A DNA stretch of 64,000 bases, from the NCBI RefSeq assembly GCF_900155985.1, contig NZ_FTMA01000008.1:1-64000 (forward strand), read 5' to 3'. Of the stretch, positions 1 through 64,000 are shown piece by piece. Made by a program: the position numbers and the translations under genes. This stretch comes from Maribacter ulvicola. Its GTDB lineage: Bacteria; Bacteroidota; Bacteroidia; Flavobacteriales; Flavobacteriaceae. The first letter of the stretch is position 1. Each line of letters starts with the position of its first letter. The notes under the pieces were generated by a model that saw only the letters and a list, made by a program, of their open reading frames with translations, was not told where the DNA came from and searched no databases.

Positions 1-1551
1 ACCGTCATCATCGGAATCTGGGTCGTTGGGGTCCGTAATCTCCCCGTTCGGATCGGCCGTGGTGGCAAGGTCGTCCACGCCCGTGGTTTCCTCGTCATTG
101 GTAAGACCGTCATTATCACAATCTGAAGTTCCTAGCGGGGTACCGCCCACGGAATCACAATCGTCGTTAGGATCTGTACCATCTATGGCTTCCTGTCCAT
201 CGGAAATACCGTCATTGTCTGAATCTAATGGATTTAAGGTTAGTGTTGCACAACTAATCTCCCTGATACACACATTATCATCATGAGTAATTAATACACA
301 ATATTGATTTCCATCATCTGCTAAAGCGGCATTGAAGCTATAACTTGAACCTGTTTCACCTGGAATAATTGTTCCACCCATATCTGGGTTGCCATTATAC
401 CATTGGTAATTAAGACCTGAATCTGCATTTCCCGTACTACCGTATACGGGGTTACCAGCAGAATAACTTGTAGCTTGATCTCCTGTTGCTATAACACTAA
501 ATGTTGTAGAATCACCATCATTGAAAGTCTGGTTGCTTGGCGGTGTACTAATTGTTACTTTAATAGCTTCGGCTTCGTTACCTGTTACACCATTATAACC
601 TCCCGTACCACCTGTTACTAATCCATCACTATTAAAACCTGTCCCATCTAATATCCCATCCGCAGGCGCTACATCTACTCCCCCAGATTCAAAAACATCT
701 AGACAACCATCACCATCACTATCCCTGTCTAAATAATCTGGAGTACCATCATTATCTGTATCAGTTAAACAAACAGATTCAGCTATTTGTAACCGTTGTC
801 CATCATTATTACCTGTTATATTTGACACATTGATTACGATTGTTGTATAAGTTCCTTGTACTTGTACAGTTCCATAAGCGCTACCTATCTGATTGGCCAA
901 ATTACAATCTGGAGCAGTTACGCCATTAGCATTATTTCCATCTGAAACCAATGTGCCAACTACCGAAAAATCTGCATTTCCTGATAATCGGATTAATGAA
1001 ATTCCAGGAGTTGGTGCAAAATTCCAAGTAGAATAATCTGTACCACCCAAATGGAAATTTAAGTCGCTCACTGATTTACTAAACGTAATAGTTAATGTAC
1101 CAGAAGGCTCATTTGCTCTAATATTGGTTCTAGCATGATCTGTATTGGTTTCTGCTCCTGTATAATTACTTGTGGAGAATACACATTGATCATTATTGCC
1201 ATCTACACCATTAAATCTATTATTGGTTCCGCTTAATACTGCGGTGTAGGTAGTTCCACTAGGTAGTACACCTGTAAATGTTTGATCATTAACAAATGTC
1301 ATTTCTGAAAATAAACTACTAGTACAACTACCTTCTTCTATATCTAAAACCCCATCATTATCATCATCTTTATCACAAATATTATTAATACCATCTGCAT
1401 CTGGGTCGTTTGCGGTTACTATACCTGCTGTTGCTCCATCTGTACATGGGTCTTGTGATTTTACTTCAGAAATAAAAAAAAGTAAAAATATAATTGACAC
1501 TATGTTTTTTAAATGATGTTTAAAAAGAAAAATAAAAGTAAATTTTAACAT
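1..1551 (-). CDS. Secreted thrombospondin type 3 repeat protein, 5' part (runs off window)
   Basis: An open frame of 517 codons with no stop runs from an ATG at 1551 to the left edge, so the C-terminal part lies outside. The N-terminus has a long hydrophobic segment (residues about 17-32) followed by SQDP, consistent with an exported protein. Acidic calcium-binding repeats of the DxDxDG type occur near residues 45-70 (DPDADG, DDDNDG), 265-285 (DTDNDG, DSDGDG) and from 445 onward (DSDNDG, DCDNDG, DPDSDDDG). Between them lie beta-rich segments, one with an Ig-like 'YQWYNG' type motif. In Flavobacteriia such proteins are usually large cell-surface or type IX-secreted adhesins, often ending in a sorting domain, which cannot be seen here. 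Bases 1-180 are about 56% GC against roughly 36-38% for the rest of the gene. Export is well supported; the exact role is unknown. Confidence 0.8.
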   Translation of the reverse strand, partial: MLKFTFIFLFKHHLKNIVSIIFLLFFISEVKSQDPCTDGATAGIVTANDPDADGINNICDKDDDNDGVLDIEEGSCTSSLFSEMTFVNDQTFTGVLPSGTTYTAVLSGTNNRFNGVDGNNDQCVFSTSNYTGAETNTDHARTNIRANEPSGTLTITFSKSVSDLNFHLGGTDYSTWNFAPTPGISLIRLSGNADFSVVGTLVSDGNNANGVTAPDCNLANQIGSAYGTVQVQGTYTTIVINVSNITGNNDGQRLQIAESVCLTDTDNDGTPDYLDRDSDGDGCLDVFESGGVDVAPADGILDGTGFNSDGLVTGGTGGYNGVTGNEAEAIKVTISTPPSNQTFNDGDSTTFSVIATGDQATSYSAGNPVYGSTGNADSGLNYQWYNGNPDMGGTIIPGETGSSYSFNAALADDGNQYCVLITHDDNVCIREISCATLTLNPLDSDNDGISDGQEAIDGTDPNDDCDSVGGTPLGTSDCDNDGLTNDEETTGVDDLATTADPNGEITDPNDPDSDDDG

Positions 1552-2180
1552 TAGATGAGTTTTTTTAATTCAATAAGCTATCTTCTTAAAAGATTAGCAT
1601 ATAAAAACATTTTTTTTAAGCATTGAGTCCTATATTATATAAGAAATAAACCAGCTAATGTTTTTAAATACTCTAAATATATGACACCATGTTTAAAATA
1701 GAGTCACATATTGTTAGATAAAATTATGTTAATTGAATTGAGGTGTTATTTTTTTAATAAATGTATGGGTAAGAGTGTAATTTTTAGAACTTTTGTTGCT
1801 ATTCTCTATAATTTTGTTGTAAATCCGTTAAGATTTAATATCTGTATTTTCCTACAAAATGAATCTATTCCCTTTTAGGCAAATATTTATATATTGCCTT
1901 GTGCTCATTAATTCTATCGTACTTATTTATTGTTTCAACCTAATGATTAAAAGCATTCAATGATTAATTAGCTTACCAAATATGGTTAATGTATAGGAGT
2001 ATTGATGGGATACATTGAAAGCACATTTATTGATAAAAATACCTAACGAGATAGTTATCTTTTATGGTTATTGATTTTGAAAAATCCTTTTATAACATTA
2101 GTTTAATTTAAAGATTTGAATATTGTAAATTATTCTAAGCAGGAAAAAAATATATTTTCACTTAGATATTAGGTGTTTAT
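1552..2180. other. Intergenic region, no gene seen
   Basis: About 630 bases of very AT-rich sequence between two minus-strand genes. I see no convincing reading frame, no RNA gene and no Crp/Fnr-type palindrome. It holds the upstream region of the TSP3 protein and, at its far end, a weak terminator for the AarF/MgtC operon. An isolated TAATTTTG at 1809-1816 faces away from any gene. Confidence 0.5.
2144..2175 (-). terminator. Probable terminator of the 6775-2181 operon
   Basis: On the minus strand a 6-bp stem (2170-2175 with 2159-2164, one wobble pair, 5-nt loop) is followed within a few bases by a run of seven T (2150-2144). It lies just after the stop codon of the MgtC-like gene. The stem is weak. 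Confidence 0.4.
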
Positions 2181-3449
2181 TTAATTGAGAAAGGCGTAAA
2201 GACCACCAATTATTATAATACCGGAAAACGTATACCCAACTAGTTTGCCGGTTATTTTAGATCCTTTAAATACGGAAATTCCCAATTTTACAAGCATATT
2301 ACTAATGACGGCGGTGACTATAACGGATGAAGCCAGCTTTATTTTTTCAGCATCCGAAGCAAAATTGGCTAGGCTTATAGTGATGGCATCAGTATCTGCT
2401 AAACCGGCAATTAGCGCGGAGTAGTACAATCCGCTTTCTCCAAAAAACTGATTACTGTAAAAAACGGCAAAAAGTATGACCACATAAATTACACCGAACC
2501 CAATGGCATTAAGTAAATTCATAGGATTACCTAGCTTAATATTTGTATCGGGCTTATTGGTATCCTCTTTAATTAGAAGTAGGGAAACTACAAGGCATGT
2601 TATTGAAAATAAGGCAAATGGTATGGCTACATACTTAAAAAGTGCGGCATTGAAGATAAAGGTCAATAATGCGAGTCTTGGAAACATGATAGCCGAAGCA
2701 ATGATAATACCCGCAGCATATTTTCTAGAAAGTTCAGGAGATTCTATACTGCGAGAAGCATAGCTCCAAGTTACTGCAGTACTAGAAATGAGACCGCCAA
2801 GAATAGCGGTTAATAGAATTCCCTTTTTGGAGCCTACAAATTTCACTAAGAAATAACCAATGAAGTTTAAAAAGGATACAATGACAATGATAGACCCGAT
2901 CTCAAACGGATTTATCAAGTCATTAGGTCCGTAATTCTTATTGGGTAAAAACGGTAAAATCAACAAAGCGATGATAGAAAATTTTATTAGCGCAAAAAGC
3001 TCGTCAGAAGTAATATTTCTTATAACAGTATGAAAACGGGTTTTAAGAGAAAGTAAGGTTACAATGATAACTGCCGTAGCAACTGCATTTCTATAATATT
3101 CCGCAGAAACCATTAAGCCTAAAACCACAGTGGAAATCAATGCAATGTTCGTAGTAAAGCTACGCTCGTATTCTACGGTTTCTTTGTATAAATGATTGAA
3201 TCCTAAAAAGAAAATAAAAGCGCCTAAACCAATAATAGGTAGCCAGTTAGAGTAGATTTCAGTGAGGCTGCCCAGTGTAAAGCCTAAAATAGCTACAATG
3301 GGGAAAGCGCGTATGCCGGCAAACCCTTTGTCTTCTTTTAAGTTATTATATTCTCTTTCCAGTCCTAAGATCAGACCAATGCCCAAACTAATGAGTACTC
3401 CTAAAATATAAGGATCTAAGACGTTAAATATTTTTTCAAATTCACCCAT
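2181..3449 (-). CDS. MgtC/SapB-family DUF4010 membrane protein
   Basis: 422 residues with about a dozen hydrophobic segments. The N-terminal 140 residues carry the MgtC/SapB signature (GLILGLERE near residue 25-33, then a KGFAGIRAF block), and the rest matches the DUF4010 type of C-terminal domain. MgtC proteins are inner-membrane factors linked to magnesium limitation and modulation of ATP synthase or transporters. The role of the DUF4010 fusion is not established. It is the last gene of a five-gene minus-strand run (6775 to 2181) headed by a Crp/Fnr-type operator, with an 11-base gap to the AarF gene upstream. Family assignment is firm, function inferred. Confidence 0.85.
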   Translation of the reverse strand: MGEFEKIFNVLDPYILGVLISLGIGLILGLEREYNNLKEDKGFAGIRAFPIVAILGFTLGSLTEIYSNWLPIIGLGAFIFFLGFNHLYKETVEYERSFTTNIALISTVVLGLMVSAEYYRNAVATAVIIVTLLSLKTRFHTVIRNITSDELFALIKFSIIALLILPFLPNKNYGPNDLINPFEIGSIIVIVSFLNFIGYFLVKFVGSKKGILLTAILGGLISSTAVTWSYASRSIESPELSRKYAAGIIIASAIMFPRLALLTFIFNAALFKYVAIPFALFSITCLVVSLLLIKEDTNKPDTNIKLGNPMNLLNAIGFGVIYVVILFAVFYSNQFFGESGLYYSALIAGLADTDAITISLANFASDAEKIKLASSVIVTAVISNMLVKLGISVFKGSKITGKLVGYTFSGIIIIGGLYAFLN

Positions 3450-3460
3450 GTATTCTTTTT

Positions 3461-5143
3461 CTAAAGCTGATTGTTTCTAAAAATTGAGATTACAATGTAG
3501 AACCCCAACAGGGCAGATAGAACAAAACCTATGGCTCCTAACACCGGAATACCGTTAATTAAAGGAGGCATTTTTGCCATTACCAGTAAAGATGAACCTA
3601 TAGAAAGCGCAGCAATGATTACGGCAAACACCAAACGGTTTACAGCCTTACTCGTTGCTGATTGAAACTCTTTAAGACCCTTGTGTTCATGTACAATTTC
3701 TAACTTACCTTCCTTTATTTTTTTTAGGATGGTATTAATATCATCTGGCAAAGTATCAACTAGGGCATTAACATCTTTAATACGGTTCAGGTTCTTTTTA
3801 AATAAGTACTTTAAGCTAAATTTCTTTCGCAAAATTTTTGCGGTGTAGGGCTCTAGATTTTCAGTGATATTAAATTCAGGATCTAATTTCAGTCCAACAC
3901 CTTCAATAAGAATGATACCTCTTATCATCATGTATAGGTAGTGGGGTATTATAATTTGATTTTCATATAAAACAACTTTAAACTGAGATAAGGTATCGCC
4001 AAGTTTAATGTTTTGTATAGCGGTATTGCTTACCCCTTCAAGTAATTGATAGAGGTCTTGCTCTAGTTTTTTATAATCAGGTATGTTGGTGCTTATAGCA
4101 ATCTTTTCAAGTAAAGTAATTATTTTTTTAACGTCTTTATTAAGGAAATGGAGTAGTAGGTCGTTTATAGATTCCTTTTCATTGGGTAGAACAGTCCCCA
4201 TCATTCCGAAATCCAAAAAGCATATTTTTTCGGTTTCAGAAATTATAAATATATTACCTGGATGTGGGTCTGCATGAAAAAATCCATGATCTAAAATCTG
4301 TTCAATATAAAGGTCTACACCAATTTTTGCAACAGCTTTGGGGTTTATGTTGGCTGCTGTCAATGCTTCAATATTAGAAACTTTAATACCCTCTATAAGT
4401 TCCATACAAATAATCTTATCTGTAGAGAGTTCCTTATAAATTTCTGGCACATGAATAAACTCATTGCCTGCGAAATTTTTAGCAAAACGTTCGGTATTGC
4501 CTATTTCTCTTGCAAACTGAAGTTCTTCTTTTATACTCCGCTCAAAAGATGCTATAATGCGAATAGGTTGATAAGCTTGCGCGTGCGTGCTATATTTCTC
4601 AAGACTATCGGCTACCTGTTTCATGACCATTAAATCAGCTTCAATAACTGCTGTAATATGAGGTCTTTGAATTTTTAGGATAACATCTTCGCCGTTTACA
4701 AGTTGTGCTTGGTGTACCTGTGCTAAAGATGCTGCAGCTAAGGGCTCTAATTGAATGGTGGCAAAATAGCCAAATTTTTCAATTCCTAACTCTTCTTCAA
4801 CTGTAGCTAAAACATCAAAGTCTTTGAGTTTTGGCACATGGTCCTGCAGTTTCTCCAATTCCGCTATAAGCTCAAGCGGTAGCATGTCTTCTCGTGTACT
4901 AAATATTTGTCCCAGTTTTATATAGGTAGGGCCTAATTCTTCAAGTACCATTCTAATACGTTCGTATTTAGAAAAGGATAAATTTTTCTTAGTATCTGGA
5001 TGGTTTTCCAGATACTTTTTAGGAATTAGTTTCAAAATAGGACTTTGAGATAACACATCTTCAAAACCATACTTAACAAGTATATTGAATAAAGTAGCGT
5101 ACCGCTTTATTTCTTTTTGCGTTGGAATTCTTAGTATGGCCAT
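3461..5143 (-). CDS. AarF/ABC1/UbiB atypical kinase family protein
   Basis: 560 residues, the usual length for bacterial UbiB-like proteins. Visible family motifs are KLGQ (76-79), the alanine-rich AAASLAQVH (136-144), the lysine in ILKIQRP (157), HADPHPGN (290-297) and the metal-binding DFG (311-313). Two hydrophobic helices close the protein (about 505-555). UbiB proteins are membrane-associated ATPases needed for quinone synthesis or distribution. Many Bacteroidota carry several paralogues, so a ubiquinone/menaquinone role is an inference. It lies between the small 71-aa gene and the MgtC-like gene in a low-oxygen-type operon. Confidence 0.9.
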   Translation of the reverse strand: MAILRIPTQKEIKRYATLFNILVKYGFEDVLSQSPILKLIPKKYLENHPDTKKNLSFSKYERIRMVLEELGPTYIKLGQIFSTREDMLPLELIAELEKLQDHVPKLKDFDVLATVEEELGIEKFGYFATIQLEPLAAASLAQVHQAQLVNGEDVILKIQRPHITAVIEADLMVMKQVADSLEKYSTHAQAYQPIRIIASFERSIKEELQFAREIGNTERFAKNFAGNEFIHVPEIYKELSTDKIICMELIEGIKVSNIEALTAANINPKAVAKIGVDLYIEQILDHGFFHADPHPGNIFIISETEKICFLDFGMMGTVLPNEKESINDLLLHFLNKDVKKIITLLEKIAISTNIPDYKKLEQDLYQLLEGVSNTAIQNIKLGDTLSQFKVVLYENQIIIPHYLYMMIRGIILIEGVGLKLDPEFNITENLEPYTAKILRKKFSLKYLFKKNLNRIKDVNALVDTLPDDINTILKKIKEGKLEIVHEHKGLKEFQSATSKAVNRLVFAVIIAALSIGSSLLVMAKMPPLINGIPVLGAIGFVLSALLGFYIVISIFRNNQL

Positions 5144-5214
5144 GTAAGATTACTCTTTTTAGAAAATAGATTTTGTAAGCGGTGATAATATGATGGTTAG
5201 TACGGTTTTAATGT

Positions 5215-5430
5215 TCATATAGAATTTTTATGCTCGTCTAAATAATGATCTAGCAATTGTTTTAAGCTTTCTAGGTATTCTTGCATTACCTCCTTGTCCA
5301 TATGTGGATGTTCACTCATAGGTAAGGTCATTGGATTTTCGTCTAACGAACGATATAGTTCTGGATAGTTAGTTTCTATGTTTGTAGTTAAAGCTGTAAT
5401 CTCATTTAAGATTTTGTGTAATTGTTTCAT
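5215..5430 (-). CDS. Small conserved-looking hypothetical protein (71 aa)
   Basis: A 71-residue, acidic, mostly helical protein without signal peptide or membrane segment. It has a histidine/methionine-rich centre (MTLPMSEHPHMDKEVM, about residues 34-49). I do not recognise a family. It sits 13 bases downstream of a universal stress protein and upstream of the AarF gene in the same direction, so it is probably co-transcribed from the operator at 6829-6842. The central His/Met cluster might bind a metal, but this is speculation. Confidence 0.6.
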   Translation of the reverse strand: MKQLHKILNEITALTTNIETNYPELYRSLDENPMTLPMSEHPHMDKEVMQEYLESLKQLLDHYLDEHKNSI

Positions 5431-5443
5431 AGTAGTATTTTAA

Positions 5444-6253
5444 TTATTTAGTTAGCGGTAAAACTAGTAAAGGAATTTTTGTCTTTTCACTTAGACTTTT
5501 AATGATATTTTCCCTAAAAAGTTGTTTAAAAAAACCATGTTTAGTTTTTAATATGACCATGGTACCTAAACTTTTGTATTCTTTTTCAATTAGATATAGC
5601 GTATTGGCAATATTGTCCTGAAGTTCAATTTCAAAAAAATGGTGCTTGGTTGCTTTTAATATATTTCTTAATAGTTCTTTGTTTAAGTGCTGTTCCTCGT
5701 TCAAAGATTCTTCTGTTTTTACATGAGCGATGTTAAGGGTAGAACTAGTTAATTTAACTAGCTGTATAAGTGGGTTTAACTCCGTATTTGTAAACGTATG
5801 CTTGTAGTCGGTCGCAAATACAATTTCTTTTGAATTAGCGTTCTCATATTCTGGAGGTACAATTATCAAAGCTGAATTTTCTAAGTGTTCAATAAGACCT
5901 AAAGCGTTGCTGCCAATAAACAGCTGAGTAAGGCTAGAAGCCCCTCTTGTACCAATAATAACAAAATCTGCATTGATGATATTTTGAGTCTGGTTCGTTA
6001 AATTTAAAACCGATTCTGTTTTTAAAATTCCTTCAAAATAGAAGTCTTGATCTTCAGTTTGCAGTTCTAAACTTTTAATTAAAATATCTAAAGATTTTTG
6101 AGTAGCAGATTTAGACATAGAAGAAGAAGGAGCATTATGATAGCCATGAAGAATGTAAAAGGTACACGTTTCGTTTTTAAAAAGGTCAAGAGCATACGCA
6201 ATAGCTTTTTGAGCGTTTAAAGAGAAATCTGTTGGGATAATAACTTTTTTCAT
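5444..6253 (-). CDS. Universal stress protein, tandem UspA domains
   Basis: 269 residues with two UspA-type domains. The first ends with the nucleotide-binding pattern G-x2-G-x9-G-S-N (GTRGASSLTQLFIGSN, about residues 101-116). The second domain is degenerate and lacks it. The N-terminus MKKVIIPTDFS is the standard UspA beta-1 strand with the Asp that contacts ATP. Soluble, cytoplasmic. It lies 63 bases downstream of the 152-aa gene in the same orientation with no operator in the gap, so it is probably expressed from the palindrome at 6829-6842. One of eight Usp paralogues in the window. Confidence 0.92.
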   Translation of the reverse strand: MKKVIIPTDFSLNAQKAIAYALDLFKNETCTFYILHGYHNAPSSSMSKSATQKSLDILIKSLELQTEDQDFYFEGILKTESVLNLTNQTQNIINADFVIIGTRGASSLTQLFIGSNALGLIEHLENSALIIVPPEYENANSKEIVFATDYKHTFTNTELNPLIQLVKLTSSTLNIAHVKTEESLNEEQHLNKELLRNILKATKHHFFEIELQDNIANTLYLIEKEYKSLGTMVILKTKHGFFKQLFRENIIKSLSEKTKIPLLVLPLTK

Positions 6254-6316
6254 TGTGGATAAGCTTAAGGTTATAAATAGTCTACTATTCTTAATCTAGT
6301 AAATACATAGTTTAAA

Positions 6317-6775
6317 TTAAGCGCTGGTCATACCTAGTCGTCTCACCATTTCTTCACCATCAATAACGTGTTCTGTAATGGCAAAGACTTCTTTTCGGTT
6401 TGTTCTAAATTGTTTTACAAAAAGAGTAAGGTCATCTTCAAGTTGCTCATGTTCTGTTCTAAAAGTATGAGAATCATATGAAAACGGGTTATCTATTAAT
6501 TCAGCTAAATGATGCAAATGAGTATCAATTTGTTTTACCAATGTATCGCACTTCTTATCGGTATCAATAAGACTAACTTCAATTTCACGAACCATATCAA
6601 TATTGTCTTTCTTAGATATCCACATAAAGTACTTATCTATTAAGTGATGTAAGAACTTCAGGTCTTCATTGTAAAAAGCCATATCTGATTTCCAATGCTC
6701 GGTCAATACATAAAGAGATTTCCAGTCGGCTTCATGAATATAGTTGTCTTTAGGTCTATTTCTAAAAGTGCTCAT
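6317..6775 (-). CDS. Hypothetical helical protein, first gene of a low-oxygen-type operon
   Basis: 152 residues, predicted almost entirely helical, no signal peptide or membrane span. It has several His/Asp/Glu residues spaced in helices (HHLIDKY, HLHHLAEL, HEQLEDDL), reminiscent of a four-helix bundle, but I do not recognise the family and cannot assign a metal or ligand. Its start codon lies 60 bases from the centre of a perfect ATGAC-N4-GTCAT palindrome, with a TAACTTTA -7 box at 6806-6799. That makes it the leading gene of the run 6775-2181 and the divergent partner of the Usp at 7006. Confidence 0.65.
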   Translation of the reverse strand: MSTFRNRPKDNYIHEADWKSLYVLTEHWKSDMAFYNEDLKFLHHLIDKYFMWISKKDNIDMVREIEVSLIDTDKKCDTLVKQIDTHLHHLAELIDNPFSYDSHTFRTEHEQLEDDLTLFVKQFRTNRKEVFAITEHVIDGEEMVRRLGMTSA

Positions 6776-6798
6776 TTCTTTATGTTTTAATGAAAGTA

Positions 6799-6842
6799 TA
6801 AAGTTATAGGCAGAAGCATTTAAAAATTATGACCAAAGTCAT
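6799..6842 (-). promoter_or_regulatory. Crp/Fnr-type operator and promoter for the 6775-2181 operon
   Basis: The palindrome ATGACCAAAGTCAT (6829-6842, 5-bp perfect arms) is centred at 6835.5. A TAACTTTA box on the minus strand (6806-6799) starts 29.5 nt from that centre, which puts the operator at about -41.5 from the expected start. The operator is about 60 bases from the start codon at 6775. Confidence 0.75.
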
Positions 6843-6935
6843 GAATACTATAAAGAGGCCTACAGTTTGTAATTTTTTAAGGAAATTCATCTATTAGCAA
6901 GGTATGTTCTTTAGTGATTTAAAAAAAAATGGCGG

Positions 6936-6981
6936 ACATGATGTTTGTCATGTCTTTTTAGTTTGGTAGTCAGTACTTTAG
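6936..6981 (+). promoter_or_regulatory. Crp/Fnr-type operator and promoter for the Usp at 7006
   Basis: ATGATGTTTGTCAT (6938-6951), extendable to 6-bp arms ACATGA/TCATGT (6936-6953), is centred at 6944.5. The box TACTTTAG (6974-6981) starts 29.5 nt downstream. The GTG start lies 61.5 bases from the centre. Confidence 0.75.
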
Positions 6982-7005
6982 ATAAAATAATTAAACATTG
7001 ATTCC

Positions 7006-7881
7006 GTGAAGACTATACTGTACTGTACCGATTATTCTGAAAATTCTATAGCAGCATTGAAATATGCTTATCATATGGCTAAACAGATGAAAACCCGTTT
7101 GGTAATTAGTCATGTATTTGATTATCCTACTATTTTGGGTACAGATAATCTCGATGAACCTTTTCCACATCTGGACGAAACTGCCCATAAATCACACAGG
7201 TTTAAACTTGAGGAATTCTGCGATGAACATTTGGGTAAATCTTGGCAAGACCCTACTATTATATTGGAAGCTTTTGAAGATAAATCCGTGGTACATGGTA
7301 TAATGGCAGTGGCTGTAGAATGGCATGCATACTTAATTGTATTAGGTATTAAAGGAGGAAGCGCTATTAGGGAAATGATAATGGGAAGTAATACCAAACA
7401 TTTAATAGAAAAAGCTCCTTGCCCAGTGTTGAGTATTCCTTCAGATGCTTCCTATATGCCAATTAAGAATATAGTCTATGCAACAGACTTTGAAGAAGAA
7501 GATGTATATGCCATTCGTAAGTTGGTAGAAATGGCACAACCATTAATGGCGACTATAAATGTGGTTCATATTTCTACAAAAGATGAATACAAAGGAGATA
7601 TGCAGCTAGAATGGTTCAAAGAGATGCTTGGCGAAAAAGTTACTTATGAATTAATTGAATTTAAATTATTGTTTACAGAAGATGTTTTTGAAAGCCTTAG
7701 AGTTTATTTAGGTGATACAAATGCAGACTTAGTTGTGATGTTAGAAAGAGCCCATAAGGGTATTCTAAAAAACATATTTCATAAAGATTTAGTGAAAAAG
7801 ATGGAATCGTATGGTAGGGTACCTCTTTTAAGTTTTAGGGGATCAAATCATCAATTATTTTACTTTAAACAAGCACTTTAA
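7006..7881 (+). CDS. Universal stress protein, tandem UspA domains
   Basis: 291 residues. Domain 1 starts with KTILYCTDYSENS and carries the ATP-binding pattern GIKGGSAIREMIMGSN (about 115-130). Domain 2 (from about residue 150) starts KNIVYATDF and lacks the glycine pattern. The start is a GTG at 7006: an in-frame stop lies 18 bases upstream and no ATG intervenes. The distance from the operator also matches that of the other genes of this set. A small membrane protein gene follows 11 bases downstream and is probably co-transcribed. Confidence 0.9.
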   Translation: MKTILYCTDYSENSIAALKYAYHMAKQMKTRLVISHVFDYPTILGTDNLDEPFPHLDETAHKSHRFKLEEFCDEHLGKSWQDPTIILEAFEDKSVVHGIMAVAVEWHAYLIVLGIKGGSAIREMIMGSNTKHLIEKAPCPVLSIPSDASYMPIKNIVYATDFEEEDVYAIRKLVEMAQPLMATINVVHISTKDEYKGDMQLEWFKEMLGEKVTYELIEFKLLFTEDVFESLRVYLGDTNADLVVMLERAHKGILKNIFHKDLVKKMESYGRVPLLSFRGSNHQLFYFKQAL

Positions 7882-7892
7882 AAAAAGTAATC

Positions 7893-8186
7893 ATGGCCAG
7901 AAGAATATATAGTATAATAATAGTAGTTGCATTAGCATTAGGTTATTACCTGTTCTCAATTAGAGACACACATTCAAAAGTATATCTAATTACAGTTTCG
8001 GCAATAATTTTCACCTTATTTAGTATGGGTATTCACGGTTTATTAGCCCATTCTTTAAAACCAAAGGTTAAAGGAGATATTATAATTTATCCTTTACTTA
8101 TGGGAGTTTTATGGGGAGTGTTGTTCTTTTTGTTTGTATTCGTTTTTCTTCCCATTTTATGCCCAGATTTCTTATTGAAAATTTAG
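7893..8186 (+). CDS. Small membrane protein with three predicted helices
   Basis: 97 residues with hydrophobic segments at about 5-22, 32-55 and 65-90, the last very aromatic. No family recognised. It follows the Usp gene at 7006 by 11 bases, and a hairpin-plus-T-run terminator (8269-8294) ends the pair. It therefore belongs to a two-gene unit driven by the operator at 6938-6951. Function unknown. Confidence 0.65.
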   Translation: MARRIYSIIIVVALALGYYLFSIRDTHSKVYLITVSAIIFTLFSMGIHGLLAHSLKPKVKGDIIIYPLLMGVLWGVLFFLFVFVFLPILCPDFLLKI

Positions 8187-8268
8187 TTGAAACTTTCAGT
8201 AGTGTGTTTTTAAACTGTAAAAAAGTTAGAAAGCATAATTTGGAAAAGTTTTAAAATAATATAGAAAG

Positions 8269-8294
8269 AACCTAGAAGAAAATCTCGGTTTTTT
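8269..8294 (+). terminator. Rho-independent terminator after the Usp/membrane-protein unit
   Basis: AACCTAGA (8269-8276) pairs with TCTCGGTT (8283-8290) with one internal mismatch and a 6-nt loop, followed by a run of T to 8294. Confidence 0.65.
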
Positions 8295-8376
8295 ATGCTC
8301 AAAACGTGTTTAACTAAATCTCAATAGATTGCATAAGTAAAAGATAATCGAGTTTTATGAGTTGATTTTAATAAGC

Positions 8377-8420
8377 ATGATTTTACTCATATAATATCTT
8401 TAAGATTTGCTGTTATTTTG
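8377..8420 (+). promoter_or_regulatory. Crp/Fnr-type operator and promoter for the HlyD-ABC operon
   Basis: ATGATTTTACTCAT (8377-8390) keeps the TGA-N6-TCA core but only 4-bp arms. TTATTTTG (8413-8420) starts 29.5 nt after the centre and differs from TAnnTTTG at one base. The start codon at 8442 is 58.5 bases from the centre. Confidence 0.6.
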
Positions 8421-8441
8421 AATTATAATAATCTGTAATTC

Positions 8442-9524
8442 ATGCGATATCTCTTAATTAGTTTAGTATTTCTTGTTTTTCTTTCTTGTGGAGATAAACA
8501 AGAAAAGGTATTTCCGCAAAAGTCTGAACTTGTTTCATCTGTTTATGCATCTGCTATCATTCAACCAGATAGTATATATAAAGTTTATGCAGTTGTAGCA
8601 GGTATTTTAGAAGGTAATTTGGTGGAAGAAGGAGAGCTGGTAACAAAGGGCGATGCCATCTTACAGGTGAATAACCGCACTCCTAAATTGAATTCAGAAA
8701 ATGCCTATTTGACCCTTCAACAATCCAAAGAAAATATTCAGGGAAATGCCGCTATTTTAAAAAGTATAAAAGATGATATTTATGCAGCGGAGTTAAAATT
8801 TAAAAATGACTCCATCAATTTTACTAGACAGAAGCGACTTTGGGATCAGAACATAGGCTCTAAGGCAGAATATGATAATCAAAAATTAGCGTATGAACTT
8901 TCAAAAAATCAATTAAACCAGCAAAAGTCTAGTTATGAAAGAACAAAAAATGATTTAGAAACAGCTTTACAGCAAGCAAAAAACAGTTATTCATCCTCAA
9001 AGATTATTGCAGAAGATTATACTATTAATAGCAAGATCAACGGTAAGGTTTATGCATTGTACAAAGAGCCTGGTGAGCTGATCAATACCTTAGAACCGTT
9101 AGGTGCAATTGGCAGTGCTACTAATTTTAAAATAGAAATGTTGATTGATGAGGTAGATATCATTAAAATTAAATTAGGTCAGATAGCATTGGTTACCTTA
9201 GACGCATACCCCATGGAAGTTTTTAAGGCTACCGTAAGCAAAATATATCCACAAAAAGACGAATCTTCACAAACGTTCAAAGTAGAGGCGTTGTTTGACA
9301 GTCCTCCAAAAGTATTATATCCTGGTCTTGCCGGTGAAGGTAATATTGTAATATCTAAGAAAGCAGATGTGGTTACCATACCTAGAGCATATTTAGTGGA
9401 CGGTCATAAAGTAATAACGGAAGACGGTACGGTTACGGTAGAAGTAGGCGCCGAAAACTTGGAAAGGGTTGAAATTATTTCTGGTATTACCGAAAATGAT
9501 TTGATTTTAAAGCCTGTAGAATAA
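8442..9524 (+). CDS. HlyD-family periplasmic adaptor lipoprotein of an ABC exporter
   Basis: 360 residues. It starts with a lipoprotein signal (LVFLSC, Cys16 as acylation site). A lipoyl/barrel-sandwich half domain follows (about 45-80), then a long helical hairpin (about 85-175) and the second lipoyl half plus beta-barrel domain (about 180-300). This is the plan of membrane fusion proteins. The stop overlaps the start of the next gene (TAATG), and the two downstream genes encode a MacB/FtsX-like permease and its ATPase, so together they form a tripartite-type export or envelope transport system. The substrate cannot be told. Confidence 0.88.
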   Translation: MRYLLISLVFLVFLSCGDKQEKVFPQKSELVSSVYASAIIQPDSIYKVYAVVAGILEGNLVEEGELVTKGDAILQVNNRTPKLNSENAYLTLQQSKENIQGNAAILKSIKDDIYAAELKFKNDSINFTRQKRLWDQNIGSKAEYDNQKLAYELSKNQLNQQKSSYERTKNDLETALQQAKNSYSSSKIIAEDYTINSKINGKVYALYKEPGELINTLEPLGAIGSATNFKIEMLIDEVDIIKIKLGQIALVTLDAYPMEVFKATVSKIYPQKDESSQTFKVEALFDSPPKVLYPGLAGEGNIVISKKADVVTIPRAYLVDGHKVITEDGTVTVEVGAENLERVEIISGITENDLILKPVE

Positions 9525-10783
9525 TGAATTGGCCGGTTATATTAAATATCGCCAAAACACATCTTTTAACCAAGATGAAATCTACCGCCACCGCAGCGTT
9601 GGGGGTTACTTTTGGTATTGGTGCTTACATTACCATGGTTAGCTTTATGACCGGTCTAAACGATATGTTAGATGACTTGGTTTTGAACCAAACTCCACAT
9701 ATTCATTTGTACAATGAAATAGAGCCTACAGTAGATCAGCCGGTTTCCTTGTATGAAGAATTTAACAATTCAGTACAGATGATCAGCTCCATTAAACCAA
9801 AAAGCGGACAAAAAAAGATACACAACGCACTGCCAATATTAAATCATTTAAAACAGATGGATCAGGTAAAAGGAGCTACGGCACAAGTACGTGCACAAAT
9901 CTTTTACTTATCAGGATCCATAGAATTATCAGGTAATTTGGTAGGTGTAGACATTATGGAAGAAACCAGGCTTTCTAATATGCGAGATTACATCATAGAA
10001 GGATCGCCAGAAGCTTTGAACAATATGGAAAACGGAATTTTGCTCGGTTCTGGTCTAGCCAGTAAAATGTCATTAAAAATTGGAGATAGAGTACAGATAA
10101 GTACAACCAGAGGTGCGGTGTTTCCACTGAAGATAGTAGGTATTTATCAAAGTGGAGTGGCAGATATAGATAATTCTCAAAGCTATGGTAACTTAAAAAC
10201 GGTACAGCGAATTCAAGGAGAGGCGCAAAACTATATCACCGACATTAATATAAAATTGAACAATATTGAAAAGGCACCAATGTTGGCAAAGGGTTTTGAA
10301 AAACAGTTTGATGTTACCGCGACAGATATTAATGAAGCAAATGCCCAGTTTGAGACCGGTACCAACATACGAAACCTAATTACCTATGCAGTATCTATTA
10401 CGCTCTTAATAGTAGCAGGTTTTGGCATATATAATATTCTAAACATGCTTATATATGAAAAGATGAAGGATATTGCCATTTTAAAAGCCACCGGATTTTC
10501 AGGAAAAGATGTGCAGTATATTTTTATGAGCCAGGCAATGATCATAGGTGTTGTAGGTGGTGTTTTGGGGTTGATTTTAGGTTTCGTATTATCTGTTATC
10601 ATTGACGGTGTTCCTTTTAAAACAGAAGCTTTACCAACAATGACCACTTATCCGGTTCATTTCAGCTCTAAATTCTATGTTATAGGAATTGTATTTGCAC
10701 TCATTTCTACATTTATAGCGGGGTGGCTGCCATCTAATAAAGCCAAGCATATTGATCCGGTAAAAATTATAAGAGGTACTTAA
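9524..10783 (+). CDS. ABC transporter permease, MacB/FtsX/LolC type
   Basis: 419 residues. One membrane helix near residues 20-45, a large periplasmic domain (about 50-280), then three helices (about 285-310, 335-360, 385-405) forming the FtsX domain with the usual EKMKDIAILKATGFSGKDV coupling segment between the first two. It overlaps the adaptor gene by one base and is followed after 10 bases by the ATPase. MacB-like systems use transenvelope mechanotransmission rather than substrate passage through the membrane domain (family knowledge). The cargo is unknown. Confidence 0.9.
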   Translation: MNWPVILNIAKTHLLTKMKSTATAALGVTFGIGAYITMVSFMTGLNDMLDDLVLNQTPHIHLYNEIEPTVDQPVSLYEEFNNSVQMISSIKPKSGQKKIHNALPILNHLKQMDQVKGATAQVRAQIFYLSGSIELSGNLVGVDIMEETRLSNMRDYIIEGSPEALNNMENGILLGSGLASKMSLKIGDRVQISTTRGAVFPLKIVGIYQSGVADIDNSQSYGNLKTVQRIQGEAQNYITDINIKLNNIEKAPMLAKGFEKQFDVTATDINEANAQFETGTNIRNLITYAVSITLLIVAGFGIYNILNMLIYEKMKDIAILKATGFSGKDVQYIFMSQAMIIGVVGGVLGLILGFVLSVIIDGVPFKTEALPTMTTYPVHFSSKFYVIGIVFALISTFIAGWLPSNKAKHIDPVKIIRGT

Positions 10784-10793
10784 AAAATAATGA

Positions 10794-11483
10794 ATGGACA
10801 TTGTATTAGAAGCAAAAGATATAAATAAGCACTTTCATAAACCTAAAGATTTTCATGTTTTAAAAGATATTTCCTTTAAAATATTTAATGGGGAATTTGC
10901 TTCTATTATGGGAAAATCCGGTTCTGGAAAATCTACATTGCTCTATATTTTATCAACTATGGATACCGAGTATACTGGCGAATTATTATTGAACAATAAG
11001 TTAGTAACGGGTTTGTCCGCATCAGAATTATCGCTGATCAGAAATGAAAATATAGGTTTTGTATTTCAGTTTCATTATTTGTTATCAGAATTTAGCGTGA
11101 TTGAAAATGTAATGTTACCGGCAAAAAAACTAGCTCGTAAAAGTCATCAAGAAATTGAGCACGATGCTATGATGAAATTAAGAATGTTAGGCATAGAAAG
11201 TTTGGCAAAGCAGAAGGCATCAAGAATTTCTGGCGGAGAAAAACAACGAGTAGCCATTGCTAGGGCATTAATTAACAATCCGTCAATACTTATGGGTGAT
11301 GAACCTACCGGTAATTTAGATAGTTACAATTCTGACAATGTTTTCAATATCTTCAAACAATTAAAGGAAGAAGAGGGGCTTTCGTTACTAGTAGTTACCC
11401 ATGATGAGGACTTTGCCAAACGAACAGATTACATCATTCAGATGGAAGATGGCCGTATTGTGGGTAAATCCAGTAACTTGTAA
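10794..11483 (+). CDS. ABC transporter ATP-binding protein, LolD/MacB type
   Basis: 229 residues. Walker A GKSGSGKST (40-48), signature ISGGEKQR (about 144-151), Walker B ILMGDEPTGNLD (about 162-173) and the switch histidine in VVTHDE are all present, so it should be an active ATPase. The close spacing to the permease gene marks it as its energy-coupling subunit. The cardiolipin synthase gene follows after 70 bases without an obvious terminator or operator and may be read from the same promoter. Confidence 0.93.
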   Translation: MDIVLEAKDINKHFHKPKDFHVLKDISFKIFNGEFASIMGKSGSGKSTLLYILSTMDTEYTGELLLNNKLVTGLSASELSLIRNENIGFVFQFHYLLSEFSVIENVMLPAKKLARKSHQEIEHDAMMKLRMLGIESLAKQKASRISGGEKQRVAIARALINNPSILMGDEPTGNLDSYNSDNVFNIFKQLKEEEGLSLLVVTHDEDFAKRTDYIIQMEDGRIVGKSSNL

Positions 11484-11553
11484 AAATTCACAGATGCATC
11501 CTTTATTAAAAGATAGTAAAAGAATGTAGTGTGATATTAAGAATACGAACTTT

Positions 11554-12963
11554 ATGTGGACTTCAATTTTTATTGGTATTTACGTAATAGTAGCATTGTC
11601 AATAGTATTGTCTATTCTATTATATGGAGCAAAGCCTACAAAAAGTCTGGCATGGCTCTTAGCTATTTTTGCGCTGCCTGTGGGTGGTATTTTTCTTTAT
11701 TTGCTATTGGGTAGAAATAGAAGGAGATATAAACTTATTGAGCACCAAAAAGATTTGTTCCGTAGAATGCCAAAACCAAATACCGATCAGATAAATGAAT
11801 TTGACGGCAGATATGGCAAATTAATGACCCTAAGTTATAAGAATTCCCATTTTCCGCCCACTACAGGCAATGAGTTAAAAATTTTAAAAGATGGCAGAAC
11901 AACTTTTGAAACCATATTTAGTGCATTGGAAGCAGCTACCACAAGAATTCATATACAGTATTATATATTTGAAGAAGGAGATTTAGCGGATAGGTTACTG
12001 GGGTTATTTCAGGAAAAAATAGCCCATGGGGTAGCTGTTAGAATGATATATGATGGTATTGGCAGTTTTTCGTTAAGTAAGAAATACCTAAAAAAACTTT
12101 TACAAATAGGAGTAGAAGTATACTCTTTTATGCCTTTTAAATTTGGTAGGTATTTTTATTCTTTGAATTTTAGAAACCACCGTAAAATTATTGTGGTAGA
12201 TGGTAAGATTGCTTTTACCGGAGGCATTAATGTTTCTGATAAATATTTAAAAGGTCAAATAGGGTTGGGTAAATGGCATGATATGCATTTAAGACTTGTG
12301 GGTGAAGCCGCCACACAGCTAGATCAAGTTTTTATGACAGATTGGTACTTGGTAAGCACAAAGTTGTTAAAGCCTATACCATTACCACAGAATGCTTTTC
12401 AAGTGCCTGTAGCAAATGAATTGGTGCAAATTGTTGCCGGTGGTCCAGATGATGATTTTCCGGTGTTGGAACAAACCTATTTCTCCATGATAAATATGGC
12501 CAAAAACTATATTTATATTACCAACCCATATATTATACCAGGTCAGGCATTGGTAAGGGCATTACAAACGGCCGCTTTAAGTGGCGTGGATGTAAGGTTG
12601 TTGGTATCTGAAAAGATAGATAACCAGGTGGTAAGTTGGTCGGTACGATCTTATTTTGAGTTGTTCCTGAAAGCGGGTATAAAAATATATCTTTTCCCAG
12701 ACGGATTTTTACACAGTAAGATAATGGTGAGCGATGACGCTGTATCCTCTATTGGTACGGCAAATTTAGATGACCGTAGTTTTGAACAGAATTACGAGGT
12801 CAATGCTATTATGTATCATAAAAAAATGGCAAAGCTCTTAAAAGAAGACTTTTTAAATGACTGTAAAATAAGCAATGAGTTGTGCTATAATGACTATATT
12901 AAAAGGTCTTGGGGCAAAAAGCTAAAAGAAGGTGTTGGTAGAGTATTAAGTCCGTTATTTTAA
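11554..12963 (+). CDS. cls: Cardiolipin synthase (phospholipase D superfamily)
   Basis: 469 residues. Two N-terminal membrane helices (about 3-25 and 32-52) are followed by two PLD domains, each with an HxKx4D motif: HRKIIVVD (209-216) and HSKIMVSD (about 390-397), the second followed by SIGTANLDDRSF. Length and plan match bacterial ClsA-type enzymes, which condense two phosphatidylglycerols. It is convergent with the lipoprotein gene at 12976-13614. Association with Usp genes suggests membrane remodelling under stress (inference). Confidence 0.93.
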   Translation: MWTSIFIGIYVIVALSIVLSILLYGAKPTKSLAWLLAIFALPVGGIFLYLLLGRNRRRYKLIEHQKDLFRRMPKPNTDQINEFDGRYGKLMTLSYKNSHFPPTTGNELKILKDGRTTFETIFSALEAATTRIHIQYYIFEEGDLADRLLGLFQEKIAHGVAVRMIYDGIGSFSLSKKYLKKLLQIGVEVYSFMPFKFGRYFYSLNFRNHRKIIVVDGKIAFTGGINVSDKYLKGQIGLGKWHDMHLRLVGEAATQLDQVFMTDWYLVSTKLLKPIPLPQNAFQVPVANELVQIVAGGPDDDFPVLEQTYFSMINMAKNYIYITNPYIIPGQALVRALQTAALSGVDVRLLVSEKIDNQVVSWSVRSYFELFLKAGIKIYLFPDGFLHSKIMVSDDAVSSIGTANLDDRSFEQNYEVNAIMYHKKMAKLLKEDFLNDCKISNELCYNDYIKRSWGKKLKEGVGRVLSPLF

Positions 12964-12975
12964 GAAGACCAATAT

Positions 12976-13614
12976 TTACTCGATTTGCGAGGTAAATACC
13001 AAATCTTGATCTTCCATGGCAACAATAATCATTTTAACGTAATCTTTAATAGCCTTATCTATATTGTCAGGCTCATTGATTTCGATAATTCCTCTCCAAA
13101 TCATAGCTCTTTCTTTACCTTCACAAATGCAATATAAGGTAGTTTCTGCATGGTAAATAGTATATTGGTCGTAGTAGTTGTCATCATAATAAATACCTTG
13201 GTGTTCTAAATAATCATCATTGAATCTAGACTGGTGGTCATCCCATCTAGTAATAGATTTTACAAATTTCTCGCGACTTTCAGACCCTATAATTTTTGTA
13301 AGTAAAATAGCGTCAAAATCTTTATCTAAAAGGCTTTGTTCCACATCGTCTAGTTCTTTTTCTGTCTTACGGGAATCGGTCAGCGACAGGTCGAAAATAT
13401 CGATACTTCGCCATGCTTCTACATCTCTACTAGTAAATTCTTTTTGTAATTTGGTTTCAAAGTCATCTCGTGTATCATCATTTTGCGCCATACCAACGAT
13501 CAAAACTTTGTTGGCATTGAATATGACGATATCTGGGTTTTTCCAGTTTTCTACTAAACTAATAGAAGAACACCCCGTAAGCATCAATGATAATATTACA
13601 ATTAACTTTTTCAT
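12976..13614 (-). CDS. Hypothetical lipoprotein
   Basis: 212 residues. A lipobox MLTGC places the acylated Cys at residue 15, so it should be an envelope lipoprotein. The following residues (SLVENWKNPD, then KVLIVGMAQND) resemble small periplasmic lipoproteins with an alpha/beta domain, but no family is recognised with confidence. Tyr/Asp-rich stretch near 130-150. Its own TGA-N6-TCA palindrome (13675-13688) and -7-like box lie upstream, so it is probably a single-gene unit of the low-oxygen-type set. Confidence 0.7.
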   Translation of the reverse strand: MKKLIVILSLMLTGCSSISLVENWKNPDIVIFNANKVLIVGMAQNDDTRDDFETKLQKEFTSRDVEAWRSIDIFDLSLTDSRKTEKELDDVEQSLLDKDFDAILLTKIIGSESREKFVKSITRWDDHQSRFNDDYLEHQGIYYDDNYYDQYTIYHAETTLYCICEGKERAMIWRGIIEINEPDNIDKAIKDYVKMIIVAMEDQDLVFTSQIE

Positions 13615-13644
13615 AAAGCAGTTATATTTATTACTAATATTTTT

Positions 13645-13688
13645 CGAAGATACTATTTTGAAAAAGCAGTAGATATGACCATTATCAG
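13645..13688 (-). promoter_or_regulatory. Crp/Fnr-type operator and promoter for the lipoprotein gene
   Basis: ATGACCATTATCAG (13675-13688), centre 13681.5. TATCTTCG on the minus strand (13652-13645) starts 29.5 nt away and matches TAnnTTTG at all but one fixed base. The start codon at 13614 is 67.5 bases from the centre. Confidence 0.65.
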
Positions 13689-13722
13689 TTCGTCTAGATG
13701 TAGAGAAAGGTGAAGATACAGT

Positions 13723-15093
13723 CTATAGAAGCAAATCTATGGTTTCTTCTAACTTCGGTATATGGCAGTTCCACCCTTTGGTATCTCTTATTTTTACTTT
13801 AAAAGCATCTAATGCCCCTGGTTCACCATGAATTAGAAAGACATTTTCAGGTATATTTTTAATACCATTGATAAAATGAAGAAGTTCTGCTTGGTCTGCA
13901 TGCGCGGAAAGGCTTTCTATAAAATGAATACTAGCTTTTACAGGGTAGTATTTACCGAACAGCTTAAGTTCATGTGTACCCGCTAACAATTGCCTACCTC
14001 GTGTACCTTCTGCTTGGTAACCAACTAATAGAACTTTTGTTTTAGGTTCATCTATCAACTGTTTTAAATAGGTGAGAACGCGGCCGCCCGTAACCATGCC
14101 GCTACCTGCAATTACAATTTTAGGTCTTGGGTCGTCAATAGTTTTCCAAGTATCCGCATAAGATGATGTAATGGTAAAGTGATTGCACATAGCTTTAAAA
14201 TCATGTTGGTCAAGCTTATGCCAATCTGTAAATTGCCCAAATACATCTAGAACATTGCTACCCATTGGGCTATCTATAAAAATAGGTATGTTAGGTATTT
14301 TGTTCTTTTTATACAAATCCCAAAACAAGAACATGAGCAATTGTAATCTTTCAACGGCAAAAGAAGGTATGATCAATGTGGCTCTGTCATTAATGGTTTT
14401 TTGAACCAAATCGCTTAAAATTGTAGTAATGTTTTCTTTAGGATGTAGTTTGTTGCCATAGGTACTTTCTAAAAAAAGATAATCTGCCCATTCAGGTCTT
14501 TCCGGTGGCATTAAAAGTTCATCGTTCAACCTGCCAACATCGCCAGAGAAAACGAATATTTTTCCAAATATCTCCAATTCAATAAAAGTAGAACCAATGA
14601 TATGCCCGTTATATCTGTATTTAAATCTAATGTTCTCTGAAAGCTGATTCCATTCATCTCTTTTTCTTCCTGAGAATAATGTAATGGTTTTTTCAGCTTC
14701 TATAATATTATAAAAAGGAAGTGCTTTAGGGTGTTTGGAAAAACCTTCTTCATTTGCCTTTTTTGCTTGCTCCTCTTGTATTTTGGCACTATCAAGCAAA
14801 ATAACACGTGCAACGGCTAAAGTAGGGGAAGTACCTATGATGTCTCCGTTAAAACCTTCTTTTACCAACCTAGGTAAATAGCCGGTGTGGTCCAAGTGAC
14901 CATGTGTTAGCAATACCACATCTATTTTACCGGCGTCTATAGATAAGGGCTCCCAATTTTTTTTACGTAACTCTTTAAGGCCTTGAAACATGCCACAATC
15001 TATCATGATGTTCAGTTCAGGAGTTTCTAGATAAAATTTAGAACCTGTAACCGTACCAGAAGCACCTAAAAATTTTACACGTACATTTTTCAT
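13723..15093 (-). CDS. Metallo-beta-lactamase fold RNase with beta-CASP and RNA-specificity domains
   Basis: 456 residues. The metal site THGHLDH (H64, H66, D68, H69) follows an N-terminal GASGTVTGSKF. A beta-CASP region lies in the middle (about 200-330), GSGMVTGGRVL near 330 and the SAHAD motif near 400. This is the plan of mRNA-processing exonucleases such as archaeal/bacterial CPSF-like proteins, commonly annotated as 'MBL fold, RNA specificity'. It is the last gene of a tight run MscS - ATP-cone/nuclease - this gene (gaps of 1 and 4 bases), suggesting a functional link between RNA processing and the upstream nuclease. Confidence 0.9.
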   Translation of the reverse strand: MKNVRVKFLGASGTVTGSKFYLETPELNIMIDCGMFQGLKELRKKNWEPLSIDAGKIDVVLLTHGHLDHTGYLPRLVKEGFNGDIIGTSPTLAVARVILLDSAKIQEEQAKKANEEGFSKHPKALPFYNIIEAEKTITLFSGRKRDEWNQLSENIRFKYRYNGHIIGSTFIELEIFGKIFVFSGDVGRLNDELLMPPERPEWADYLFLESTYGNKLHPKENITTILSDLVQKTINDRATLIIPSFAVERLQLLMFLFWDLYKKNKIPNIPIFIDSPMGSNVLDVFGQFTDWHKLDQHDFKAMCNHFTITSSYADTWKTIDDPRPKIVIAGSGMVTGGRVLTYLKQLIDEPKTKVLLVGYQAEGTRGRQLLAGTHELKLFGKYYPVKASIHFIESLSAHADQAELLHFINGIKNIPENVFLIHGEPGALDAFKVKIRDTKGWNCHIPKLEETIDLLL

Positions 15094-15097
15094 GTTA

Positions 15098-15940
15098 TTA
15101 AATTTTACAAAGTTCTGAGATTTCGTCTAAAATTTTTGATTTTCGTTCGGTAGAAATACCAAGGTGATCCAAGTAAAATTTGTCTTTTATAAGTTGTCTG
15201 CACAGTACCACATTTCTACTTAATAGAAATTGTTTTTCTCTTTTAGATAACAAGCTAGAAACTGTAATAGGGTAGAGCCCAAGCCTATCAATTCTGTCTT
15301 TTAGTCCATCGTCTTTTGGAAAATCCCAACTTAAAAGATAGAGGTCTGCACATTTACCGTAGGTTAAGGCATCTTCAGTGAATCTGGTGTTGGTAACTAC
15401 CCAACCTTTTTGTAATGGTTTGTTATTGGTATTTGTGACCCAATATGCTTTTACATCATTATACCTAGAGTGTATATAAAGGGGGATTTTAACGTTGCAA
15501 TTACGGCCTTCCTCATTATGAAATTTACATTCTATAAGAGTTGCCGTACCATTTTTTTCTGCAATTACATCAATTTCATGGGTAACACAGGCTCCATTTA
15601 ATATGATATCTACGTCAACTTCATAACCTGAATATTGTAATATAGCGGCTATAAAACGTTCAAAGGGAAAACCGGTTGGTCCCAATTCATAGATAGCTTT
15701 CTTGAGTTTGTATTTAGAAGCGAATACAGATTTGTTCTTTTTTAGCAACGAATACGCTCTATTATAGATTTCATTAGAGGTAATGCCTTCAAAAAGCTCA
15801 TCATTGACTTTGCTTACAATTTCTTCTACCAGTTCATGGTTTGCACCACTATGCTTAAGAGAATTACGCAGTTTATCTAATGAAAACTTCATTTTTTTCC
15901 CTGAAGATTTAATGATGTCAATAGATTCTTTTCTGTTCAT
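15098..15940 (-). CDS. ATP-cone domain fused to a PD-(D/E)XK (Mrr-like) nuclease
   Basis: 280 residues. Residues about 8-85 look like an ATP-cone (VIKSSG-like start, FSLDKLRNSL, GITSNEIYNRAYSLLKK), the nucleotide-sensing domain known from ribonucleotide reductases and NrdR. Residues about 90-215 have the Mrr/PD-(D/E)XK pattern: FERFIAAIL, GYEVDV, the catalytic Asp in HEIDV (D124) and the ExK in IECKFH (E137, K139). A helical C-terminal segment (about 230-280) may bind nucleic acid. No methyltransferase or helicase is nearby, so this is not a classical restriction system. It lies between MscS and beta-CASP RNase genes with 1- and 4-base gaps. Cleavage activity and ATP/dATP control are inferred. 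Confidence 0.75.
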   Translation of the reverse strand: MNRKESIDIIKSSGKKMKFSLDKLRNSLKHSGANHELVEEIVSKVNDELFEGITSNEIYNRAYSLLKKNKSVFASKYKLKKAIYELGPTGFPFERFIAAILQYSGYEVDVDIILNGACVTHEIDVIAEKNGTATLIECKFHNEEGRNCNVKIPLYIHSRYNDVKAYWVTNTNNKPLQKGWVVTNTRFTEDALTYGKCADLYLLSWDFPKDDGLKDRIDRLGLYPITVSSLLSKREKQFLLSRNVVLCRQLIKDKFYLDHLGISTERKSKILDEISELCKI

Positions 15941-15941
15941 A

Positions 15942-16841
15942 TTATTTTTTTATATTAACATTAAGTGATGGTACTTCTAGTAATTGTAAGGTAGTAGATG
16001 CCAATGTAATTTTACCATCTGTTTTAGAGATAGCTTGTTCTATATGTTGAAATAGCGTGTGTTTGGTATTTCTTCTTCTTTTGTAATCTGTTATATATCT
16101 TAGATTTAATTGAATCCAATTATCGGTTAGGTTCATGGCTATGGTAGGTTCTATAGTAGCATCTTCTATATAATAATGAGCTACCATTTGTTGCCATTTA
16201 ACTTTGGATTTTTCCGTATAATCAGACAGAAACTCGGTAGCCGTTTGTAGCATTATTTGTTTAGCAAGTTTGGTATCTGATCCGTAGGTAATTAAAATGT
16301 TGAGTTCATCCCAAACGAAAGGAAAATCAATCGAGTAATTTTTTATAGGACCTTTAAAAACAAAAGCATTACTAATTTTTACAATTCTACCCGAATAGTT
16401 GTCGCTGCTAACCCATTCTCCCATTTCCATAATTGTGGTGTAAATACTATCAATATCAATAACATCGCCTTTTATATTATTTATTTCTATTCGATCACCA
16501 GGTTTATATACTCTAACAAAAAAGATATAGAAAGAACCCGCGATGCTTAATATCAATTCTTGCAATGTAAAGGTGATACCAGCGGTAAATAAGCCAATGA
16601 TTATGGTGTAATCTTTTACACTATCTACTGTAAATGCCATTAGGACTAAAAAAACGATGAGCACGTAACCAACAATCTCAACCCCTTTTTGGGCTTTATA
16701 TCGTATAGAAATATCTTCAATTCTTTTTTTAAGAGCTTTTCTTATAAAGCTGATAATAAAAACAATGAACAATATCCAGGCAACTAATTTAATTGTCCCA
16801 ATTAGTCTAGAGTTCTCTAATAAACTTGAAAATATATCCAT
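15942..16841 (-). CDS. Small-conductance mechanosensitive channel family protein (MscS)
   Basis: 299 residues with hydrophobic segments near 15-35, 55-75 and 80-115, then the MscS beta domain (YKPGDRIEINNIKGDVIDID, about 120-140) and an alpha/beta cytoplasmic domain. It is the first gene of a three-gene run with the nuclease and beta-CASP RNase. A strong terminator hairpin lies only 9-16 bases upstream of its start codon, which leaves little room for a separate promoter. Ion-channel role from family knowledge. Confidence 0.88.
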   Translation of the reverse strand: MDIFSSLLENSRLIGTIKLVAWILFIVFIISFIRKALKKRIEDISIRYKAQKGVEIVGYVLIVFLVLMAFTVDSVKDYTIIIGLFTAGITFTLQELILSIAGSFYIFFVRVYKPGDRIEINNIKGDVIDIDSIYTTIMEMGEWVSSDNYSGRIVKISNAFVFKGPIKNYSIDFPFVWDELNILITYGSDTKLAKQIMLQTATEFLSDYTEKSKVKWQQMVAHYYIEDATIEPTIAMNLTDNWIQLNLRYITDYKRRRNTKHTLFQHIEQAISKTDGKITLASTTLQLLEVPSLNVNIKK

Positions 16842-16849
16842 ATGAATTT

Positions 16850-16889
16850 CTTAAAAAAACCGCCAACGAAAAGAAATCTATGACGGTTT
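16850..16889 (-). terminator. Terminator or attenuator just upstream of MscS
   Basis: On the minus strand AAACCGTCA (16889-16881) pairs with TGGCGGTTT (16865-16857), loop 15 nt, one mismatch, followed by a run of T (16859-16853). It ends the Usp-baeRF-like unit, but sits directly in front of the MscS start at 16841. Confidence 0.65.
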
Positions 16890-16912
16890 AATTTTAAATA
16901 CTGAAGAAGCAA

Positions 16913-17323
16913 CTATTGCTTTTTGAAAAAATCTCTAACATAGGCCTTCTTTTGATTTATTGTCATGCTATCTGTTTTTTCTACAGCTTTTAGTTTATCA
17001 AATGTTGATTTGTGATACTTTTCTAGCTCTTTTTTAAACTTTTCATTAATGTCTGCCGGACCAAAAATCATTAATTCATGACTATTAGTTACTGCTTCAA
17101 CAATAGAATTAAAATAGTGTTTAAATTGATATTTTTCTTTTTCAAGATATTTTCTGTCATGAATAACATCTTGTGTAGCCCCTGATTTTACACGACTGCC
17201 ACCAGTACCGGTTTTATTGTAAAATTCAATATTAGAATGTATGGTTTCTACAGTTTCCGTATCTTTTGTAAGACGTACAATAAATGCTTGTTTACTATCC
17301 ATCCAAATGCCAATTTTGTTCAT
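16913..17323 (-). CDS. Small protein resembling bacterial eRF1-like / host-attachment family
   Basis: 136 residues, soluble. It starts IGIWMDSKQAFIV, a strand that reads like the beginning of an RNase H-like or eRF1 domain-2-like fold. It has ELMIFGPADINEKFKKELEK near residues 85-103, the type of segment seen in baeRF/'host attachment' and related Bacteroidota proteins. Assignment is by resemblance only and uncertain. It follows the Usp gene at 17347-18186 by 23 bases and is ended by the hairpin at 16850-16889, so it is the last gene of that unit. Confidence 0.55.
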   Translation of the reverse strand: MNKIGIWMDSKQAFIVRLTKDTETVETIHSNIEFYNKTGTGGSRVKSGATQDVIHDRKYLEKEKYQFKHYFNSIVEAVTNSHELMIFGPADINEKFKKELEKYHKSTFDKLKAVEKTDSMTINQKKAYVRDFFKKQ

Positions 17324-17346
17324 AATTTTAGTTTTTAGATTTGTAT

Positions 17347-18186
17347 TTAATGTAGTGCTAGAATAGGTACATTACTGTCATAACCTATTTCTTTAATCAA
17401 TGGTCTAGAGAAAACATTACTAAAAAAGAAATGTTTGCGGTTAATGAAAGACACCATATCGCTTTCTCTACTTTCAACAAAGTTCTGTATTCCCTTGCCC
17501 AAATTCTTTTCGGTTAGCGTATGAAAGTGATGCGGTGTTTCTCTTAAAATTGATGAAAGCAATTGTTTATTGGTCAATTGAGATTGGGTCAACTCTTTTT
17601 CCTTTTCCAAATGTAGAATGGCAATCTCTGCATTATGCATTTTAGACAATTCTATTAAGTATAGAAACACTGATCTCTTATAGGTATCTTTATAGTCTGT
17701 TGGAAAAACAATTTCTTTTGGTGACAGGAAAGAAACATGCTCAGGTATTGCCAGCACAGGGCATTCTCTTATTTTTTCCATAGCCATTACAGTATTACTA
17801 CCAAATAGAGCACCTTTTGATCCGGTAGCGCCTTTGGTGCCCATGGCAACCAGATCAATATCTTTTTCAGCTATAATTTTCTTTATGGCTACGGATAGAA
17901 AACTAGATGTAGAATGGGTGTAATAATTATGCTTTAGGTTATCGGAATGTAGTGTTACAGCTTCTATTAGTTTTACAAAGTTCTTTTCAGAATCTTGTTT
18001 TGCCTGTTCAAAAGCAGCGCTACCTTCCTCTGGTATATTTAAATTGTTAGTGGTATACTTTTCAAAACTGAAAACATTTAAAAAATAGAAATCACAATTT
18101 AGTTTGGCATACAAATCAATTGTATATCTAATGGCATTTAAAGCATTTTTAGAAAAATCTATAGGTATAAGAATACGCTTGTTCAT
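17347..18186 (-). CDS. Universal stress protein, tandem UspA domains
   Basis: 279 residues from the ATG at 18186 (MNKRILIPIDFS). A longer frame from a TTG at 18210 is possible, but the predicted -7 box (TATATTTA, 18218-18211) would lie against that TTG. The ATG gives the same operator-to-start distance (about 61 bases) as the sister genes, so I prefer it. Domain 1 carries GTKGATGSKGALFGSN. Domain 2 begins KEIVFPTDYKDT and lacks the glycine pattern. It has its own operator (18241-18254) although it lies just downstream of two more Usp genes. Confidence 0.88.
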   Translation of the reverse strand: MNKRILIPIDFSKNALNAIRYTIDLYAKLNCDFYFLNVFSFEKYTTNNLNIPEEGSAAFEQAKQDSEKNFVKLIEAVTLHSDNLKHNYYTHSTSSFLSVAIKKIIAEKDIDLVAMGTKGATGSKGALFGSNTVMAMEKIRECPVLAIPEHVSFLSPKEIVFPTDYKDTYKRSVFLYLIELSKMHNAEIAILHLEKEKELTQSQLTNKQLLSSILRETPHHFHTLTEKNLGKGIQNFVESRESDMVSFINRKHFFFSNVFSRPLIKEIGYDSNVPILALH

Positions 18187-18210
18187 TATAAAATGATTTA
18201 GATTGTTCAA

Positions 18211-18254
18211 TAAATATATACTCTAATGAGTTGATATACTATGATTTATATCAG
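18211..18254 (-). promoter_or_regulatory. Crp/Fnr-type operator and promoter for the Usp at 18186
   Basis: ATGATTTATATCAG (18241-18254), centre 18247.5, with TATATTTA (18218-18211, minus strand) starting 29.5 nt away. One half-site includes the stop codon of the upstream Usp gene (18253-18251), so the operator is embedded in the gene junction. Confidence 0.65.
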
Positions 18255-19099
18255 TCGTTCACTGGTAAAATCAGAAACGGTATTGTAGCATAAATACTTA
18301 GATCCATAATAACAGGTTCATGTAGAAAACGTTCAAAGAATTTTCGTCTGTGATATGACATTGCCAGCATATTAATTTTTCTTTCGGCTATAAAGTCTTG
18401 AATGACATTCGCCTTATCTGCATAATTCCAGATTTCATCATAACTATGTGGGGTATTAAGCAAACACTTGTCTAATAATTTTTGGTTAGATACCTGTTTC
18501 GGGTTCTTTATTTCCTCTTCATTGATATGCAAAACGGCTATAGAGGCAGCTGTGATTGCAGCGATATTCAATAGCATGGATAAAGTAGCTTTGGTACATC
18601 CTTTTTTATAGTCTGTCACAAAAGCTATTTCCTCAATAGGATTAAATGTAATCTCTTTAGGTATGGCCAGAATAGGGCATTTGGTAATCGTATTTGCAAT
18701 TTTAATGGTATTACTGCCCATAAATAGTTCTTTAGCGCCGGTTTTGCCCTTGTTCCCTAGAACGATAAGGTCTATATCATGACTATCTATAGTTTTTGAA
18801 ATTACTGAAGAAAGAGTGCCTTTACTTGAAATGGTATTGAATTTGTGCAGTTCGTTTCCGGTATCCAAAACAATCTTGTGTACAGTTTTAGTTAAGTTCT
18901 CCGTGGAAGAAGCTTGTAGTTTCTCCATTTCTTTATGACCAGGTAATATGGTGTTTTTAGCACTAATGACAATATCATTATAGGCGTGAACTATATGAAT
19001 TGTACAAGGTGTAGTGGCAAAAATCTGTGTGGCATAATAAAGAGCATTATATGCCTCATTAGAAAAATCTGTGGCAACAAGTATATGTTTAATTTTCAT
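18251..19099 (-). CDS. Universal stress protein, tandem UspA domains
   Basis: 282 residues. Domain 1 begins KHILVATDFS and has GNKGKTGAKELFMGSN as ATP-binding pattern. Domain 2 begins EEIAFVTDYKKG and ends in PFLILPVND. Only 5 bases separate it from the Usp gene upstream (19105-19938), so both are read from the operator at 19988-20001. Unlike its neighbours the second domain has a cysteine (KKGCTK) at its start. Confidence 0.9.
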   Translation of the reverse strand: MKIKHILVATDFSNEAYNALYYATQIFATTPCTIHIVHAYNDIVISAKNTILPGHKEMEKLQASSTENLTKTVHKIVLDTGNELHKFNTISSKGTLSSVISKTIDSHDIDLIVLGNKGKTGAKELFMGSNTIKIANTITKCPILAIPKEITFNPIEEIAFVTDYKKGCTKATLSMLLNIAAITAASIAVLHINEEEIKNPKQVSNQKLLDKCLLNTPHSYDEIWNYADKANVIQDFIAERKINMLAMSYHRRKFFERFLHEPVIMDLSIYATIPFLILPVND

Positions 19100-19104
19100 A
19101 ATTT

Positions 19105-19938
19105 TTATTGAGGAATTACTAAGAAGGGAACCGTTACATGAAAGCCAATTTTCTTTATTACAGGCTCAATAAACAAGCGTTCCAAAAAGGTATGTTTGTT
19201 TTGTACCATTACCAATAAATTAATCTTTTGTTTTATCTGAAATTCATTAATTGCGGCGATAACCTCGTTACTAGGGACTTCATGAAAAAATCCGCTTTCA
19301 GATAGTACCTTGGCCAGTTGGTTTTTATTTTTTTCTTGAACTGGAGTTAGCTTATTTCCCGTATACACATGCATTACATTTACCTGCGACACGTGCGAGT
19401 TGGTAATTTTAAGTAGTTGGGACAAACTTTCTTTATTTAGCCATACTTCAAAATCATTAGGAAAAAGTATTTGTTCTGGTACTTCATATTCAAAGCCCGA
19501 TGGTATTACAAGAACCGGACATTTGGCATTTTTAATCACATGAACAGTATTGCTGCCCAATAGTATTTGTTTTGCACCAGTGGCACCCTGGGTTCCCATA
19601 ACAACAATATCTATATTCTCCGCTTCAACAGTTCTGGTAACCTCGCTAGAAAGAACGTTTAGTGCAGAATGTGTAATAAACGTATGTAAGGGGTTTTCAA
19701 ATTCTTTTTGTAACTTTTCTTTAAGGTTTTCTAGATTATCTTGAGAGTTTTGCTGCACAATATCGCCAAGACCTATTTGAGCAGGACTACCCATTAAGTA
19801 CTCTGTATGGTACACTGGCGGCATATAACTGTTTAAAAGATAAAAAGTACATTTTAATTCTTTGTACAGCGTAAGTGCATAGTGTATAGCCGTTAAAGAA
19901 TTTTCTGAAAAATCGGTAGGAAGTAAAATACGTGTCAT
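19105..19938 (-). CDS. Universal stress protein, tandem UspA domains
   Basis: 277 residues. N-terminus TRILLPTDFSENS; ATP-binding pattern GTQGATGAKQILLGSN in domain 1; domain 2 begins EQILFPNDFEVW, so the usual TD is replaced by ND. First gene of a Usp run (19938-17347) and divergent from thioredoxin, with a single palindrome midway between the two start codons. Confidence 0.9.
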   Translation of the reverse strand: MTRILLPTDFSENSLTAIHYALTLYKELKCTFYLLNSYMPPVYHTEYLMGSPAQIGLGDIVQQNSQDNLENLKEKLQKEFENPLHTFITHSALNVLSSEVTRTVEAENIDIVVMGTQGATGAKQILLGSNTVHVIKNAKCPVLVIPSGFEYEVPEQILFPNDFEVWLNKESLSQLLKITNSHVSQVNVMHVYTGNKLTPVQEKNKNQLAKVLSESGFFHEVPSNEVIAAINEFQIKQKINLLVMVQNKHTFLERLFIEPVIKKIGFHVTVPFLVIPQ

Positions 19939-19957
19939 ATTCTAAATTTTGATAGAT

Positions 19958-20031
19958 TAAAATTAACCACAGAAAATTAGAAATTGTATGATATTCGTCA
20001 TCACCATAAAGTTTATTAATAGCTATTATTA
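19958..20031. promoter_or_regulatory. Shared Crp/Fnr-type operator between Usp and thioredoxin
   Basis: ATGATATTCGTCAT (19988-20001), centre 19994.5, lies 56.5 and 55.5 bases from the two divergent start codons. On the minus strand TAATTTTA (19965-19958) starts 29.5 nt from the centre. On the plus strand TATTATTA (20024-20031) is at the same distance but matches less well. One operator can therefore serve both directions. Confidence 0.7.
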
Positions 20032-20049
20032 AGTAGTAAATACAGACCG

Positions 20050-20349
20050 ATGAAAAAGAAGTTTAGAAAAAGTATAGGTTCAGATACGCCTACACTGGTG
20101 TATTTTTATGCCCCATGGTGTGTGCCATGTAAACTAATGAGGCCAGTAGTAGAACAAGTTATTGGAGAATACCCAGAAATATTAAATTACATTGAAATAG
20201 ATGTAGAAATAAAAAAAGGAATTGTAAAAAGATATAAAATAAAGGGCGTCCCAACCTTAATACTCTTTCAGAATGGAACACCACTTTGGCGTCATACCGG
20301 TGTAATACCGATTGAAGATATAAAAATGACCCTAAAAGAGCATATTTAA
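20050..20349 (+). CDS. Thioredoxin-family protein
   Basis: 99 residues with the redox motif WCVPCK (C24, C27), the cis-proline region GVPTLILF (about 75-82) and overall thioredoxin spacing. It has no signal peptide, so it should be cytoplasmic. The motif CVPC differs from the CGPC of housekeeping thioredoxins, which suggests a specialised redox role. It is a one-gene unit under a shared operator with the divergent Usp operon, and hairpins at 20349-20378 follow its stop. Confidence 0.9.
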   Translation: MKKKFRKSIGSDTPTLVYFYAPWCVPCKLMRPVVEQVIGEYPEILNYIEIDVEIKKGIVKRYKIKGVPTLILFQNGTPLWRHTGVIPIEDIKMTLKEHI

Positions 20350-20378
20350 GCTTTATTAAAGCTAGTATTAGTAATACT
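20349..20378. terminator. Two small hairpins between convergent genes
   Basis: AGCTTT/AAAGCT (20349-20354 with 20358-20363) and AGTATT/AATACT (20364-20369 with 20373-20378), each with a 3-nt loop, fill the gap between the thioredoxin and the convergent Usp gene. There is no clear T-run, so termination is only likely. Confidence 0.4.
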
Positions 20379-21216
20379 ACTCATGTATCACTAAAAACGG
20401 CACCTTAGTATGATAACTGATTTTTTCAACAGTAGGTCTAAATAGAATACGTTCCAAGAAATTAAGATTTTTAGCGACCATAATAAGCATATCTAAATTT
20501 CTGCTTTCTGTAAAGCATTGAACAGATTCATCAATGTTTTTACCGGTAACCTCATGAAAAGTACATTTAGTTTCTTTAAAAAAATCTAGTAATAGATTTT
20601 TTATTTTACCTTGATTCTGAGAGAGTTTTTCTCCCTTACTAGAAATATATAATAGGCGTAAAGCAGATTTTTTTAATAGGATTATATCTTTAATCGTATT
20701 TAATATGGTTACATCATAGGCTAAATTTAAATCAGAAGGAAACCCAATTTCCTCAACCTTTTCATAAGTAGCATTTTCAGGTACGGCCAACAGTGTGCAT
20801 GGCACTTTAGTAATAACATTACCGGTATTACTACCTATAGAAACGGATTTTAAACCAGAAGCTCCTTTTGTGCCCATTATTATAAGTTCAATATTCTTTT
20901 TTTTAACGAAATCCTTAAGTTGATCCGTTAAAAAACCATAGATAGCTTTAAAATGAAATTCATGTTTAACATTTAATGGAAGATGCTCTATTTTTTTGCT
21001 GAGCGTCTTAAGTTGTTCTTTACTTTCTGCTAATAGGGTGTCTTCTAAAATATCTGGTGCTATGTACATTGCGGCTTCACCACTTACATTAGTATTAATT
21101 GCATTAATATGAACAATATGAAAGGTACAGTGCGTTTTTTCAAAGAAAGAAATACCATATAATAATGCATTCCACGCATTATCTGAAAAGTCTGTAGGTA
21201 TTAATATATTTTTCAT
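20377..21216 (-). CDS. Universal stress protein, tandem UspA domains
   Basis: 279 residues. N-terminus KNILIPTDFSDNAWNALLYG; ATP-binding pattern GTKGASGLKSVSIGSN; domain 2 begins EEIGFPSDLNLAY, where the usual TD is SD. Last gene of the run 22954-20377, 33 bases after the Usp upstream with no operator in the gap. Confidence 0.9.
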   Translation of the reverse strand: MKNILIPTDFSDNAWNALLYGISFFEKTHCTFHIVHINAINTNVSGEAAMYIAPDILEDTLLAESKEQLKTLSKKIEHLPLNVKHEFHFKAIYGFLTDQLKDFVKKKNIELIIMGTKGASGLKSVSIGSNTGNVITKVPCTLLAVPENATYEKVEEIGFPSDLNLAYDVTILNTIKDIILLKKSALRLLYISSKGEKLSQNQGKIKNLLLDFFKETKCTFHEVTGKNIDESVQCFTESRNLDMLIMVAKNLNFLERILFRPTVEKISYHTKVPFLVIHE

Positions 21217-21249
21217 TGTAATAGTTTGATTATTAGAAAAGTAGAATTG

Positions 21250-22098
21250 TTATCGTGGTAAGAATAAAACAGGAATTTGCGAATGAAATGCTATTTTTTT
21301 AACCACGGCCTCACCAATTACTTTCTCCCAGAAAGTGTGCTGGTGCCTTAGAATACTTAAGAAACTAGCATCTTTATCTTCAGTATACATATCAATACTC
21401 TTAGAGATATTTACTTCAAATGGTATGTTCGTAAATTTTAGGTCAAATTCAGATAACCGTTCTTTTAAAACTTCTTTATGCGCTTCTTGATATTCGTTTA
21501 GATTAAACTCAATGGCAACGTGAACTACTTCTATATTGGTGTTCCAAAGTTTGGCAAGTTCAATTATAGGGTTAAACAAGTTTTTTCTGAATGTAGCAGA
21601 AAAATCCGTAGCAAAAAGCACAGACTTTAAACTTTGAAAGTTATACCCGGTGGGCACCACTAAAATTGGTGTATTTTTTATCAGGTTTAATACTTTTACG
21701 GTATTACTGCCCAAGAAAACCTCTTTGGCACCCGTAGCACCTTGTGTACCCATTATCATTAAATCGACATCATTAGTATTTAGAAACGATGCTGCCGAAT
21801 CTTCTAAATTACCCGGTTTGGACAATGTTGTAAATTGATGTTTTGGATTTTTATGGTTTATTTTTAAATATGAAAGCACTTCATCAAGCTCTTGGACCGA
21901 GTATTTTGACAAGGAATCATAAATAACACCCAGTCGTTGTTGGCTTTTAGAGCCCATTAAATTTAATGGTGTTGGTTCATAAGCATGTAGTAAGTAAAAA
22001 TGACAATCTACTTCTGCATATATTTTTAATGCCGTGAAAATTGCGTTCCAAGCATTATCCGAAAAATCTGTAGTAATCAATATCTTTTTCATAGCCAT
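21250..22098 (-). CDS. Universal stress protein, tandem UspA domains
   Basis: 282 residues (a second ATG two codons in is equally possible). N-terminus KKILITTDFSDNAWNAIF is close to that of the Usp at 20377, which suggests a recent duplication. ATP-binding pattern GTQGATGAKEVFLGSN; domain 2 begins KSVLFATDFSATF. Middle gene of the run 22954-20377, 10 bases downstream of the first. Confidence 0.9.
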   Translation of the reverse strand: MAMKKILITTDFSDNAWNAIFTALKIYAEVDCHFYLLHAYEPTPLNLMGSKSQQRLGVIYDSLSKYSVQELDEVLSYLKINHKNPKHQFTTLSKPGNLEDSAASFLNTNDVDLMIMGTQGATGAKEVFLGSNTVKVLNLIKNTPILVVPTGYNFQSLKSVLFATDFSATFRKNLFNPIIELAKLWNTNIEVVHVAIEFNLNEYQEAHKEVLKERLSEFDLKFTNIPFEVNISKSIDMYTEDKDASFLSILRHQHTFWEKVIGEAVVKKIAFHSQIPVLFLPR

Positions 22099-22108
22099 AT
22101 CATTTTAT

Positions 22109-22954
22109 TTAACGGGGAAGATTTTGCATAACCAAAAACGGAATGGTAGAAGAAAGACCAATTTCATCTATGGTAGATTGGTAGAGCATATCTTCTAAAA
22201 AGGAATGTCTAGAATTTACCATAACCAGCAAATCCATATCGTTTTCTTTAATATATGTTGTTATTGCCTTTGCTCTATTGCCAACACCTATAGTGACAAA
22301 TGATAACCTGGCATGTGGCAAGGACTCTTTTAAGAACTTTTTATTATCTAATTGACGGAGACTTAAGTCTTCAAAATCTGATATATATAAGCTGTGCACT
22401 TCTGCTTTAAATTCTCCGGCCATAATGTCCAGTAATTTCAACTCACGTCGTTTATAGGGCAACATATAGTTACTAGGAAATAGTATTTTCTTAGGCTGAC
22501 TATAACTATATTGGTCAGGAACAGCCAAAACCGGACATTTTACATATTTAAAAACCTGTAAGGTGTTGCTGCCAAATGTGATTTTTGAACTAGCAGTTTT
22601 ACCTTTGGTACCCATTATAATGAGGTCTATATTTTTTGAATCGGCAAAATTATTAATGGCATCTACCAGAGATTCAAAAGCACATACGGCTTCATATTTA
22701 TGTAAAGGGTTGTGAGTTTTTGTTTGGGTTTCCGTTACAAGCTCATTTAATTTATTCTCAGCAGCATCAGCAATCATTTTCTTCTGTTTATCAAAAGTTT
22801 CTGCATCTACATTATGATAGGGTCCGTAAACATCATCTGCATAGGCATGAATAAAATAAAAGTTAGTACGCTCGCATTTAAAGACATTAAGCGCATATGA
22901 AATGGCGTGATCGGCATTGTTGGAGAAGTCTGTGGGTATGAGAATATTTTTCAT
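22109..22954 (-). CDS. Universal stress protein, tandem UspA domains
   Basis: 281 residues. N-terminus KNILIPTDFSNNADHAISY; ATP-binding pattern GTKGKTASSKITFGSN; domain 2 begins KKILFPSNYMLPY, where the second-domain Asp is replaced by Asn. First gene of a three-Usp operon, with a perfect operator 58.5 bases upstream. Confidence 0.9.
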   Translation of the reverse strand: MKNILIPTDFSNNADHAISYALNVFKCERTNFYFIHAYADDVYGPYHNVDAETFDKQKKMIADAAENKLNELVTETQTKTHNPLHKYEAVCAFESLVDAINNFADSKNIDLIIMGTKGKTASSKITFGSNTLQVFKYVKCPVLAVPDQYSYSQPKKILFPSNYMLPYKRRELKLLDIMAGEFKAEVHSLYISDFEDLSLRQLDNKKFLKESLPHARLSFVTIGVGNRAKAITTYIKENDMDLLVMVNSRHSFLEDMLYQSTIDEIGLSSTIPFLVMQNLPR

Positions 22955-22975
22955 AGCTATCTTTTAATGATGTTT

Positions 22976-23019
22976 TAAAAGTATAGGAGTGTATAAGAAT
23001 ATCCTATGATAAATATCAT
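22976..23019 (-). promoter_or_regulatory. Crp/Fnr-type operator and promoter for the 22954-20377 Usp operon
   Basis: ATGATAAATATCAT (23006-23019), perfect 5-bp arms, centre 23012.5. TACTTTTA (22983-22976, minus strand) starts 29.5 nt away. Confidence 0.75.
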
Positions 23020-23163
23020 GCGCAACTTGCAATCAACTAAAGTATGTATGTTTAGGGATCGATAAAAAGAATAGATAAGTAATTTAACTTATGAGTTAGC
23101 TACCAAAATGTGATAAGCATTTAATGGATCAAATTATTTATAAATAGATAAGATTAGTGAAGA

Positions 23164-23207
23164 CTGATATTGGTCATAGTAATTTATAGTTCAACAAATT
23201 ACATTTA
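23164..23207 (+). promoter_or_regulatory. Crp/Fnr-type operator and promoter for the WG-repeat/SDR genes
   Basis: CTGATATTGGTCAT (23164-23177), centre 23170.5. TACATTTA (23200-23207) starts 29.5 nt downstream. The start codon at 23234 is 63.5 bases from the centre. Confidence 0.72.
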
Positions 23208-23233
23208 TTGAAACATATTAAAATATAGAAATT

Positions 23234-23872
23234 ATGAAAAGAATATTAATCTTATGGGTATTGGCACTTATGGTGAGTATGCCTATTTCTGCACAAATTT
23301 TAGATAATTTAGATGAGATTGCACCTTTTAGTGAAGGTCTGGCGGCAGTACGTAAGGGCAACCAATGGGGCTTTATTAACCAACAAGGAGAACTGGTCAT
23401 AGATTTTAGAGGTGATGTTTACACAAGTACACAAGTAGATCAATCTAGAACAGATGTTTTAGGTATAAAATACCCAATGTTCAATGAAGGATTATGTTTA
23501 ATACAAAGCACTGTTGAAGATGGTGTACCGGTATTTGGGTTCATAGACACATCTGGAAAGGTGGTTATTGAACCTCAGTTTTTAAATATATTTCCTTTTG
23601 AGGACGGGTTTACCACTGCAGTGTTATTCGACAAGAGCTTTAAAGGTGAAAATGAATTTAAACTAAAGATATACGAATACAAATTTTTTGATGTAGGCGT
23701 GAGCACTACTGGTGAGATCACTGATTTTTTTGAAAAAAGAGACCATATACAAATGACGAGGAAAAGATATAAAATGCCGGAAATTGGAGCCAAAATGTTA
23801 ACTAAGAATTTAGTGGCTACCCATAAGTTAGGTCAAGGCTGGAGTATTGATAAGCTAAGTGTTAAAAACTAG
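23234..23872 (+). CDS. Exported WG-repeat protein
   Basis: 212 residues. A signal peptide (about 1-20, ending SAQ) is followed by WG/KWGFI-type beta-hairpin repeats at about 33-55 (GNQWGFINQQGELVID) and 90-110 (FGFIDTSGKVVIEPQF). The C-terminal half is unassigned. WG repeats are common in Bacteroidota envelope proteins, usually of unknown function. It is separated from the SDR gene by 5 bases, so the two are probably co-expressed. Confidence 0.75.
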   Translation: MKRILILWVLALMVSMPISAQILDNLDEIAPFSEGLAAVRKGNQWGFINQQGELVIDFRGDVYTSTQVDQSRTDVLGIKYPMFNEGLCLIQSTVEDGVPVFGFIDTSGKVVIEPQFLNIFPFEDGFTTAVLFDKSFKGENEFKLKIYEYKFFDVGVSTTGEITDFFEKRDHIQMTRKRYKMPEIGAKMLTKNLVATHKLGQGWSIDKLSVKN

Positions 23873-23877
23873 TAACT

Positions 23878-24639
23878 ATGAACAGATTAAAAGATAAAGT
23901 AGCTGTAATTACAGGAGGTACTGGCGGTATAGGTATGGCATCGGCAAACCTGTTCTTGGCACAGGGAGCAAAGGTAGTTTTAGTAGATAATAATCAACAA
24001 GCCATAGATGAAGCTATTACTGGTCTAAATAATGAAAATGTTTCCTTTTTTAAGGCTGATGTATCTAAGAAAGAGGATACTATTAAATTCTTGAACCATA
24101 CTATGGCAATATTTGGTAAGATAGATGTATTCTTTGCCAACGCAGGTATAGAAGGCATTGCAAGTCCCATTGCAGAATACCCCGAAGATGTGTTCGATAA
24201 GGTAATTGCCGTAAACCTTAAAGGAGTTTGGTTGGGTTGCCAATATATTATTCCTAAAATGGAAGCAGGCGGCAGTGTTATTATTACGTCATCTGTAGCC
24301 GGTTTAAAAGGATTTCCGGATTTAGGGGCTTATGTTGCTACTAAGCATGCTGTAGTAGGTATAATGCGGGTTGCGGCAGCGGAGAATGCTGAACGTAACA
24401 TTCGTGTGAATACTTTACACCCGGGTCCGGTAGATAATGATATGATGCGTAGAATAGAAAGTAATATGTCTCCTCATAGTCCAGATATTGTTAAAGATGG
24501 TTTTACGGCTACAGTACCGTTAAATCGTTATGCAACCTCAAAAGAAGTAGGGGAGCTTGCCTTGTTCTTAGCTTCAGATGAAAGTAAATACATTACAGGT
24601 TGTACCCATATAATTGATGGGGGTATGCTACATGCTTAG
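23878..24639 (+). CDS. SDR-family oxidoreductase
   Basis: 253 residues, classical short-chain dehydrogenase. Cofactor motif TGGTGGIG (about 11-18), NAG near 88-90, catalytic Tyr152 and Lys156 in YVATK, and a C-terminal YITGCTHIIDGGML typical of the family. Asp at the end of beta-2 (VLVDNN) favours NAD(H). Substrate unknown. Followed by a long-stem terminator (24664-24713). Confidence 0.9.
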   Translation: MNRLKDKVAVITGGTGGIGMASANLFLAQGAKVVLVDNNQQAIDEAITGLNNENVSFFKADVSKKEDTIKFLNHTMAIFGKIDVFFANAGIEGIASPIAEYPEDVFDKVIAVNLKGVWLGCQYIIPKMEAGGSVIITSSVAGLKGFPDLGAYVATKHAVVGIMRVAAAENAERNIRVNTLHPGPVDNDMMRRIESNMSPHSPDIVKDGFTATVPLNRYATSKEVGELALFLASDESKYITGCTHIIDGGMLHA

Positions 24640-24663
24640 ATTTCAATGAAACTATTTTTTTGT

Positions 24664-24713
24664 AAACTTGATTGCATAAATGACCACATTTATGCTGTCA
24701 AGTTTTATTTTTG
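24664..24713 (+). terminator. Long-stem terminator after the SDR gene
   Basis: Arms 24664-24682 and 24687-24705 pair over 19 positions with two mismatches around a 4-nt loop, followed by TTATTTTTG. The tail also contains TATTTTTG (24706-24713), a perfect TAnnTTTG box 33 bases before the next start codon, so it may double as the upp promoter. Confidence 0.75.
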
Positions 24714-24745
24714 AAAACAATACCTTATAAAATAAACGAACATTC

Positions 24746-25399
24746 ATGACTATTCATAATTTAGAAGACCAAAACTCAGTTCTCAATCAATTTATTTCAG
24801 AAATACGCGACTCAAAAATTCAAAAAGACTCAATGCGATTTCGTAGAAATATTGAGCGCATAGGAGAGGTGCTAGGTTATGAGTTCAGTAAAGAACTATC
24901 ATATAGCTCTAAAAATGTAGAAACGCCGCTTGGTAGTAAATCTATGCATTTGAGTAAAGATCAAGTGGTTATATGTTCTATTTTAAGAGCAGGTTTACCA
25001 TTGCACCAAGGACTTTTAAATTATTTTGATGCGGCTGAAAATGCCTTTATATCTGCGTATAGAAAACATGAAAACAACGAAGATGATTTTGAAGTAGTGG
25101 TAGACTATTTTGCTACACCGTCATTAGAAGGTAAAATATTGGTGCTAACAGACCCTATGTTGGCTACGGGCAGAACTTTAGAAAATGTTTTAATGGGGTT
25201 AAAAGACTATGGAACACCAAAACAAATTCATATTGTATCAGTGATAGGGGCTATAGCAGGTATAGATTATATAAAAGATATTTTTCCGGCAAACACTCAT
25301 TTATGGATCGCTACAATTGATCCAGAACTGAACGCCCGGGGATACATTATGCCAGGTATAGGAGATGCAGGTAATTTAGCTTATGGTCAAAAGTTGTAA
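24746..25399 (+). CDS. upp: Uracil phosphoribosyltransferase
   Basis: 217 residues. The PRPP-binding loop is LTDPMLATGRTLEN (about 133-146), and the C-terminal uracil-binding region (GIGDAGNLAYG) is conserved in type. The enzyme makes UMP from uracil and PRPP (pyrimidine salvage). The usual ATGGT of the PRPP loop reads ATGRT here. Convergent with the P-type ATPase gene, with no gap between stops. Confidence 0.9.
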   Translation: MTIHNLEDQNSVLNQFISEIRDSKIQKDSMRFRRNIERIGEVLGYEFSKELSYSSKNVETPLGSKSMHLSKDQVVICSILRAGLPLHQGLLNYFDAAENAFISAYRKHENNEDDFEVVVDYFATPSLEGKILVLTDPMLATGRTLENVLMGLKDYGTPKQIHIVSVIGAIAGIDYIKDIFPANTHLWIATIDPELNARGYIMPGIGDAGNLAYGQKL

Positions 25400-27907
25400 T
25401 TATAGAATTTTCTTAGAACGCTTAATTCCTTTTACAATTTCATACCACAGTACTGAAATAGCCCCAATGAGGATCGTTGTTCCTAATTGAGCTATTGATA
25501 AGGGTTCAAATTCAAAGAAACGGGTTAATACGGGTACATACAATAATGCTAATGAAAGTATGATGGTAAGACCTATGATCAACGGAACTAGATTATTCTT
25601 GTATTTTAAGGTGGTGCATATGGAATAATAGAAAGATCGATTCACTAGCGTTAAAAAGATATTGGCTACAATGAGTACCATAAATACCATGGTACGGGTT
25701 GTATTTTCAGAAACCCCGGTAGACACAGAATATTGATAAGCTACCAAAGCACCAAAAGTAATAGCGAAACCTTGGACAACACTTGTAGTGAGTTCTTTGT
25801 AATTAAAAAAGGTAGAGGAAAAAGGTCTCGGTTTTTTAATCATCAAGTTTTTTTCCATAGGTTCGTTTTCAAAAATGATAGAGCAGGTAGGCCCCATGAT
25901 CAATTCTAAGATGATAACATGCGATGGCGAGAATATATTCGGATAAATCCACCGTAACGCTAGTGGAATAAATACGGTGAGAATGATGGGTATATGTATA
26001 GAAATGATATACTGAATTGCTTTTTTTAAATTGGTATATATTTTTCTGCCCATTGCCACCGCAACTACCATTCTAGATAGGTCATCGTCAACCAAAATAA
26101 GAGAAGCGGCTTGTTTGGCAATTTCAGTACCTTTTTTGCCCATGGCTATACCAATGTGCGATGCCTTTAAAGCTGGGCCGTCATTTACACCATCGCCCGT
26201 CATGGCAACGACCTCGTTATTCTTCTTTAACGCATTTACAATTCTCAGTTTCGCATCGGGGAACATTCTTGAGAATACGTTGATATGTTTTACTTTTTCT
26301 TGTAGTTCTAAATCTGTAAGCAGCATTAACTCATCACCAGAAATACATTTTTCATATCCTTTAAAATTAATTTGTTTGGCAATTGCCATAGCCGTATTTG
26401 CATTGTCACCGGTTACCAGTTTCACTTGTATACCAGCACTGTCAAAGTCTTTTAATACTTGTGCAATGTTATCTTTTGGTGGATCGTAGAAAGCGATAAT
26501 TCCCTTAAAATCAAATTTAAAATCTTGTTGCTTTTTCGGGTATTTTTCTCCTTCAAATATTGCCCTGCCAACCCCAAGCATTCTATACCCGTCTTTACCT
26601 AATTCTCTAAGTATATTTTGAATGATTTCAATTTCAGACATAGTCAGGTTAGATACGGCTATCATAGCTTCTGGAGCTCCCTTAGCGGCAATGATTTGTT
26701 TGCCATCTGTATTTTGAAAGACATGGGTCATCATAGGTGGCTTACCACCTAAAGGATATTCATGTACCATTTTATAATTTGGGCGCTCGTCATTATCGGT
26801 CAATTTACCGTACCAATTGTGTATGGCTATTTCCATGGGATCAAAAGGTATGGGTTCACTTGCCCACATGGCAGTTGTCATCAACGCTTTCTCCTTACTG
26901 CCCAGTATATCTTTAATATTTACAATTTTTCCGGTATTTAGTGTAAACAGTTTGGCAAGTACCATTTTGTTCTGTGTAATGGTACCGGTTTTGTCTGTAC
27001 AGATTACGGTGGCACTGCCCAGTGTTTCAACAGTTTTCATTTGCTTGACCACAATGCCCATTTTCATTAATCGCCATGCACCCAAAGCCATAAAAGTGGT
27101 AAAAGCTACGGGTATTTCTTCCGGTAAAATACTCATGGCCAAGGTTAGTGCTTTTAACAAACTATCTAGTATAAAGCCAGAACGCATGTAATTGATACCC
27201 CAGACCAATAGAAATATAATGCCTCCCCAAATCGACATCAGTTTTACGAAATTGAAAATCTTAAGTTCCAAAGGTGTTTTCTCTTCGGTAATGTCCTCAA
27301 GGCTTTTACCTATTTTACCAAGTTTGGTCAAGTTTCCAATAGCCGTAATCCGTGCAATTGCCAATCCGCTAGCAACGGTGCTTCCTGTGAAAATTAATGG
27401 TTCTGGACTAGTGGCATCTTTATAAACTGAAAGAGATTCACCGGTTAAGATAGATTCGTTAACAGAGAAATCGTTAGAATGTACAATGGTACCATCCGCA
27501 GAAATGGTAGTGCCTTCTTCAACCATTAAATAATCACCAATAACAATATCTTGGCTATCAACTTCTAAAACGGCACCAGAACGTATGACTTTGCTTTTAG
27601 GGTGGGTAAGGTTTTCGAGATTCTCCAAAGCCTTTCTACTACGCGAATCTTGATATAAGGATATGGATCCAACAAGAACAATAGCAGAAGCTAAAAAAAC
27701 ACCATCGCCATAATTACCGGTTATAAAATATATAGAAGAGGCAATTAACAGTAAAATAACCATGGGCTCTTTGGCAATGCTTTTTAAGGCATCTAAAAAG
27801 CTGTTATCTTTCTTATAATTAAAAGTATTTGTTCCATGTGCTGCACGAGAGTTGGCAACCTGCTCTTTGGTTAGTCCTTCAATTCCAAAATCAGCAGGGT
27901 TGATCAT
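25400..27907 (-). CDS. P-type cation-transporting ATPase (P2-like)
   Basis: 835 residues. Phosphorylation motif DKTGTIT with Asp305, TGES (about 155), KGAPE in the nucleotide-binding domain, and TGDGVNDGPAL in the hinge. Membrane segment 4 carries PEEIP (where SERCA-type pumps have PEGLP), and there is a C-terminal set of helices, so it belongs near the Ca2+/Mg2+-type pumps. The ion cannot be told from sequence alone. It is divergent from the sigma-like gene at 28058, and both flank one Crp/Fnr-type operator. Confidence 0.9.
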   Translation of the reverse strand: MINPADFGIEGLTKEQVANSRAAHGTNTFNYKKDNSFLDALKSIAKEPMVILLLIASSIYFITGNYGDGVFLASAIVLVGSISLYQDSRSRKALENLENLTHPKSKVIRSGAVLEVDSQDIVIGDYLMVEEGTTISADGTIVHSNDFSVNESILTGESLSVYKDATSPEPLIFTGSTVASGLAIARITAIGNLTKLGKIGKSLEDITEEKTPLELKIFNFVKLMSIWGGIIFLLVWGINYMRSGFILDSLLKALTLAMSILPEEIPVAFTTFMALGAWRLMKMGIVVKQMKTVETLGSATVICTDKTGTITQNKMVLAKLFTLNTGKIVNIKDILGSKEKALMTTAMWASEPIPFDPMEIAIHNWYGKLTDNDERPNYKMVHEYPLGGKPPMMTHVFQNTDGKQIIAAKGAPEAMIAVSNLTMSEIEIIQNILRELGKDGYRMLGVGRAIFEGEKYPKKQQDFKFDFKGIIAFYDPPKDNIAQVLKDFDSAGIQVKLVTGDNANTAMAIAKQINFKGYEKCISGDELMLLTDLELQEKVKHINVFSRMFPDAKLRIVNALKKNNEVVAMTGDGVNDGPALKASHIGIAMGKKGTEIAKQAASLILVDDDLSRMVVAVAMGRKIYTNLKKAIQYIISIHIPIILTVFIPLALRWIYPNIFSPSHVIILELIMGPTCSIIFENEPMEKNLMIKKPRPFSSTFFNYKELTTSVVQGFAITFGALVAYQYSVSTGVSENTTRTMVFMVLIVANIFLTLVNRSFYYSICTTLKYKNNLVPLIIGLTIILSLALLYVPVLTRFFEFEPLSIAQLGTTILIGAISVLWYEIVKGIKRSKKIL

Positions 27908-27954
27908 ACTTTTAAAAGAGTTTTATACTTATGTAGTTGGTTGTTTATTAGGTG

Positions 27955-28028
27955 CTAAGGTATTTTAAAAGTTTATCTAGCCTACTGACATTTATCATAT
28001 GAATTATGCCCGTAAGTTTGCAATTTTA
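27955..28028. promoter_or_regulatory. Shared Crp/Fnr-type operator between P-type ATPase and sigma-like gene
   Basis: CTGACATTTATCAT (27985-27998), centre 27991.5. TACCTTAG (27962-27955, minus strand) and CAATTTTA (28021-28028, plus strand) each start 29.5 nt away. A perfect TAAGTTTG (28013-28020) is closer to the operator on the plus strand and might be used instead. Confidence 0.62.
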
Positions 28029-28057
28029 TAGTGTAATAATCTTAAAAGTAACCTGTT

Positions 28058-28816
28058 ATGGAAACCGCTATGCATGATGTAAAAATAATAATGAAGGAAA
28101 CATATTCTAAATTGGTGTCTTATAAGCGTAAAGAGAATAGAGAATCTTTTAATAAAGAATTACTACGTGTTTTACCCAAAATTTATCGGTATGTATCTAA
28201 AAGGCTAAATAGTGCCGTTGCAAATGGTACATTAAACAAAGGTATGTTCAACCCTAGTGATTTTACAGATCAGTTGTTCATTGAAGTTTATGATAACATT
28301 GATAAAATTAAAAGTGAAAATGAACTGCATGTTTTTCTCTTTAAAAAAGTAGATGAACTATTGGAAGATAGTTTGGTAGAAGAGGAGTTTGATTATGTTT
28401 TCTTTGATAATATTGATAATTATTCTAAACCGGAGTGGGACGCTATGGAAGAAAACTATACCCAAGACGGCGATGGAGATTTCCTACTTTTAGAAGAGTT
28501 GGACGATAGTTCTTTAGATAAAAGCGATTATACATTGGACCATGTTTTTATCACAGATGAAGAAAAGAAATTGGCAGATAAGCTTGATGCATCTCTAGAT
28601 AAGGAAAGAATATATAAACACATACAATTGGTTTTGGATAAGATGAATATACCAATGAGAACGGTATTTGAACTCTTTTCTAACGAAGGCTTAACAACCC
28701 AAGAAATAGCCGATATACGTAAAACCACATTGGCTCAGGTAGAAGAATTATTAGCTTCGGCAAGGCAACTGCTTAAGAACAGTTTTGAAAAAAGATTTCT
28801 TATAGATAGCAATTAA
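28058..28816 (+). CDS. Sigma-70-family-like protein with acidic linker
   Basis: 252 residues. The C-terminus (about 195-245) reads as sigma region 4: a helix with MRTVFELFSNEGL, then TTQEIADIRKTTLAQVEELL as helix-turn-helix. The N-terminal part (about 25-105) is helical and may be a diverged region 2. Between them lies a strongly acidic linker (about 110-175, DGDGDF, LLLEELDD), unusual for ECF sigma factors. It could be a sigma factor or a regulator that only borrows region 4. Its place under the Crp/Fnr-type operator would make it a second-tier regulator (inference). Confidence 0.6.
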   Translation: METAMHDVKIIMKETYSKLVSYKRKENRESFNKELLRVLPKIYRYVSKRLNSAVANGTLNKGMFNPSDFTDQLFIEVYDNIDKIKSENELHVFLFKKVDELLEDSLVEEEFDYVFFDNIDNYSKPEWDAMEENYTQDGDGDFLLLEELDDSSLDKSDYTLDHVFITDEEKKLADKLDASLDKERIYKHIQLVLDKMNIPMRTVFELFSNEGLTTQEIADIRKTTLAQVEELLASARQLLKNSFEKRFLIDSN

Positions 28817-28820
28817 AAAC

Positions 28821-28856
28821 AAAAATGCCCTTACAACTAATTGAGGGCATTTTTTA
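28821..28856. terminator. Bidirectional terminator
   Basis: AAATGCCCT (28823-28831) pairs with AGGGCATTT (28844-28852), loop 12 nt. It has a T-run on the plus side and A-runs upstream that give T-runs on the minus side, between convergent genes 28816 and 28878. Confidence 0.8.
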
Positions 28857-28877
28857 TTTAGTGTAATTAAAAATGGT

Positions 28878-29336
28878 TTAATTATTGTCCCTTAACTTAC
28901 CAACCAATTGATTAATATGTATACGGAAAACTACTGACACCTCTTCGGTATCAATTTTCGCAGAGAACTCACTTATATACTTTGGGTGTTCATTATTATT
29001 TTCCGCGATTACTTTTTTAACTCCTTCAGAAAATTCATGCAATATATGTTTTGCATCAATACGAGAAAGTTCTTCAAAAGTACCTTGTATTAAAACAGAT
29101 TTCCAATTAGAAATAGAGCTTATCTCGTCTACTGCTAGGCTAACTGCCGTATTTTTCCTCATTTCTTGAATCTTGTGCCCTTCAGAAGCATAGCTAGTTA
29201 TGGTGTTGGTTTCTGAATCGTAGAAATACGTAATAGGTACAATATGTGGATATCCACCAGAAATATAGGCTAGTCTACCAATGTAGTTTTGTTCTAATAA
29301 GGTTTTGCATTCTTGTTCATTTAAAGTTCTTCTCAT
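28878..29336 (-). CDS. Pyridoxamine 5'-phosphate oxidase-like flavin split-barrel protein
   Basis: 152 residues. The start RRTLNEQECKTLLEQNYIGRLAYI and the strand GYPHIVPITYFY are typical of the split-barrel family that binds FMN, F420 or heme. A glutamate/histidine pair (SEGHKIQEMRKN) lies near residue 55. Family members include nitroreductase-like and heme-degrading proteins as well as PNPOx itself, so the substrate is open. It has its own operator 62.5 bases upstream. Presence in Usp-rich low-oxygen loci is common. Confidence 0.85.
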   Translation of the reverse strand: MRRTLNEQECKTLLEQNYIGRLAYISGGYPHIVPITYFYDSETNTITSYASEGHKIQEMRKNTAVSLAVDEISSISNWKSVLIQGTFEELSRIDAKHILHEFSEGVKKVIAENNNEHPKYISEFSAKIDTEEVSVVFRIHINQLVGKLRDNN

Positions 29337-29361
29337 GACCTATTGTTGTTTGTTGATGCGA

Positions 29362-29405
29362 TAAAAATATAAATCATTGAATTGGTGATACATGATATTC
29401 GTCAG
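29362..29405 (-). promoter_or_regulatory. Crp/Fnr-type operator and promoter for the split-barrel gene
   Basis: ATGATATTCGTCAG (29392-29405), centre 29398.5. TATTTTTA (29369-29362, minus strand) starts 29.5 nt away. It lies 25 bases upstream of the first LytTR-type repeat of the divergent VIT gene. Confidence 0.72.
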
Positions 29406-29429
29406 TAGTAGAAAAACGATAGTTGGCAA

Positions 29430-29498
29430 CGAATTCTAGTTTATACACACCGAATACTAAAAGGCGCCGGTTTTACCCGTAGTTCACGGTTAGATTTG
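29430..29498 (+). promoter_or_regulatory. LytTR-type direct-repeat promoter of the VIT/vWA gene
   Basis: Two direct repeats, CGAATTCTAG (29430-29439) and CGAATACTAA (29451-29460), with a 21-bp period are followed exactly 40 nt later by the perfect -7 box TAGATTTG (29491-29498). The same layout occurs at 31813-31881. Confidence 0.65.
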
Positions 29499-29533
29499 AC
29501 TTTAAATAAAAATAACAATCTAAAACTACAATT

Positions 29534-31681
29534 ATGAAACTACTTTTCACCTTTTTACTGTGTTGTACCATCTTCACAGGCTTTTCTCAAGATAATGATA
29601 GCCCATATTTATTAGTGTCAACAGAAGATGCTAATATTCCTTTAAAGTCATCAGAAACTACTGTAAATATATCTGGCACTGTTGCCCATGTTCAAATTAC
29701 TCAAGTATATCAAAATAGGGGTGCGGGGGCTATAGAAGCCAAATATGTGTTTCCACTTTCTACGCAAGCAGCGGTTCATAAAATGCAAATGACTATTGGC
29801 AATAGAATTGTAAACGCTAAAATTTTTGAAAAGCAAGAAGCTCAAGAAGTTTATGAAACCGCTTTGAGCGAAGGCAAGCGTGCAGCGAAGTTAGACCAAG
29901 ATAGACCCAATGTTTTTAAAATGAACGTGGGTAATATTATGCCTGGCGATGATATTGCCATAGCTATCTATTACACAGAAATATTGGTACCTGTAAATGG
30001 GGAATATCAATTTATAGCACCAGGTGTTGTAGGTCCTAGGTTTACGGGAGAAAGCGCTACAAACGAGGATAGTTTCAATATGCCGTATTCGGCGAAGGGT
30101 ATAGCCGATAGTTTTGAGTTTAATATGTCGGTAACCTTAAATGCGGGCATGATCATTCAGAATATTAATAGCAGCAGTCATAAAGTAACGGTGAATCATC
30201 CTAATGCAAAAACCGCAGAAGTCTTTTTGTCAGAAGAGAATGAGAATCCGTCGAACAGAGATTTCATACTAAATTACAACTTGCGAGGAAATAAAATACA
30301 AACGGGATTATTGATGTATGAAGGAGAAGATGAGAATTTCTTTACCTATCAAATGGAGCCAAGTAAAACTGTGGAATTAGATGATATACCGGCACGTGAG
30401 TATCTTTTTATTGTAGATGTATCGGGTTCTATGAACGGCTATCCATTAGAAGTTTCTAGACAATTAATGCGAAATCTATTGTGTAATTTACGAATGAGCG
30501 ATACCTTCAATGTACAGTTATTCGCTTCTAGTTCAACTATGTTTAGTTCCACACCAGTAGAAACGACCGAGCAGAATATTGAGGCCGCCGTTCGGTTTTT
30601 ATCCGATGGACAAGGAGGTGGTGGTACTCAGTTGCTAAGTGCATTACACGAGGCATATAAATTACCAAGAAAAGATATGGGCAGTGCGCGTTCTATGGTC
30701 ATTATTACTGACGGCTATGTAAGTGTTGAAAAAGAAGCGTTCGAGCTGATTAGCTCAAATCTAGATAAAGCCAATGTATTCACATTCGGCATAGGTTCTA
30801 GCATCAATAGGTATTTAATAGAAGGTATGGCAAAGGTTTCCAATAGTGAATCTTTCATAGCAACTACCTCAGAAGAAGCTGCAGAAGTAGCTAAAGATTT
30901 CGCAAAATATATTGCTACGCCAATATTAACGAGAGTAAAAGTAGAAGCAAAAGGTTTTGATATGTATGACCTTGCCCAAAAGAGTATACCAGATGTATTT
31001 GCCGCTAGACCGGTGGTTATTCATGGAAAATATAAAGGCAAGGCAGAAGGCAAAATTATCGTAACCGGTTACCAAGGCAAGAAGCGATTTAGAGAAGTCT
31101 ATAATGTATCTGACGGGCATTTAAGTAAGCAGAACAAAGCATTACGTTACTTGTGGGCAAGAAAGAGAATAGCGGAGTTAGATGATTATAACAGTTTGTT
31201 CAATGAGGATGTAAAAGATGAGGTTGTTGCATTAGGACTTAAATACAATTTGTTGACCAACTACACCTCTTTTGTTGCGGTAGATGAAGCCATAGTAAAT
31301 GAAGATGGAACGCTGACAAAAGTTAAACAGCCGTTACCAATGCCAAATAATGTAAATAATTCTGCCGTAGGTGCAGAAGCAGCCGTGAATGAAACTAGCA
31401 AATTTAAGCGCTCTTTTACCATAGATTTTGAAAAAGAACTTGACAAGAATGTAAAAAGACAGTTGACGATAGAGTTCAAAGTGATGTATAGTAAACTGGT
31501 AACAAATTACTTAAAAAAGTATGAAAGCTTACGCATAAAATTCAATGCAGATGGTAAAGTGATTGGCATAGAAAAACTAGAAAACGGTCGCTGGACTGTT
31601 GATGAAAGCATGCTATTGGAATTTGAGAAAATCGGTTTAAAATCCGTTAAAAAAGAAATGTCGTTAACGATAAAAAAGTAG
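29534..31681 (+). CDS. VIT and von Willebrand factor A domain protein, exported
   Basis: 715 residues. Signal peptide (about 1-19), VIT domain (about 25-155), then a vWA domain (about 285-460) with an intact MIDAS motif DVSGSM near 295 and the conserved TDGYVS. The C-terminal region (about 470-715) is beta-rich. Inter-alpha-trypsin-inhibitor-like proteins of this type are usually cell-envelope proteins in Bacteroidota with unknown partners. It ends at a double hairpin and has the LytTR-type promoter above, so it is probably controlled by the regulator at 37511 (inference). Confidence 0.88.
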   Translation: MKLLFTFLLCCTIFTGFSQDNDSPYLLVSTEDANIPLKSSETTVNISGTVAHVQITQVYQNRGAGAIEAKYVFPLSTQAAVHKMQMTIGNRIVNAKIFEKQEAQEVYETALSEGKRAAKLDQDRPNVFKMNVGNIMPGDDIAIAIYYTEILVPVNGEYQFIAPGVVGPRFTGESATNEDSFNMPYSAKGIADSFEFNMSVTLNAGMIIQNINSSSHKVTVNHPNAKTAEVFLSEENENPSNRDFILNYNLRGNKIQTGLLMYEGEDENFFTYQMEPSKTVELDDIPAREYLFIVDVSGSMNGYPLEVSRQLMRNLLCNLRMSDTFNVQLFASSSTMFSSTPVETTEQNIEAAVRFLSDGQGGGGTQLLSALHEAYKLPRKDMGSARSMVIITDGYVSVEKEAFELISSNLDKANVFTFGIGSSINRYLIEGMAKVSNSESFIATTSEEAAEVAKDFAKYIATPILTRVKVEAKGFDMYDLAQKSIPDVFAARPVVIHGKYKGKAEGKIIVTGYQGKKRFREVYNVSDGHLSKQNKALRYLWARKRIAELDDYNSLFNEDVKDEVVALGLKYNLLTNYTSFVAVDEAIVNEDGTLTKVKQPLPMPNNVNNSAVGAEAAVNETSKFKRSFTIDFEKELDKNVKRQLTIEFKVMYSKLVTNYLKKYESLRIKFNADGKVIGIEKLENGRWTVDESMLLEFEKIGLKSVKKEMSLTIKK

Positions 31682-31703
31682 GTAGTTAGTTTTGGTTAGT
31701 TGG

Positions 31704-31760
31704 TTCTCCTTACGGAGAAGAAGACCTGTAAGATTTCTATAATCTTGCAGGTTTTTCTTT
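31704..31760 (+). terminator. Terminator after the VIT/vWA gene
   Basis: ACCTGTAAGAT (31724-31734) pairs with ATCTTGCAGGT (31742-31752, one wobble), followed by TTTTTCTTTT. A smaller hairpin TTCTCC/GGAGAA (31704-31709 with 31714-31719) precedes it. Confidence 0.8.
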
Positions 31761-31811
31761 TGTATTACTTATGAGGGAAGAGCTATAAACTTAATAAATA
31801 TGCACTGTTCA

Positions 31812-31881
31812 ACGAATACTAGATGAAGAGCTACGAATACTAGAACACTGCCCTAAAAGCCCTGTCTCTACTGTAATTTAG
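31812..31881 (+). promoter_or_regulatory. LytTR-type direct-repeat promoter of the secreted trio
   Basis: A 12-bp exact direct repeat ACGAATACTAGA occurs at 31812-31823 and 31833-31844 (21-bp period). TAATTTAG (31874-31881, one mismatch to TAnnTTTG) begins exactly 40 nt after the CGAAT of the second repeat, as in the VIT promoter. The start codon at 31915 is 41 nt beyond the start of the box (43 nt in the VIT promoter). Confidence 0.68.
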
Positions 31882-31914
31882 AAGTGTAGAAAGAAATTAA
31901 CTAAAAATATTATC

Positions 31915-32475
31915 ATGAAAAAAATCATCCTTTTAACCCTAATATGCTGTGTTTTTGTAACCAATGCACAAGAGTTTCAATTAACCAATAAGTACGATGT
32001 TACCAATCAAAGAAGTATTGGTCAAGAAGAGGAAGATACCTGGGCGGTAGATGTCGTAGTAACCAACAATCCAGAACATCCTTTTGCAACATTATCCATC
32101 GCAAATTTCGGTTTGTTAGATGAAATGAGGATTTCGGTTCTAAAAGAGCCGTCGTTGGAAGGCATTACAGAAGTAGTAAAGATTACACTAGAATACAATG
32201 CCTGTTGTGCTAGCACAGAAGAGTTCTATTATTTGGTAACCAATAATGATTTCATCGCCTTGCCAAGTATTAAAAACGAGTATGCCTATGAACCTATTTC
32301 AGACATACACTATATATTTCCTAATCAATCTTTTGGCAAAGAAGGAACCATTTTAAGAGCCGTATTGCACTACACAGAAACATATACGGTCAAAGACATT
32401 AAAATTTTACGAAGCATTGCTTGGAACGATGATGATTTTGATTCTGAAGATCCTATAATAGCAATTAATTATTAA
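31915..32475 (+). CDS. Exported hypothetical protein
   Basis: 186 residues with a signal peptide (about 1-18, ending TNAQ). The mature part looks beta-rich, with a Cys pair NACCAS near residue 97-102. No family recognised. First of three consecutive genes for exported proteins (31915-34431, gaps of 21 and 9 bases) behind the LytTR-type promoter. Confidence 0.65.
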   Translation: MKKIILLTLICCVFVTNAQEFQLTNKYDVTNQRSIGQEEEDTWAVDVVVTNNPEHPFATLSIANFGLLDEMRISVLKEPSLEGITEVVKITLEYNACCASTEEFYYLVTNNDFIALPSIKNEYAYEPISDIHYIFPNQSFGKEGTILRAVLHYTETYTVKDIKILRSIAWNDDDFDSEDPIIAINY

Positions 32476-32496
32476 TAACCCTTAAAATATAGAAAC

Positions 32497-33390
32497 ATGA
32501 AAAATTTAAAGAAAAGTGCCTTATTCCTATGCTTATTCGCATTTGTAAACATCTTCGCCCAAAGCGTGGATCAAGTAGAATTTGAAGTAATGGACAATGA
32601 AATTCCTGCTGAAGAACTAACATATGAGTATCTATTGGCACACAAAGTATTTCTTCGCGAAAAGCCATCGGTACGCAGTAAAAAAGTTACATTACTTAAT
32701 ATCGGTACTAAAATGGTATTGTGGGAGAAGAGTTTGTATGCAAAAGAAATAAATGGGATCAGTAGTCACTGGTACCGGGTTACTACAGGTAACGAAACCG
32801 GATGGGTTTGGGGCGGTATGATAGCTCAGAAATCCTTTGGGAGTATAGCGGACAACCAAGTGAAGTTTGTGTACGGTTATGAAAGCAGTGCCAAAAATGA
32901 AGTGGGTGTTACCAGAACAAAATACCAGTTACGTGCCTTTAAAAACGGACAACAATTAGATAAAATAGTTTTAGATAGTCTTTCTGCCATTCCTGTATAT
33001 ATAGAAAACCATGGTAGCCTTGGCTTGTTCAATGTAGAAGATGTTATTACAGTAGATTTAGCCGATATGGAAACAGGTTATCAAGTAGGAAAGAGTTATA
33101 TATTTTGGAACAATGGTAGATTCAAAAAAGTAGCGGACTTAATAGATTATGCAGATGCAAATTATTTAAAGACAGAAACTTTTGTTTTTCCGTCAGATAT
33201 GCAAGGTATCAAGAGTACTATTTTATTAAAAACGACTATTACAAAGAATATTAAAACATTAGATGATGCGCTGGCACAGAATAATGTAGAATTCATTACC
33301 ACTCCATACCTATGGAACGGATCAAAGTTGATTAAAAAAGAGGAATCTCGTGAGATTAAAGATGGTGCTGTTGTAAGTATAGACTTTTAA
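32497..33390 (+). CDS. Exported SH3-like domain protein
   Basis: 297 residues. Signal peptide (about 1-21, ending FAQ). A bacterial SH3-type segment at about 50-110 (VFLREKPSVRSKKVTLL, then WYRVTTGNETGWVWGG) would bind cell wall or protein ligands. The rest is unassigned. It lies between two other exported proteins in one probable operon. Confidence 0.7.
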   Translation: MKNLKKSALFLCLFAFVNIFAQSVDQVEFEVMDNEIPAEELTYEYLLAHKVFLREKPSVRSKKVTLLNIGTKMVLWEKSLYAKEINGISSHWYRVTTGNETGWVWGGMIAQKSFGSIADNQVKFVYGYESSAKNEVGVTRTKYQLRAFKNGQQLDKIVLDSLSAIPVYIENHGSLGLFNVEDVITVDLADMETGYQVGKSYIFWNNGRFKKVADLIDYADANYLKTETFVFPSDMQGIKSTILLKTTITKNIKTLDDALAQNNVEFITTPYLWNGSKLIKKEESREIKDGAVVSIDF

Positions 33391-33399
33391 AAAATAGCT

Positions 33400-34431
33400 A
33401 TGAATAAGTATTTAATTATGATATTGGTTTATGTGTTAATGCTAGGTAGTAAGAAGCCGTTTCCGCAGCAGTTGGGAGCGGCACTTGCTTCACCTACTCA
33501 AAAAGAAGTAGTAAAAGAATCTATTGTTTTTATTGCTGGTTTTGATGAAAGTGATAATACCTATTATAGTAATGCAAGGCAGTATTTTAAAAATCAAGGA
33601 ATGCCCATTGTAGACAGTCTATTTGCCCTCAATGAGATTATAAATTATTTAAATAGTGCAGGGGAGAACCAAATTAGATATAATGAAATTCATATTGTAA
33701 GTCATAGTAATGCCTGGTTGGGCATGTCATTAAAGACAACAAAAACCGGAGAACGCATCACCGTATCAGCCTTACAAAACGCGGCGCAAGAACATAGTAT
33801 AGAAAAGATATGTGAAAACATAACGAGTAGTTCTAAAATCATTTTTCATTCCTGCGGACTAGGAGAAAATAAAGAATTGTTACAAGAATTAAGAAGTATT
33901 TTTGATGCCAAAGAAATTGTAGCATCGCCCTATTTTAATGTATTCGGAGGTAAATATGCAGATCACTATTTAGCAAATCCCTATTATGGTTATTACCCAA
34001 CAGCAGAATCTTTGGGTCCCGCGCATCTTGCCAAAGAGTTCAAACAGGCATATCCAACGGTAGATATTGACTGGTTTACGGCACTAAAAACTAGAAGAGA
34101 ATCTTCTTTTGGTAAAGCCTATAGTTTCAAATTCAATATTCCGGTAGATTGGGAATTTACTTTTGATAAGGTTAATGATATCCCTACTTTAGAGGACAAA
34201 GAAGCAATTATGGATTGGATTTCAGAATCCCCGGAAATGGCTGAGGTATTATTTAAGTTGAACATCCCAATAGAAAAGTTTAGATGGAGAAGTACTATCA
34301 AAGAAAATAAATTGATAATAAAAGGAAAAACGACCGTACTCTGCGTATTGGCACCTATTTTGCAGCCTAATGATGCCAGCGAATATCAAAATGTTAGGGT
34401 AAAAGATCGTACTTTATATCAAATATTATAA
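33400..34431 (+). CDS. Exported hypothetical protein with caspase-like His/Cys motifs
   Basis: 343 residues with a hydrophobic N-terminus. A Rossmann-like core (about 40-190) shows a strand ending HIVSHSN (about residues 97-103) and, further on, IIFHSCGLG (about 146-154). The order strand-His ... strand-Cys is that of clan CD (caspase-hemoglobinase fold) and of DUF4347-like domains, which usually have HIVSHG. Here the Gly is replaced by Ser. The C-terminal 110 residues are unassigned. Peptidase activity is a guess from motifs only. Last gene of the secreted trio. Confidence 0.5.
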   Translation: MNKYLIMILVYVLMLGSKKPFPQQLGAALASPTQKEVVKESIVFIAGFDESDNTYYSNARQYFKNQGMPIVDSLFALNEIINYLNSAGENQIRYNEIHIVSHSNAWLGMSLKTTKTGERITVSALQNAAQEHSIEKICENITSSSKIIFHSCGLGENKELLQELRSIFDAKEIVASPYFNVFGGKYADHYLANPYYGYYPTAESLGPAHLAKEFKQAYPTVDIDWFTALKTRRESSFGKAYSFKFNIPVDWEFTFDKVNDIPTLEDKEAIMDWISESPEMAEVLFKLNIPIEKFRWRSTIKENKLIIKGKTTVLCVLAPILQPNDASEYQNVRVKDRTLYQIL

Positions 34432-34471
34432 CTAAATCAACGTTTCACAAGCACAAAAAATATATTTATTA

Positions 34472-37400
34472 TTGAATTTACTCATTAGATACGGTCTATT
34501 TCTATTATCTTTTTTTGGGACAATGCACCTAGCTGCACAGAACAATCAATTTAGATCCTACAATATTGCAGACGGTTTACCACAATCAGAAGTACATGAT
34601 ATTTTACAAGATGAAATAGGGTACTTATGGTTAGGAACACAAGGGGGAGGGTTGGCAAATTTTGATGGGGAAACATTTGAAGTTTGGAATGAAAGCAATG
34701 GCCTACTTTCTAATTATATAGATGCCTTGTATACCAGAAATGATTCTCTTTTTGTAGGTACTATGAAAGGACTGTCAATCAAAATAAAGAACAATTTTGT
34801 AAATTACAATACGCCTCAAATTCTACACATGTACTCCTCAAAAAAGGGTTTGTTTCTTGCTACTAAAAAAGGCGTTTATAACTATTCTAAAAACACTACG
34901 GTCAAGAAGGTTTCTATACATGAAGAAATAGATAAAAGTGAAATAAATGCTATTATTTTTGATGGTAATCATTATTGGTTAGCTACGAATGAAGGCTTAT
35001 GGAAATTGAGTGAATTAAACCATACTGCCACTGACATCATCAAGATTGAAGAAAATAATTTTAAGTCGGTTGTTTATCATAATAACAAGATTATTGCAGC
35101 AACTTTTGATGATGGTGTATTTGTAATGGATGTTGATAGTTTAGCTAATCGGTTTTTAATGCCAGAACCTTATCGTATAAATGCTATGTCTATTCATAAT
35201 ACAGATGAATTATGGATAGCAACTGATAATGATGGTATTACGGTTGTGGAAACTACTAAATTCGATGAGGTGAAGAGGTTAAATAAATCTACCGGTTTAG
35301 TTACCCCACATATTCGAAAAATAATTGATGATGATAATGGAAACCTGTGGATAGCAACATCTGTTGGCGGACTTTATAAATATTTTCAAAATGATTTTAG
35401 GCATTATGATCAACGCTCAGGATTAAGGGGAAATAGAATTTATGCGGTACATAATGCAGCAGATGGTTTATGGCTATCTAGCTCAGAGGCCGGACTAACA
35501 AAAATTGACTCCCTAGGTATTCATCCATTACCTAATGACAATTCTTTTTTTGATAAAAAAATAAAGACAATAACCAGTGATTCTAAAGGCAATATTTGGG
35601 CAGGATCAGATAATAGAGGGCTTTTATTTCGAGAAACTAAAACGGTAGATAGTTTGGTATTCTCGTCAAGCGAAACCTTTTTAATACAAATAGATACCGT
35701 TTCCGTAGAAAGAACCACCAATCATATTATTGATGAAAGCAAGGGTTTTCCATCAGATTGGGTGCGTACCATAATTGCTGAAGAAGATTTTACTTGGGCA
35801 GCTACGTATGGCCATGGAATCGTTAAATTCAATTACTATTCAGATAGAGATAGTTTGGTCGTCAGAAAGACCTTTACAAAGCAAAACGGTATTAAGGATA
35901 TGTCGATTAAAGGCATGGTAAAGGCTCCAGATGCTAAACTGTGGTACTCCACACAAAATGGACATTTGGGTTATATAGAAAATGATAAGGTCACCAATAT
36001 TGAAACAGGTTTGGAACAACAAACCGCGATCGGTACCATTTTGTTCCATGATGATACCATTTATTTAGGTACTTCTGGCAAAGGTATTTGGTATGCGAAT
36101 AGTACAAATCCTGAGAATTTTCAACAATTAAAAGGTGCTAAAAACATTTCTTCAAATAATATTTATCAGCTCATTTTTGATAACCAAGGTTTTCTATGGG
36201 CAGGTTCTGAACGGGGTGTGGATAAAATTGAATTAAATAGCACCAACCAAATAGTAGATGTATATCACTTTGGAAGAAATGACGGATTTTTAGGTTTAGA
36301 GACTTGCTTAAATGCCGTTGATAAGGATGAAGAAGGCAATTTGTGGTTTGGGGCCATTTATGGCTTAACTAAACATATGCCCAGTAAAAAAAAGAAAACA
36401 GCTGTACCACCATCAGTTTATTTTACGGGAATAGAGGAGCGTTATAAAAATATTGATTCGCTGGTTTTAAAAGACTGGACAAACAGTAAAAAAGTACTAC
36501 AATTAACTCCGGATCAAACGCAGATAGGTTTTTCCTTTAGAACGGTAGATATTGATCATCCCAATGCCATAGCCTATAGAACCAAATTAGACGATAGCGA
36601 TTGGAGTCCGTGGGTAAAGGAGAACAAACAAAATTTTGCGGGACTGGCTTACGGAGCCCATACCTTTTCAGCACAATCTAGAAATTACAGATGGCAAGAA
36701 AGTGAGCCGATTACATTTAGTTTTTTTATTGATAGTCCGCTTTACCAAAAAGACTGGTTTCAATGGTCGGTTTTGGCATTGGCAGTATTAATATTATTGG
36801 GAATAGGCTTGTTTTATATACGTAAGATAAAAGCAAAAAGCAAAGCGGCACAAGAGCAGTTAAAAACAAAGAATTACCTGCTTACTTTAGAGCAGAAAGC
36901 ATTGCAATTACAGATGAATCCGCATTTTATATTCAATGTATTGAACGGGGTAAAAGCCATGGCAGGCAACAAGCCAGAAAAGATGGATGCCACTATTAAC
37001 AGTTTTGCCATTTTGCTACGCGAAACCTTGCAGAACTCTAGAAAAGAACACATAAGTTTAGACCAAGAAATAAAGGCATTACGACATTATGTGGAAGTAG
37101 AACAATTAATGGCTCAGAAACCATTTGAATGTTCTTTTAATGTAAACACCGATCCCGATGCCGAAGAGATATTGATTCCGCCAATGTTGATTCAGCCTTT
37201 CGTTGAAAATGCCATTCGCCACGGAATTTTAAAAGGGGAAAGAGCGGGAGAATTGGAAATAGCCTTCACCACCACAAAAAGCCATTTACAGTGCAGTATT
37301 ATTGACAACGGAATGGGTATTTTTAGATCGCAGAACGAAAAGCCAAAAACCGACCATCAATCTATGGCGTTGACCGTTACCAAAGAGCGATTAGAATCCA

Positions 37401-37504
37401 TTGCCGGTAAAAATACCTTGCAAATTAGTGAGATTAAGAATGAGGACGGTAGCATTGGCGGCACCAAAATTAGCTTTAAAATACCATTACTAACAGATTA
37501 TTAA
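34472..37504 (+). CDS. Two-component sensor: beta-propeller, YYY domain, LytS-type histidine kinase
   Basis: 1010 residues from a TTG start that gives a clean signal peptide (about 1-22, ending LAAQ). The periplasmic part has many propeller repeats of the 'G.LWLGT..GGL' kind (about 25-640) and a Y_Y_Y-type Ig-like domain (about 670-755). One membrane helix follows (about 765-785), then a LytS-type His kinase with the phospho-acceptor His818 in QMNPHFIFN, and an ATPase with QPFVENAIRHG and IDNGMGI. It pairs with the response regulator 6 bases downstream. The ligand is unknown; related propeller sensors often detect glycans. Confidence 0.9.
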   Translation: MNLLIRYGLFLLSFFGTMHLAAQNNQFRSYNIADGLPQSEVHDILQDEIGYLWLGTQGGGLANFDGETFEVWNESNGLLSNYIDALYTRNDSLFVGTMKGLSIKIKNNFVNYNTPQILHMYSSKKGLFLATKKGVYNYSKNTTVKKVSIHEEIDKSEINAIIFDGNHYWLATNEGLWKLSELNHTATDIIKIEENNFKSVVYHNNKIIAATFDDGVFVMDVDSLANRFLMPEPYRINAMSIHNTDELWIATDNDGITVVETTKFDEVKRLNKSTGLVTPHIRKIIDDDNGNLWIATSVGGLYKYFQNDFRHYDQRSGLRGNRIYAVHNAADGLWLSSSEAGLTKIDSLGIHPLPNDNSFFDKKIKTITSDSKGNIWAGSDNRGLLFRETKTVDSLVFSSSETFLIQIDTVSVERTTNHIIDESKGFPSDWVRTIIAEEDFTWAATYGHGIVKFNYYSDRDSLVVRKTFTKQNGIKDMSIKGMVKAPDAKLWYSTQNGHLGYIENDKVTNIETGLEQQTAIGTILFHDDTIYLGTSGKGIWYANSTNPENFQQLKGAKNISSNNIYQLIFDNQGFLWAGSERGVDKIELNSTNQIVDVYHFGRNDGFLGLETCLNAVDKDEEGNLWFGAIYGLTKHMPSKKKKTAVPPSVYFTGIEERYKNIDSLVLKDWTNSKKVLQLTPDQTQIGFSFRTVDIDHPNAIAYRTKLDDSDWSPWVKENKQNFAGLAYGAHTFSAQSRNYRWQESEPITFSFFIDSPLYQKDWFQWSVLALAVLILLGIGLFYIRKIKAKSKAAQEQLKTKNYLLTLEQKALQLQMNPHFIFNVLNGVKAMAGNKPEKMDATINSFAILLRETLQNSRKEHISLDQEIKALRHYVEVEQLMAQKPFECSFNVNTDPDAEEILIPPMLIQPFVENAIRHGILKGERAGELEIAFTTTKSHLQCSIIDNGMGIFRSQNEKPKTDHQSMALTVTKERLESIAGKNTLQISEIKNEDGSIGGTKISFKIPLLTDY

Positions 37505-37510
37505 AGACCT

Positions 37511-38260
37511 ATGCATACAGCGATAATAGTAGAAGATATGATTGACGCCTTAACTCTTTTAAAGCGGGATATTGAGACGCAACACCCAGATATAGAAATT
37601 ATCGCAACGGCACAGAGTGTAGTGGAAGCAGCAAAAGTGCTACGTAAAAATCAGCCCGATATTCTATTCTTGGATATTATGTTAGGTGACGGTACAGGCT
37701 TTGATATTTTAGAAATTTTCCCCGATTTAAAATCGAAAATCATATTCGTAACCGCAAGTGATGAATTTGCGATACGTGCATTCAAATTCGCAGCCATAGA
37801 TTATGTTCTAAAACCCTATGCCAACGAAGATTTAAGTATGGCAATAGCTAGGGCAAAAGAGCAGTTGCAGCCTAATAAAGAGCGTTTGCAGATTTTAAAA
37901 GAAACCATTGCCGCTCCGGAGAAAAAGCCTAATAAGATATCGTTACATACCTTGGACCAAATTATCATTGTCAGCTTAGATGACATTATTAGGTGCGAAT
38001 CTGATAGTAACAACACTATATTTCACCTTCAAGATAAACGCAAGATATTTGTAACAAAGACCCTAAAATACTTTGCCGATTTATTAAGTAGTCACGATTT
38101 TATTCGTGTACACCAAAGTCACTTGGTCAACTTACAATGTATTAGTGCCTATATCAAATCCGATGGCGGTTATTTAATGTTGAAGAATGGGGAAAACGTA
38201 CCAGTATCTGTGCGAAAGAAAACTGAGATTATTGAGATTTTGGATAAGATGCATCGGTAG
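37511..38260 (+). CDS. LytTR-family response regulator
   Basis: 249 residues. The receiver domain has Asp55 as phospho-acceptor (ILFLDIMLGDGTG), acidic residues near 8-9 and Lys in YVLKPY. A LytTR DNA-binding domain covers about 145-245 (ISLHTLDQIIIV, then FIRVHQSHLVNL). It lies 6 bases after its kinase. LytTR domains bind pairs of short direct repeats with 21-bp period. Such pairs precede the VIT gene and the secreted trio just upstream, making these its likely targets (inference). Confidence 0.9.
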   Translation: MHTAIIVEDMIDALTLLKRDIETQHPDIEIIATAQSVVEAAKVLRKNQPDILFLDIMLGDGTGFDILEIFPDLKSKIIFVTASDEFAIRAFKFAAIDYVLKPYANEDLSMAIARAKEQLQPNKERLQILKETIAAPEKKPNKISLHTLDQIIIVSLDDIIRCESDSNNTIFHLQDKRKIFVTKTLKYFADLLSSHDFIRVHQSHLVNLQCISAYIKSDGGYLMLKNGENVPVSVRKKTEIIEILDKMHR

Positions 38261-38315
38261 GGGAATTGATTATGATTACTTTAAAACTTATAAACATTTA
38301 AACTAACTTTCAGCA

Positions 38316-38891
38316 TTGACAGAAACACTTCATTTAATTTCCGAGATACTAAGAGTTGATATAATCATTGTATTCGGGTTTTACACTATAGTATTCTTTT
38401 AGGTTCGAAACTTTTCGAAGTATAAAGAATTCTTGAATGACTTCGATAGAACCGCAATTAATTTGGTCATTTTTTCAGGTATAGTTTTTGGGATGTTATG
38501 GATTATTAGACTTTTTGTTTCTTACATAGGGATAGAAAACGAGATGGACAAAATAGCTTTTGTTCAAAGATTAACTGGTAAGTACTCGTATGGAGTTTGG
38601 CTGCAGCCATTATTCTGGTTATTGTTAAGTCAGTTATTATGGTATAAAAAAATAGCAAAAAATATTTTTTATAGATTGTTCCTTAGCCTAATGTTTTTGG
38701 TATCTTTTGAAAGAATGGTGGTTATTGCAACTTCATTACATCGAGATTATTTGCCGAGTGACTGGAGCTTAGGATTAAAACCATTACAGATATTAATTGG
38801 AATACTATTTAAAGTATTAGTTTTTGTGATAATAACCGGATCGATATATCTGCTACTGCTTTGGAAAAGAACATTTCGTAATAATACTTAA
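38316..38891 (+). pseudogene. Membrane protein gene interrupted by an in-frame amber codon
   Basis: From a TTG at 38316 a frame of 28 codons (MTETLHLISEIL, then a hydrophobic segment ending TIVFF) stops at TAG 38400-38402. It then continues without frame change to 38891 through VRNFSKYKEFLNDFDR and three or four more membrane helices. The helix-then-basic-loop continuity across the TAG suggests one protein of about 191 residues with a nonsense mutation. The downstream part could also start at the TTG 38433 (152 aa). Family not recognised. Confidence 0.6.
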
Positions 38892-39193
38892 ATTATGTTT
38901 TTGAAAAAAACTCTAAACAATTTTTCAATTCACCCTTCCATAAAACAAAAAATCACTACCCCTATTTTATATTTTTCTCAAAAGCGGTATGGAATGTTAT
39001 AATTTATGTTAAGGTTAACATAATAGTTTCAAAAGCCTAACTATTTTTAGAGAGCACGAATTCAGTTACATATTTCAAACTAACCATTAAAAGGGATATT
39101 CGCGAGTTGTCCTTATTTCATATGGCAAACTTAGAAATAGTAGTTTTTCTTAAAGAATTTGCTTACAATATTGAAACACTATAAAACGAACAC
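38892..39193. other. Intergenic region with an inverted repeat at 39004-39023
   Basis: About 300 AT-rich bases upstream of tldD. The only clear structure is TTATGTTAA (39004-39012), GG, TTAACATAA (39015-39023), a 9-bp perfect inverted repeat with a 2-nt spacer about 180 bases before the tldD start, possibly an operator. A lone CGAAT (39057-39061) has no partner at 21 bp. Confidence 0.45.
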
Positions 39194-40834
39194 ATGAAAA
39201 GAAGAGATTTTGTACAGTATGCCGGGTTGGGTGCCGGAGCATTGATGATGCCATCATTATTGCTAGGTAACGACATCCCCACAGAGGCACTACTAGAACC
39301 GGGTATGGATGCCTTGGTGAAAAAAAACATGGCAGATGTAGCTTTAAATACCGCTAAGTCATTAGGCGCCACGTACGCAGATGCAAGAATTGGCAGGTAT
39401 TTAAATCAGTATGTTTTTACAAGGGAAGACAAAGTTCAGAACGTGGTAAATACAGAATCTTTCGGTATTGGTATTCGTGTAATTGCTAACGGTACTTGGG
39501 GTTTTGCCTCTACCAATAGTGTTACTGCAGACGGCATTAAAAAAGCAACGGAGCAAGCGGTTGCAATCGCCAAGGCAAATTCTAAAATTCAAAAAGAACC
39601 GGTAAAGCTAGCTCCCGTAAATGCATACGGAGAGGTTTCTTGGAAAACACCGATCAAGAAAGATTTTAAAGAGGTACCTGTTTCAGAAAAGGTAGATCTT
39701 TTATTAAGTGCCAATGCGGCCGCTTTGGATAACGGAGCAAACTTTGTGAACTCCGCCTTATTCATGGTGAACGAGCAAAAGTACTTTGCATCTACTGATG
39801 GTTCTTACATTAATCAAGATATCCACCGCTTGTGGCCAACCCTAAGGGTAACGGCTGTAGATAAGGCTGCGGGTACTTTCAAGACCAGAGAGAACATGAG
39901 TGCTCCCGTAGGTATGGGCTATGAATATTTAGACGGTTTAGAATCCGAGAAATTAGAAGGTCCTGCAGGATTGCGTTTATATAGAAATAGCTATGATATG
40001 GTAGAAGATGCCACTATTGCAGCAAAACAGGCAAGAGAGAAACTAACCGCAAAATCGGTAGACGCCGGTAAGTACGATTTGGTATTAGAACCTAATCACC
40101 TTGGGTTAACCATTCATGAATCTGTGGGGCACCCATTAGAATTGGACCGTGTATTGGGTTATGAAGCCAATTACGCCGGTACAAGTTTTGCCTCTCTGGA
40201 TAAATTAAAATCGGGCAATTTTAAATACGGTAGTGATATTGTAAACCTAGTTGCAGACAAAACGCAAGTTGGTTCTTTAGGGGCTGTTGGATTTGATGAT
40301 GAAGGTGTGAAAGCCAAGAAGTGGGATTTGGTGCGGAACGGAGTATTGACAAATTTCCAAGCCATACGTGACCAAGCACATATGATCGGTGAAGAGGAAT
40401 CTCACGGTTGTTGCTACGCACAAAGTTGGAACGATGTGCAGTTTCAACGTATGCCTAACGTTTCCTTAGAGCCGGGCAAGGAAAAGTATTCTATTTCTGA
40501 AATGATTAAAGATGTGGAAAAAGGTATTTACATAGCGGGTCGTGGATCGTATTCTATTGATCAGCAACGTTACAATTTCCAGTTTGGAGGTACTGTTTTT
40601 TACGAAATTAAAAATGGTGAAATTGTAGGCATGTTAGAAGACGTAGCATACCAATCCAATACCCAAGAGTTTTGGAATTCATGTGTTAAAATTTGCGATA
40701 AGGATGATTACCGTTTGTTTGGTACATTTTTCGATGGTAAAGGGCAGCCTTCCCAGGTGAGCGCTGTATCTCATGGTAGTTCTACTGCCAGGTTCAATGA
40801 TGTAAACGTAATTAACACTGGTAGAAACATTTAA
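39194..40834 (+). CDS. tldD: TldD-type metalloprotease with twin-arginine signal
   Basis: 546 residues. The TldD zinc motif HESVGH (His308, Glu309, His312) is present, with the conserved GxGSYSIDQQRYNFQFGG region near 450. The N-terminus MKRRDFVQYAG plus a hydrophobic stretch looks like a Tat signal, so this copy is probably exported, unlike E. coli TldD. It is followed by the PmbA/TldE partner 24 bases downstream. TldD/E pairs degrade unfolded or modified peptides. The pair is terminated by a hairpin at 42197-42239. Confidence 0.92.
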   Translation: MKRRDFVQYAGLGAGALMMPSLLLGNDIPTEALLEPGMDALVKKNMADVALNTAKSLGATYADARIGRYLNQYVFTREDKVQNVVNTESFGIGIRVIANGTWGFASTNSVTADGIKKATEQAVAIAKANSKIQKEPVKLAPVNAYGEVSWKTPIKKDFKEVPVSEKVDLLLSANAAALDNGANFVNSALFMVNEQKYFASTDGSYINQDIHRLWPTLRVTAVDKAAGTFKTRENMSAPVGMGYEYLDGLESEKLEGPAGLRLYRNSYDMVEDATIAAKQAREKLTAKSVDAGKYDLVLEPNHLGLTIHESVGHPLELDRVLGYEANYAGTSFASLDKLKSGNFKYGSDIVNLVADKTQVGSLGAVGFDDEGVKAKKWDLVRNGVLTNFQAIRDQAHMIGEEESHGCCYAQSWNDVQFQRMPNVSLEPGKEKYSISEMIKDVEKGIYIAGRGSYSIDQQRYNFQFGGTVFYEIKNGEIVGMLEDVAYQSNTQEFWNSCVKICDKDDYRLFGTFFDGKGQPSQVSAVSHGSSTARFNDVNVINTGRNI

Positions 40835-40858
40835 TTGTTTCACGTAAAAAAGACAACA

Positions 40859-42175
40859 ATGGCAATTTATACAAAAGAAGAAGCAAGAAAAATATTGGAG
40901 AAAGCATTGAGTTTTTCCAAAGCCGATACCTGCGAAATAAATTTAAGCGGTAATAACAGTGGCAATATAAGATATGCACGAAATACGGTATCTACATCTG
41001 GGTATAGTTCTAACCAAAGTTTGGCGGTACAGTCTAGTTTTGGTAAAAAATCTGGAACGGCAACTATCGATGAGTTCGATGATGCATCGTTGGAAAAGGT
41101 GGTGAGAAGGGCAGAAGAGTTGGCACAACTTTCTCCTGAGAATCCAGAGTTTATGGAACCTTTAGGTCCGCAGATGTATGATGAAGCAGTAACGTACAGC
41201 GAATCAACAGCAAATGTAACTCCGGAATACAGAGCAGAAGTCGCCAGCAGCAGTATTGTTCCTGCAGATGCAAAAGATGTTACGGCAGCAGGTTTTTTAA
41301 ATGATTCCGCTGGTTTTAGTGCCATGATCAATTCAAAAGGATTATTTGCTTACAATCAATCTACAGATGTTGATTTCACGGTTACCATGCGTACCAATGA
41401 CGGTACCGGTTCTGGTTGGGTAAAAAGGGATTTTAATGATGTAGATAAGTTTGATGCTGATGAAGCGGCAAAGACCGCAATCGACAAAGCAGTGCTTTCT
41501 AAAGAGGCAAAAGCAATTGAGCCAGGTAAATATACGGTGATCTTAGAACCAGCTGCTTCGGCAGATTTGTTACGTAATATGTTTCGTTCTTTAGATGCAC
41601 GTTCTGCAGATGAAGGTAGAAGTTTTATGTCCGCTGCAGATGGTAAAAATAAAATTGGGGAGAAAATAGTTGACGAACGCGTTAATATTTATTCAGATCC
41701 ATTGAACCCTGAAGTGCCAACATCAACTTGGAACGGCGAAGGGCAACCCATAAAAAAGACAAGCTGGATTGAAAACGGAGTCGTTAAAAACTTGGCCTAT
41801 GATCGTTTCTGGGCGAAAGAGAAAGGTGTTGACCCGGTTCCTTTTCCGTCGAATGCGATTATGACCGGTGGCGATGCAAGTTTGGAAGAATTGATAAAGA
41901 GTACAAAAAAGGGAATTCTGGTAACACGTTTATGGTACATACGTAGCGTTGATCCACAGACCTTGTTATATACGGGATTAACAAGGGATGGAACGTTTTA
42001 CATTGAGAACGGAAAAATTAAATATCCTGTAAAAAACTTCAGGTTTAATGAGAGTCCGATCATCATGTTAAACAATTTGGAAACCCTTGGTAAGCAAGTG
42101 CGTATCAATGGTAATCTAATACCTTATATGAAAGTGCGTGACTTTACGTTTACGAGTCTTTCAGATGCCGTATAA
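40859..42175 (+). CDS. PmbA/TldE-type partner of TldD
   Basis: 438 residues from the ATG at 40859. A TTG at 40835, immediately after the tldD stop, would add eight residues of no family character. It has the general TldD/PmbA fold but no HExxxH, as usual for the TldE partner subunit (the motif region reads ILEPAASADLLRNMF). No signal peptide is visible, while the TldD partner seems to carry a Tat signal. Co-export by hitch-hiking is one possible explanation. Confidence 0.88.
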   Translation: MAIYTKEEARKILEKALSFSKADTCEINLSGNNSGNIRYARNTVSTSGYSSNQSLAVQSSFGKKSGTATIDEFDDASLEKVVRRAEELAQLSPENPEFMEPLGPQMYDEAVTYSESTANVTPEYRAEVASSSIVPADAKDVTAAGFLNDSAGFSAMINSKGLFAYNQSTDVDFTVTMRTNDGTGSGWVKRDFNDVDKFDADEAAKTAIDKAVLSKEAKAIEPGKYTVILEPAASADLLRNMFRSLDARSADEGRSFMSAADGKNKIGEKIVDERVNIYSDPLNPEVPTSTWNGEGQPIKKTSWIENGVVKNLAYDRFWAKEKGVDPVPFPSNAIMTGGDASLEELIKSTKKGILVTRLWYIRSVDPQTLLYTGLTRDGTFYIENGKIKYPVKNFRFNESPIIMLNNLETLGKQVRINGNLIPYMKVRDFTFTSLSDAV

Positions 42176-42196
42176 TTGATATTTTGATGAGGTAAG

Positions 42197-42239
42197 CTGG
42201 TTGTTTGTGTTGTATCACAACAACCAGTTTTCTTTTTTC
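42197..42239 (+). terminator. Terminator after the TldD/PmbA pair
   Basis: CTGGTTGTTTGTG (42197-42209) pairs with CACAACAACCAG (42216-42227) with a single bulged T, followed by TTTTCTTTTTT. Confidence 0.85.
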
Positions 42240-42263
42240 AGAATGAATAAAAACACAAATTAA

Positions 42264-42890
42264 TTGCCCTTGAGCAACGAATTTTTCTTTACGAGATTAC
42301 AGTATGAGTCCGGCGATTGGGATGTGGATCAGCGCATGCCGTCCAATCTGTTGAATTCATTGGTGGAGTACACCACTTTGAAAGTAGATACACGAGAGAA
42401 GATAATCACCTTGGCAAGCGATGATATTTTTAAGAGTCCGTTTTGCTATATCTCAGGTCATAAGTTGGTAGAGTTTACCAAAAAAGAACAAGAAAATTTT
42501 GAAAAGTATGTACGAAATGGCGGCTTTGTTTTTGCCGATGATTGCAATCATGACATAGACGGCTTGTTTGCCAAATCTTTCGAGCGGCAAATGGAAGAAA
42601 TATTTGGTCCGTCCGCATTAAAAAAAATACCCAACGACCACGAAATCTATACCATATTCTTTGACTTTGAAGACGGTCCGCCCACCACATCGCAAGAATT
42701 GAATGGTTGGGGAGATGATTTGGTCCACGAGTATCTAAAAGCCATTATAGTAAACGGTAGAATTGCAGTACTGTATAGCAACAAAGACTACGGTTGCGAG
42801 TGGGATTACGATTTTAGAAACAAACGTTGGTACAAAATAGACAATACACGGTTTGGGGTCAACATTGTCATGTACGCCCTAACCTCATAA
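42264..42890 (+). CDS. DUF4159-type protein
   Basis: 208 residues, soluble, with no ATG near the start. TTG at 42264 or 42270 are the candidates (FFFTRLQYESGDWDVDQRMPSNLL). The segment GGFVFADDCNHD (about 90-101) and the C-terminal GVNIVMYALT fit DUF4159, a glutamine-amidotransferase-like domain that accompanies MoxR/BatA clusters in Bacteroidota. Likely first gene of the unit 42264-50103 (inference from spacing). Confidence 0.8.
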   Translation: MPLSNEFFFTRLQYESGDWDVDQRMPSNLLNSLVEYTTLKVDTREKIITLASDDIFKSPFCYISGHKLVEFTKKEQENFEKYVRNGGFVFADDCNHDIDGLFAKSFERQMEEIFGPSALKKIPNDHEIYTIFFDFEDGPPTTSQELNGWGDDLVHEYLKAIIVNGRIAVLYSNKDYGCEWDYDFRNKRWYKIDNTRFGVNIVMYALTS

Positions 42891-42902
42891 ACACATTTTT
42901 GA

Positions 42903-43907
42903 ATGGATAAAGAATTACAACGTATTGCAGATGAGGTAGAAATGCTTTCCGGTAAATTGAGTGCCCTAAAGCAAGAAATTGGAAAAGTAATTATTGGGCA
43001 AGAAGAAACCGTATCTCAATTGCTGATTACGTTTTTAGCCGGTGGTCATGCTTTGTTAGAAGGCGTACCCGGTTTAGCAAAAACCTTAATGATCAGAACC
43101 TTGGCAAATGCGATCGATTTAAAATTTAAGCGTATCCAATTTACGCCAGATTTAATGCCTTCGGATATCATTGGGACCGAGGTTCTCGAAGAAGACCATA
43201 CCACAGGTAAAAAGTTCTTTAAGTTCAATAAAGGACCTATTTTTTCTAATATTATCCTGGCGGATGAAATTAATCGAACACCGCCAAAAACTCAGGCGGC
43301 ATTGTTGGAAGCTATGCAAGAGTTTGAGGTTACCTATGGCGACAAAACATATCCTTTAGATAAGCCATTCTTCATTCTAGCAACTCAAAACCCAATAGAA
43401 CAATCAGGAACGTTCGTTTTACCGGAAGCACAGCAAGACAGATTCTTATTGTACATTAAAATTGGATATCCTACTCAGAAAGATGAAGAAGCCATTTTAA
43501 AAGCAACTACGAGTACTTTTAAAAAGAAACTGAACAAGGTAATTTCTGGTGATGATATCGTACGGTTACAACAGTTGGTACGCGAAGTTTCTATAAGCGA
43601 TGCACTGATCAGTTTTGTGAGCGATATCATTCGTGCGACACGACCAGAAACTACCACCAATGCTTATGTAAAAGACTGGGTAGATTGGGGTGCTGGTCCG
43701 CGCGCAGGTCAAGCAATGATCTTAACGGCAAAGGCTAATGCCTTGTTAGAAGGTCGTTTAGCGGTTACGTTAAATGATATTAAAAGTGTAGCGTTGCCAG
43801 TACTTCGCCATCGAGTGTTGGTGAATTTCAGGGCAGAAGCAGAAGGCATCACTTCAGATAAAGTAGCATCACATTTATTGAATACTATCCAAATAAAAGG
43901 CAAGTAA
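42903..43907 (+). CDS. MoxR-family AAA+ ATPase
   Basis: 334 residues. Walker A GVPGLAKTL (about 58-66), Walker B IILADEINR (about 115-123), sensor 1 ATQNP and a C-terminal lid domain are present. MoxR ATPases work with vWA-domain partners as chaperones in assembly of membrane or metal-binding complexes. The DUF58 and BatA-like genes follow at once. Confidence 0.92.
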   Translation: MDKELQRIADEVEMLSGKLSALKQEIGKVIIGQEETVSQLLITFLAGGHALLEGVPGLAKTLMIRTLANAIDLKFKRIQFTPDLMPSDIIGTEVLEEDHTTGKKFFKFNKGPIFSNIILADEINRTPPKTQAALLEAMQEFEVTYGDKTYPLDKPFFILATQNPIEQSGTFVLPEAQQDRFLLYIKIGYPTQKDEEAILKATTSTFKKKLNKVISGDDIVRLQQLVREVSISDALISFVSDIIRATRPETTTNAYVKDWVDWGAGPRAGQAMILTAKANALLEGRLAVTLNDIKSVALPVLRHRVLVNFRAEAEGITSDKVASHLLNTIQIKGK

Positions 43908-43928
43908 ATACGCTCCATTATCGAGTAT

Positions 43929-44828
43929 ATGGCAAAACAGGACTATCACGATTTATTAAAACCAGAAGTCATCAATACGGTTGAGGGACTCTCCTTGATA
44001 TCGCGCATTGTGGTAGAGGGTTTCACGTCAGGTTTAAATAGAAGTGCCAGTGTAGGTCCTGGAATGGAGTTTAGTCAGTACAGAGGATATCAACCCGGTG
44101 ATGATTTACGATTGCTAGATTGGAAAATGTTGGCACGTTCCGGTAGGTATTACATTAAACAATCGGAAATTGAAAGTCAGGTGACCATTAAGTTCATCGT
44201 AGATGCCAGTGCATCTATGTTGCATAAAGAAGCGGAACTTTCAAAAGTAGATTTTGTAAGGGTGCTGGTGGCAACCTTGGCATATATGGCACACAAACAA
44301 GGTGATGCTGTGGGGCTTTTTGCCTTAAATGAAAATGATGTGATCAGTATTTACCCCAAGGCAGATAAAAAGCATTACAACAGATTATTGCTAGAACTCA
44401 TCAATCTTTCTAATTCGGGTAAATGGCCAGAAACCCATATTTCAAATAAACGCATACCGAATAGAGGCGGTAAAGAATTGGTTTTCTTTTTGACCGATAT
44501 GTATGAGACTAGCGAGGAGATTTCAAAGTTTATAAAAGGATTAAAATCTGCCAGAAACGAAGTTGTGGTATTGCAAGTTATGGGAGCGGCAGAAATGGAT
44601 TTCAATTACGGTTCTAATATTACTTTTGAAGATTTGGAAACAGGAGCACGTGTAAAAGTAGATACCGAAAAAGCAAAAACAGAATATTTAGCTGCTCTTG
44701 AAGCTAGATTGAAAAGGGTGAAAGATACATTGCTATCGAACGGTATTGATCACCATGTCTTTCGTATGGATGCACCTTTGGGAGAAGCATTGCAATTATT
44801 TTTAAAACAACGTAAAAGACTCGGGTAA
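43929..44828 (+). CDS. DUF58 / vWA-like protein
   Basis: 299 residues. The DUF58 motif (GPGMEFSQYRGYQPGDDLRLLDWK-like, about 39-62) is followed by a vWA-like fold with FIVDASASM (about 93-101). It is the usual partner of MoxR in Bacteroidota aerotolerance-type clusters. One base separates it from the BatA-like gene. Confidence 0.9.
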   Translation: MAKQDYHDLLKPEVINTVEGLSLISRIVVEGFTSGLNRSASVGPGMEFSQYRGYQPGDDLRLLDWKMLARSGRYYIKQSEIESQVTIKFIVDASASMLHKEAELSKVDFVRVLVATLAYMAHKQGDAVGLFALNENDVISIYPKADKKHYNRLLLELINLSNSGKWPETHISNKRIPNRGGKELVFFLTDMYETSEEISKFIKGLKSARNEVVVLQVMGAAEMDFNYGSNITFEDLETGARVKVDTEKAKTEYLAALEARLKRVKDTLLSNGIDHHVFRMDAPLGEALQLFLKQRKRLG

Positions 44829-44829
44829 T

Positions 44830-46125
44830 ATGTCATTCGCGCAACCTTCATATTTATGGGCTTTATTGGGACTTCTAGTTCCTATAGCCATCCATTTATG
44901 GAGTAAACAGGAGGCAAAGACCATAAAGATTGGTAGTGTACAGTTGTTATCAGAATCAAAATCGAAACAATCTAGCAGCATTCAATTGAATGAATGGTGG
45001 TTGTTAGTATTGCGCATGGGGATTATTTCGTTACTAGTTTTGTTATTGGCAAAACCACAATGGCAAACAAAGGTTAAGAATAGTGAGCTTACTTATATTA
45101 TGGAACCTGAATTGGTAAGGAATGAAAATTTCATGTCCCGATTCAATGCTTTGAACGAAAGTCAAGAAATAAGACTATTAAAGAAGGATCTACCTGTAAG
45201 AAATGAGGATGAACAAATAGCAAAGACTAGTGCTGTTCAGGATTATTGGGCATTGGCATCTGAAATGGATGGTTTAAACACTGATAGTATTGTAGTCTTT
45301 ACAACGGGATTTGCAAGCGGATTAAAAGGAGCAAGACCAGAAACCAAGAAAAAAATTAACTGGATTGTTATCGACTCCGCCTTATCAAAAAATCATCCAT
45401 TACTCGCCTATAAAAAGGATGACGGATTTCAATTGTATACAGCTTGGAGTACTCCTGATGCAACAAAGATTACTAGTAAAACGATCACCTTAGGAGAAGA
45501 ATATGCACTTTCTTCCGGTGGCGATAGTCTGGTGATTTCAAGATTCAATCCGGCCCAAAAAGTACCTGTTGTCAATCAAAACACTATCGAAGTATCTCTT
45601 TTTTATTCCGATAGTTTAGGGGTTGATAAAACGTATTTGGAAGCATCCTTAAAGGCACTTTCTATGTATTTAGATAAGGAAATCAAAGTAGCCTCTCAGT
45701 TGGACACCGAAATAGATGAAGACAAGGAAGCAGATGTCATCATTTGGTTAAGCGCTAAACCACATCCAGAAACGACTCAGAAGCTACTAGTTTGGAAAGA
45801 AGATACTAAGGCGCAATCTATCATAATTGCAGGGGAAGATGATAATACCTATTATTTGACCAAACGTATCAACCCGGAAAACGCAGTGTATGAACGGTTA
45901 ACAGAGAAGTTGTTAGAAGTTCTTAATGTAAATCAGGAGGTAGAAGAATTGTTGGCTGAGGTGGATCATCGTTCGGTAACAACATCTGAACTGGAAACCA
46001 TGTATGTTGCCAATGACAAGAAAGAAAAGCAATTGGCGAGCTGGAATGTGAATCCGTATTTATGGTTAATGCTCCTAATATTGTTATTGGTAGAACGTTT
46101 CGTGGCATATAAACGCAAACAATAA
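44830..46125 (+). CDS. BatA N-terminal domain membrane protein
   Basis: 431 residues. The N-terminus (SFAQPSYLWALLGLLVPIAIHLW, then a second helix near 57-75) is the BatA/aerotolerance N-terminal domain. A last helix lies at about 410-427. The periplasmic middle part is unassigned. Overlaps the next gene by one base (TAATG). Bat-type loci were named for oxygen tolerance, but their biochemical role is unsettled. Confidence 0.87.
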   Translation: MSFAQPSYLWALLGLLVPIAIHLWSKQEAKTIKIGSVQLLSESKSKQSSSIQLNEWWLLVLRMGIISLLVLLLAKPQWQTKVKNSELTYIMEPELVRNENFMSRFNALNESQEIRLLKKDLPVRNEDEQIAKTSAVQDYWALASEMDGLNTDSIVVFTTGFASGLKGARPETKKKINWIVIDSALSKNHPLLAYKKDDGFQLYTAWSTPDATKITSKTITLGEEYALSSGGDSLVISRFNPAQKVPVVNQNTIEVSLFYSDSLGVDKTYLEASLKALSMYLDKEIKVASQLDTEIDEDKEADVIIWLSAKPHPETTQKLLVWKEDTKAQSIIIAGEDDNTYYLTKRINPENAVYERLTEKLLEVLNVNQEVEELLAEVDHRSVTTSELETMYVANDKKEKQLASWNVNPYLWLMLLILLLVERFVAYKRKQ

Positions 46126-48356
46126 TGGAAACGGGCAAACTACATTTGGTGAAGTTTCAAAAGCGATGGCAGTTGTTGTCATATGCTGAGGCTTTTTTGT
46201 ACGCTTTGGGCATTGCCGTACTATGCTATTTTGTAACTAAAAATCTCCTAGTTGGCTTAGTAGCTTTCATGGTAGGATTAGTAGTTTCTATATTGCTAAA
46301 AAAACCATGGCAGCATAATTTATATACCATAAGTTCATTTATAGATGCCCATGTTTCAGAAGCATCTTTCAGTACGGGATTGTTATTACAACCAGAAGAT
46401 TCCTTGTCTAATTTAGCTAAGCTACAACGCTATAAAGTAGCGGAAGAATTGACTACAAGTTTAAGTAGAATAACTCCGCCAAACGCTTTAAAACAAGCTT
46501 TTTTAGTGATGCTAGGCTGTATTGCTCTTGGTTTTATATTTCATAAGTTAAATGTGTTTAGTGGCGTTGATGAGGTATTGGACAATCCGAAGGATTCAGA
46601 GCAAATTCAGTTCGTGGCAACGGATAGTGTACAAGCTGAAAGCAGTATTCCGGCAATTGAGAAACAGGAAATCAGGGTTGCTTATCCGTCATATACAAGA
46701 TTGGGAAGTAAAACTACTACAGATCCAAATATTAAAGCAGTTACAGGCGCTAACATTTTATGGAAACTTCAATTTAATAACACGGTTATTGAACCCGTTT
46801 TAGATTTGATGGGCGAATTAAAACCTTTGCAACAAGTTGGGGCTGATTATCAAATTCAGTTGCCTTTAACATCATCGGGATTTTATAGTTTCAAATTTAA
46901 AAATGAAGAAGGAACTGAATTTACATCAGACTTATTTTCGTTGGAAGCGATACCTGATAATCCGCCAGAAATAGAGATACTTGATCTGGAGCAATACATG
47001 TATTTTGACTTTTCAGATAAAAAGATTGTTGAACTACAAAGTGCAATAACCGATGATTTTGGAATTGATGAAGGCTACATTATTGCCACAGTGAGTAAGG
47101 GTACTGGAGAATCTGTAAAATTTAGGGAAGAGAAGTTAAATTTTAAGGAAACCATCTCAAAAGGAGCCAAATCTATACGAGCAACCAAAACGTTAGATTT
47201 AAATGCCCTGAAAATGGAAGTAGGCGATGAGCTTTATTTCTATATCGAAGCCTTTGATGAAAAACAACCAAAACGAAATGTAGCGCGTAGCGAAACGTAT
47301 TTTGCAGTTATAAAAGATACTATTAACGAGCAACTTGGCGTAGAAGGAACTTTGGGTGTGGACCAAATGCCAGATTATTTTAGAAGTCAGCGACAATTGA
47401 TTATAGATACCAAGAAACTAATAAAAGACAAACCGAACATTACGAATACCGAATTTAAGTCGAGAAGTAATGAATTGGGATTTGACCAAAAAGCATTGCG
47501 TTTAAAGTACGGCCAGTTTATGGGCGATGAATCTGAGATGGAAGAAGCACCCAGCGGGATCGAAAGTCTTGAAGAAGGTGAAGACCATGATCATGCTGAA
47601 GATCAAGAAAGTCCAATAAAAGAATTCATGCACGACCACGACGGTGATAATGAGCATAATCTGGTAGAACAACATGAGCATGAGGGTGATACCAAAGAAC
47701 CCGAAGACCTATTGCACGACTATCTTCACAATCATGATGATCCTGAGGAATCTACTTTATTTGAAGAATCGTTGAAAACAAAATTGCGAAAGGCATTAAA
47801 TATTATGTGGGATGCCGAATTACACCTACGATTAAACGAACCCGAAAAGTCATTGCCTTTTCAATATGATGCCTTAAAATATATTCAAGAAATAAAGAAC
47901 AGTGCCCGTATTTATGTACACAGAATAGGTTTTGACCCGCCACCGATTAAGGAAGAGCGCCGACTTACCGGTAAAATAAAGGATATTAAAAATTACAGTA
48001 AAAATGAGACTATTATGGCAGAACGACCTTTTAAAGCCATTGAAAAGTCGGTTAGTCGTTTAGAACAATTGGTGCATAGCGAAAGTGATTACCATGAGTC
48101 GGATAATACTCTTTTTACCACTGCAGGGAATGAGTTGGTACAATTAGCAATAGACAACCCTGGGAAGTATTTACAGGTATTGCAAGGGCTAAAAAGTATG
48201 GAGAACAACACCGGTAGAACAAACGCAAACTATAGGTTTGTGCAGAAAGGATTGTTGTTGGCATTACCAAAAACACCACAAATACCAGGAGCTGAAAAGG
48301 CATATACAGATGAAATCAATTCACTATTTCTAAAACAGTTGGAAGTGTATGATTGA
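46125..48356 (+). CDS. Large membrane-anchored protein with a His/Asp-rich loop
   Basis: 743 residues. Two helices near 20-60 and one at about 125-145, then a long extracytoplasmic region resembling DUF4175-type proteins of such clusters. Residues about 480-545 are extremely rich in His, Asp and Glu (EDHDHAED, HDHDGDNEH, HLHNHDD-like), a probable metal-binding or disordered linker. Coiled-coil character follows (about 550-690). It overlaps the following gene by 8 bases, so translation is probably coupled. Confidence 0.75.
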   Translation: METGKLHLVKFQKRWQLLSYAEAFLYALGIAVLCYFVTKNLLVGLVAFMVGLVVSILLKKPWQHNLYTISSFIDAHVSEASFSTGLLLQPEDSLSNLAKLQRYKVAEELTTSLSRITPPNALKQAFLVMLGCIALGFIFHKLNVFSGVDEVLDNPKDSEQIQFVATDSVQAESSIPAIEKQEIRVAYPSYTRLGSKTTTDPNIKAVTGANILWKLQFNNTVIEPVLDLMGELKPLQQVGADYQIQLPLTSSGFYSFKFKNEEGTEFTSDLFSLEAIPDNPPEIEILDLEQYMYFDFSDKKIVELQSAITDDFGIDEGYIIATVSKGTGESVKFREEKLNFKETISKGAKSIRATKTLDLNALKMEVGDELYFYIEAFDEKQPKRNVARSETYFAVIKDTINEQLGVEGTLGVDQMPDYFRSQRQLIIDTKKLIKDKPNITNTEFKSRSNELGFDQKALRLKYGQFMGDESEMEEAPSGIESLEEGEDHDHAEDQESPIKEFMHDHDGDNEHNLVEQHEHEGDTKEPEDLLHDYLHNHDDPEESTLFEESLKTKLRKALNIMWDAELHLRLNEPEKSLPFQYDALKYIQEIKNSARIYVHRIGFDPPPIKEERRLTGKIKDIKNYSKNETIMAERPFKAIEKSVSRLEQLVHSESDYHESDNTLFTTAGNELVQLAIDNPGKYLQVLQGLKSMENNTGRTNANYRFVQKGLLLALPKTPQIPGAEKAYTDEINSLFLKQLEVYD

Positions 48357-50103
48357 TGGTTTCTCATTTTTACAGCAAGAATTATTGATACCCATTTTAT
48401 TAGGTGGTCTGCTGGTATTTGTAGCTTTCGTTTTTAAAGAATGGAAAACACGAAATAGGGGCAGATTGGTATTAAATACTATTGTGGCATTCCTAACGGT
48501 TCTTGCTTTAGTCTTCATTGTTTTGGAACCAACACAGGAGGTGAAAATGCAGAACAAACAAGGACTTCTCTTAACTGAGGGCTTTAGTGATAATCAGAAA
48601 GATAGTTTAGAAGCGATTTTCAAGGGTATTCAGCCTGTGGAATACAATTCTAAGAAATCAGTTCGTAAGGCTTTGGATTCGCTTACAAGCGTGATTATAA
48701 TCGGTAATGGAGTAGAGCAGTTTGATTTCTATGCCTTTGATAGCATTCCTACAAGCTATGTACCTAATGAAATTCCGTCAGGAATTACGCAGTTGAATTT
48801 TACTGATCAACTTGTTTTAGGCGATGAATTACGGGTTAAGGGAATGTACTCAAAACCAAAGTTAAGTACTCAGTTGTTATTACAAGATTCACGTGGTAAT
48901 GGTTTGGATTCTATATCTTTTGAAGAAAGTTTAGATCATGATTTTTCACTGAAAACAGTGCCTAAGGCGAGTGGTAATTTTGTCTATCAATTAGCCGAAA
49001 AAGATAGTGCAGGTAATTTGTTAGCATCTAATCCGCTGCCAATTACAATTCGAGAAAAAGAACCGGTAAGCATCTTGATTGTAAACAACTTCCCCACGTT
49101 TGAAACGAAATATCTAAAGAATTTTTTAGCCGATGCCGGTTATGAGGTAACCGTACGCAGTCAGCTTACCAAAGGCAAGTACAAGTTTGAATATTTTAAT
49201 ACCAAGGCATCACCCGTTTATCAATTTACGGAAGAATCTTTAAATCAATTTGATGTCGTTCTTGTAGATACGGAAACCTATTTTAATTTTAGGAAATCTA
49301 TAAAGAATCGTTTTGAAAATAGCATACGTGAAAACGGATTAGGGTTGTTTATTCAGCCCAGCGATTTGTTATTTAATCTCGGTGCAAACACTTCATATTT
49401 TAATTTTAAAAGAGATGGTAGCAATGAAATTCAATTACCGAATACTAATATTACCGTAGAAAAATACCCATTCAGGTTTAATGCTGCATTTGCGGTAAAT
49501 TCTATCAATGCCAATGAACCTGGTAATTTATCTTATTACAAACAATTGGGCTTGGGTAGAGTTGCCACTACAACATTGTTAAATAGTTACCAGTTGTTGC
49601 TAAAAGGAGAAGAACAGGCATATACAAAAATATGGACCCAAATTTTAGATAAGATTGTAAAGCAAAAAGCAATAGCGGTGGAGTGGCAATCACAAACGGA
49701 ATTCCCTAAAATAGGAGCACCTTTTAATTTTGCGTTACGCACAGGCCTAGAAGAACTATCCGTCAAGAATACAGAAGGAAATCGTGTACCATTGCTTCAA
49801 AATTCAACAGTGCCCTTTAAATATTCAGGCACTACTTATCCGAAGAAGAAAGGGTGGAATTGGTTAAAAATAGAAGCTGACAGTACTTTGCAATTTTCCT
49901 ATTACGTGTATAAAGATAAGGATTGGGAATCTTTAAGCGCATCAAAAAACAGGGCTGCCAATGCAAAGCAATTTGGTACGGAAATAAAGGAAAATAGGAC
50001 AGTTATGGTAAACCGCCCTATCTCTCTACTATTATTTTATATACTATTTCTATTGGGCGTTGGATGGTTGTGGTTGTCTCCAAAATTATCCACCCAAAGC
50101 TAA
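48349..50103 (+). CDS. Membrane protein with glutamine-amidotransferase-like domain
   Basis: 584 residues. Helices near 10-27 and 37-57 and at the C-terminus (about 560-578), with a large domain between. The stretch ILIVNNFPTFETKYLKNFL (about 242-260) and the following Rossmann-like pattern resemble class I amidotransferase-like domains of BatA-associated proteins, without a recognisable catalytic Cys. Last gene of the MoxR/BatA unit, convergent with the sulfur transporter genes. Confidence 0.75.
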   Translation: MIDGFSFLQQELLIPILLGGLLVFVAFVFKEWKTRNRGRLVLNTIVAFLTVLALVFIVLEPTQEVKMQNKQGLLLTEGFSDNQKDSLEAIFKGIQPVEYNSKKSVRKALDSLTSVIIIGNGVEQFDFYAFDSIPTSYVPNEIPSGITQLNFTDQLVLGDELRVKGMYSKPKLSTQLLLQDSRGNGLDSISFEESLDHDFSLKTVPKASGNFVYQLAEKDSAGNLLASNPLPITIREKEPVSILIVNNFPTFETKYLKNFLADAGYEVTVRSQLTKGKYKFEYFNTKASPVYQFTEESLNQFDVVLVDTETYFNFRKSIKNRFENSIRENGLGLFIQPSDLLFNLGANTSYFNFKRDGSNEIQLPNTNITVEKYPFRFNAAFAVNSINANEPGNLSYYKQLGLGRVATTTLLNSYQLLLKGEEQAYTKIWTQILDKIVKQKAIAVEWQSQTEFPKIGAPFNFALRTGLEELSVKNTEGNRVPLLQNSTVPFKYSGTTYPKKKGWNWLKIEADSTLQFSYYVYKDKDWESLSASKNRAANAKQFGTEIKENRTVMVNRPISLLLFYILFLLGVGWLWLSPKLSTQS

Positions 50104-50110
50104 ATCAGTT

Positions 50111-50524
50111 TCAATGGGGTAGTTTATCTTTTATGACACCGTAAACGAAAGTACCTAAAACAGCACTTGCAATAACGACTAAGATGGAAAAATAACCAGC
50201 ACCGGCAAGTACGTACATTGGTCCTGGGCAAGCACCGGCTAAAGCCCAACCTAGCCCAAAAATAATACCACCAATTAGATAACTTGTAATGCCCTTTTTC
50301 TTTGGATGTAAATTCATTTCTGAACTACCAATAGCTTTAATCTTATATTTTTTGATGATTTGTATGCCAATTACTCCTAAAACAAGAGCAGATCCAATAA
50401 TACCATACATATGGAAAGACCCAAATTGGAACATTTCATAAATACGAAACCAAGAAGCAGCTTCAGATTTGTACATGATAATACCGAAAAATATACCTAT
50501 GGTCAAATAACTTAAATACTTCAT
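50111..50524 (-). CDS. YeeE/YedE-family sulfur transport protein (half)
   Basis: 137 residues, four predicted helices. The family cysteine motif reads GACPGPMYVLAGAG near 95-108. YeeE/YedE proteins import thiosulfate or sulfane sulfur through conserved Cys residues (family knowledge). It lies one base downstream of the second half-protein, so the pair corresponds to the two halves of a full-length YeeE. Confidence 0.88.
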   Translation of the reverse strand: MKYLSYLTIGIFFGIIMYKSEAASWFRIYEMFQFGSFHMYGIIGSALVLGVIGIQIIKKYKIKAIGSSEMNLHPKKKGITSYLIGGIIFGLGWALAGACPGPMYVLAGAGYFSILVVIASAVLGTFVYGVIKDKLPH

Positions 50525-50525
50525 A

Positions 50526-51086
50526 TTAGCTAAAAATTAAAGGGAATATAAGGTGAATCATAACTAAGCCGCCAATAAAGAAACCGATAACGGCAATTAA
50601 AGAAGGCAACTGCAAATTACTTAGTCCGGATATGGCATGTCCACTGGTACAACCACCGGCATAACGAGCGCCAAAACCAACCATGAATCCGCCTAAAATT
50701 AAGACAGCCAAAACAAAAGGATTAGAAAGATGTTCAGCAGCAAAAAGTTCTGGTGGTAAATAAGCTTCACCAGCACTTTCAATTCCGTAATCCGTGGAGA
50801 GTTGTTGTGCAACTTCAGGATTTATTTTTACGGTATTGTCAGACATAAATTGAGAAGCAATAAAGCCACCAATAACAGCGCCAACAACTACAACTAAATT
50901 CCAGCGTTGGGCTCTCCAATCAAATTTAAAGAAATCGGAGTATTTTGCCGCACCACCAATAGAACAAATGGTTCTAAGGTTAGAAGACATTCCAAATTGT
51001 TTGCCTACATAAAGCAGTACAAACATGGTAAGGGCAATTAAAGGACCGGCAATAAACCATGGCCAGGGATCGTAAATCAAATTCAT
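50526..51086 (-). CDS. YeeE/YedE-family sulfur transport protein (half)
   Basis: 186 residues with about four helices and the motif GGCTSGHAISGLSN (about 144-157), with the conserved Cys. It is the first gene of the two-gene unit and is preceded by a 24-nt perfect palindrome (51140-51163) of the GTAAC-N4-GTTAC kind. Transport of thiosulfate or a related sulfur species is inferred. Confidence 0.88.
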   Translation of the reverse strand: MNLIYDPWPWFIAGPLIALTMFVLLYVGKQFGMSSNLRTICSIGGAAKYSDFFKFDWRAQRWNLVVVVGAVIGGFIASQFMSDNTVKINPEVAQQLSTDYGIESAGEAYLPPELFAAEHLSNPFVLAVLILGGFMVGFGARYAGGCTSGHAISGLSNLQLPSLIAVIGFFIGGLVMIHLIFPLIFS

Positions 51087-51139
51087 GCTATCGTTAATTT
51101 ATTTTCAAAACCTTTAAAGAAAAGGCAAAGAAAATGAAT

Positions 51140-51163
51140 CTTATGTAACTTTGGTTACATAAG
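51140..51163 (-). promoter_or_regulatory. GTAAC-N4-GTTAC palindrome upstream of the YeeE pair
   Basis: Ten-base perfect arms CTTATGTAAC (51140-51149) and GTTACATAAG (51154-51163) around TTTG, centre 51151.5, 65.5 bases from the start at 51086. The best and longest of the four sites of this class. The -7 box at the expected position (51122-51115, TTTCTTTA) is weak. Confidence 0.72.
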
Positions 51164-51185
51164 ATTTTAATTAACGGGGAATCTA

Positions 51186-51371
51186 TTATTTTTTTACACC
51201 TAATTTTAGAAGAATAGATTCTAATAAGCACCATTTGGTAAAGGCAGACTGAATAAGGTTAACCCCTATAAATACAGTAAACCATAGCCAATTTATATGT
51301 ACATAAATTGCCATTACAACGCTTAGTAAAACCATTGTACCTACTATAACTCTGAAATATGTGTTTAACAT
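51186..51371 (-). CDS. Small DUF2892/YgaP-like inner membrane protein
   Basis: 61 residues, two helices, with WCLLESILLKLGVKK at the C-terminus. This is the DUF2892 type, found as the membrane part of the rhodanese YgaP or as a separate small protein next to sulfur genes. Last gene of the run 57178-51186 (25 bases after the RND gene). Confidence 0.8.
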   Translation of the reverse strand: MLNTYFRVIVGTMVLLSVVMAIYVHINWLWFTVFIGVNLIQSAFTKWCLLESILLKLGVKK

Positions 51372-51395
51372 GTTAATTTTATTTAAAATTATTAT

Positions 51396-54300
51396 TTAAA
51401 GAGTGTTATTGTTAGTTTCGTTCACATTAACCTCTGGATAATTTTTCTTCTCAATCATATAATACACCAATGGTACCACCAATAATGTAAACACAGTAGA
51501 TACAATAGTACCCCCCATTAAAGAGATAGCTAAACCTTGAAAAATAGGATCAAATAAAATAACGAAGGCGCCAATGACAACGGTACCGGCTGTTAGTAGA
51601 ATAGGGGTGGTACGTACCGCACCAGCTTCAATAGCAGCTTGTTTAATTGGTACGCCTTCTTCTAATCTAAGATTTATGAAATCTATTAGCAGTACTGAAT
51701 TCCGAACCATAATACCTGCAAGTGCAATCATACCAATGAAAGAGGTTGCAGTAAAAAACGCTCCCATGATCCAGTGACCTAAAATGATACCAATTAATGA
51801 TAATGGTATGGCAACCATCATTACTATCGGTGCTTTAAAGTTTTGAAACCATCCTACGATCAAAATATAAATCAATATAATAGCACCTAGGAAGGCAATA
51901 CCTAAATCACGAAAAACTTCTAGCGTAATTTGCCATTCCCCATCCCATTTAACGGTAAAGTCATCTTCAAACTCAGGTTGCCCTAAGTACATTTCGGTAA
52001 CTTGATATCCCTTAGGTAAAGCAATTTTTTTAAGCTTTTCTTCCATACCTAATATCGCGTATGCGGGACTCTCCAATTCTCCGGCCATATCTGCCATTAC
52101 ATATACCACACGTTTTTGATTTTTGCGGTAAATACTCTTTGCGCTTATGGTTTCTTTAATATCTACTAAATCGGCAATCGGCACCATGTTACCCTGTTTA
52201 GAGGTAATTTTCAGTTGTGAAATATCTGTAATAGTCGATTTTTCTTTTTCATCTAAAGCGAGCACCAAACCAACTTGGTCTATTGCATTCTCATCATATA
52301 AATTTGTGATTGCTCTATTTGATAAAGCCATATTCATGGTATAGGCAATTTGTTGTGGTGCCACGCCATAAAGCATTGCTTTCTCTTTATTGATTTCAAA
52401 CTTATACTCCGTTTGGTCAGCTTCTACTAGCCAATCGATATCAACAACATCATCAGTGTTTTTCAAGATATCTTGTACACTATTTGCAATTTTAATCTGT
52501 TCCTCGTAATCTGGTCCATAAACCTCGGCAACAATAGTGGATAGTACAGGAGGTCCTGGCGGAACTTCAACAAGCTTCACATTTGCGTTGTATTTCGCTG
52601 CTATCTTTTGGATATCTGGTCTTAGTAAACTCGCAATATCATGACTTTGAGCAGAACGTTCATCTTTATCGACAAGGTTTACCTGAATATCTGCCATATT
52701 ACTACCTCCACGTAAATCATAATGACGTACCAAACCGTTAAAGGTAATAGGGGCAGAGGTACCTACATAGTTCTGGTAATTTACAACCTCTGGTCTAGTA
52801 GATAGATATTGAGCAATTTCTTGAGCAACTACACCTGTACGTTCAAGGGTAGTACCCTCGGGCAGATCAATGACCACTTGAAACTCATTTTTGTTATCAA
52901 AAGGCAACATTTTAACAGCTACAGATTTTGTAAAGAACAATACCATTGATCCCAATAGCAGTAGAAAAGTCAATCCTAAAAATAACCAACGTTTGCTTTT
53001 ACTTTCAATAAGTGGGCGTTCATATTTATTATAAATTTTGTAGATAAAGGTATCTTCTAAAGGCTTTTCTTTCTTTTCAACTTCACCTTTTTTATCTTTT
53101 TCTCTCAAGAAAATATAGCCCAAATACGGAGTAATGGTCAATGCTACAAAAAGTGATAATGTCATGGCAATAGAAGCTCCAATAGGCATAGGTGCCATAT
53201 ATGGTCCCATAAGTCCAGATACGAATGCCATTGGTAATACAGAGGCAATTACCGTAAAGGTTGCCAAGATAGTTGGGTTACCAACTTCGTTAATGGCATA
53301 GAGAGCCGCCTGTTTAAAGGGAAGGCGTTTCATTTTAAAATGCCGGTGCATATTCTCGGCTATAATAATGGAATCATCTACCACAATACCCGTCACAAAA
53401 ACTAGGGCAAACAAAGTAATTCTGTTTAGGGTATAATCTAGCATATAATAGCTAAGCAATGTTAGAGCAAATGTGATTGGTACGGATAAGAATACCACCA
53501 AACCACCACGCCAGCCCATAGCCAGCATCACAACTAAGGTTACCGCTATAATAGAGCCAATTAGGTGTAGTAAAAGTTCAGACACTTTATGAGATGCGGT
53601 TTCACCATAATTTCTGGTAATTTCTACATGAACATCATCAGGAATTAACGTAGTACGTAAGTGTTCAACTTTATCAATAACGATGTCGGCTATTTTCATT
53701 GCATCTGCACCTTTTCTTTTTGCTACCGATATAGTAACGGCAGGGTATTCAGATTTGTAATCGGTTATCTTATCGCTTGCCTGACCAAAACCTAAAGAAA
53801 CATAACTTTGAGGAATTTCTGGTCCGTCGATAATACTGGCAATCTGTTTTAAATAAATAGGTTGATTTTGTTGAACTCCAACCACAAGGTTTTCAACATC
53901 TGTAACCGAAGCCAAAAAATTGCCGGTACTTACTAAGAACTCCGTATCATTTTTATCAAAACTACCAGAACTCAATTGGGCATTGTTCGCCTTTATCATT
54001 TCAGAAACAGATAGAAAATCTAATCCGCTGGCAGCTAATTTATCTTTATCTAAAACCACGCGTAATTGGCGGTCTTGATTTCCTATTTTATGCGTAATAG
54101 CAACATCATTTACTTTTTTGATTTCACTTTCCAGTTCCTGTGCCATTTGGCTTAACTGATACCCATCATAGTTTTCACTCCAAAGGGTTAATCCAAGCAT
54201 AGGTACATCATCAATAGCACGGGTTTTTACCAACGGAAAGGTTACGCCTTGCGGCATAATATCCATATGCTTATTAATTTCGTTGTACAGTTTCACGAAA

Positions 54301-54626
54301 GAACGCTCAATATCTTCGCCTACATAAAACTGAACGATGACCATACCTTGTTCTTTCATCGATGTAGAATACACATATTCAACACCTTTGATGTTAGAAA
54401 TTAATTTCTCTAAAGGTTTAATAATACGCGATTCTACTTCTTCAGGACTCGCACCAGGGTAGCCTACAAAAATGTCGGCCATGGGCACGTCAATTTGTGG
54501 TTCTTCTTCCCTCGGGATCAAAAACGAACTGTACACCCCAATGACCATGAATACGATCATTAAAAGTACCGTTAACTTGCTGCCTATAAATAATTTGGCA
54601 ATTTTACCAGCTAAACCTTCCTTCAT
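51396..54626 (-). CDS. RND efflux transporter permease
   Basis: 1076 residues, twelve-helix RND plan: helix at 12-33, periplasmic loops, GIVVDDSIIIAENMHRH in helix 4 (about 405-420) and the second half starting near 545. With the adaptor and TolC genes upstream it forms a tripartite pump. The permease resembles the multidrug/'hydrophobe-amphiphile' branch rather than heavy-metal CzcA, but the substrate is not provable. Operon association with DUF2892 and the sulfide-type palindrome hints at sulfide-related export (inference). Confidence 0.92.
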   Translation of the reverse strand: MKEGLAGKIAKLFIGSKLTVLLMIVFMVIGVYSSFLIPREEEPQIDVPMADIFVGYPGASPEEVESRIIKPLEKLISNIKGVEYVYSTSMKEQGMVIVQFYVGEDIERSFVKLYNEINKHMDIMPQGVTFPLVKTRAIDDVPMLGLTLWSENYDGYQLSQMAQELESEIKKVNDVAITHKIGNQDRQLRVVLDKDKLAASGLDFLSVSEMIKANNAQLSSGSFDKNDTEFLVSTGNFLASVTDVENLVVGVQQNQPIYLKQIASIIDGPEIPQSYVSLGFGQASDKITDYKSEYPAVTISVAKRKGADAMKIADIVIDKVEHLRTTLIPDDVHVEITRNYGETASHKVSELLLHLIGSIIAVTLVVMLAMGWRGGLVVFLSVPITFALTLLSYYMLDYTLNRITLFALVFVTGIVVDDSIIIAENMHRHFKMKRLPFKQAALYAINEVGNPTILATFTVIASVLPMAFVSGLMGPYMAPMPIGASIAMTLSLFVALTITPYLGYIFLREKDKKGEVEKKEKPLEDTFIYKIYNKYERPLIESKSKRWLFLGLTFLLLLGSMVLFFTKSVAVKMLPFDNKNEFQVVIDLPEGTTLERTGVVAQEIAQYLSTRPEVVNYQNYVGTSAPITFNGLVRHYDLRGGSNMADIQVNLVDKDERSAQSHDIASLLRPDIQKIAAKYNANVKLVEVPPGPPVLSTIVAEVYGPDYEEQIKIANSVQDILKNTDDVVDIDWLVEADQTEYKFEINKEKAMLYGVAPQQIAYTMNMALSNRAITNLYDENAIDQVGLVLALDEKEKSTITDISQLKITSKQGNMVPIADLVDIKETISAKSIYRKNQKRVVYVMADMAGELESPAYAILGMEEKLKKIALPKGYQVTEMYLGQPEFEDDFTVKWDGEWQITLEVFRDLGIAFLGAIILIYILIVGWFQNFKAPIVMMVAIPLSLIGIILGHWIMGAFFTATSFIGMIALAGIMVRNSVLLIDFINLRLEEGVPIKQAAIEAGAVRTTPILLTAGTVVIGAFVILFDPIFQGLAISLMGGTIVSTVFTLLVVPLVYYMIEKKNYPEVNVNETNNNTL

Positions 54627-54655
54627 TATTTCTTTATTTTATTTGTGTGTTCCCC

Positions 54656-54745
54656 CCTGAAAAAGACAGGTAGTCGGGCTTTTCGCTTTTACTCCTCGGC
54701 ATAAAAAATGCCTGTGGGGTAACCGCTACAATCCCTAACCCAGAC
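54656..54745. repeat. GC-richer intergenic element between adaptor and RND genes
   Basis: About 90 bases inside an operon that stand out by composition and structure. They hold a hairpin GGCAT/ATGCC (54698-54702 with 54708-54712), CCTG/CAGG (54656-54670), and on the minus strand GGGATTGTAGCGG and AAAGCCCGACT-like blocks. The latter are reminiscent of interspersed intergenic repeats seen in many Flavobacteriaceae. Only one copy is in the window. Confidence 0.45.
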
Positions 54746-54749
54746 TCGT

Positions 54750-55832
54750 TTATTGATTTGAGATTTTGGCGCCGTTGAATAATTTCCCCTCAGCAGAAAC
54801 TATATATTGCTCGTCTGCCGATAGTCCAGATAATACTTCCACTTGATCACCAAAGGTTCTGCCCAGTCGTAACCATCGCAGTAATGCAGTATTACTTTGG
54901 CTTACGGTATATATACCAGAAAGTTGCCCTTTTTTAACTATAGCTTCTACTGGAATCATAACGGCAGAACTTGTAGTTTTTCTTGCAATAGGAAACTGTA
55001 CGGTAGCGTACATACCAGAAAGTATTTGTACATCGGTTTTATCTAAAATGACCTTTACCAAGTATTGACCACCTGTGTTCTTAGAAGAAGTACTTACTTC
55101 GGTAACTTTTCCTTTTATACTTTTATTCAATGCTTTGATTTGTACGCTAACTTCGGTATCATTTTTAACGGCAAGAATTTCAGATTCAGGTACCATGGCA
55201 AGTACTTGGTAGGTGCCAGGAGCTTCTACTTCTAGCAAAGGCATGCCCGGGTTGGCCATATCGCCAGCGTTAATAAATTTGTTGGTAACAACACCGGTAA
55301 ACGGAGCGCGAATATTCGCATAGCCCATTTGGGCATTGACACTGTTTTTCATTTGCTTGGCAGATTCTACTCTTGCTTTTGCCATATTGTAATTGGCGGT
55401 AATATCATCTAGCTCTTTCTGCGAAGCACTATTCTCTTGAAATAATGTAGTAAAACGATTAAAGTCTTTTTCTGCATTGGTATAGGCAGCTTCAGCTTCG
55501 GTAATACCAGCATTTACCTGCGCTAATTGCGCAGAAACATCTGCATTATTAACACTCATTAATAATTGACCTTTATTTACGTTATCACCAACACCTACAT
55601 AGATTTTGTCTACGTAGCCCATCATTCTAGTACTGATATTTGCACTCTTGGTAGCTTCAATTTTACCGCTAACCGTTAAAAACGGACTACTACTATCTTC
55701 AGAAACAGTTTTGGATTGAACGGCTATTGCAAGTGAATTATTGACTAACGCTTTTTTATCATCGTTACCACAACTAGAGAATAAGATTGTAGCACTTAAA
55801 ATAGCTGTGATTATATATTTTTTATTTTTCAT
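54750..55832 (-). CDS. RND efflux periplasmic adaptor lipoprotein
   Basis: 360 residues. Lipobox FSSC with Cys21, barrel-sandwich halves (about 60-95 and 165-200), a helical hairpin between them and a beta-barrel/membrane-proximal part to the end (SGLSADEQYIVSAEGKLFNGAKI). It lies between the TolC and RND genes, 32 bases after TolC and about 120 before the permease (which includes the odd element at 54656-54745). Confidence 0.9.
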   Translation of the reverse strand: MKNKKYIITAILSATILFSSCGNDDKKALVNNSLAIAVQSKTVSEDSSSPFLTVSGKIEATKSANISTRMMGYVDKIYVGVGDNVNKGQLLMSVNNADVSAQLAQVNAGITEAEAAYTNAEKDFNRFTTLFQENSASQKELDDITANYNMAKARVESAKQMKNSVNAQMGYANIRAPFTGVVTNKFINAGDMANPGMPLLEVEAPGTYQVLAMVPESEILAVKNDTEVSVQIKALNKSIKGKVTEVSTSSKNTGGQYLVKVILDKTDVQILSGMYATVQFPIARKTTSSAVMIPVEAIVKKGQLSGIYTVSQSNTALLRWLRLGRTFGDQVEVLSGLSADEQYIVSAEGKLFNGAKISNQ

Positions 55833-55864
55833 CTTTATGAATGGTATTAAGTGATTGTAGGATC

Positions 55865-57178
55865 TTATTCTTTTGTTAAAAACTGTACATACGCCAAAGC
55901 GTAATTGTGTTGAAAAATTGTAGCGTAATATTCTAATTGCTTTTGAGAATATTGTGTTTCAGATAGTAATAGGTCAGTAGTTTTTTCTAAACCTTGCTTA
56001 AATCTATTAGTACGTATACGTAATGATTCTTCAGATTGTTCTAGTGCCAGTTTTGTTAGCTTTAGTTTATTTTGAGCATCTTCAAAACCTCTTTTTGCTT
56101 TATTAAGTTCTAATTGGCTTTCAGATTTATACTGCTCTAATTGTAATTTGGATTTATCGTACTCCGCCTTGCTCTTTTGAGATTTACCAAAACGCTTACT
56201 ACCTTCAAAAAGGTTCCATTTTAATTCTGCACCAAATAGGTAACCTTGGGCTTGACCTTGAAAAATATCATCGTCATGTAACTCGTAAGTGCCAAAAGCA
56301 TTTAAACGAGGTAAGAAAGCCATTTGGTCTGCCTTATGCATTTGTCTGTATGCTTCGGTAGCAGAATTCATGGCTAAAATATCCTTTCTGTTTTCAGATA
56401 AGTTAACGGTCGTTGTACTAGAATAACTAGTAATTGCCAGTGAATCTGAAGGCTGTAAAATCTCATTTTCATCAGCATTCATTAATACAGATAAATAGTT
56501 GCTCGCATTTAGAATGTTACTTTTTGCGTATTGCAATTGGTTATCGATTTCGGTAACTCTTACTTCTACAGAAAGAACATCAGATTTTTGTAGATAACCT
56601 TGCTTGTAACTATTGTCGGCAATGCGCTTATTTTCTAAGGCGGTTTCTTTAGCTTTCTCTAAAACCGTAACGGTTTTATAAGCAAGTTGTAATTGCATAT
56701 AAGCCTTTTCTACCTCAAGGGCTAAGTAATCTTCTGTACGACCAGATTGTAGTTCTGTAGCGGTCAGTTTTGCCTTTGCCGCTTTACGCTGGTAGATGCC
56801 ATCGAAGTTTATCAATGGTTGTTGTACTTCTACTCGAGTTGCATAATCTTCTATTTGACGTGGGTCATTTAATACATCAGGATTAAAGTCTGCAGCAGTC
56901 AAAATTTCTTGATTAAGTTTAGAACCAAATGCCATTAATGGGTTAGTGGTAGCAATACCAGTATGCGATACACTAATGTTAGGCAATAAAATAGCATTGG
57001 TCTGATTGAAATCACCCTTGGCAACTAACACATCTTGTTCAGCCATTTTCAGTGTGTTATTACTTTCTTTTACCCTAGTAAGCACTTCATCTTTTGAAAT
57101 AGATTTTACTTCTTGTGCCAAGCCAGAATAAAAGACGAACAACAATATCCATCCTAATTTATATTTCATGGTATTCAT
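55865..57178 (-). CDS. TolC-family outer membrane efflux protein
   Basis: 437 residues with signal peptide (ends GLAQ) and two TolC repeats of long helices (about 50-240 and 260-430). The start may be the ATG at 57178 or, three codons in, at 57169. First gene of the RND operon, with a GTAAC-N4-GTTAC operator and a perfect -7 box in front. Confidence 0.9.
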   Translation of the reverse strand: MNTMKYKLGWILLFVFYSGLAQEVKSISKDEVLTRVKESNNTLKMAEQDVLVAKGDFNQTNAILLPNISVSHTGIATTNPLMAFGSKLNQEILTAADFNPDVLNDPRQIEDYATRVEVQQPLINFDGIYQRKAAKAKLTATELQSGRTEDYLALEVEKAYMQLQLAYKTVTVLEKAKETALENKRIADNSYKQGYLQKSDVLSVEVRVTEIDNQLQYAKSNILNASNYLSVLMNADENEILQPSDSLAITSYSSTTTVNLSENRKDILAMNSATEAYRQMHKADQMAFLPRLNAFGTYELHDDDIFQGQAQGYLFGAELKWNLFEGSKRFGKSQKSKAEYDKSKLQLEQYKSESQLELNKAKRGFEDAQNKLKLTKLALEQSEESLRIRTNRFKQGLEKTTDLLLSETQYSQKQLEYYATIFQHNYALAYVQFLTKE

Positions 57179-57188
57179 TTATTTGAGA

Positions 57189-57232
57189 CAAAATTAGAGT
57201 AGTAAAACAGCCTGCACAGTAACTAATGTTAC
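57189..57232 (-). promoter_or_regulatory. GTAAC-N4-GTTAC operator and promoter of the RND operon
   Basis: GTAACTAATGTTAC (57219-57232), centre 57225.5. The perfect box TAATTTTG (57196-57189, minus strand) starts exactly 29.5 nt away, the same geometry as the TGA-type sites. Confidence 0.72.
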
Positions 57233-57251
57233 CGAAGGAAATTTCTTTCTC

Positions 57252-57304
57252 AAAAAAACAATTATTTAAAAATGAAAAGGCACTCTTTATAAAGAGCACC
57301 TTTT
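57252..57304 (-). terminator. Terminator of the sulfide:quinone oxidoreductase unit
   Basis: A 14-bp stem with two mismatches (AAAAGG...CTCTTT / AAAGAG...CCTTTT, 57275-57304) precedes, on the minus strand, a T-run at 57258-57252. It separates the SQR unit from the RND promoter. A second hairpin AACTGAA/TTCAGTT (57311-57337) overlaps the end of the DUF6132 remnant. Confidence 0.5.
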
Positions 57305-57336
57305 ACTACTAACTGAAAAATAATTGTAAATTCAGT

Positions 57337-57532
57337 TTACTCTTCTGGAAATTTTACAAATGTATTTGCAAGTGAACTACTCATTAAGCTACCGTACAAT
57401 GTGCTATTTAGGGGTTTTGATGTTATAGCTCAAGTATCACTTATGCAGCCAATTTTGGAGATAGTATAGGTAACCAGCTATAGCACAGATGACTATGCCT
57501 AAAGCGGTAAAGAGAAGTGTTTTCTTATGCGT
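57337..57532 (-). pseudogene. DUF6132-like small membrane protein, frameshifted and with a stop
   Basis: One frame gives KKTLLFTALGIVICAIAGYLYYL and then runs into a stop. Skipping one A in the run CCAAAATTGG gives IGCISDT, then TGA, then AITSKPLNSTLYGSLM and a short tail to the stop at 57337. Joined, these match the layout of DUF6132 proteins as I know them (AGYLYY..IGC..xTCAITS.P.NSTLYG), with TGA in place of a Cys codon. No good start codon is visible. Two independent lesions and a missing start argue for a decayed gene. Confidence 0.6.
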
Positions 57533-57672
57533 TAACTATTTGCTTTTCTAGTACCGCCATGACCACCGGCAACAACCAACATTATTTTGATACTCAACCA
57601 GATGAATTTGAAAAATTGGATGATAGGATTCATCATAAAAAAGCGCTTAGATTTCGATATTCTTTGTGTCAT
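57532..57672 (-). CDS. Small membrane protein, 46 aa, downstream of SQR
   Basis: ATG at 57672 to TAA at 57532-57534. The protein (starts MTQRISKSKRFF, has a hydrophobic stretch about 15-35 and ends VVAGGHGGTRKANS) has a basic N-terminus and one likely membrane segment. It is located 54 bases after the SQR stop and is followed directly by the DUF6132 remnant. The GGHGG tail resembles a possible metal or heme contact, but this is a guess. Not recognised as a named family. Confidence 0.55.
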   Translation of the reverse strand: MTQRISKSKRFFMMNPIIQFFKFIWLSIKIMLVVAGGHGGTRKANS

Positions 57673-57726
57673 TTTTGTAGATTTTAAATGTTATTCTTTC
57701 ACGTTTTAAAGATGTGGAACTTGAAA

Positions 57727-59181
57727 TTATTCCGGAATTAGCCACCAGAAGGGCTTCATTTTTGCTTTGTATATAAAAGCATAATGCAGCGCAAATTTTA
57801 ACCAGTGACCAGCTAAACCTATTTCTCCAAAGGTTTTACCTAATTTACGACCTTGAGTATTGGGGTATTTGTTGTAATCAGGTACAATGGGGTAGGTGGT
57901 AATACTCACGCCACTACCTTTTGTCATGCCATAACCTGCAGAAGCAATACATGCAGCACCCATGTTGCCTAAAGACCCTTTATGATGTAAATCTTTTTTT
58001 CCGTTAATAATATCGATAATATTATCTGCGACCAATTTTGCGGTAATACCAGAAGGCATACCCGTACGGGGTGGGGCAGGAGAAATAGAAGTACCATTTT
58101 TGCTTACTCGAGGTTTTGATATAGCATGTGGAGGCGCAAAAGCTATACCAGGGGCAAAAATATTGTTGTATGAAGGATTTTGATAGGTTTCCGGCCAATC
58201 TTGTACGCTCCATTCTTCATAGGGTTTTGGTGTGTAATCTGCGTCAACAAGCATAAACCCTTTAAAAAGTTTTTCGGTAATATCTTCGTTATTCTTATCA
58301 AAGGCTTTAAAACCATGACCAGAAAATGCAGGTATTAACATGGCAAAGTCATATGTTTCAGATTTATACTCGCCATCTAGTGTTTCATAATGAGCTATGC
58401 CATCTTCAATTTTGTTTACTCCGGCGCCAAGAATCCATTTAATACCACGGTCTTCAAAAATCATTTCAACCATTTCGCTAGATTTCATGATGTTGTCTCC
58501 ATAACTAAGTAGCACACCATCCATACCAAAATCGCCTAACTGATATTCATTGGCAATCCAAATAACTTCAGCTTGGTCACGTACATTATGTCTTCTAAGT
58601 TCTTGCTCTACATTTAAAATATATTCAAAAGCTGCGCCTTGGCAAGTAGATTTTGCGTGTCCGGTACCAATTAAAATTTTAGCTTTCTTACCCTGTTTCA
58701 TTTGCTGAATCAAATCATCTAAAGCATGCCATGCGTGTTCTGCATGACTATAAGTACATACAGAGTAGGCTTTATTAGTGCCAGGATTTAGACCCTCAGT
58801 CATATCAAAGGCTAGTTTTGGTCCAGTAGCATTTATGAGGTAGTCATAGGTGACATTTTCGGTATTTCCTTTTTGTTGACCATTAACGTATTTAATCTTT
58901 ACGAACGCACTTTCAGTTTCTGCATCACCTTCTGGGTGAAATGTAGTCACAAGCGCTTGTTTAAAATTTATATTTTTTTTCTTGTATAATGGAGGCAAGG
59001 GAAATAGAATTTGGTCAGACTTCATACGACCGATACCAACCCAAATATTAGACGGAATCCATTGATAATTACTATTTGGCGAAACGACTAATACTTCATG
59101 TTCTTTCGATAATTTTCGACGTAAATGAGCTGCTGCAACATGGCCAGAGATTCCTGCACCTAGTATGACTATTTTTGACAT
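57727..59181 (-). CDS. Sulfide:quinone oxidoreductase-like FAD protein
   Basis: 484 residues. FAD-binding ILGAGISGHVAAAHL (about 5-19), a second dinucleotide region, and conserved cysteines in KSTCQGAA (about 173-180) and GAACIASAGYG (about 408-418), as expected for SQR-type enzymes that oxidise sulfide to polysulfide or glutathione persulfide and reduce quinone at the membrane surface. The persulfide dioxygenase-rhodanese protein at 63055 would handle the product. Operator 59235-59248 lies 60.5 bases upstream. Flavocytochrome-like alternatives cannot be excluded. Confidence 0.82.
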   Translation of the reverse strand: MSKIVILGAGISGHVAAAHLRRKLSKEHEVLVVSPNSNYQWIPSNIWVGIGRMKSDQILFPLPPLYKKKNINFKQALVTTFHPEGDAETESAFVKIKYVNGQQKGNTENVTYDYLINATGPKLAFDMTEGLNPGTNKAYSVCTYSHAEHAWHALDDLIQQMKQGKKAKILIGTGHAKSTCQGAAFEYILNVEQELRRHNVRDQAEVIWIANEYQLGDFGMDGVLLSYGDNIMKSSEMVEMIFEDRGIKWILGAGVNKIEDGIAHYETLDGEYKSETYDFAMLIPAFSGHGFKAFDKNNEDITEKLFKGFMLVDADYTPKPYEEWSVQDWPETYQNPSYNNIFAPGIAFAPPHAISKPRVSKNGTSISPAPPRTGMPSGITAKLVADNIIDIINGKKDLHHKGSLGNMGAACIASAGYGMTKGSGVSITTYPIVPDYNKYPNTQGRKLGKTFGEIGLAGHWLKFALHYAFIYKAKMKPFWWLIPE

Positions 59182-59204
59182 GACTTTAAGCTTTAAATTA
59201 CAAG

Positions 59205-59248
59205 CTAAGGTCTCTTTTTAAAGTAAGTCTTACAGTAACTTTTGTTAC
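59205..59248 (-). promoter_or_regulatory. GTAAC-N4-GTTAC operator upstream of SQR
   Basis: GTAACTTTTGTTAC (59235-59248), centre 59241.5. GACCTTAG (59212-59205, minus strand) occupies the -7 position at 29.5 nt but matches TAnnTTTG with two differences. Confidence 0.6.
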
Positions 59249-59391
59249 ATAAAAAGTTTAATAATATATAATGTGGTAGTGCTATTGGGCTAAAACAAAC
59301 AATTATTTAATTGTTTGATATTGTGTCTTTTATGTTTTTTTTTGGGGTTGGATTAATATTGACATCTTTAAAGTAAATAAATCAAGGTAAG

Positions 59392-59435
59392 TTGATCAAT
59401 ATCATATTTTATTTTGGGATGAATTTTTAGTTTTG
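59392..59435 (+). promoter_or_regulatory. Crp/Fnr-type operator and promoter of the 37-aa gene
   Basis: TTGATCAATATCAT (59392-59405), centre 59398.5. The perfect -7 box TAGTTTTG (59428-59435) starts 29.5 nt downstream, and the ATG at 59461 is 62.5 bases from the centre. The only TGA-type site outside the stress island. Confidence 0.72.
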
Positions 59436-59460
59436 CCCAAGAAATTTAAATGTATAAATT

Positions 59461-59574
59461 ATGAGGGATAGTTCTAATACCATAATCTATATAGTTGCGG
59501 GTATAATACTGCTTCATTTTGTAGTAGGTTTTGTTTGGCTGATATATAAAATGAATAATAAGAAAGATAATTAG
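59461..59574 (+). CDS. Single-pass membrane microprotein, 37 aa
   Basis: ATG 59461 to TAG 59572-59574. The protein begins MRDSSNTIIYIVAGIILL, has one hydrophobic helix (about 8-30) and ends in a charged tail YKMNNKKDN, so it should be an inner-membrane protein. It has a dedicated promoter with operator and -7 box in the same geometry as the Usp operons. It stands alone, convergent with the GlsB-like gene, close to cydAB. Role unknown; a small subunit or regulator of a membrane complex is one possibility. Confidence 0.65.
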   Translation: MRDSSNTIIYIVAGIILLHFVVGFVWLIYKMNNKKDN

Positions 59575-59584
59575 GATTTTTCGT

Positions 59585-59884
59585 TTATGATTTATTTAAC
59601 TTATTATAAACCATTTTAGCTAAAACAAGACCTGATGCTCCTCCTATAGCAGATACTACTAAATTGGTTATTAGACGGAACCCATCAAAATCTCCATTGT
59701 TCATTATTGACCACGGATTAAAACCTAACCTACCAAAAGTCTTAATGAAAAGGATACTTCCAAAAACCCCAACAATTGTATTGCCAATAACACCATACGA
59801 GTATTTCTGAATGAGAATGCCTGTAGCATTTGCGGCAATAATCCCTATAAGAATACTGATTAATGAAATTAATGTACCTGTCAT
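59585..59884 (-). CDS. GlsB/YeaQ/YmgE-family membrane protein
   Basis: 99 residues with three hydrophobic segments and the Gly-rich pattern GNTIVGVFGSILF (about 34-46) and VSAIGGASGLVLAKMV, characteristic of transglycosylase-associated/GlsB-YeaQ proteins. These are small stress-induced membrane proteins. It follows cydB after 15 bases and may be its third operon gene. Confidence 0.8.
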   Translation of the reverse strand: MTGTLISLISILIGIIAANATGILIQKYSYGVIGNTIVGVFGSILFIKTFGRLGFNPWSIMNNGDFDGFRLITNLVVSAIGGASGLVLAKMVYNKLNKS

Positions 59885-59899
59885 AATTTTTTCTTTAAT

Positions 59900-60973
59900 C
59901 TAATGCCCATAATCCATATGGTCTATTTTTCCTCCCATTAACCTTTTTTGCACAATGAAATAGATAATTAATAAAGTGAACCCAATAAAACCCCAAGTTA
60001 AAGCTACAGATAAACCATAATTAGCTGACGCTGTATTATAAATGGTTAAAGGCTCGTTCACTGAATTTACTGAAGGTAAAATTACAGGAAACAAAGATGC
60101 TAATGACGATGTAATTCCGCCTAATATCAGTAATGTAGAGAGAGCAAAACCATGTATGTCTTTCCTTAATTTTTTGATGAAGAATAAGCCAATGAGCCCG
60201 TTAAGATAAATAAGTGGAAAAAATATTAAATAGGGTTTTTCCTTAAAATTATCTAACGAATTAGGGTTAACTATTTGCCACACTACTAAAGAAAAAATGG
60301 TTAGTGCTGCAAGCGCAATATTAAGTTTAAAGATGATATTTTTAAGCTTACCGTTTATGGAAGAATTGGTTTTAAGAATTATCCAATTTGCACCATGAAT
60401 AGCTAAGGTGACTACAGAAATTAAACCGATAATGATCGTAAACCAATCTATTATTCCTGGATGATCTGATAAAGGGCTAAAGCTACTGTTCCATAAAGGC
60501 AAGAAAAAATAATGTCCTTCGTATACCGACACTCCATCTTCAACTCCTCCTAGGTTAACACCTCTAACTACATTACCTAAAGCAATTCCAAAAAATAAGG
60601 CGAGTAGTAAACTGGAAATTCCAAAAGATTTATCCCAAATATCTTTCCACATTTGAAAATGAAATTGACCTCTAAATTCCAAACCTATAGCTCTAAAAAT
60701 AATGAGCCATAAAACAATTATTAATGGTAGGTAAAAGCCACTAAATACAGAAGCATAAAAAGTAGGGAAAGCCATAAATAGTAGACCTCCAGCGGCAACT
60801 AACCAAACCTCATTAGAATCCCAGAACAAACCCGCAGATTTTGCAATGACTTCTTTGTCCTTTTCCGTTTTTGCAAAAAATAAATGAATGATTCCTGTGC
60901 CAAAATCATACCCATCTAAAATGAAAAATACCGTTAAAACTATAGCAATTGCTATGAACCAAAATGTTTCCAT
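59900..60973 (-). CDS. cydB: Cytochrome bd oxidase subunit II
   Basis: 357 residues, about nine helices, with the conserved start FILDGYDFGTGIIHLFFAK and FWDSNEVWLVAAGGLLFMAFP near residues 50-70. Works with CydA as a quinol oxidase of high oxygen affinity and tolerance to sulfide and NO (family knowledge). Three bases separate it from cydA. Confidence 0.95.
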   Translation of the reverse strand: METFWFIAIAIVLTVFFILDGYDFGTGIIHLFFAKTEKDKEVIAKSAGLFWDSNEVWLVAAGGLLFMAFPTFYASVFSGFYLPLIIVLWLIIFRAIGLEFRGQFHFQMWKDIWDKSFGISSLLLALFFGIALGNVVRGVNLGGVEDGVSVYEGHYFFLPLWNSSFSPLSDHPGIIDWFTIIIGLISVVTLAIHGANWIILKTNSSINGKLKNIIFKLNIALAALTIFSLVVWQIVNPNSLDNFKEKPYLIFFPLIYLNGLIGLFFIKKLRKDIHGFALSTLLILGGITSSLASLFPVILPSVNSVNEPLTIYNTASANYGLSVALTWGFIGFTLLIIYFIVQKRLMGGKIDHMDYGH

Positions 60974-60976
60974 AAT

Positions 60977-62308
60977 TTAATGTGTTTGGTGCTTAGGACC
61001 TTGATTAATTGTTTTACCCACTAAGACTAAAAACAAAAGTCCTAATAACATATACAAGGCTACAAAACCAAGTAAAGTAAATAAGGTGTTACCTGATGAA
61101 ACTGTAGGAGAAACCCCTTCGGTTGTTCTTAATAAGCCATAAACCAAATAGGGTTGTCTACCTAGTTCTGCCGTATACCAGCCAGTAAGATTAGCTATGT
61201 ATGGGAATGGAACCAAAAACATAATAGACCAAAGTATAGCTTTTGATGTGTAAAGTTTATTACGCCATAATAAAAAAGCAGCCAATGCCATTATAGCCAT
61301 AAAAACGGTGCCTAAACCAACCATTATATGGTAAGAATAGTACAAGGCAGGAATGTTATCGGGTAATTCTTCTTCTTTAAATTTATCCATTCCTACTATT
61401 TGCCTATCCCATTCTTGATAAGTCAAAAAGCTTAATATATTCGGTACAGCAATTTTATTATCTAGTTTCTTTTCAACCATATTAGGTTGTCCAATAAGCA
61501 CAATTTCGGCACCGGCCTCTTCAGTTTCAAAAATACCCTCCATGGCGGCAAAAGCTGCAGGTTGATATTTAGCCACATTTTTGGCATTCCAATCTCCCGT
61601 AGGAAAAGCAACCAAAATACTAGACACTAAACCAAATATCACTCCGGTTTTCAAAAACAGTTTACCATGTTCAACTTGCTTATTTCTTAGAACATAAAAA
61701 GCACCGATACTAGCTACAACAAAAGAAGAAGTAACAACGGATGCTAATTGATTATGTAAAAAAGCAGGTAAGAGCCACGGGTTGGTAAATAGTGCAGAGA
61801 AGTTTTCTAAAACGAATTTACCGTTTTCTAATATTTCATATCCAACGGGGTGTTGCATCCAAGCATTGGTCGCTAATATGAACCAACCACTTGCCCAAGA
61901 CCCTAAGAATACTAGAAAACCTGTTAATAGGTGGAGTTTTTGCCCCATTAACTTTTCACCAAAAATAAAGAGCGCTAAAAAGGAAGACTCTAGAAAGAAA
62001 GAAAACATACCTTCCATAGCCAAGGTCTGACCGATAATACCACCTGTAAGTTCAGAGAATTTTGCCCAGTTAGTACCAAATTGAAATTCCATGGGTATGC
62101 CGGTTACGACACCCATGGTAAAGTTGATGGCAAAAATTTTCATGAAAAATTTAGCCGAATCATTATATTTTTCAATCTTATTTCTAAGGTATTTCCATTT
62201 AAAATAGACTATCAATAAAGATAGGCCCATGGTTAACTGAGGAAATATATAATGGAATGTGATAGTAAAGGCAAATTGCAATCTATCATAAAAAATCATG
62301 TCTTCCAT
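60977..62308 (-). CDS. cydA: Cytochrome bd oxidase subunit I
   Basis: 443 residues, short Q-loop form. Conserved blocks are DRLQFAFTITFHYIFPQLTMGL with the heme-ligand His19, the region around FVFLGSWASGWFILATNAWMQHPVGYE, and GWYTAELGRQPYLVYG with the quinol/heme region near the C-terminus. First gene of cydA-cydB-GlsB-like, with a GTAAC-type operator at 62371-62384 and a perfect TACTTTTG box. Confidence 0.95.
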   Translation of the reverse strand: MEDMIFYDRLQFAFTITFHYIFPQLTMGLSLLIVYFKWKYLRNKIEKYNDSAKFFMKIFAINFTMGVVTGIPMEFQFGTNWAKFSELTGGIIGQTLAMEGMFSFFLESSFLALFIFGEKLMGQKLHLLTGFLVFLGSWASGWFILATNAWMQHPVGYEILENGKFVLENFSALFTNPWLLPAFLHNQLASVVTSSFVVASIGAFYVLRNKQVEHGKLFLKTGVIFGLVSSILVAFPTGDWNAKNVAKYQPAAFAAMEGIFETEEAGAEIVLIGQPNMVEKKLDNKIAVPNILSFLTYQEWDRQIVGMDKFKEEELPDNIPALYYSYHIMVGLGTVFMAIMALAAFLLWRNKLYTSKAILWSIMFLVPFPYIANLTGWYTAELGRQPYLVYGLLRTTEGVSPTVSSGNTLFTLLGFVALYMLLGLLFLVLVGKTINQGPKHQTH

Positions 62309-62341
62309 AGTCTATATATTTTATAATATCTAGTATGATAA

Positions 62342-62384
62342 CAAAAGTAAACAACACCTGATTTTTAAAGGTAACCAATGTTAC
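62342..62384 (-). promoter_or_regulatory. GTAAC-N4-GTTAC operator and promoter of cydAB
   Basis: GTAACCAATGTTAC (62371-62384), centre 62377.5. The perfect box TACTTTTG (62349-62342, minus strand) starts 28.5 nt away, one base nearer than at the other sites. Confidence 0.65.
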
Positions 62385-62515
62385 ATATTTGAAGAAAAAT
62401 CAAAATTAAATAAGTATTTAAACCTAAATTGAAGAGCTTATAGAATAATGTATTTAAATTCTTATTTAATACTATGTATTTATGGGCAGAATTCTCAATT
62501 TACAAAATTTGGGGC

Positions 62516-62559
62516 AAAGAAAAATCCCTAGAAAATGTATGAGCAAATTCTAGGGATTT
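62516..62559 (-). terminator. Terminator after the dps gene
   Basis: A 12-bp perfect stem (AAATCCCTAGAA 62522-62533 with TTCTAGGGATTT 62548-62559), loop 14 nt, followed on the minus strand by TTTTTC. Confidence 0.9.
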
Positions 62560-62578
62560 AGAGATATCAGCGTTTGAC

Positions 62579-63058
62579 TTAGTCTTTATATGCAGACAGC
62601 ATCCAAACTAATTTTTCCTGTTGTGTAATATAATCGCTCATTAAAGAAACGGTACCTTCATCTTCTGCCTCAGCAGCAATTTTAAGGGTAGCTCTTTCCT
62701 TTTTCAATAAGATACTTAGGCTCTCTAAAATATTGTCTACAGCCTTGTCGCCATCTACAACATTTTCGCTGGCTTTAATTTCAGAATGATCAGTATACTT
62801 TGTGAAAGTGTGAATAGGAGTATTGCTTAGTGTTAGCACACGCTCCGCTATTTCATCGACCTTGATCAAAGCATCATTATATAACTCCTCGAATTTAAGG
62901 TGAAGTTCAAAAAACTTCTTTCCTTTAATATTCCAATGAAAACCTCTTAGATTCATATAGAACATTTGATAATTAGATAGTAAATCATTTAAATGATTTG
63001 CGATATCGTTAGATTCTTTTTTATCTAGACCGATATTTGATAAATTTGAATTTGTCAT
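62579..63058 (-). CDS. dps: Dps-family ferritin-like DNA-protection protein
   Basis: 159 residues, four-helix bundle. The ferroxidase residues of the family are visible: His in FHWNIKG (about 41-45), then an acidic run in the next helix (FEELYNDALIKVDEIAERV, about 56-74). Dps dodecamers oxidise Fe(II) with peroxide and shield DNA. The start overlaps the rhodanese gene stop by 4 bases (ATGA), which implies translational coupling. Confidence 0.93.
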   Translation of the reverse strand: MTNSNLSNIGLDKKESNDIANHLNDLLSNYQMFYMNLRGFHWNIKGKKFFELHLKFEELYNDALIKVDEIAERVLTLSNTPIHTFTKYTDHSEIKASENVVDGDKAVDNILESLSILLKKERATLKIAAEAEDEGTVSLMSDYITQQEKLVWMLSAYKD

Positions 63059-64000
63059 AATTTGGTTTTGTAATTGTTTATTTTTTCGCTTAGGTCGTAT
63101 ACCTCGGTATTATGAATTTGTTTTGATACAATGCTTGATCCTGCAGCACTTCTATAGCCGCCAGCACAATGTATTACAATTGGTTTGTTCGTCGGAATTT
63201 TGTCGATAGCATTACGTAATTCATTTAAAGGTATATTAATTGCGCTATCAAAAAAATGACCGTCATTGAATTCACTTTTGTTCCTAATGTCTACAATGGT
63301 ATAATTTTCTTTGTTTTTATCAAAATCGGTAAAATCAAATTCATCTTCTTTTTCATAAACCTTGTGTAATGTTAAAACAGCTTTTACTTGACTTTCATAA
63401 CCTATTTTGGCTATTCGTTCAAGTAATGCTTGCTTGTCATTTATGCTTGCCACGACAATATAGAACGGTTCTGAAGGTTCAACAATAGACCCTAGCCAAG
63501 TTTCAATTTTATCATCAATATTTCTAGCCATGATATTAATGGAATTTGGTAAATGATTTTTCTTGAATTCTGCCTTATCTCTGGTATCTATGACCAAAAT
63601 ATTCTTTTCAATTTTGAAAGCTCCTATTTGTAAAGGAATTTGAGAAATAGCGTCTATATTATTTGGAGCACCTGTTTTATTGATAGCTACATCATGCCCA
63701 AAGTAAGATGGAATAAAAGGCTGGTCTTTTAAAATATGGTCAACAAAATCTTCTTCAGTTAATGTTTTAAAAGCCCAATTTCCCATGCGTTCATTCCTCA
63801 AAGTACTAGAAGAATCGCTACTCATATTCTTACCACATAAAGAACCTGCACCATGGGCAGGGTAAACTAAGGTGTCATCTGAAAGATGATTGAATTTGTT
63901 TTGCATAGTGTGGTACATGTCTTTTGCCAATTGCTCGCGTTTAGCTTTCATGTTCCCCGCTTTTTCCCTTAAGTCTGGTCTACCAACATCTCCAATAAAT
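63055..64000 (-). CDS. Persulfide dioxygenase-rhodanese fusion, C-terminal part
   Basis: The frame is open to the right edge, so the N-terminus lies outside. The first visible residues (FIGDVGRPDL) are the metal-site motif of ETHE1/BlaB-type MBL persulfide dioxygenases. Two rhodanese-like domains follow: the first has no visible catalytic Cys, the second ends HCAGGYRSAAG with the active-site Cys. Such fusions turn glutathione persulfide made by SQR into sulfite or thiosulfate. An internal Met at 63951 should not be taken as the start. Overlaps dps by 4 bases. Confidence 0.88.
   Translation of the reverse strand, partial: FIGDVGRPDLREKAGNMKAKREQLAKDMYHTMQNKFNHLSDDTLVYPAHGAGSLCGKNMSSDSSSTLRNERMGNWAFKTLTEEDFVDHILKDQPFIPSYFGHDVAINKTGAPNNIDAISQIPLQIGAFKIEKNILVIDTRDKAEFKKNHLPNSINIMARNIDDKIETWLGSIVEPSEPFYIVVASINDKQALLERIAKIGYESQVKAVLTLHKVYEKEDEFDFTDFDKNKENYTIVDIRNKSEFNDGHFFDSAINIPLNELRNAIDKIPTNKPIVIHCAGGYRSAAGSSIVSKQIHNTEVYDLSEKINNYKTKL

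Follow-up and report, generated by a model that had tools for sequence, protein, structure and literature searches.

Putative class II Crp/Fnr operators at a fixed distance from the TAnnTTTR box in and around a Usp island of Maribacter ulvicola

Eleven palindromes in a 64-kb stretch of the Maribacter ulvicola genome (the window: the whole 64,000 nt analysed here) were found to be paired, at a single distance, with a TAnnTTTR-type box. Judged from the sequence, they are most probably class II Crp/Fnr operators that would be read by two regulators, Fnr and REC-Crp (a response regulator fused to a Crp domain), and that would join respiration and stress genes in one regulon. Binding of the activators to these operators, and activation from them, are predictions of this model.

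Results

Palindromes and boxes in the window

All 11 Crp/Fnr-like palindromes listed in an earlier note on this DNA were present with the core TGA-N6-TCA (Table 1). As that note had described, they were upstream of genes: 11/11 were intergenic, although only ~11% of the window falls outside the counted ORFs, and their centres lay 55.5-84.5 nt from the start codons (about 55-85 bases in the note). The consensus that it gave, ATGAYATWTRTCAT, was too strict; the real consensus is looser, roughly MTGAY-N4-RTCAT, in which an outer T is rare, position -1 being C/A and position +12 T/G.

The box was sought in the 22 directions leading away from the 11 palindromes, in the 8-mer separated from the 14-mer by 22 nt, i.e. 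29.5 nt from its centre. TAnnTTTR was exact there in 7/22 directions and had one mismatch in 6/22, which reproduces the 13 promoter directions reported before, all with no more than one mismatch at exactly 29.5 nt. At all other offsets from 5 to 59 the same 22 directions gave at most one exact match and at most four with one mismatch or fewer. When every TGAN6TCA of the window was considered, the box was exact in seven and had at most one mismatch in 14; 150 simulated windows (first-order Markov, coding and intergenic composition kept separate) gave means of 0.06 (maximum 1) and 0.79 (maximum 4), respectively. Further copies of the core were found without a box, 20 within genes and two between genes. 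Box-less copies inside genes included five TGAYN4RTCA with at least two mismatches in the 8-mer at the fixed offset, and the box-less intergenic palindromes at 305 and 57621 had at least three.

Table 1. Operators of the window with their boxes and candidate targets, and regulator loci (C2 and C9, contigs of the assembly as named here; fractions, orthologous promoters that keep operator and box)
Feature	Position	Direction	Box	Candidate targets or content	Conservation
Operator ATGACCAAAGTCAT	6829..6842	-	TAACTTTA 6799-6806 (-), exact at fixed spacing	6317-6775 (-, 152 aa); Usp 5444-6253	
Operator ATGATGTTTGTCAT	6938..6951	+	TACTTTAG 6974-6981 (+), one mismatch	Usp 7006-7881	
Operator ATGATTTTACTCAT	8377..8390	+	TTATTTTG 8413-8420 (+), one mismatch	HlyD/FtsX/ABC exporter genes 8442-11483	
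Operator ATGACCATTATCAG	13675..13688	-	TATCTTCG 13645-13652 (-), one mismatch	12976-13614, 212 aa, without Pfam family	15/19, own included
Operator ATGATTTATATCAG	18241..18254	-	TATATTTA 18211-18218 (-), exact	Usp 17347-18186	15/16
Divergent operator ATGATATTCGTCAT	19988..20001	both	TAATTTTA 19958-19965 (-); TATTATTA 20024-20031 (+)	Usps 19105-19938 and 18251-19099 (-); thioredoxin 20050-20349 (+)	18/19 (Usp); 9/10 (thioredoxin)
Operator ATGATAAATATCAT	23006..23019	-	TACTTTTA 22976-22983 (-), exact	Usps 22109-22954, 21250-22098, 20377-21216	18/19; absent in G007
Operator CTGATATTGGTCAT	23164..23177	+	TACATTTA 23200-23207 (+), exact	WG-repeat protein 23234-23872, then SDR and UPRTase genes	9/9
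Divergent operator CTGACATTTATCAT	27985..27998	both	CAATTTTA 28021-28028 (+); TACCTTAG 27955-27962 (-); one mismatch each	28058-28816 (+, weak sigma-70 region 4 match); cation P-type ATPase 25400-27907 (-)	14/14 and 9/9 (two directions)
Operator ATGATATTCGTCAG	29392..29405	-	TATTTTTA 29362-29369 (-), exact	PNPOx-like 28878-29336	box exact in 9/9
Operator TTGATCAATATCAT	59392..59405	+	TAGTTTTG 59428-59435 (+), exact	37-aa membrane ORF 59461-59574, adjoining cytochrome bd genes	ORF in 15/25 genus genomes; 8 of these 15 have the operator ahead of it
Usp-WG gap	22955..23233			site of a cassette of REC-Crp, PAS histidine kinase and a 133-aa protein in G015 and G002 (synteny)	
Fnr	C9:105515-106204			229 aa; 41.5 kb beyond the window	
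REC-Crp	C2:108377-109429			outside the window	

Spacing and conservation in the genome and its relatives

A genome-wide search for motif and box, the check that the earlier note had called for, placed 28/62 palindrome-box pairs at the 29.5-nt spacing, other spacings averaging 1.1; with operator and box 23 nt apart there were 28 matches, against one for the reversed pattern. The same spacing prevailed in 80 loci of named relatives (217 pairs, no other spacing giving more than 13), and over 29 genomes of the family operator-box matches numbered 462, compared with 21 for the reversed control. The 23 genus genomes with Fnr had 14-67 sites each (control 0-1); two genus genomes without Fnr or REC-Crp matches had five sites each (controls 2 and 0). 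Operator and box of nine island promoters were kept in 116/124 orthologous promoters, a count that takes in the window's own, compared with 6/56 for four control genes that lack a site of this kind in the window.

Promoter class

In E. coli class II CRP and FNR promoters the activator is centred at -41.5 and replaces the -35 contact, and the downstream box begins 29.5 nt from the operator centre. The Maribacter promoters have the same 29.5 nt, so that the TA of TAnnTTTR falls at the TA of TATAAT; what differs is the downstream element, here the TAnnTTTR box of Bacteroidota. In published Flavobacterium start-site maps, a TAnnTTTR-type box lies at -12 to -5 (PMC9723704), which together with the fixed 29.5 nt would put the operator centre at -41.5. 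The class II placement suggested before is thus backed by the single spacing in the genome and relatives and by those maps. Predicted starts in the window had a pyrimidine-purine step at -1/+1 in only 5/13 cases; among 133 pooled sites, -1 was C or T in 76% and +1 was A or G in 71%.

The -33 element, which the earlier note had considered missing, was absent within the window, TTTG standing 12-25 nt before the box in 0/13 directions, and its absence extended to most pooled sites. TTTG preceded the box by 18-25 nt in 0/133 of these and by 14-17 nt in 27/133, where it runs into the T-tract flanking the operator. As TTTG was found at 12-17 nt in only 89/1450 of the other TAnnTTTG boxes used for comparison, some sites may possess a -33-like element.

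We propose that, in this Maribacter-like flavobacterium, the palindromes are the operators of class II promoters served by Crp/Fnr-family activators. The activator dimer, centred at -41.5, would stand in for the -33 contact, leaving RNA polymerase the TAnnTTTR -7 box, so that the operator-box distance could not vary. No Bacteroidota case of a class II CRP/FNR-dependent promoter was among the literature matches listed; for TAnnTTTG together with FNR the only match was an engineering review, and the literature searched yielded little about how oxygen controls transcription in Bacteroidota.

The Fnr candidate

Domains of the cNMP-binding type were found elsewhere in the genome only, in keeping with the claim that the regulator is encoded outside the window. 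Fnr (PF00027 and PF13545, a cNMP-binding-like domain and a Crp HTH) aligned with FNR structures (5cvr, E 2.6e-23) and had an unusual cysteine set, C5-x2-C8, C54 and C107. It shares the Crp fold with FNR of E. coli and Aliivibrio fischeri, and its CxxC and VC.IP cysteines align with FNR C20, C23 and C122; the likely targets (cbb3 genes, hemN and its own gene) are also the same. In contrast, the structure alignment had no Cys at the place of the third N-terminal cysteine C29, the third cluster ligand of E. coli FNR. Maribacter Fnr has instead a conserved C54, at a position where FNR has Ala, and for this reason it is called FNR-like rather than canonical FNR. The operators differ as well, MTGAY-N4-RTCAK in Maribacter and TTGAT-N4-ATCAA for FNR. 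C54 and C107 presumably lie on neighbouring strands, given jelly-roll topology; an AlphaFold model built with 39 orthologues (mean pLDDT 64) was too weak to judge distances between the cysteines.

Fnr orthologues were present in 23/25 genus genomes and, the own gene apart, were 72-95% identical. All four cysteines were retained in 24/25 orthologues extracted from 30 loci, in 39/39 aligned orthologues out of 80 named loci, and in the best 13 proteins (E 1e-71 or better; 12 genomes, five families). The fnr gene adjoins cbb3 oxidase genes and has an operator in its own promoter. Among the 80 loci, 53 had this operator and 27 were without an upstream operator whose box has at most one mismatch; a ccoNO homologue was near fnr in 74/80, and in 71/71 of the loci with at least 6 kb of upstream sequence. 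The four cysteines, the gene's own operator and the adjoining cbb3 genes fit the low-oxygen or redox regulator envisaged in the earlier note. Oxygen control itself is a prediction: Fnr, the first of the two activators that probably read the operator, would sense oxygen via an oxygen-sensitive iron-sulphur cluster on its four-cysteine set.

The REC-Crp candidate

A second candidate regulator, the two-component protein REC-Crp, was unforeseen in the earlier note. It consists of receiver, cNMP and Crp HTH domains and is encoded alongside a PAS histidine kinase. The phospho-acceptor Asp was present in 10/10 REC-Crp proteins, and the recognition helix, ATESLIR, is identical to that of Fnr. A REC-Crp gene was found in 8/19 genus island stretches, and the number of sites per genome tracked the number of REC-Crp copies (rho 0.79) and of Usp genes (rho 0.84) over 25 genomes. 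An operator lay within ~1.5 kb in 6/10 REC-Crp loci (seven sites against 0.90 per control spacing). Four genomes hand-picked among those with sites, G330, G087, G118 and G091, have REC-Crp and no match to a four-Cys Fnr; they held 9, 10, 6 and 8 sites, respectively, with zero in each control. REC-Crp would be the second activator that probably reads the operator, and the adjoining kinase would probably phosphorylate it, passing on its signal.

Which regulator reads the island operators

Every Usp gene in the stretches examined had an operator in the home genome (11/11; 15 Usp matches genome-wide) and in G015 (23/23), as did 5/7 in G014. G007, which has Fnr and no REC-Crp, had an operator at 1/5 Usp genes in stretches outside the island and, by eye, at 3/9 with the island included, a count that omits the Usp at C1:1224338, at a stretch end. 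Some of its island operators were kept and others lost; two exact and two one-mismatch sites remained at conserved genes. On the strength of these operators, REC-Crp was rejected as the only regulator of the islands.

It is possible, though doubtful, that the two regulators have separate sets, REC-Crp alone serving the Usp island and Fnr serving cco, fnr, hemN and nosZ via A-tract-flanked operators. Operators near fnr do have AAAA/TTT flanks and those in the REC-Crp islands of G015 lack them, leave-one-out separation reached 55/58 and 30/34, and the REC-Crp cassette lies in the island of G015 and G002, a REC-Crp gene in 8/19 genus island stretches. However, G007 keeps island operators, the two recognition helices are identical, and the split does not hold for hemN (-6.6) and nosZ (+0.3) of the home genome. 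Genus genomes had no more than 0-7 AAA-flanked sites each, and many of these stood at fnr, its usp neighbour and cco; with so small a number of sites, often at orthologous promoters, common ancestry may account for the flank. For these reasons two operator classes, one of Fnr with an A-tract and one of REC-Crp without, were rejected and kept as a lead.

That Fnr alone reads all the operators, REC-Crp recognising something else and being linked to the island by chance, is unlikely. Fnr is present in 23/25 genus genomes, and G007, where Fnr occurs by itself, has 14 sites and keeps some of the island operators; against this stand the shared recognition helix, the operators close to REC-Crp loci and the 6-10 sites in the four genomes that have REC-Crp but lack a four-Cys Fnr match. 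Chance pairing in A+T-rich intergenic DNA has next to no probability: the core is short and box-less copies occur in genes and intergenic DNA, but this explanation is already refuted by the simulation (0.06 exact boxes against seven seen), the single spacing dominating in the genome, the 80 loci and the family, the reversed pattern, and the footprints kept in orthologous promoters.

Discussion

With operators read by both Fnr and REC-Crp, the preferred account, the regulon likely includes Usps, PfkB, cbb3 oxidase, HemN, NosZ and small membrane proteins. It would combine genes of microaerobic respiration (cco, hemN, cytochrome c/nosZ) with others for stress survival, namely Usps, PfkB, thioredoxin, cation ATPase, PNPOx and perhaps Pta-AckA; in the home genome 211 nt separate the pta start from its box, and the site C12:186541 is intragenic. 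In proteobacteria, usp genes are under anaerobic ANR/FNR control. Usp genes would likewise be under an Fnr-type regulator in Maribacter, which differs in having whole Usp islands and a paralogous two-component regulator. The mycobacterial DosRS/DosR dormancy regulon, whose regulator has a LuxR/NarL-type output domain, similarly sets a histidine kinase and response regulator near Usp, PfkB, cation ATPase and PNPOx-like genes, but the Maribacter candidates were found to be Crp-type, with an unrelated operator and in an unrelated phylum. In Flavobacterium, oxygen limitation raises cbb3 and haem genes, according to the study that gave the start-site maps (PMC9723704).

The operator-23 nt-box rule is sharp enough to list flavobacterial regulons from sequence; start sites can be predicted from it as well, and it draws attention to small membrane proteins that lack annotation. 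With the four-cysteine set, the idea of a new type of FNR cluster can be put to a direct test. Tentatively, Bacteroidota may own an FNR whose third ligand has moved to C54 in the beta-barrel and a REC-Crp paralogue on the same operator, with oxygen and kinase signals meeting on single class II promoters and respiration joined with Usp islands in a Crp-based analogue of DosR. Through the Fnr/REC-Crp pair, oxygen and kinase signals could reach the Usp survival islands of marine bacteria by a route that can be tested and that would include control of nitrous oxide reductase.

Operators and boxes in the window

All 11 Crp/Fnr-like palindromes (core TGA-N6-TCA) that the earlier note had listed were found where it placed them, and 11/11 lie between genes. 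Analysis of the 22 directions leading from them revealed the proposed fixed operator-box spacing, with TAnnTTTR 22 nt past the 14-mer exact in 7 directions and with ≤1 mismatch in 13; at the remaining offsets (5–59 nt) there was at most 1 exact box and at most 4 with ≤1 mismatch. Nor did chance reproduce the combination, as 150 simulated windows contained a mean of 0.06 exact boxes (maximum 1) compared to the 7 seen, and a mean of 0.79 boxes with ≤1 mismatch (maximum 4) compared to 14. Additionally, TGA-N6-TCA occurred at 2 further intergenic positions of the window (305 and 57621), both of which had no box, and 20 times within genes.

Spacing in the genome and in relatives

The M. ulvicola genome (4.51 Mb, 99.96% complete; window contig C9, 171,627 bases) was searched for TGAYN4RTCA and TAnnTTTR separated by 10–40 free bases. 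The genome contained 62 matches, compared to 26 for the same pattern read backwards (the control). One spacing stood out genome-wide, as 28/62 matches had 23 free bases, the other spacings having a mean of 1.1 and a maximum of 4; contig C9 holds 14 of these 28 sites. The 80 named fnr loci (1.50 Mb) yielded 217 matches at spacing 23, no other spacing exceeding 13 (13 at spacing 9, 7 at 17); scrambled cores at spacing 23 gave none in the same loci. The 29 other genomes of the window's family had 462 summed matches versus 21 with the reversed pattern. At least one match at spacing 23 was present in 150/296 genomes of the phylum, one large family of the sample (f31) having just 0–2 per genome.

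Operator and box (≤1 mismatch) of nine promoters of the island, the Usp-rich stretch with most of the operators, were retained in 116/124 upstream regions of orthologues in 19 genus genomes, a count that takes in the window's own promoters, compared to 6/56 for four window genes lacking such a site. One of the 116 (thioredoxin, G018) was unusually spaced from its gene. A genome from outside the class (G309, family f60) had 28 exact sites versus 0 control matches, and a four-cysteine Fnr; the promoter geometry may predate Flavobacteriaceae.

Promoter geometry

Crp/Fnr proteins are well-known class II activators, and the earlier note had assigned these operators to the class II position. In Flavobacterium psychrophilum, TAnnTTTG lies at -12 to -5 from mapped starts (PMC9723704), which together with the fixed spacing puts the operator centre at -41.5, in agreement with that assignment. 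At the start so inferred, pooled sites (133 non-redundant out of 240, with many from fnr, usp and cco orthologues) had a pyrimidine at -1 in 76% and a purine at +1 in 71%, and only 5/13 window promoters had pyrimidine-purine.

The -33 element had been described as missing. This stood in the window, where TTTG was found 12–25 nt before the box in 0/13 directions, but only partly in the pooled sites: none of the 133 had TTTG at 18–25 nt (other TAnnTTTG, 101/1450), whereas 27/133 had it at 14–17 nt (other TAnnTTTG, 89/1450 at 12–17 nt). As a T-tract at -32 to -30, mirrored by an A-tract across the operator, overlaps with this TTTG, we read the TTTG as operator flank, although it may have a -33-like role.

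Candidate regulators

The regulator had been expected outside the window, and the five cNMP-binding domain matches found in the genome all lay elsewhere than in the window.

Coordinates of candidate regulators, a further Crp-like protein and small open reading frames
Feature	Coordinates	Strand	Description
Fnr	C9:105515-106204		first candidate regulator, 229 aa
REC-Crp	C2:108377-109429		second candidate regulator, receiver-cNMP-HTH fusion
Third Crp-like protein	C9:82229-82861	-	recognition helix TCSMTMACCMG
37-aa membrane ORF	window 59461-59574	+	beside cytochrome bd genes
44-aa membrane ORF (L014)	C8:99669-99803		start 22 nt after the box of site C8:99604

The gene for Fnr is divergent from copper-type ATPase and cbb3 genes, and its own promoter contains an operator, the box of which lies 22 nt ahead of the ATG. 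The protein aligns with FNR structures (5cvr, E 2.6e-23) and is up to 95% identical to Fnr of named Maribacter records. The third FNR cysteine has no counterpart in the Maribacter protein, whose C54 aligns to an FNR alanine. Its cysteines 5, 8 and 107 align with C20, C23 and C122 of FNR. The four cysteines occurred together in 24 of the 25 orthologues obtained from 30 loci, L052 alone having lost all four, and in 39/39 Fnr aligned from the 80 named loci. A further 23 genomes were hand-picked, mainly because they had many sites. Their top 13 proteins by score (E 1e-71 or better), drawn from 12 genomes of five families and 7 of them from the window's own family, all had the four cysteines; none of 18 lower-scoring protein rows had the full set, some having one or two.

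REC-Crp adjoins a PAS-domain histidine kinase of 503 aa, retains its phospho-acceptor Asp in 10/10 aligned sequences (its own included) and has the recognition helix ATESLIR in common with Fnr. The recognition helix of the third Crp-like protein, which is near rhodanese and metallo-beta-lactamase genes, is different. Sites C9:65316 and 81303 have TGACTAATGTCAC in common at the same 23-nt spacing, and this is perhaps that protein's own operator. A cluster of TGAY-N4-RTCAA palindromes at C10:12453-14830 may serve another regulator; an open frame for a cNMP-binding protein of 188 aa is nearby (C10:18833).

Which regulator may read the island operators

Contig C20 of a genus relative (G015) carried 24 window genes (between 2181 and 29336) in the same order with two extra genes; Usp genes 5444 and 7006, along with the genes around them, were not among the 24. 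A cassette encoding the kinase, REC-Crp and a 133-aa protein lay there between Usp and WG-repeat genes, at exactly window 22955-23233, and was likewise in place inside the island of G002. In M. ulvicola the cassette is instead on C2, with its own Usp and two operators. REC-Crp was encoded in 8/19 genus stretches, some of which cover just part of the island. Across the 25 genus genomes, operator number tracked both Usp gene number (rho 0.84) and REC-Crp copies (rho 0.79; counted from open frames of 345–390 aa). It is nevertheless rather unlikely that REC-Crp is the island's sole regulator, as the island of G007, which encodes Fnr and no REC-Crp, keeps operators at conserved genes, two of them exact and two with one mismatch, having lost that before the 22109 Usp.

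The 23 genus genomes with Fnr had 14–67 sites (control 0–1), and two with neither Fnr nor REC-Crp matches, one only 68% complete, had 5 each (controls 2 and 0). Four genomes with REC-Crp and no four-cysteine Fnr match had 6–10 sites (control 0). Operators were near four-cysteine Fnr genes in 9/13 loci (13 sites versus 1.15 per control spacing), near REC-Crp genes in 6/10 (7 versus 0.90) and near other paralogues in 1/8 (1 versus 0.25). Taken together, we predict from sequence that both regulators probably use the operator.

A 52-kb island in G015 (C8:322-374 kb, L135–L137) contained 24 exact operators and numerous Usps, together with a large histidine kinase and a REC-Crp of its own. Survival islands thus appear to multiply within the genus.

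Predicted regulon

In 26/28 M. ulvicola sites a start codon followed 4–33 nt after the box, the exceptions being pta (211 nt) and a site within a gene. By Pfam, the predicted targets were Usps, WG repeats, PNPOx, LOG-type, Pta then AckA, YtxH, PfkB, a pyridine-nucleotide flavoprotein, DnaJ, an HD domain, HemN, cytochrome c followed by NosZ, a short CcoS-like frame followed by CcoNO, as well as Fnr; boxes with one mismatch preceded thioredoxin and the P-type ATPase. The mycobacterial DosR set may resemble this predicted regulon.

The 37-aa ORF was present in 15/25 genus genomes, with an operator upstream in 8 of the 15, and probably encodes a small regulon protein that lacks annotation; the 44-aa ORF is likely another small protein.

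Among the matches listed, titles and abstract openings in the open literature on Bacteroidetes FNR and Usp, or on flavobacterial FNR, nosZ and cbb3, gave no account of the operator-box system, nor did those for TAnnTTTG with class II and Crp, TAnnTTTG with FNR or DosR-like sets; titles and abstract openings on Bacteroidetes Fe-S FNR likewise held none, and no paper on response regulators with Crp output was found in the open literature searched. The main text of a 2025 survey of CRP/FNR DNA-binding domains had no words beginning Bacteroid- or Flavobacter- (PMC12531629). The F. psychrophilum paper does not mention Crp or Fnr in its main text; it reports that cbb3 genes and genes for haem synthesis are raised when oxygen is limiting (PMC9723704), a response that fits the predicted regulon.
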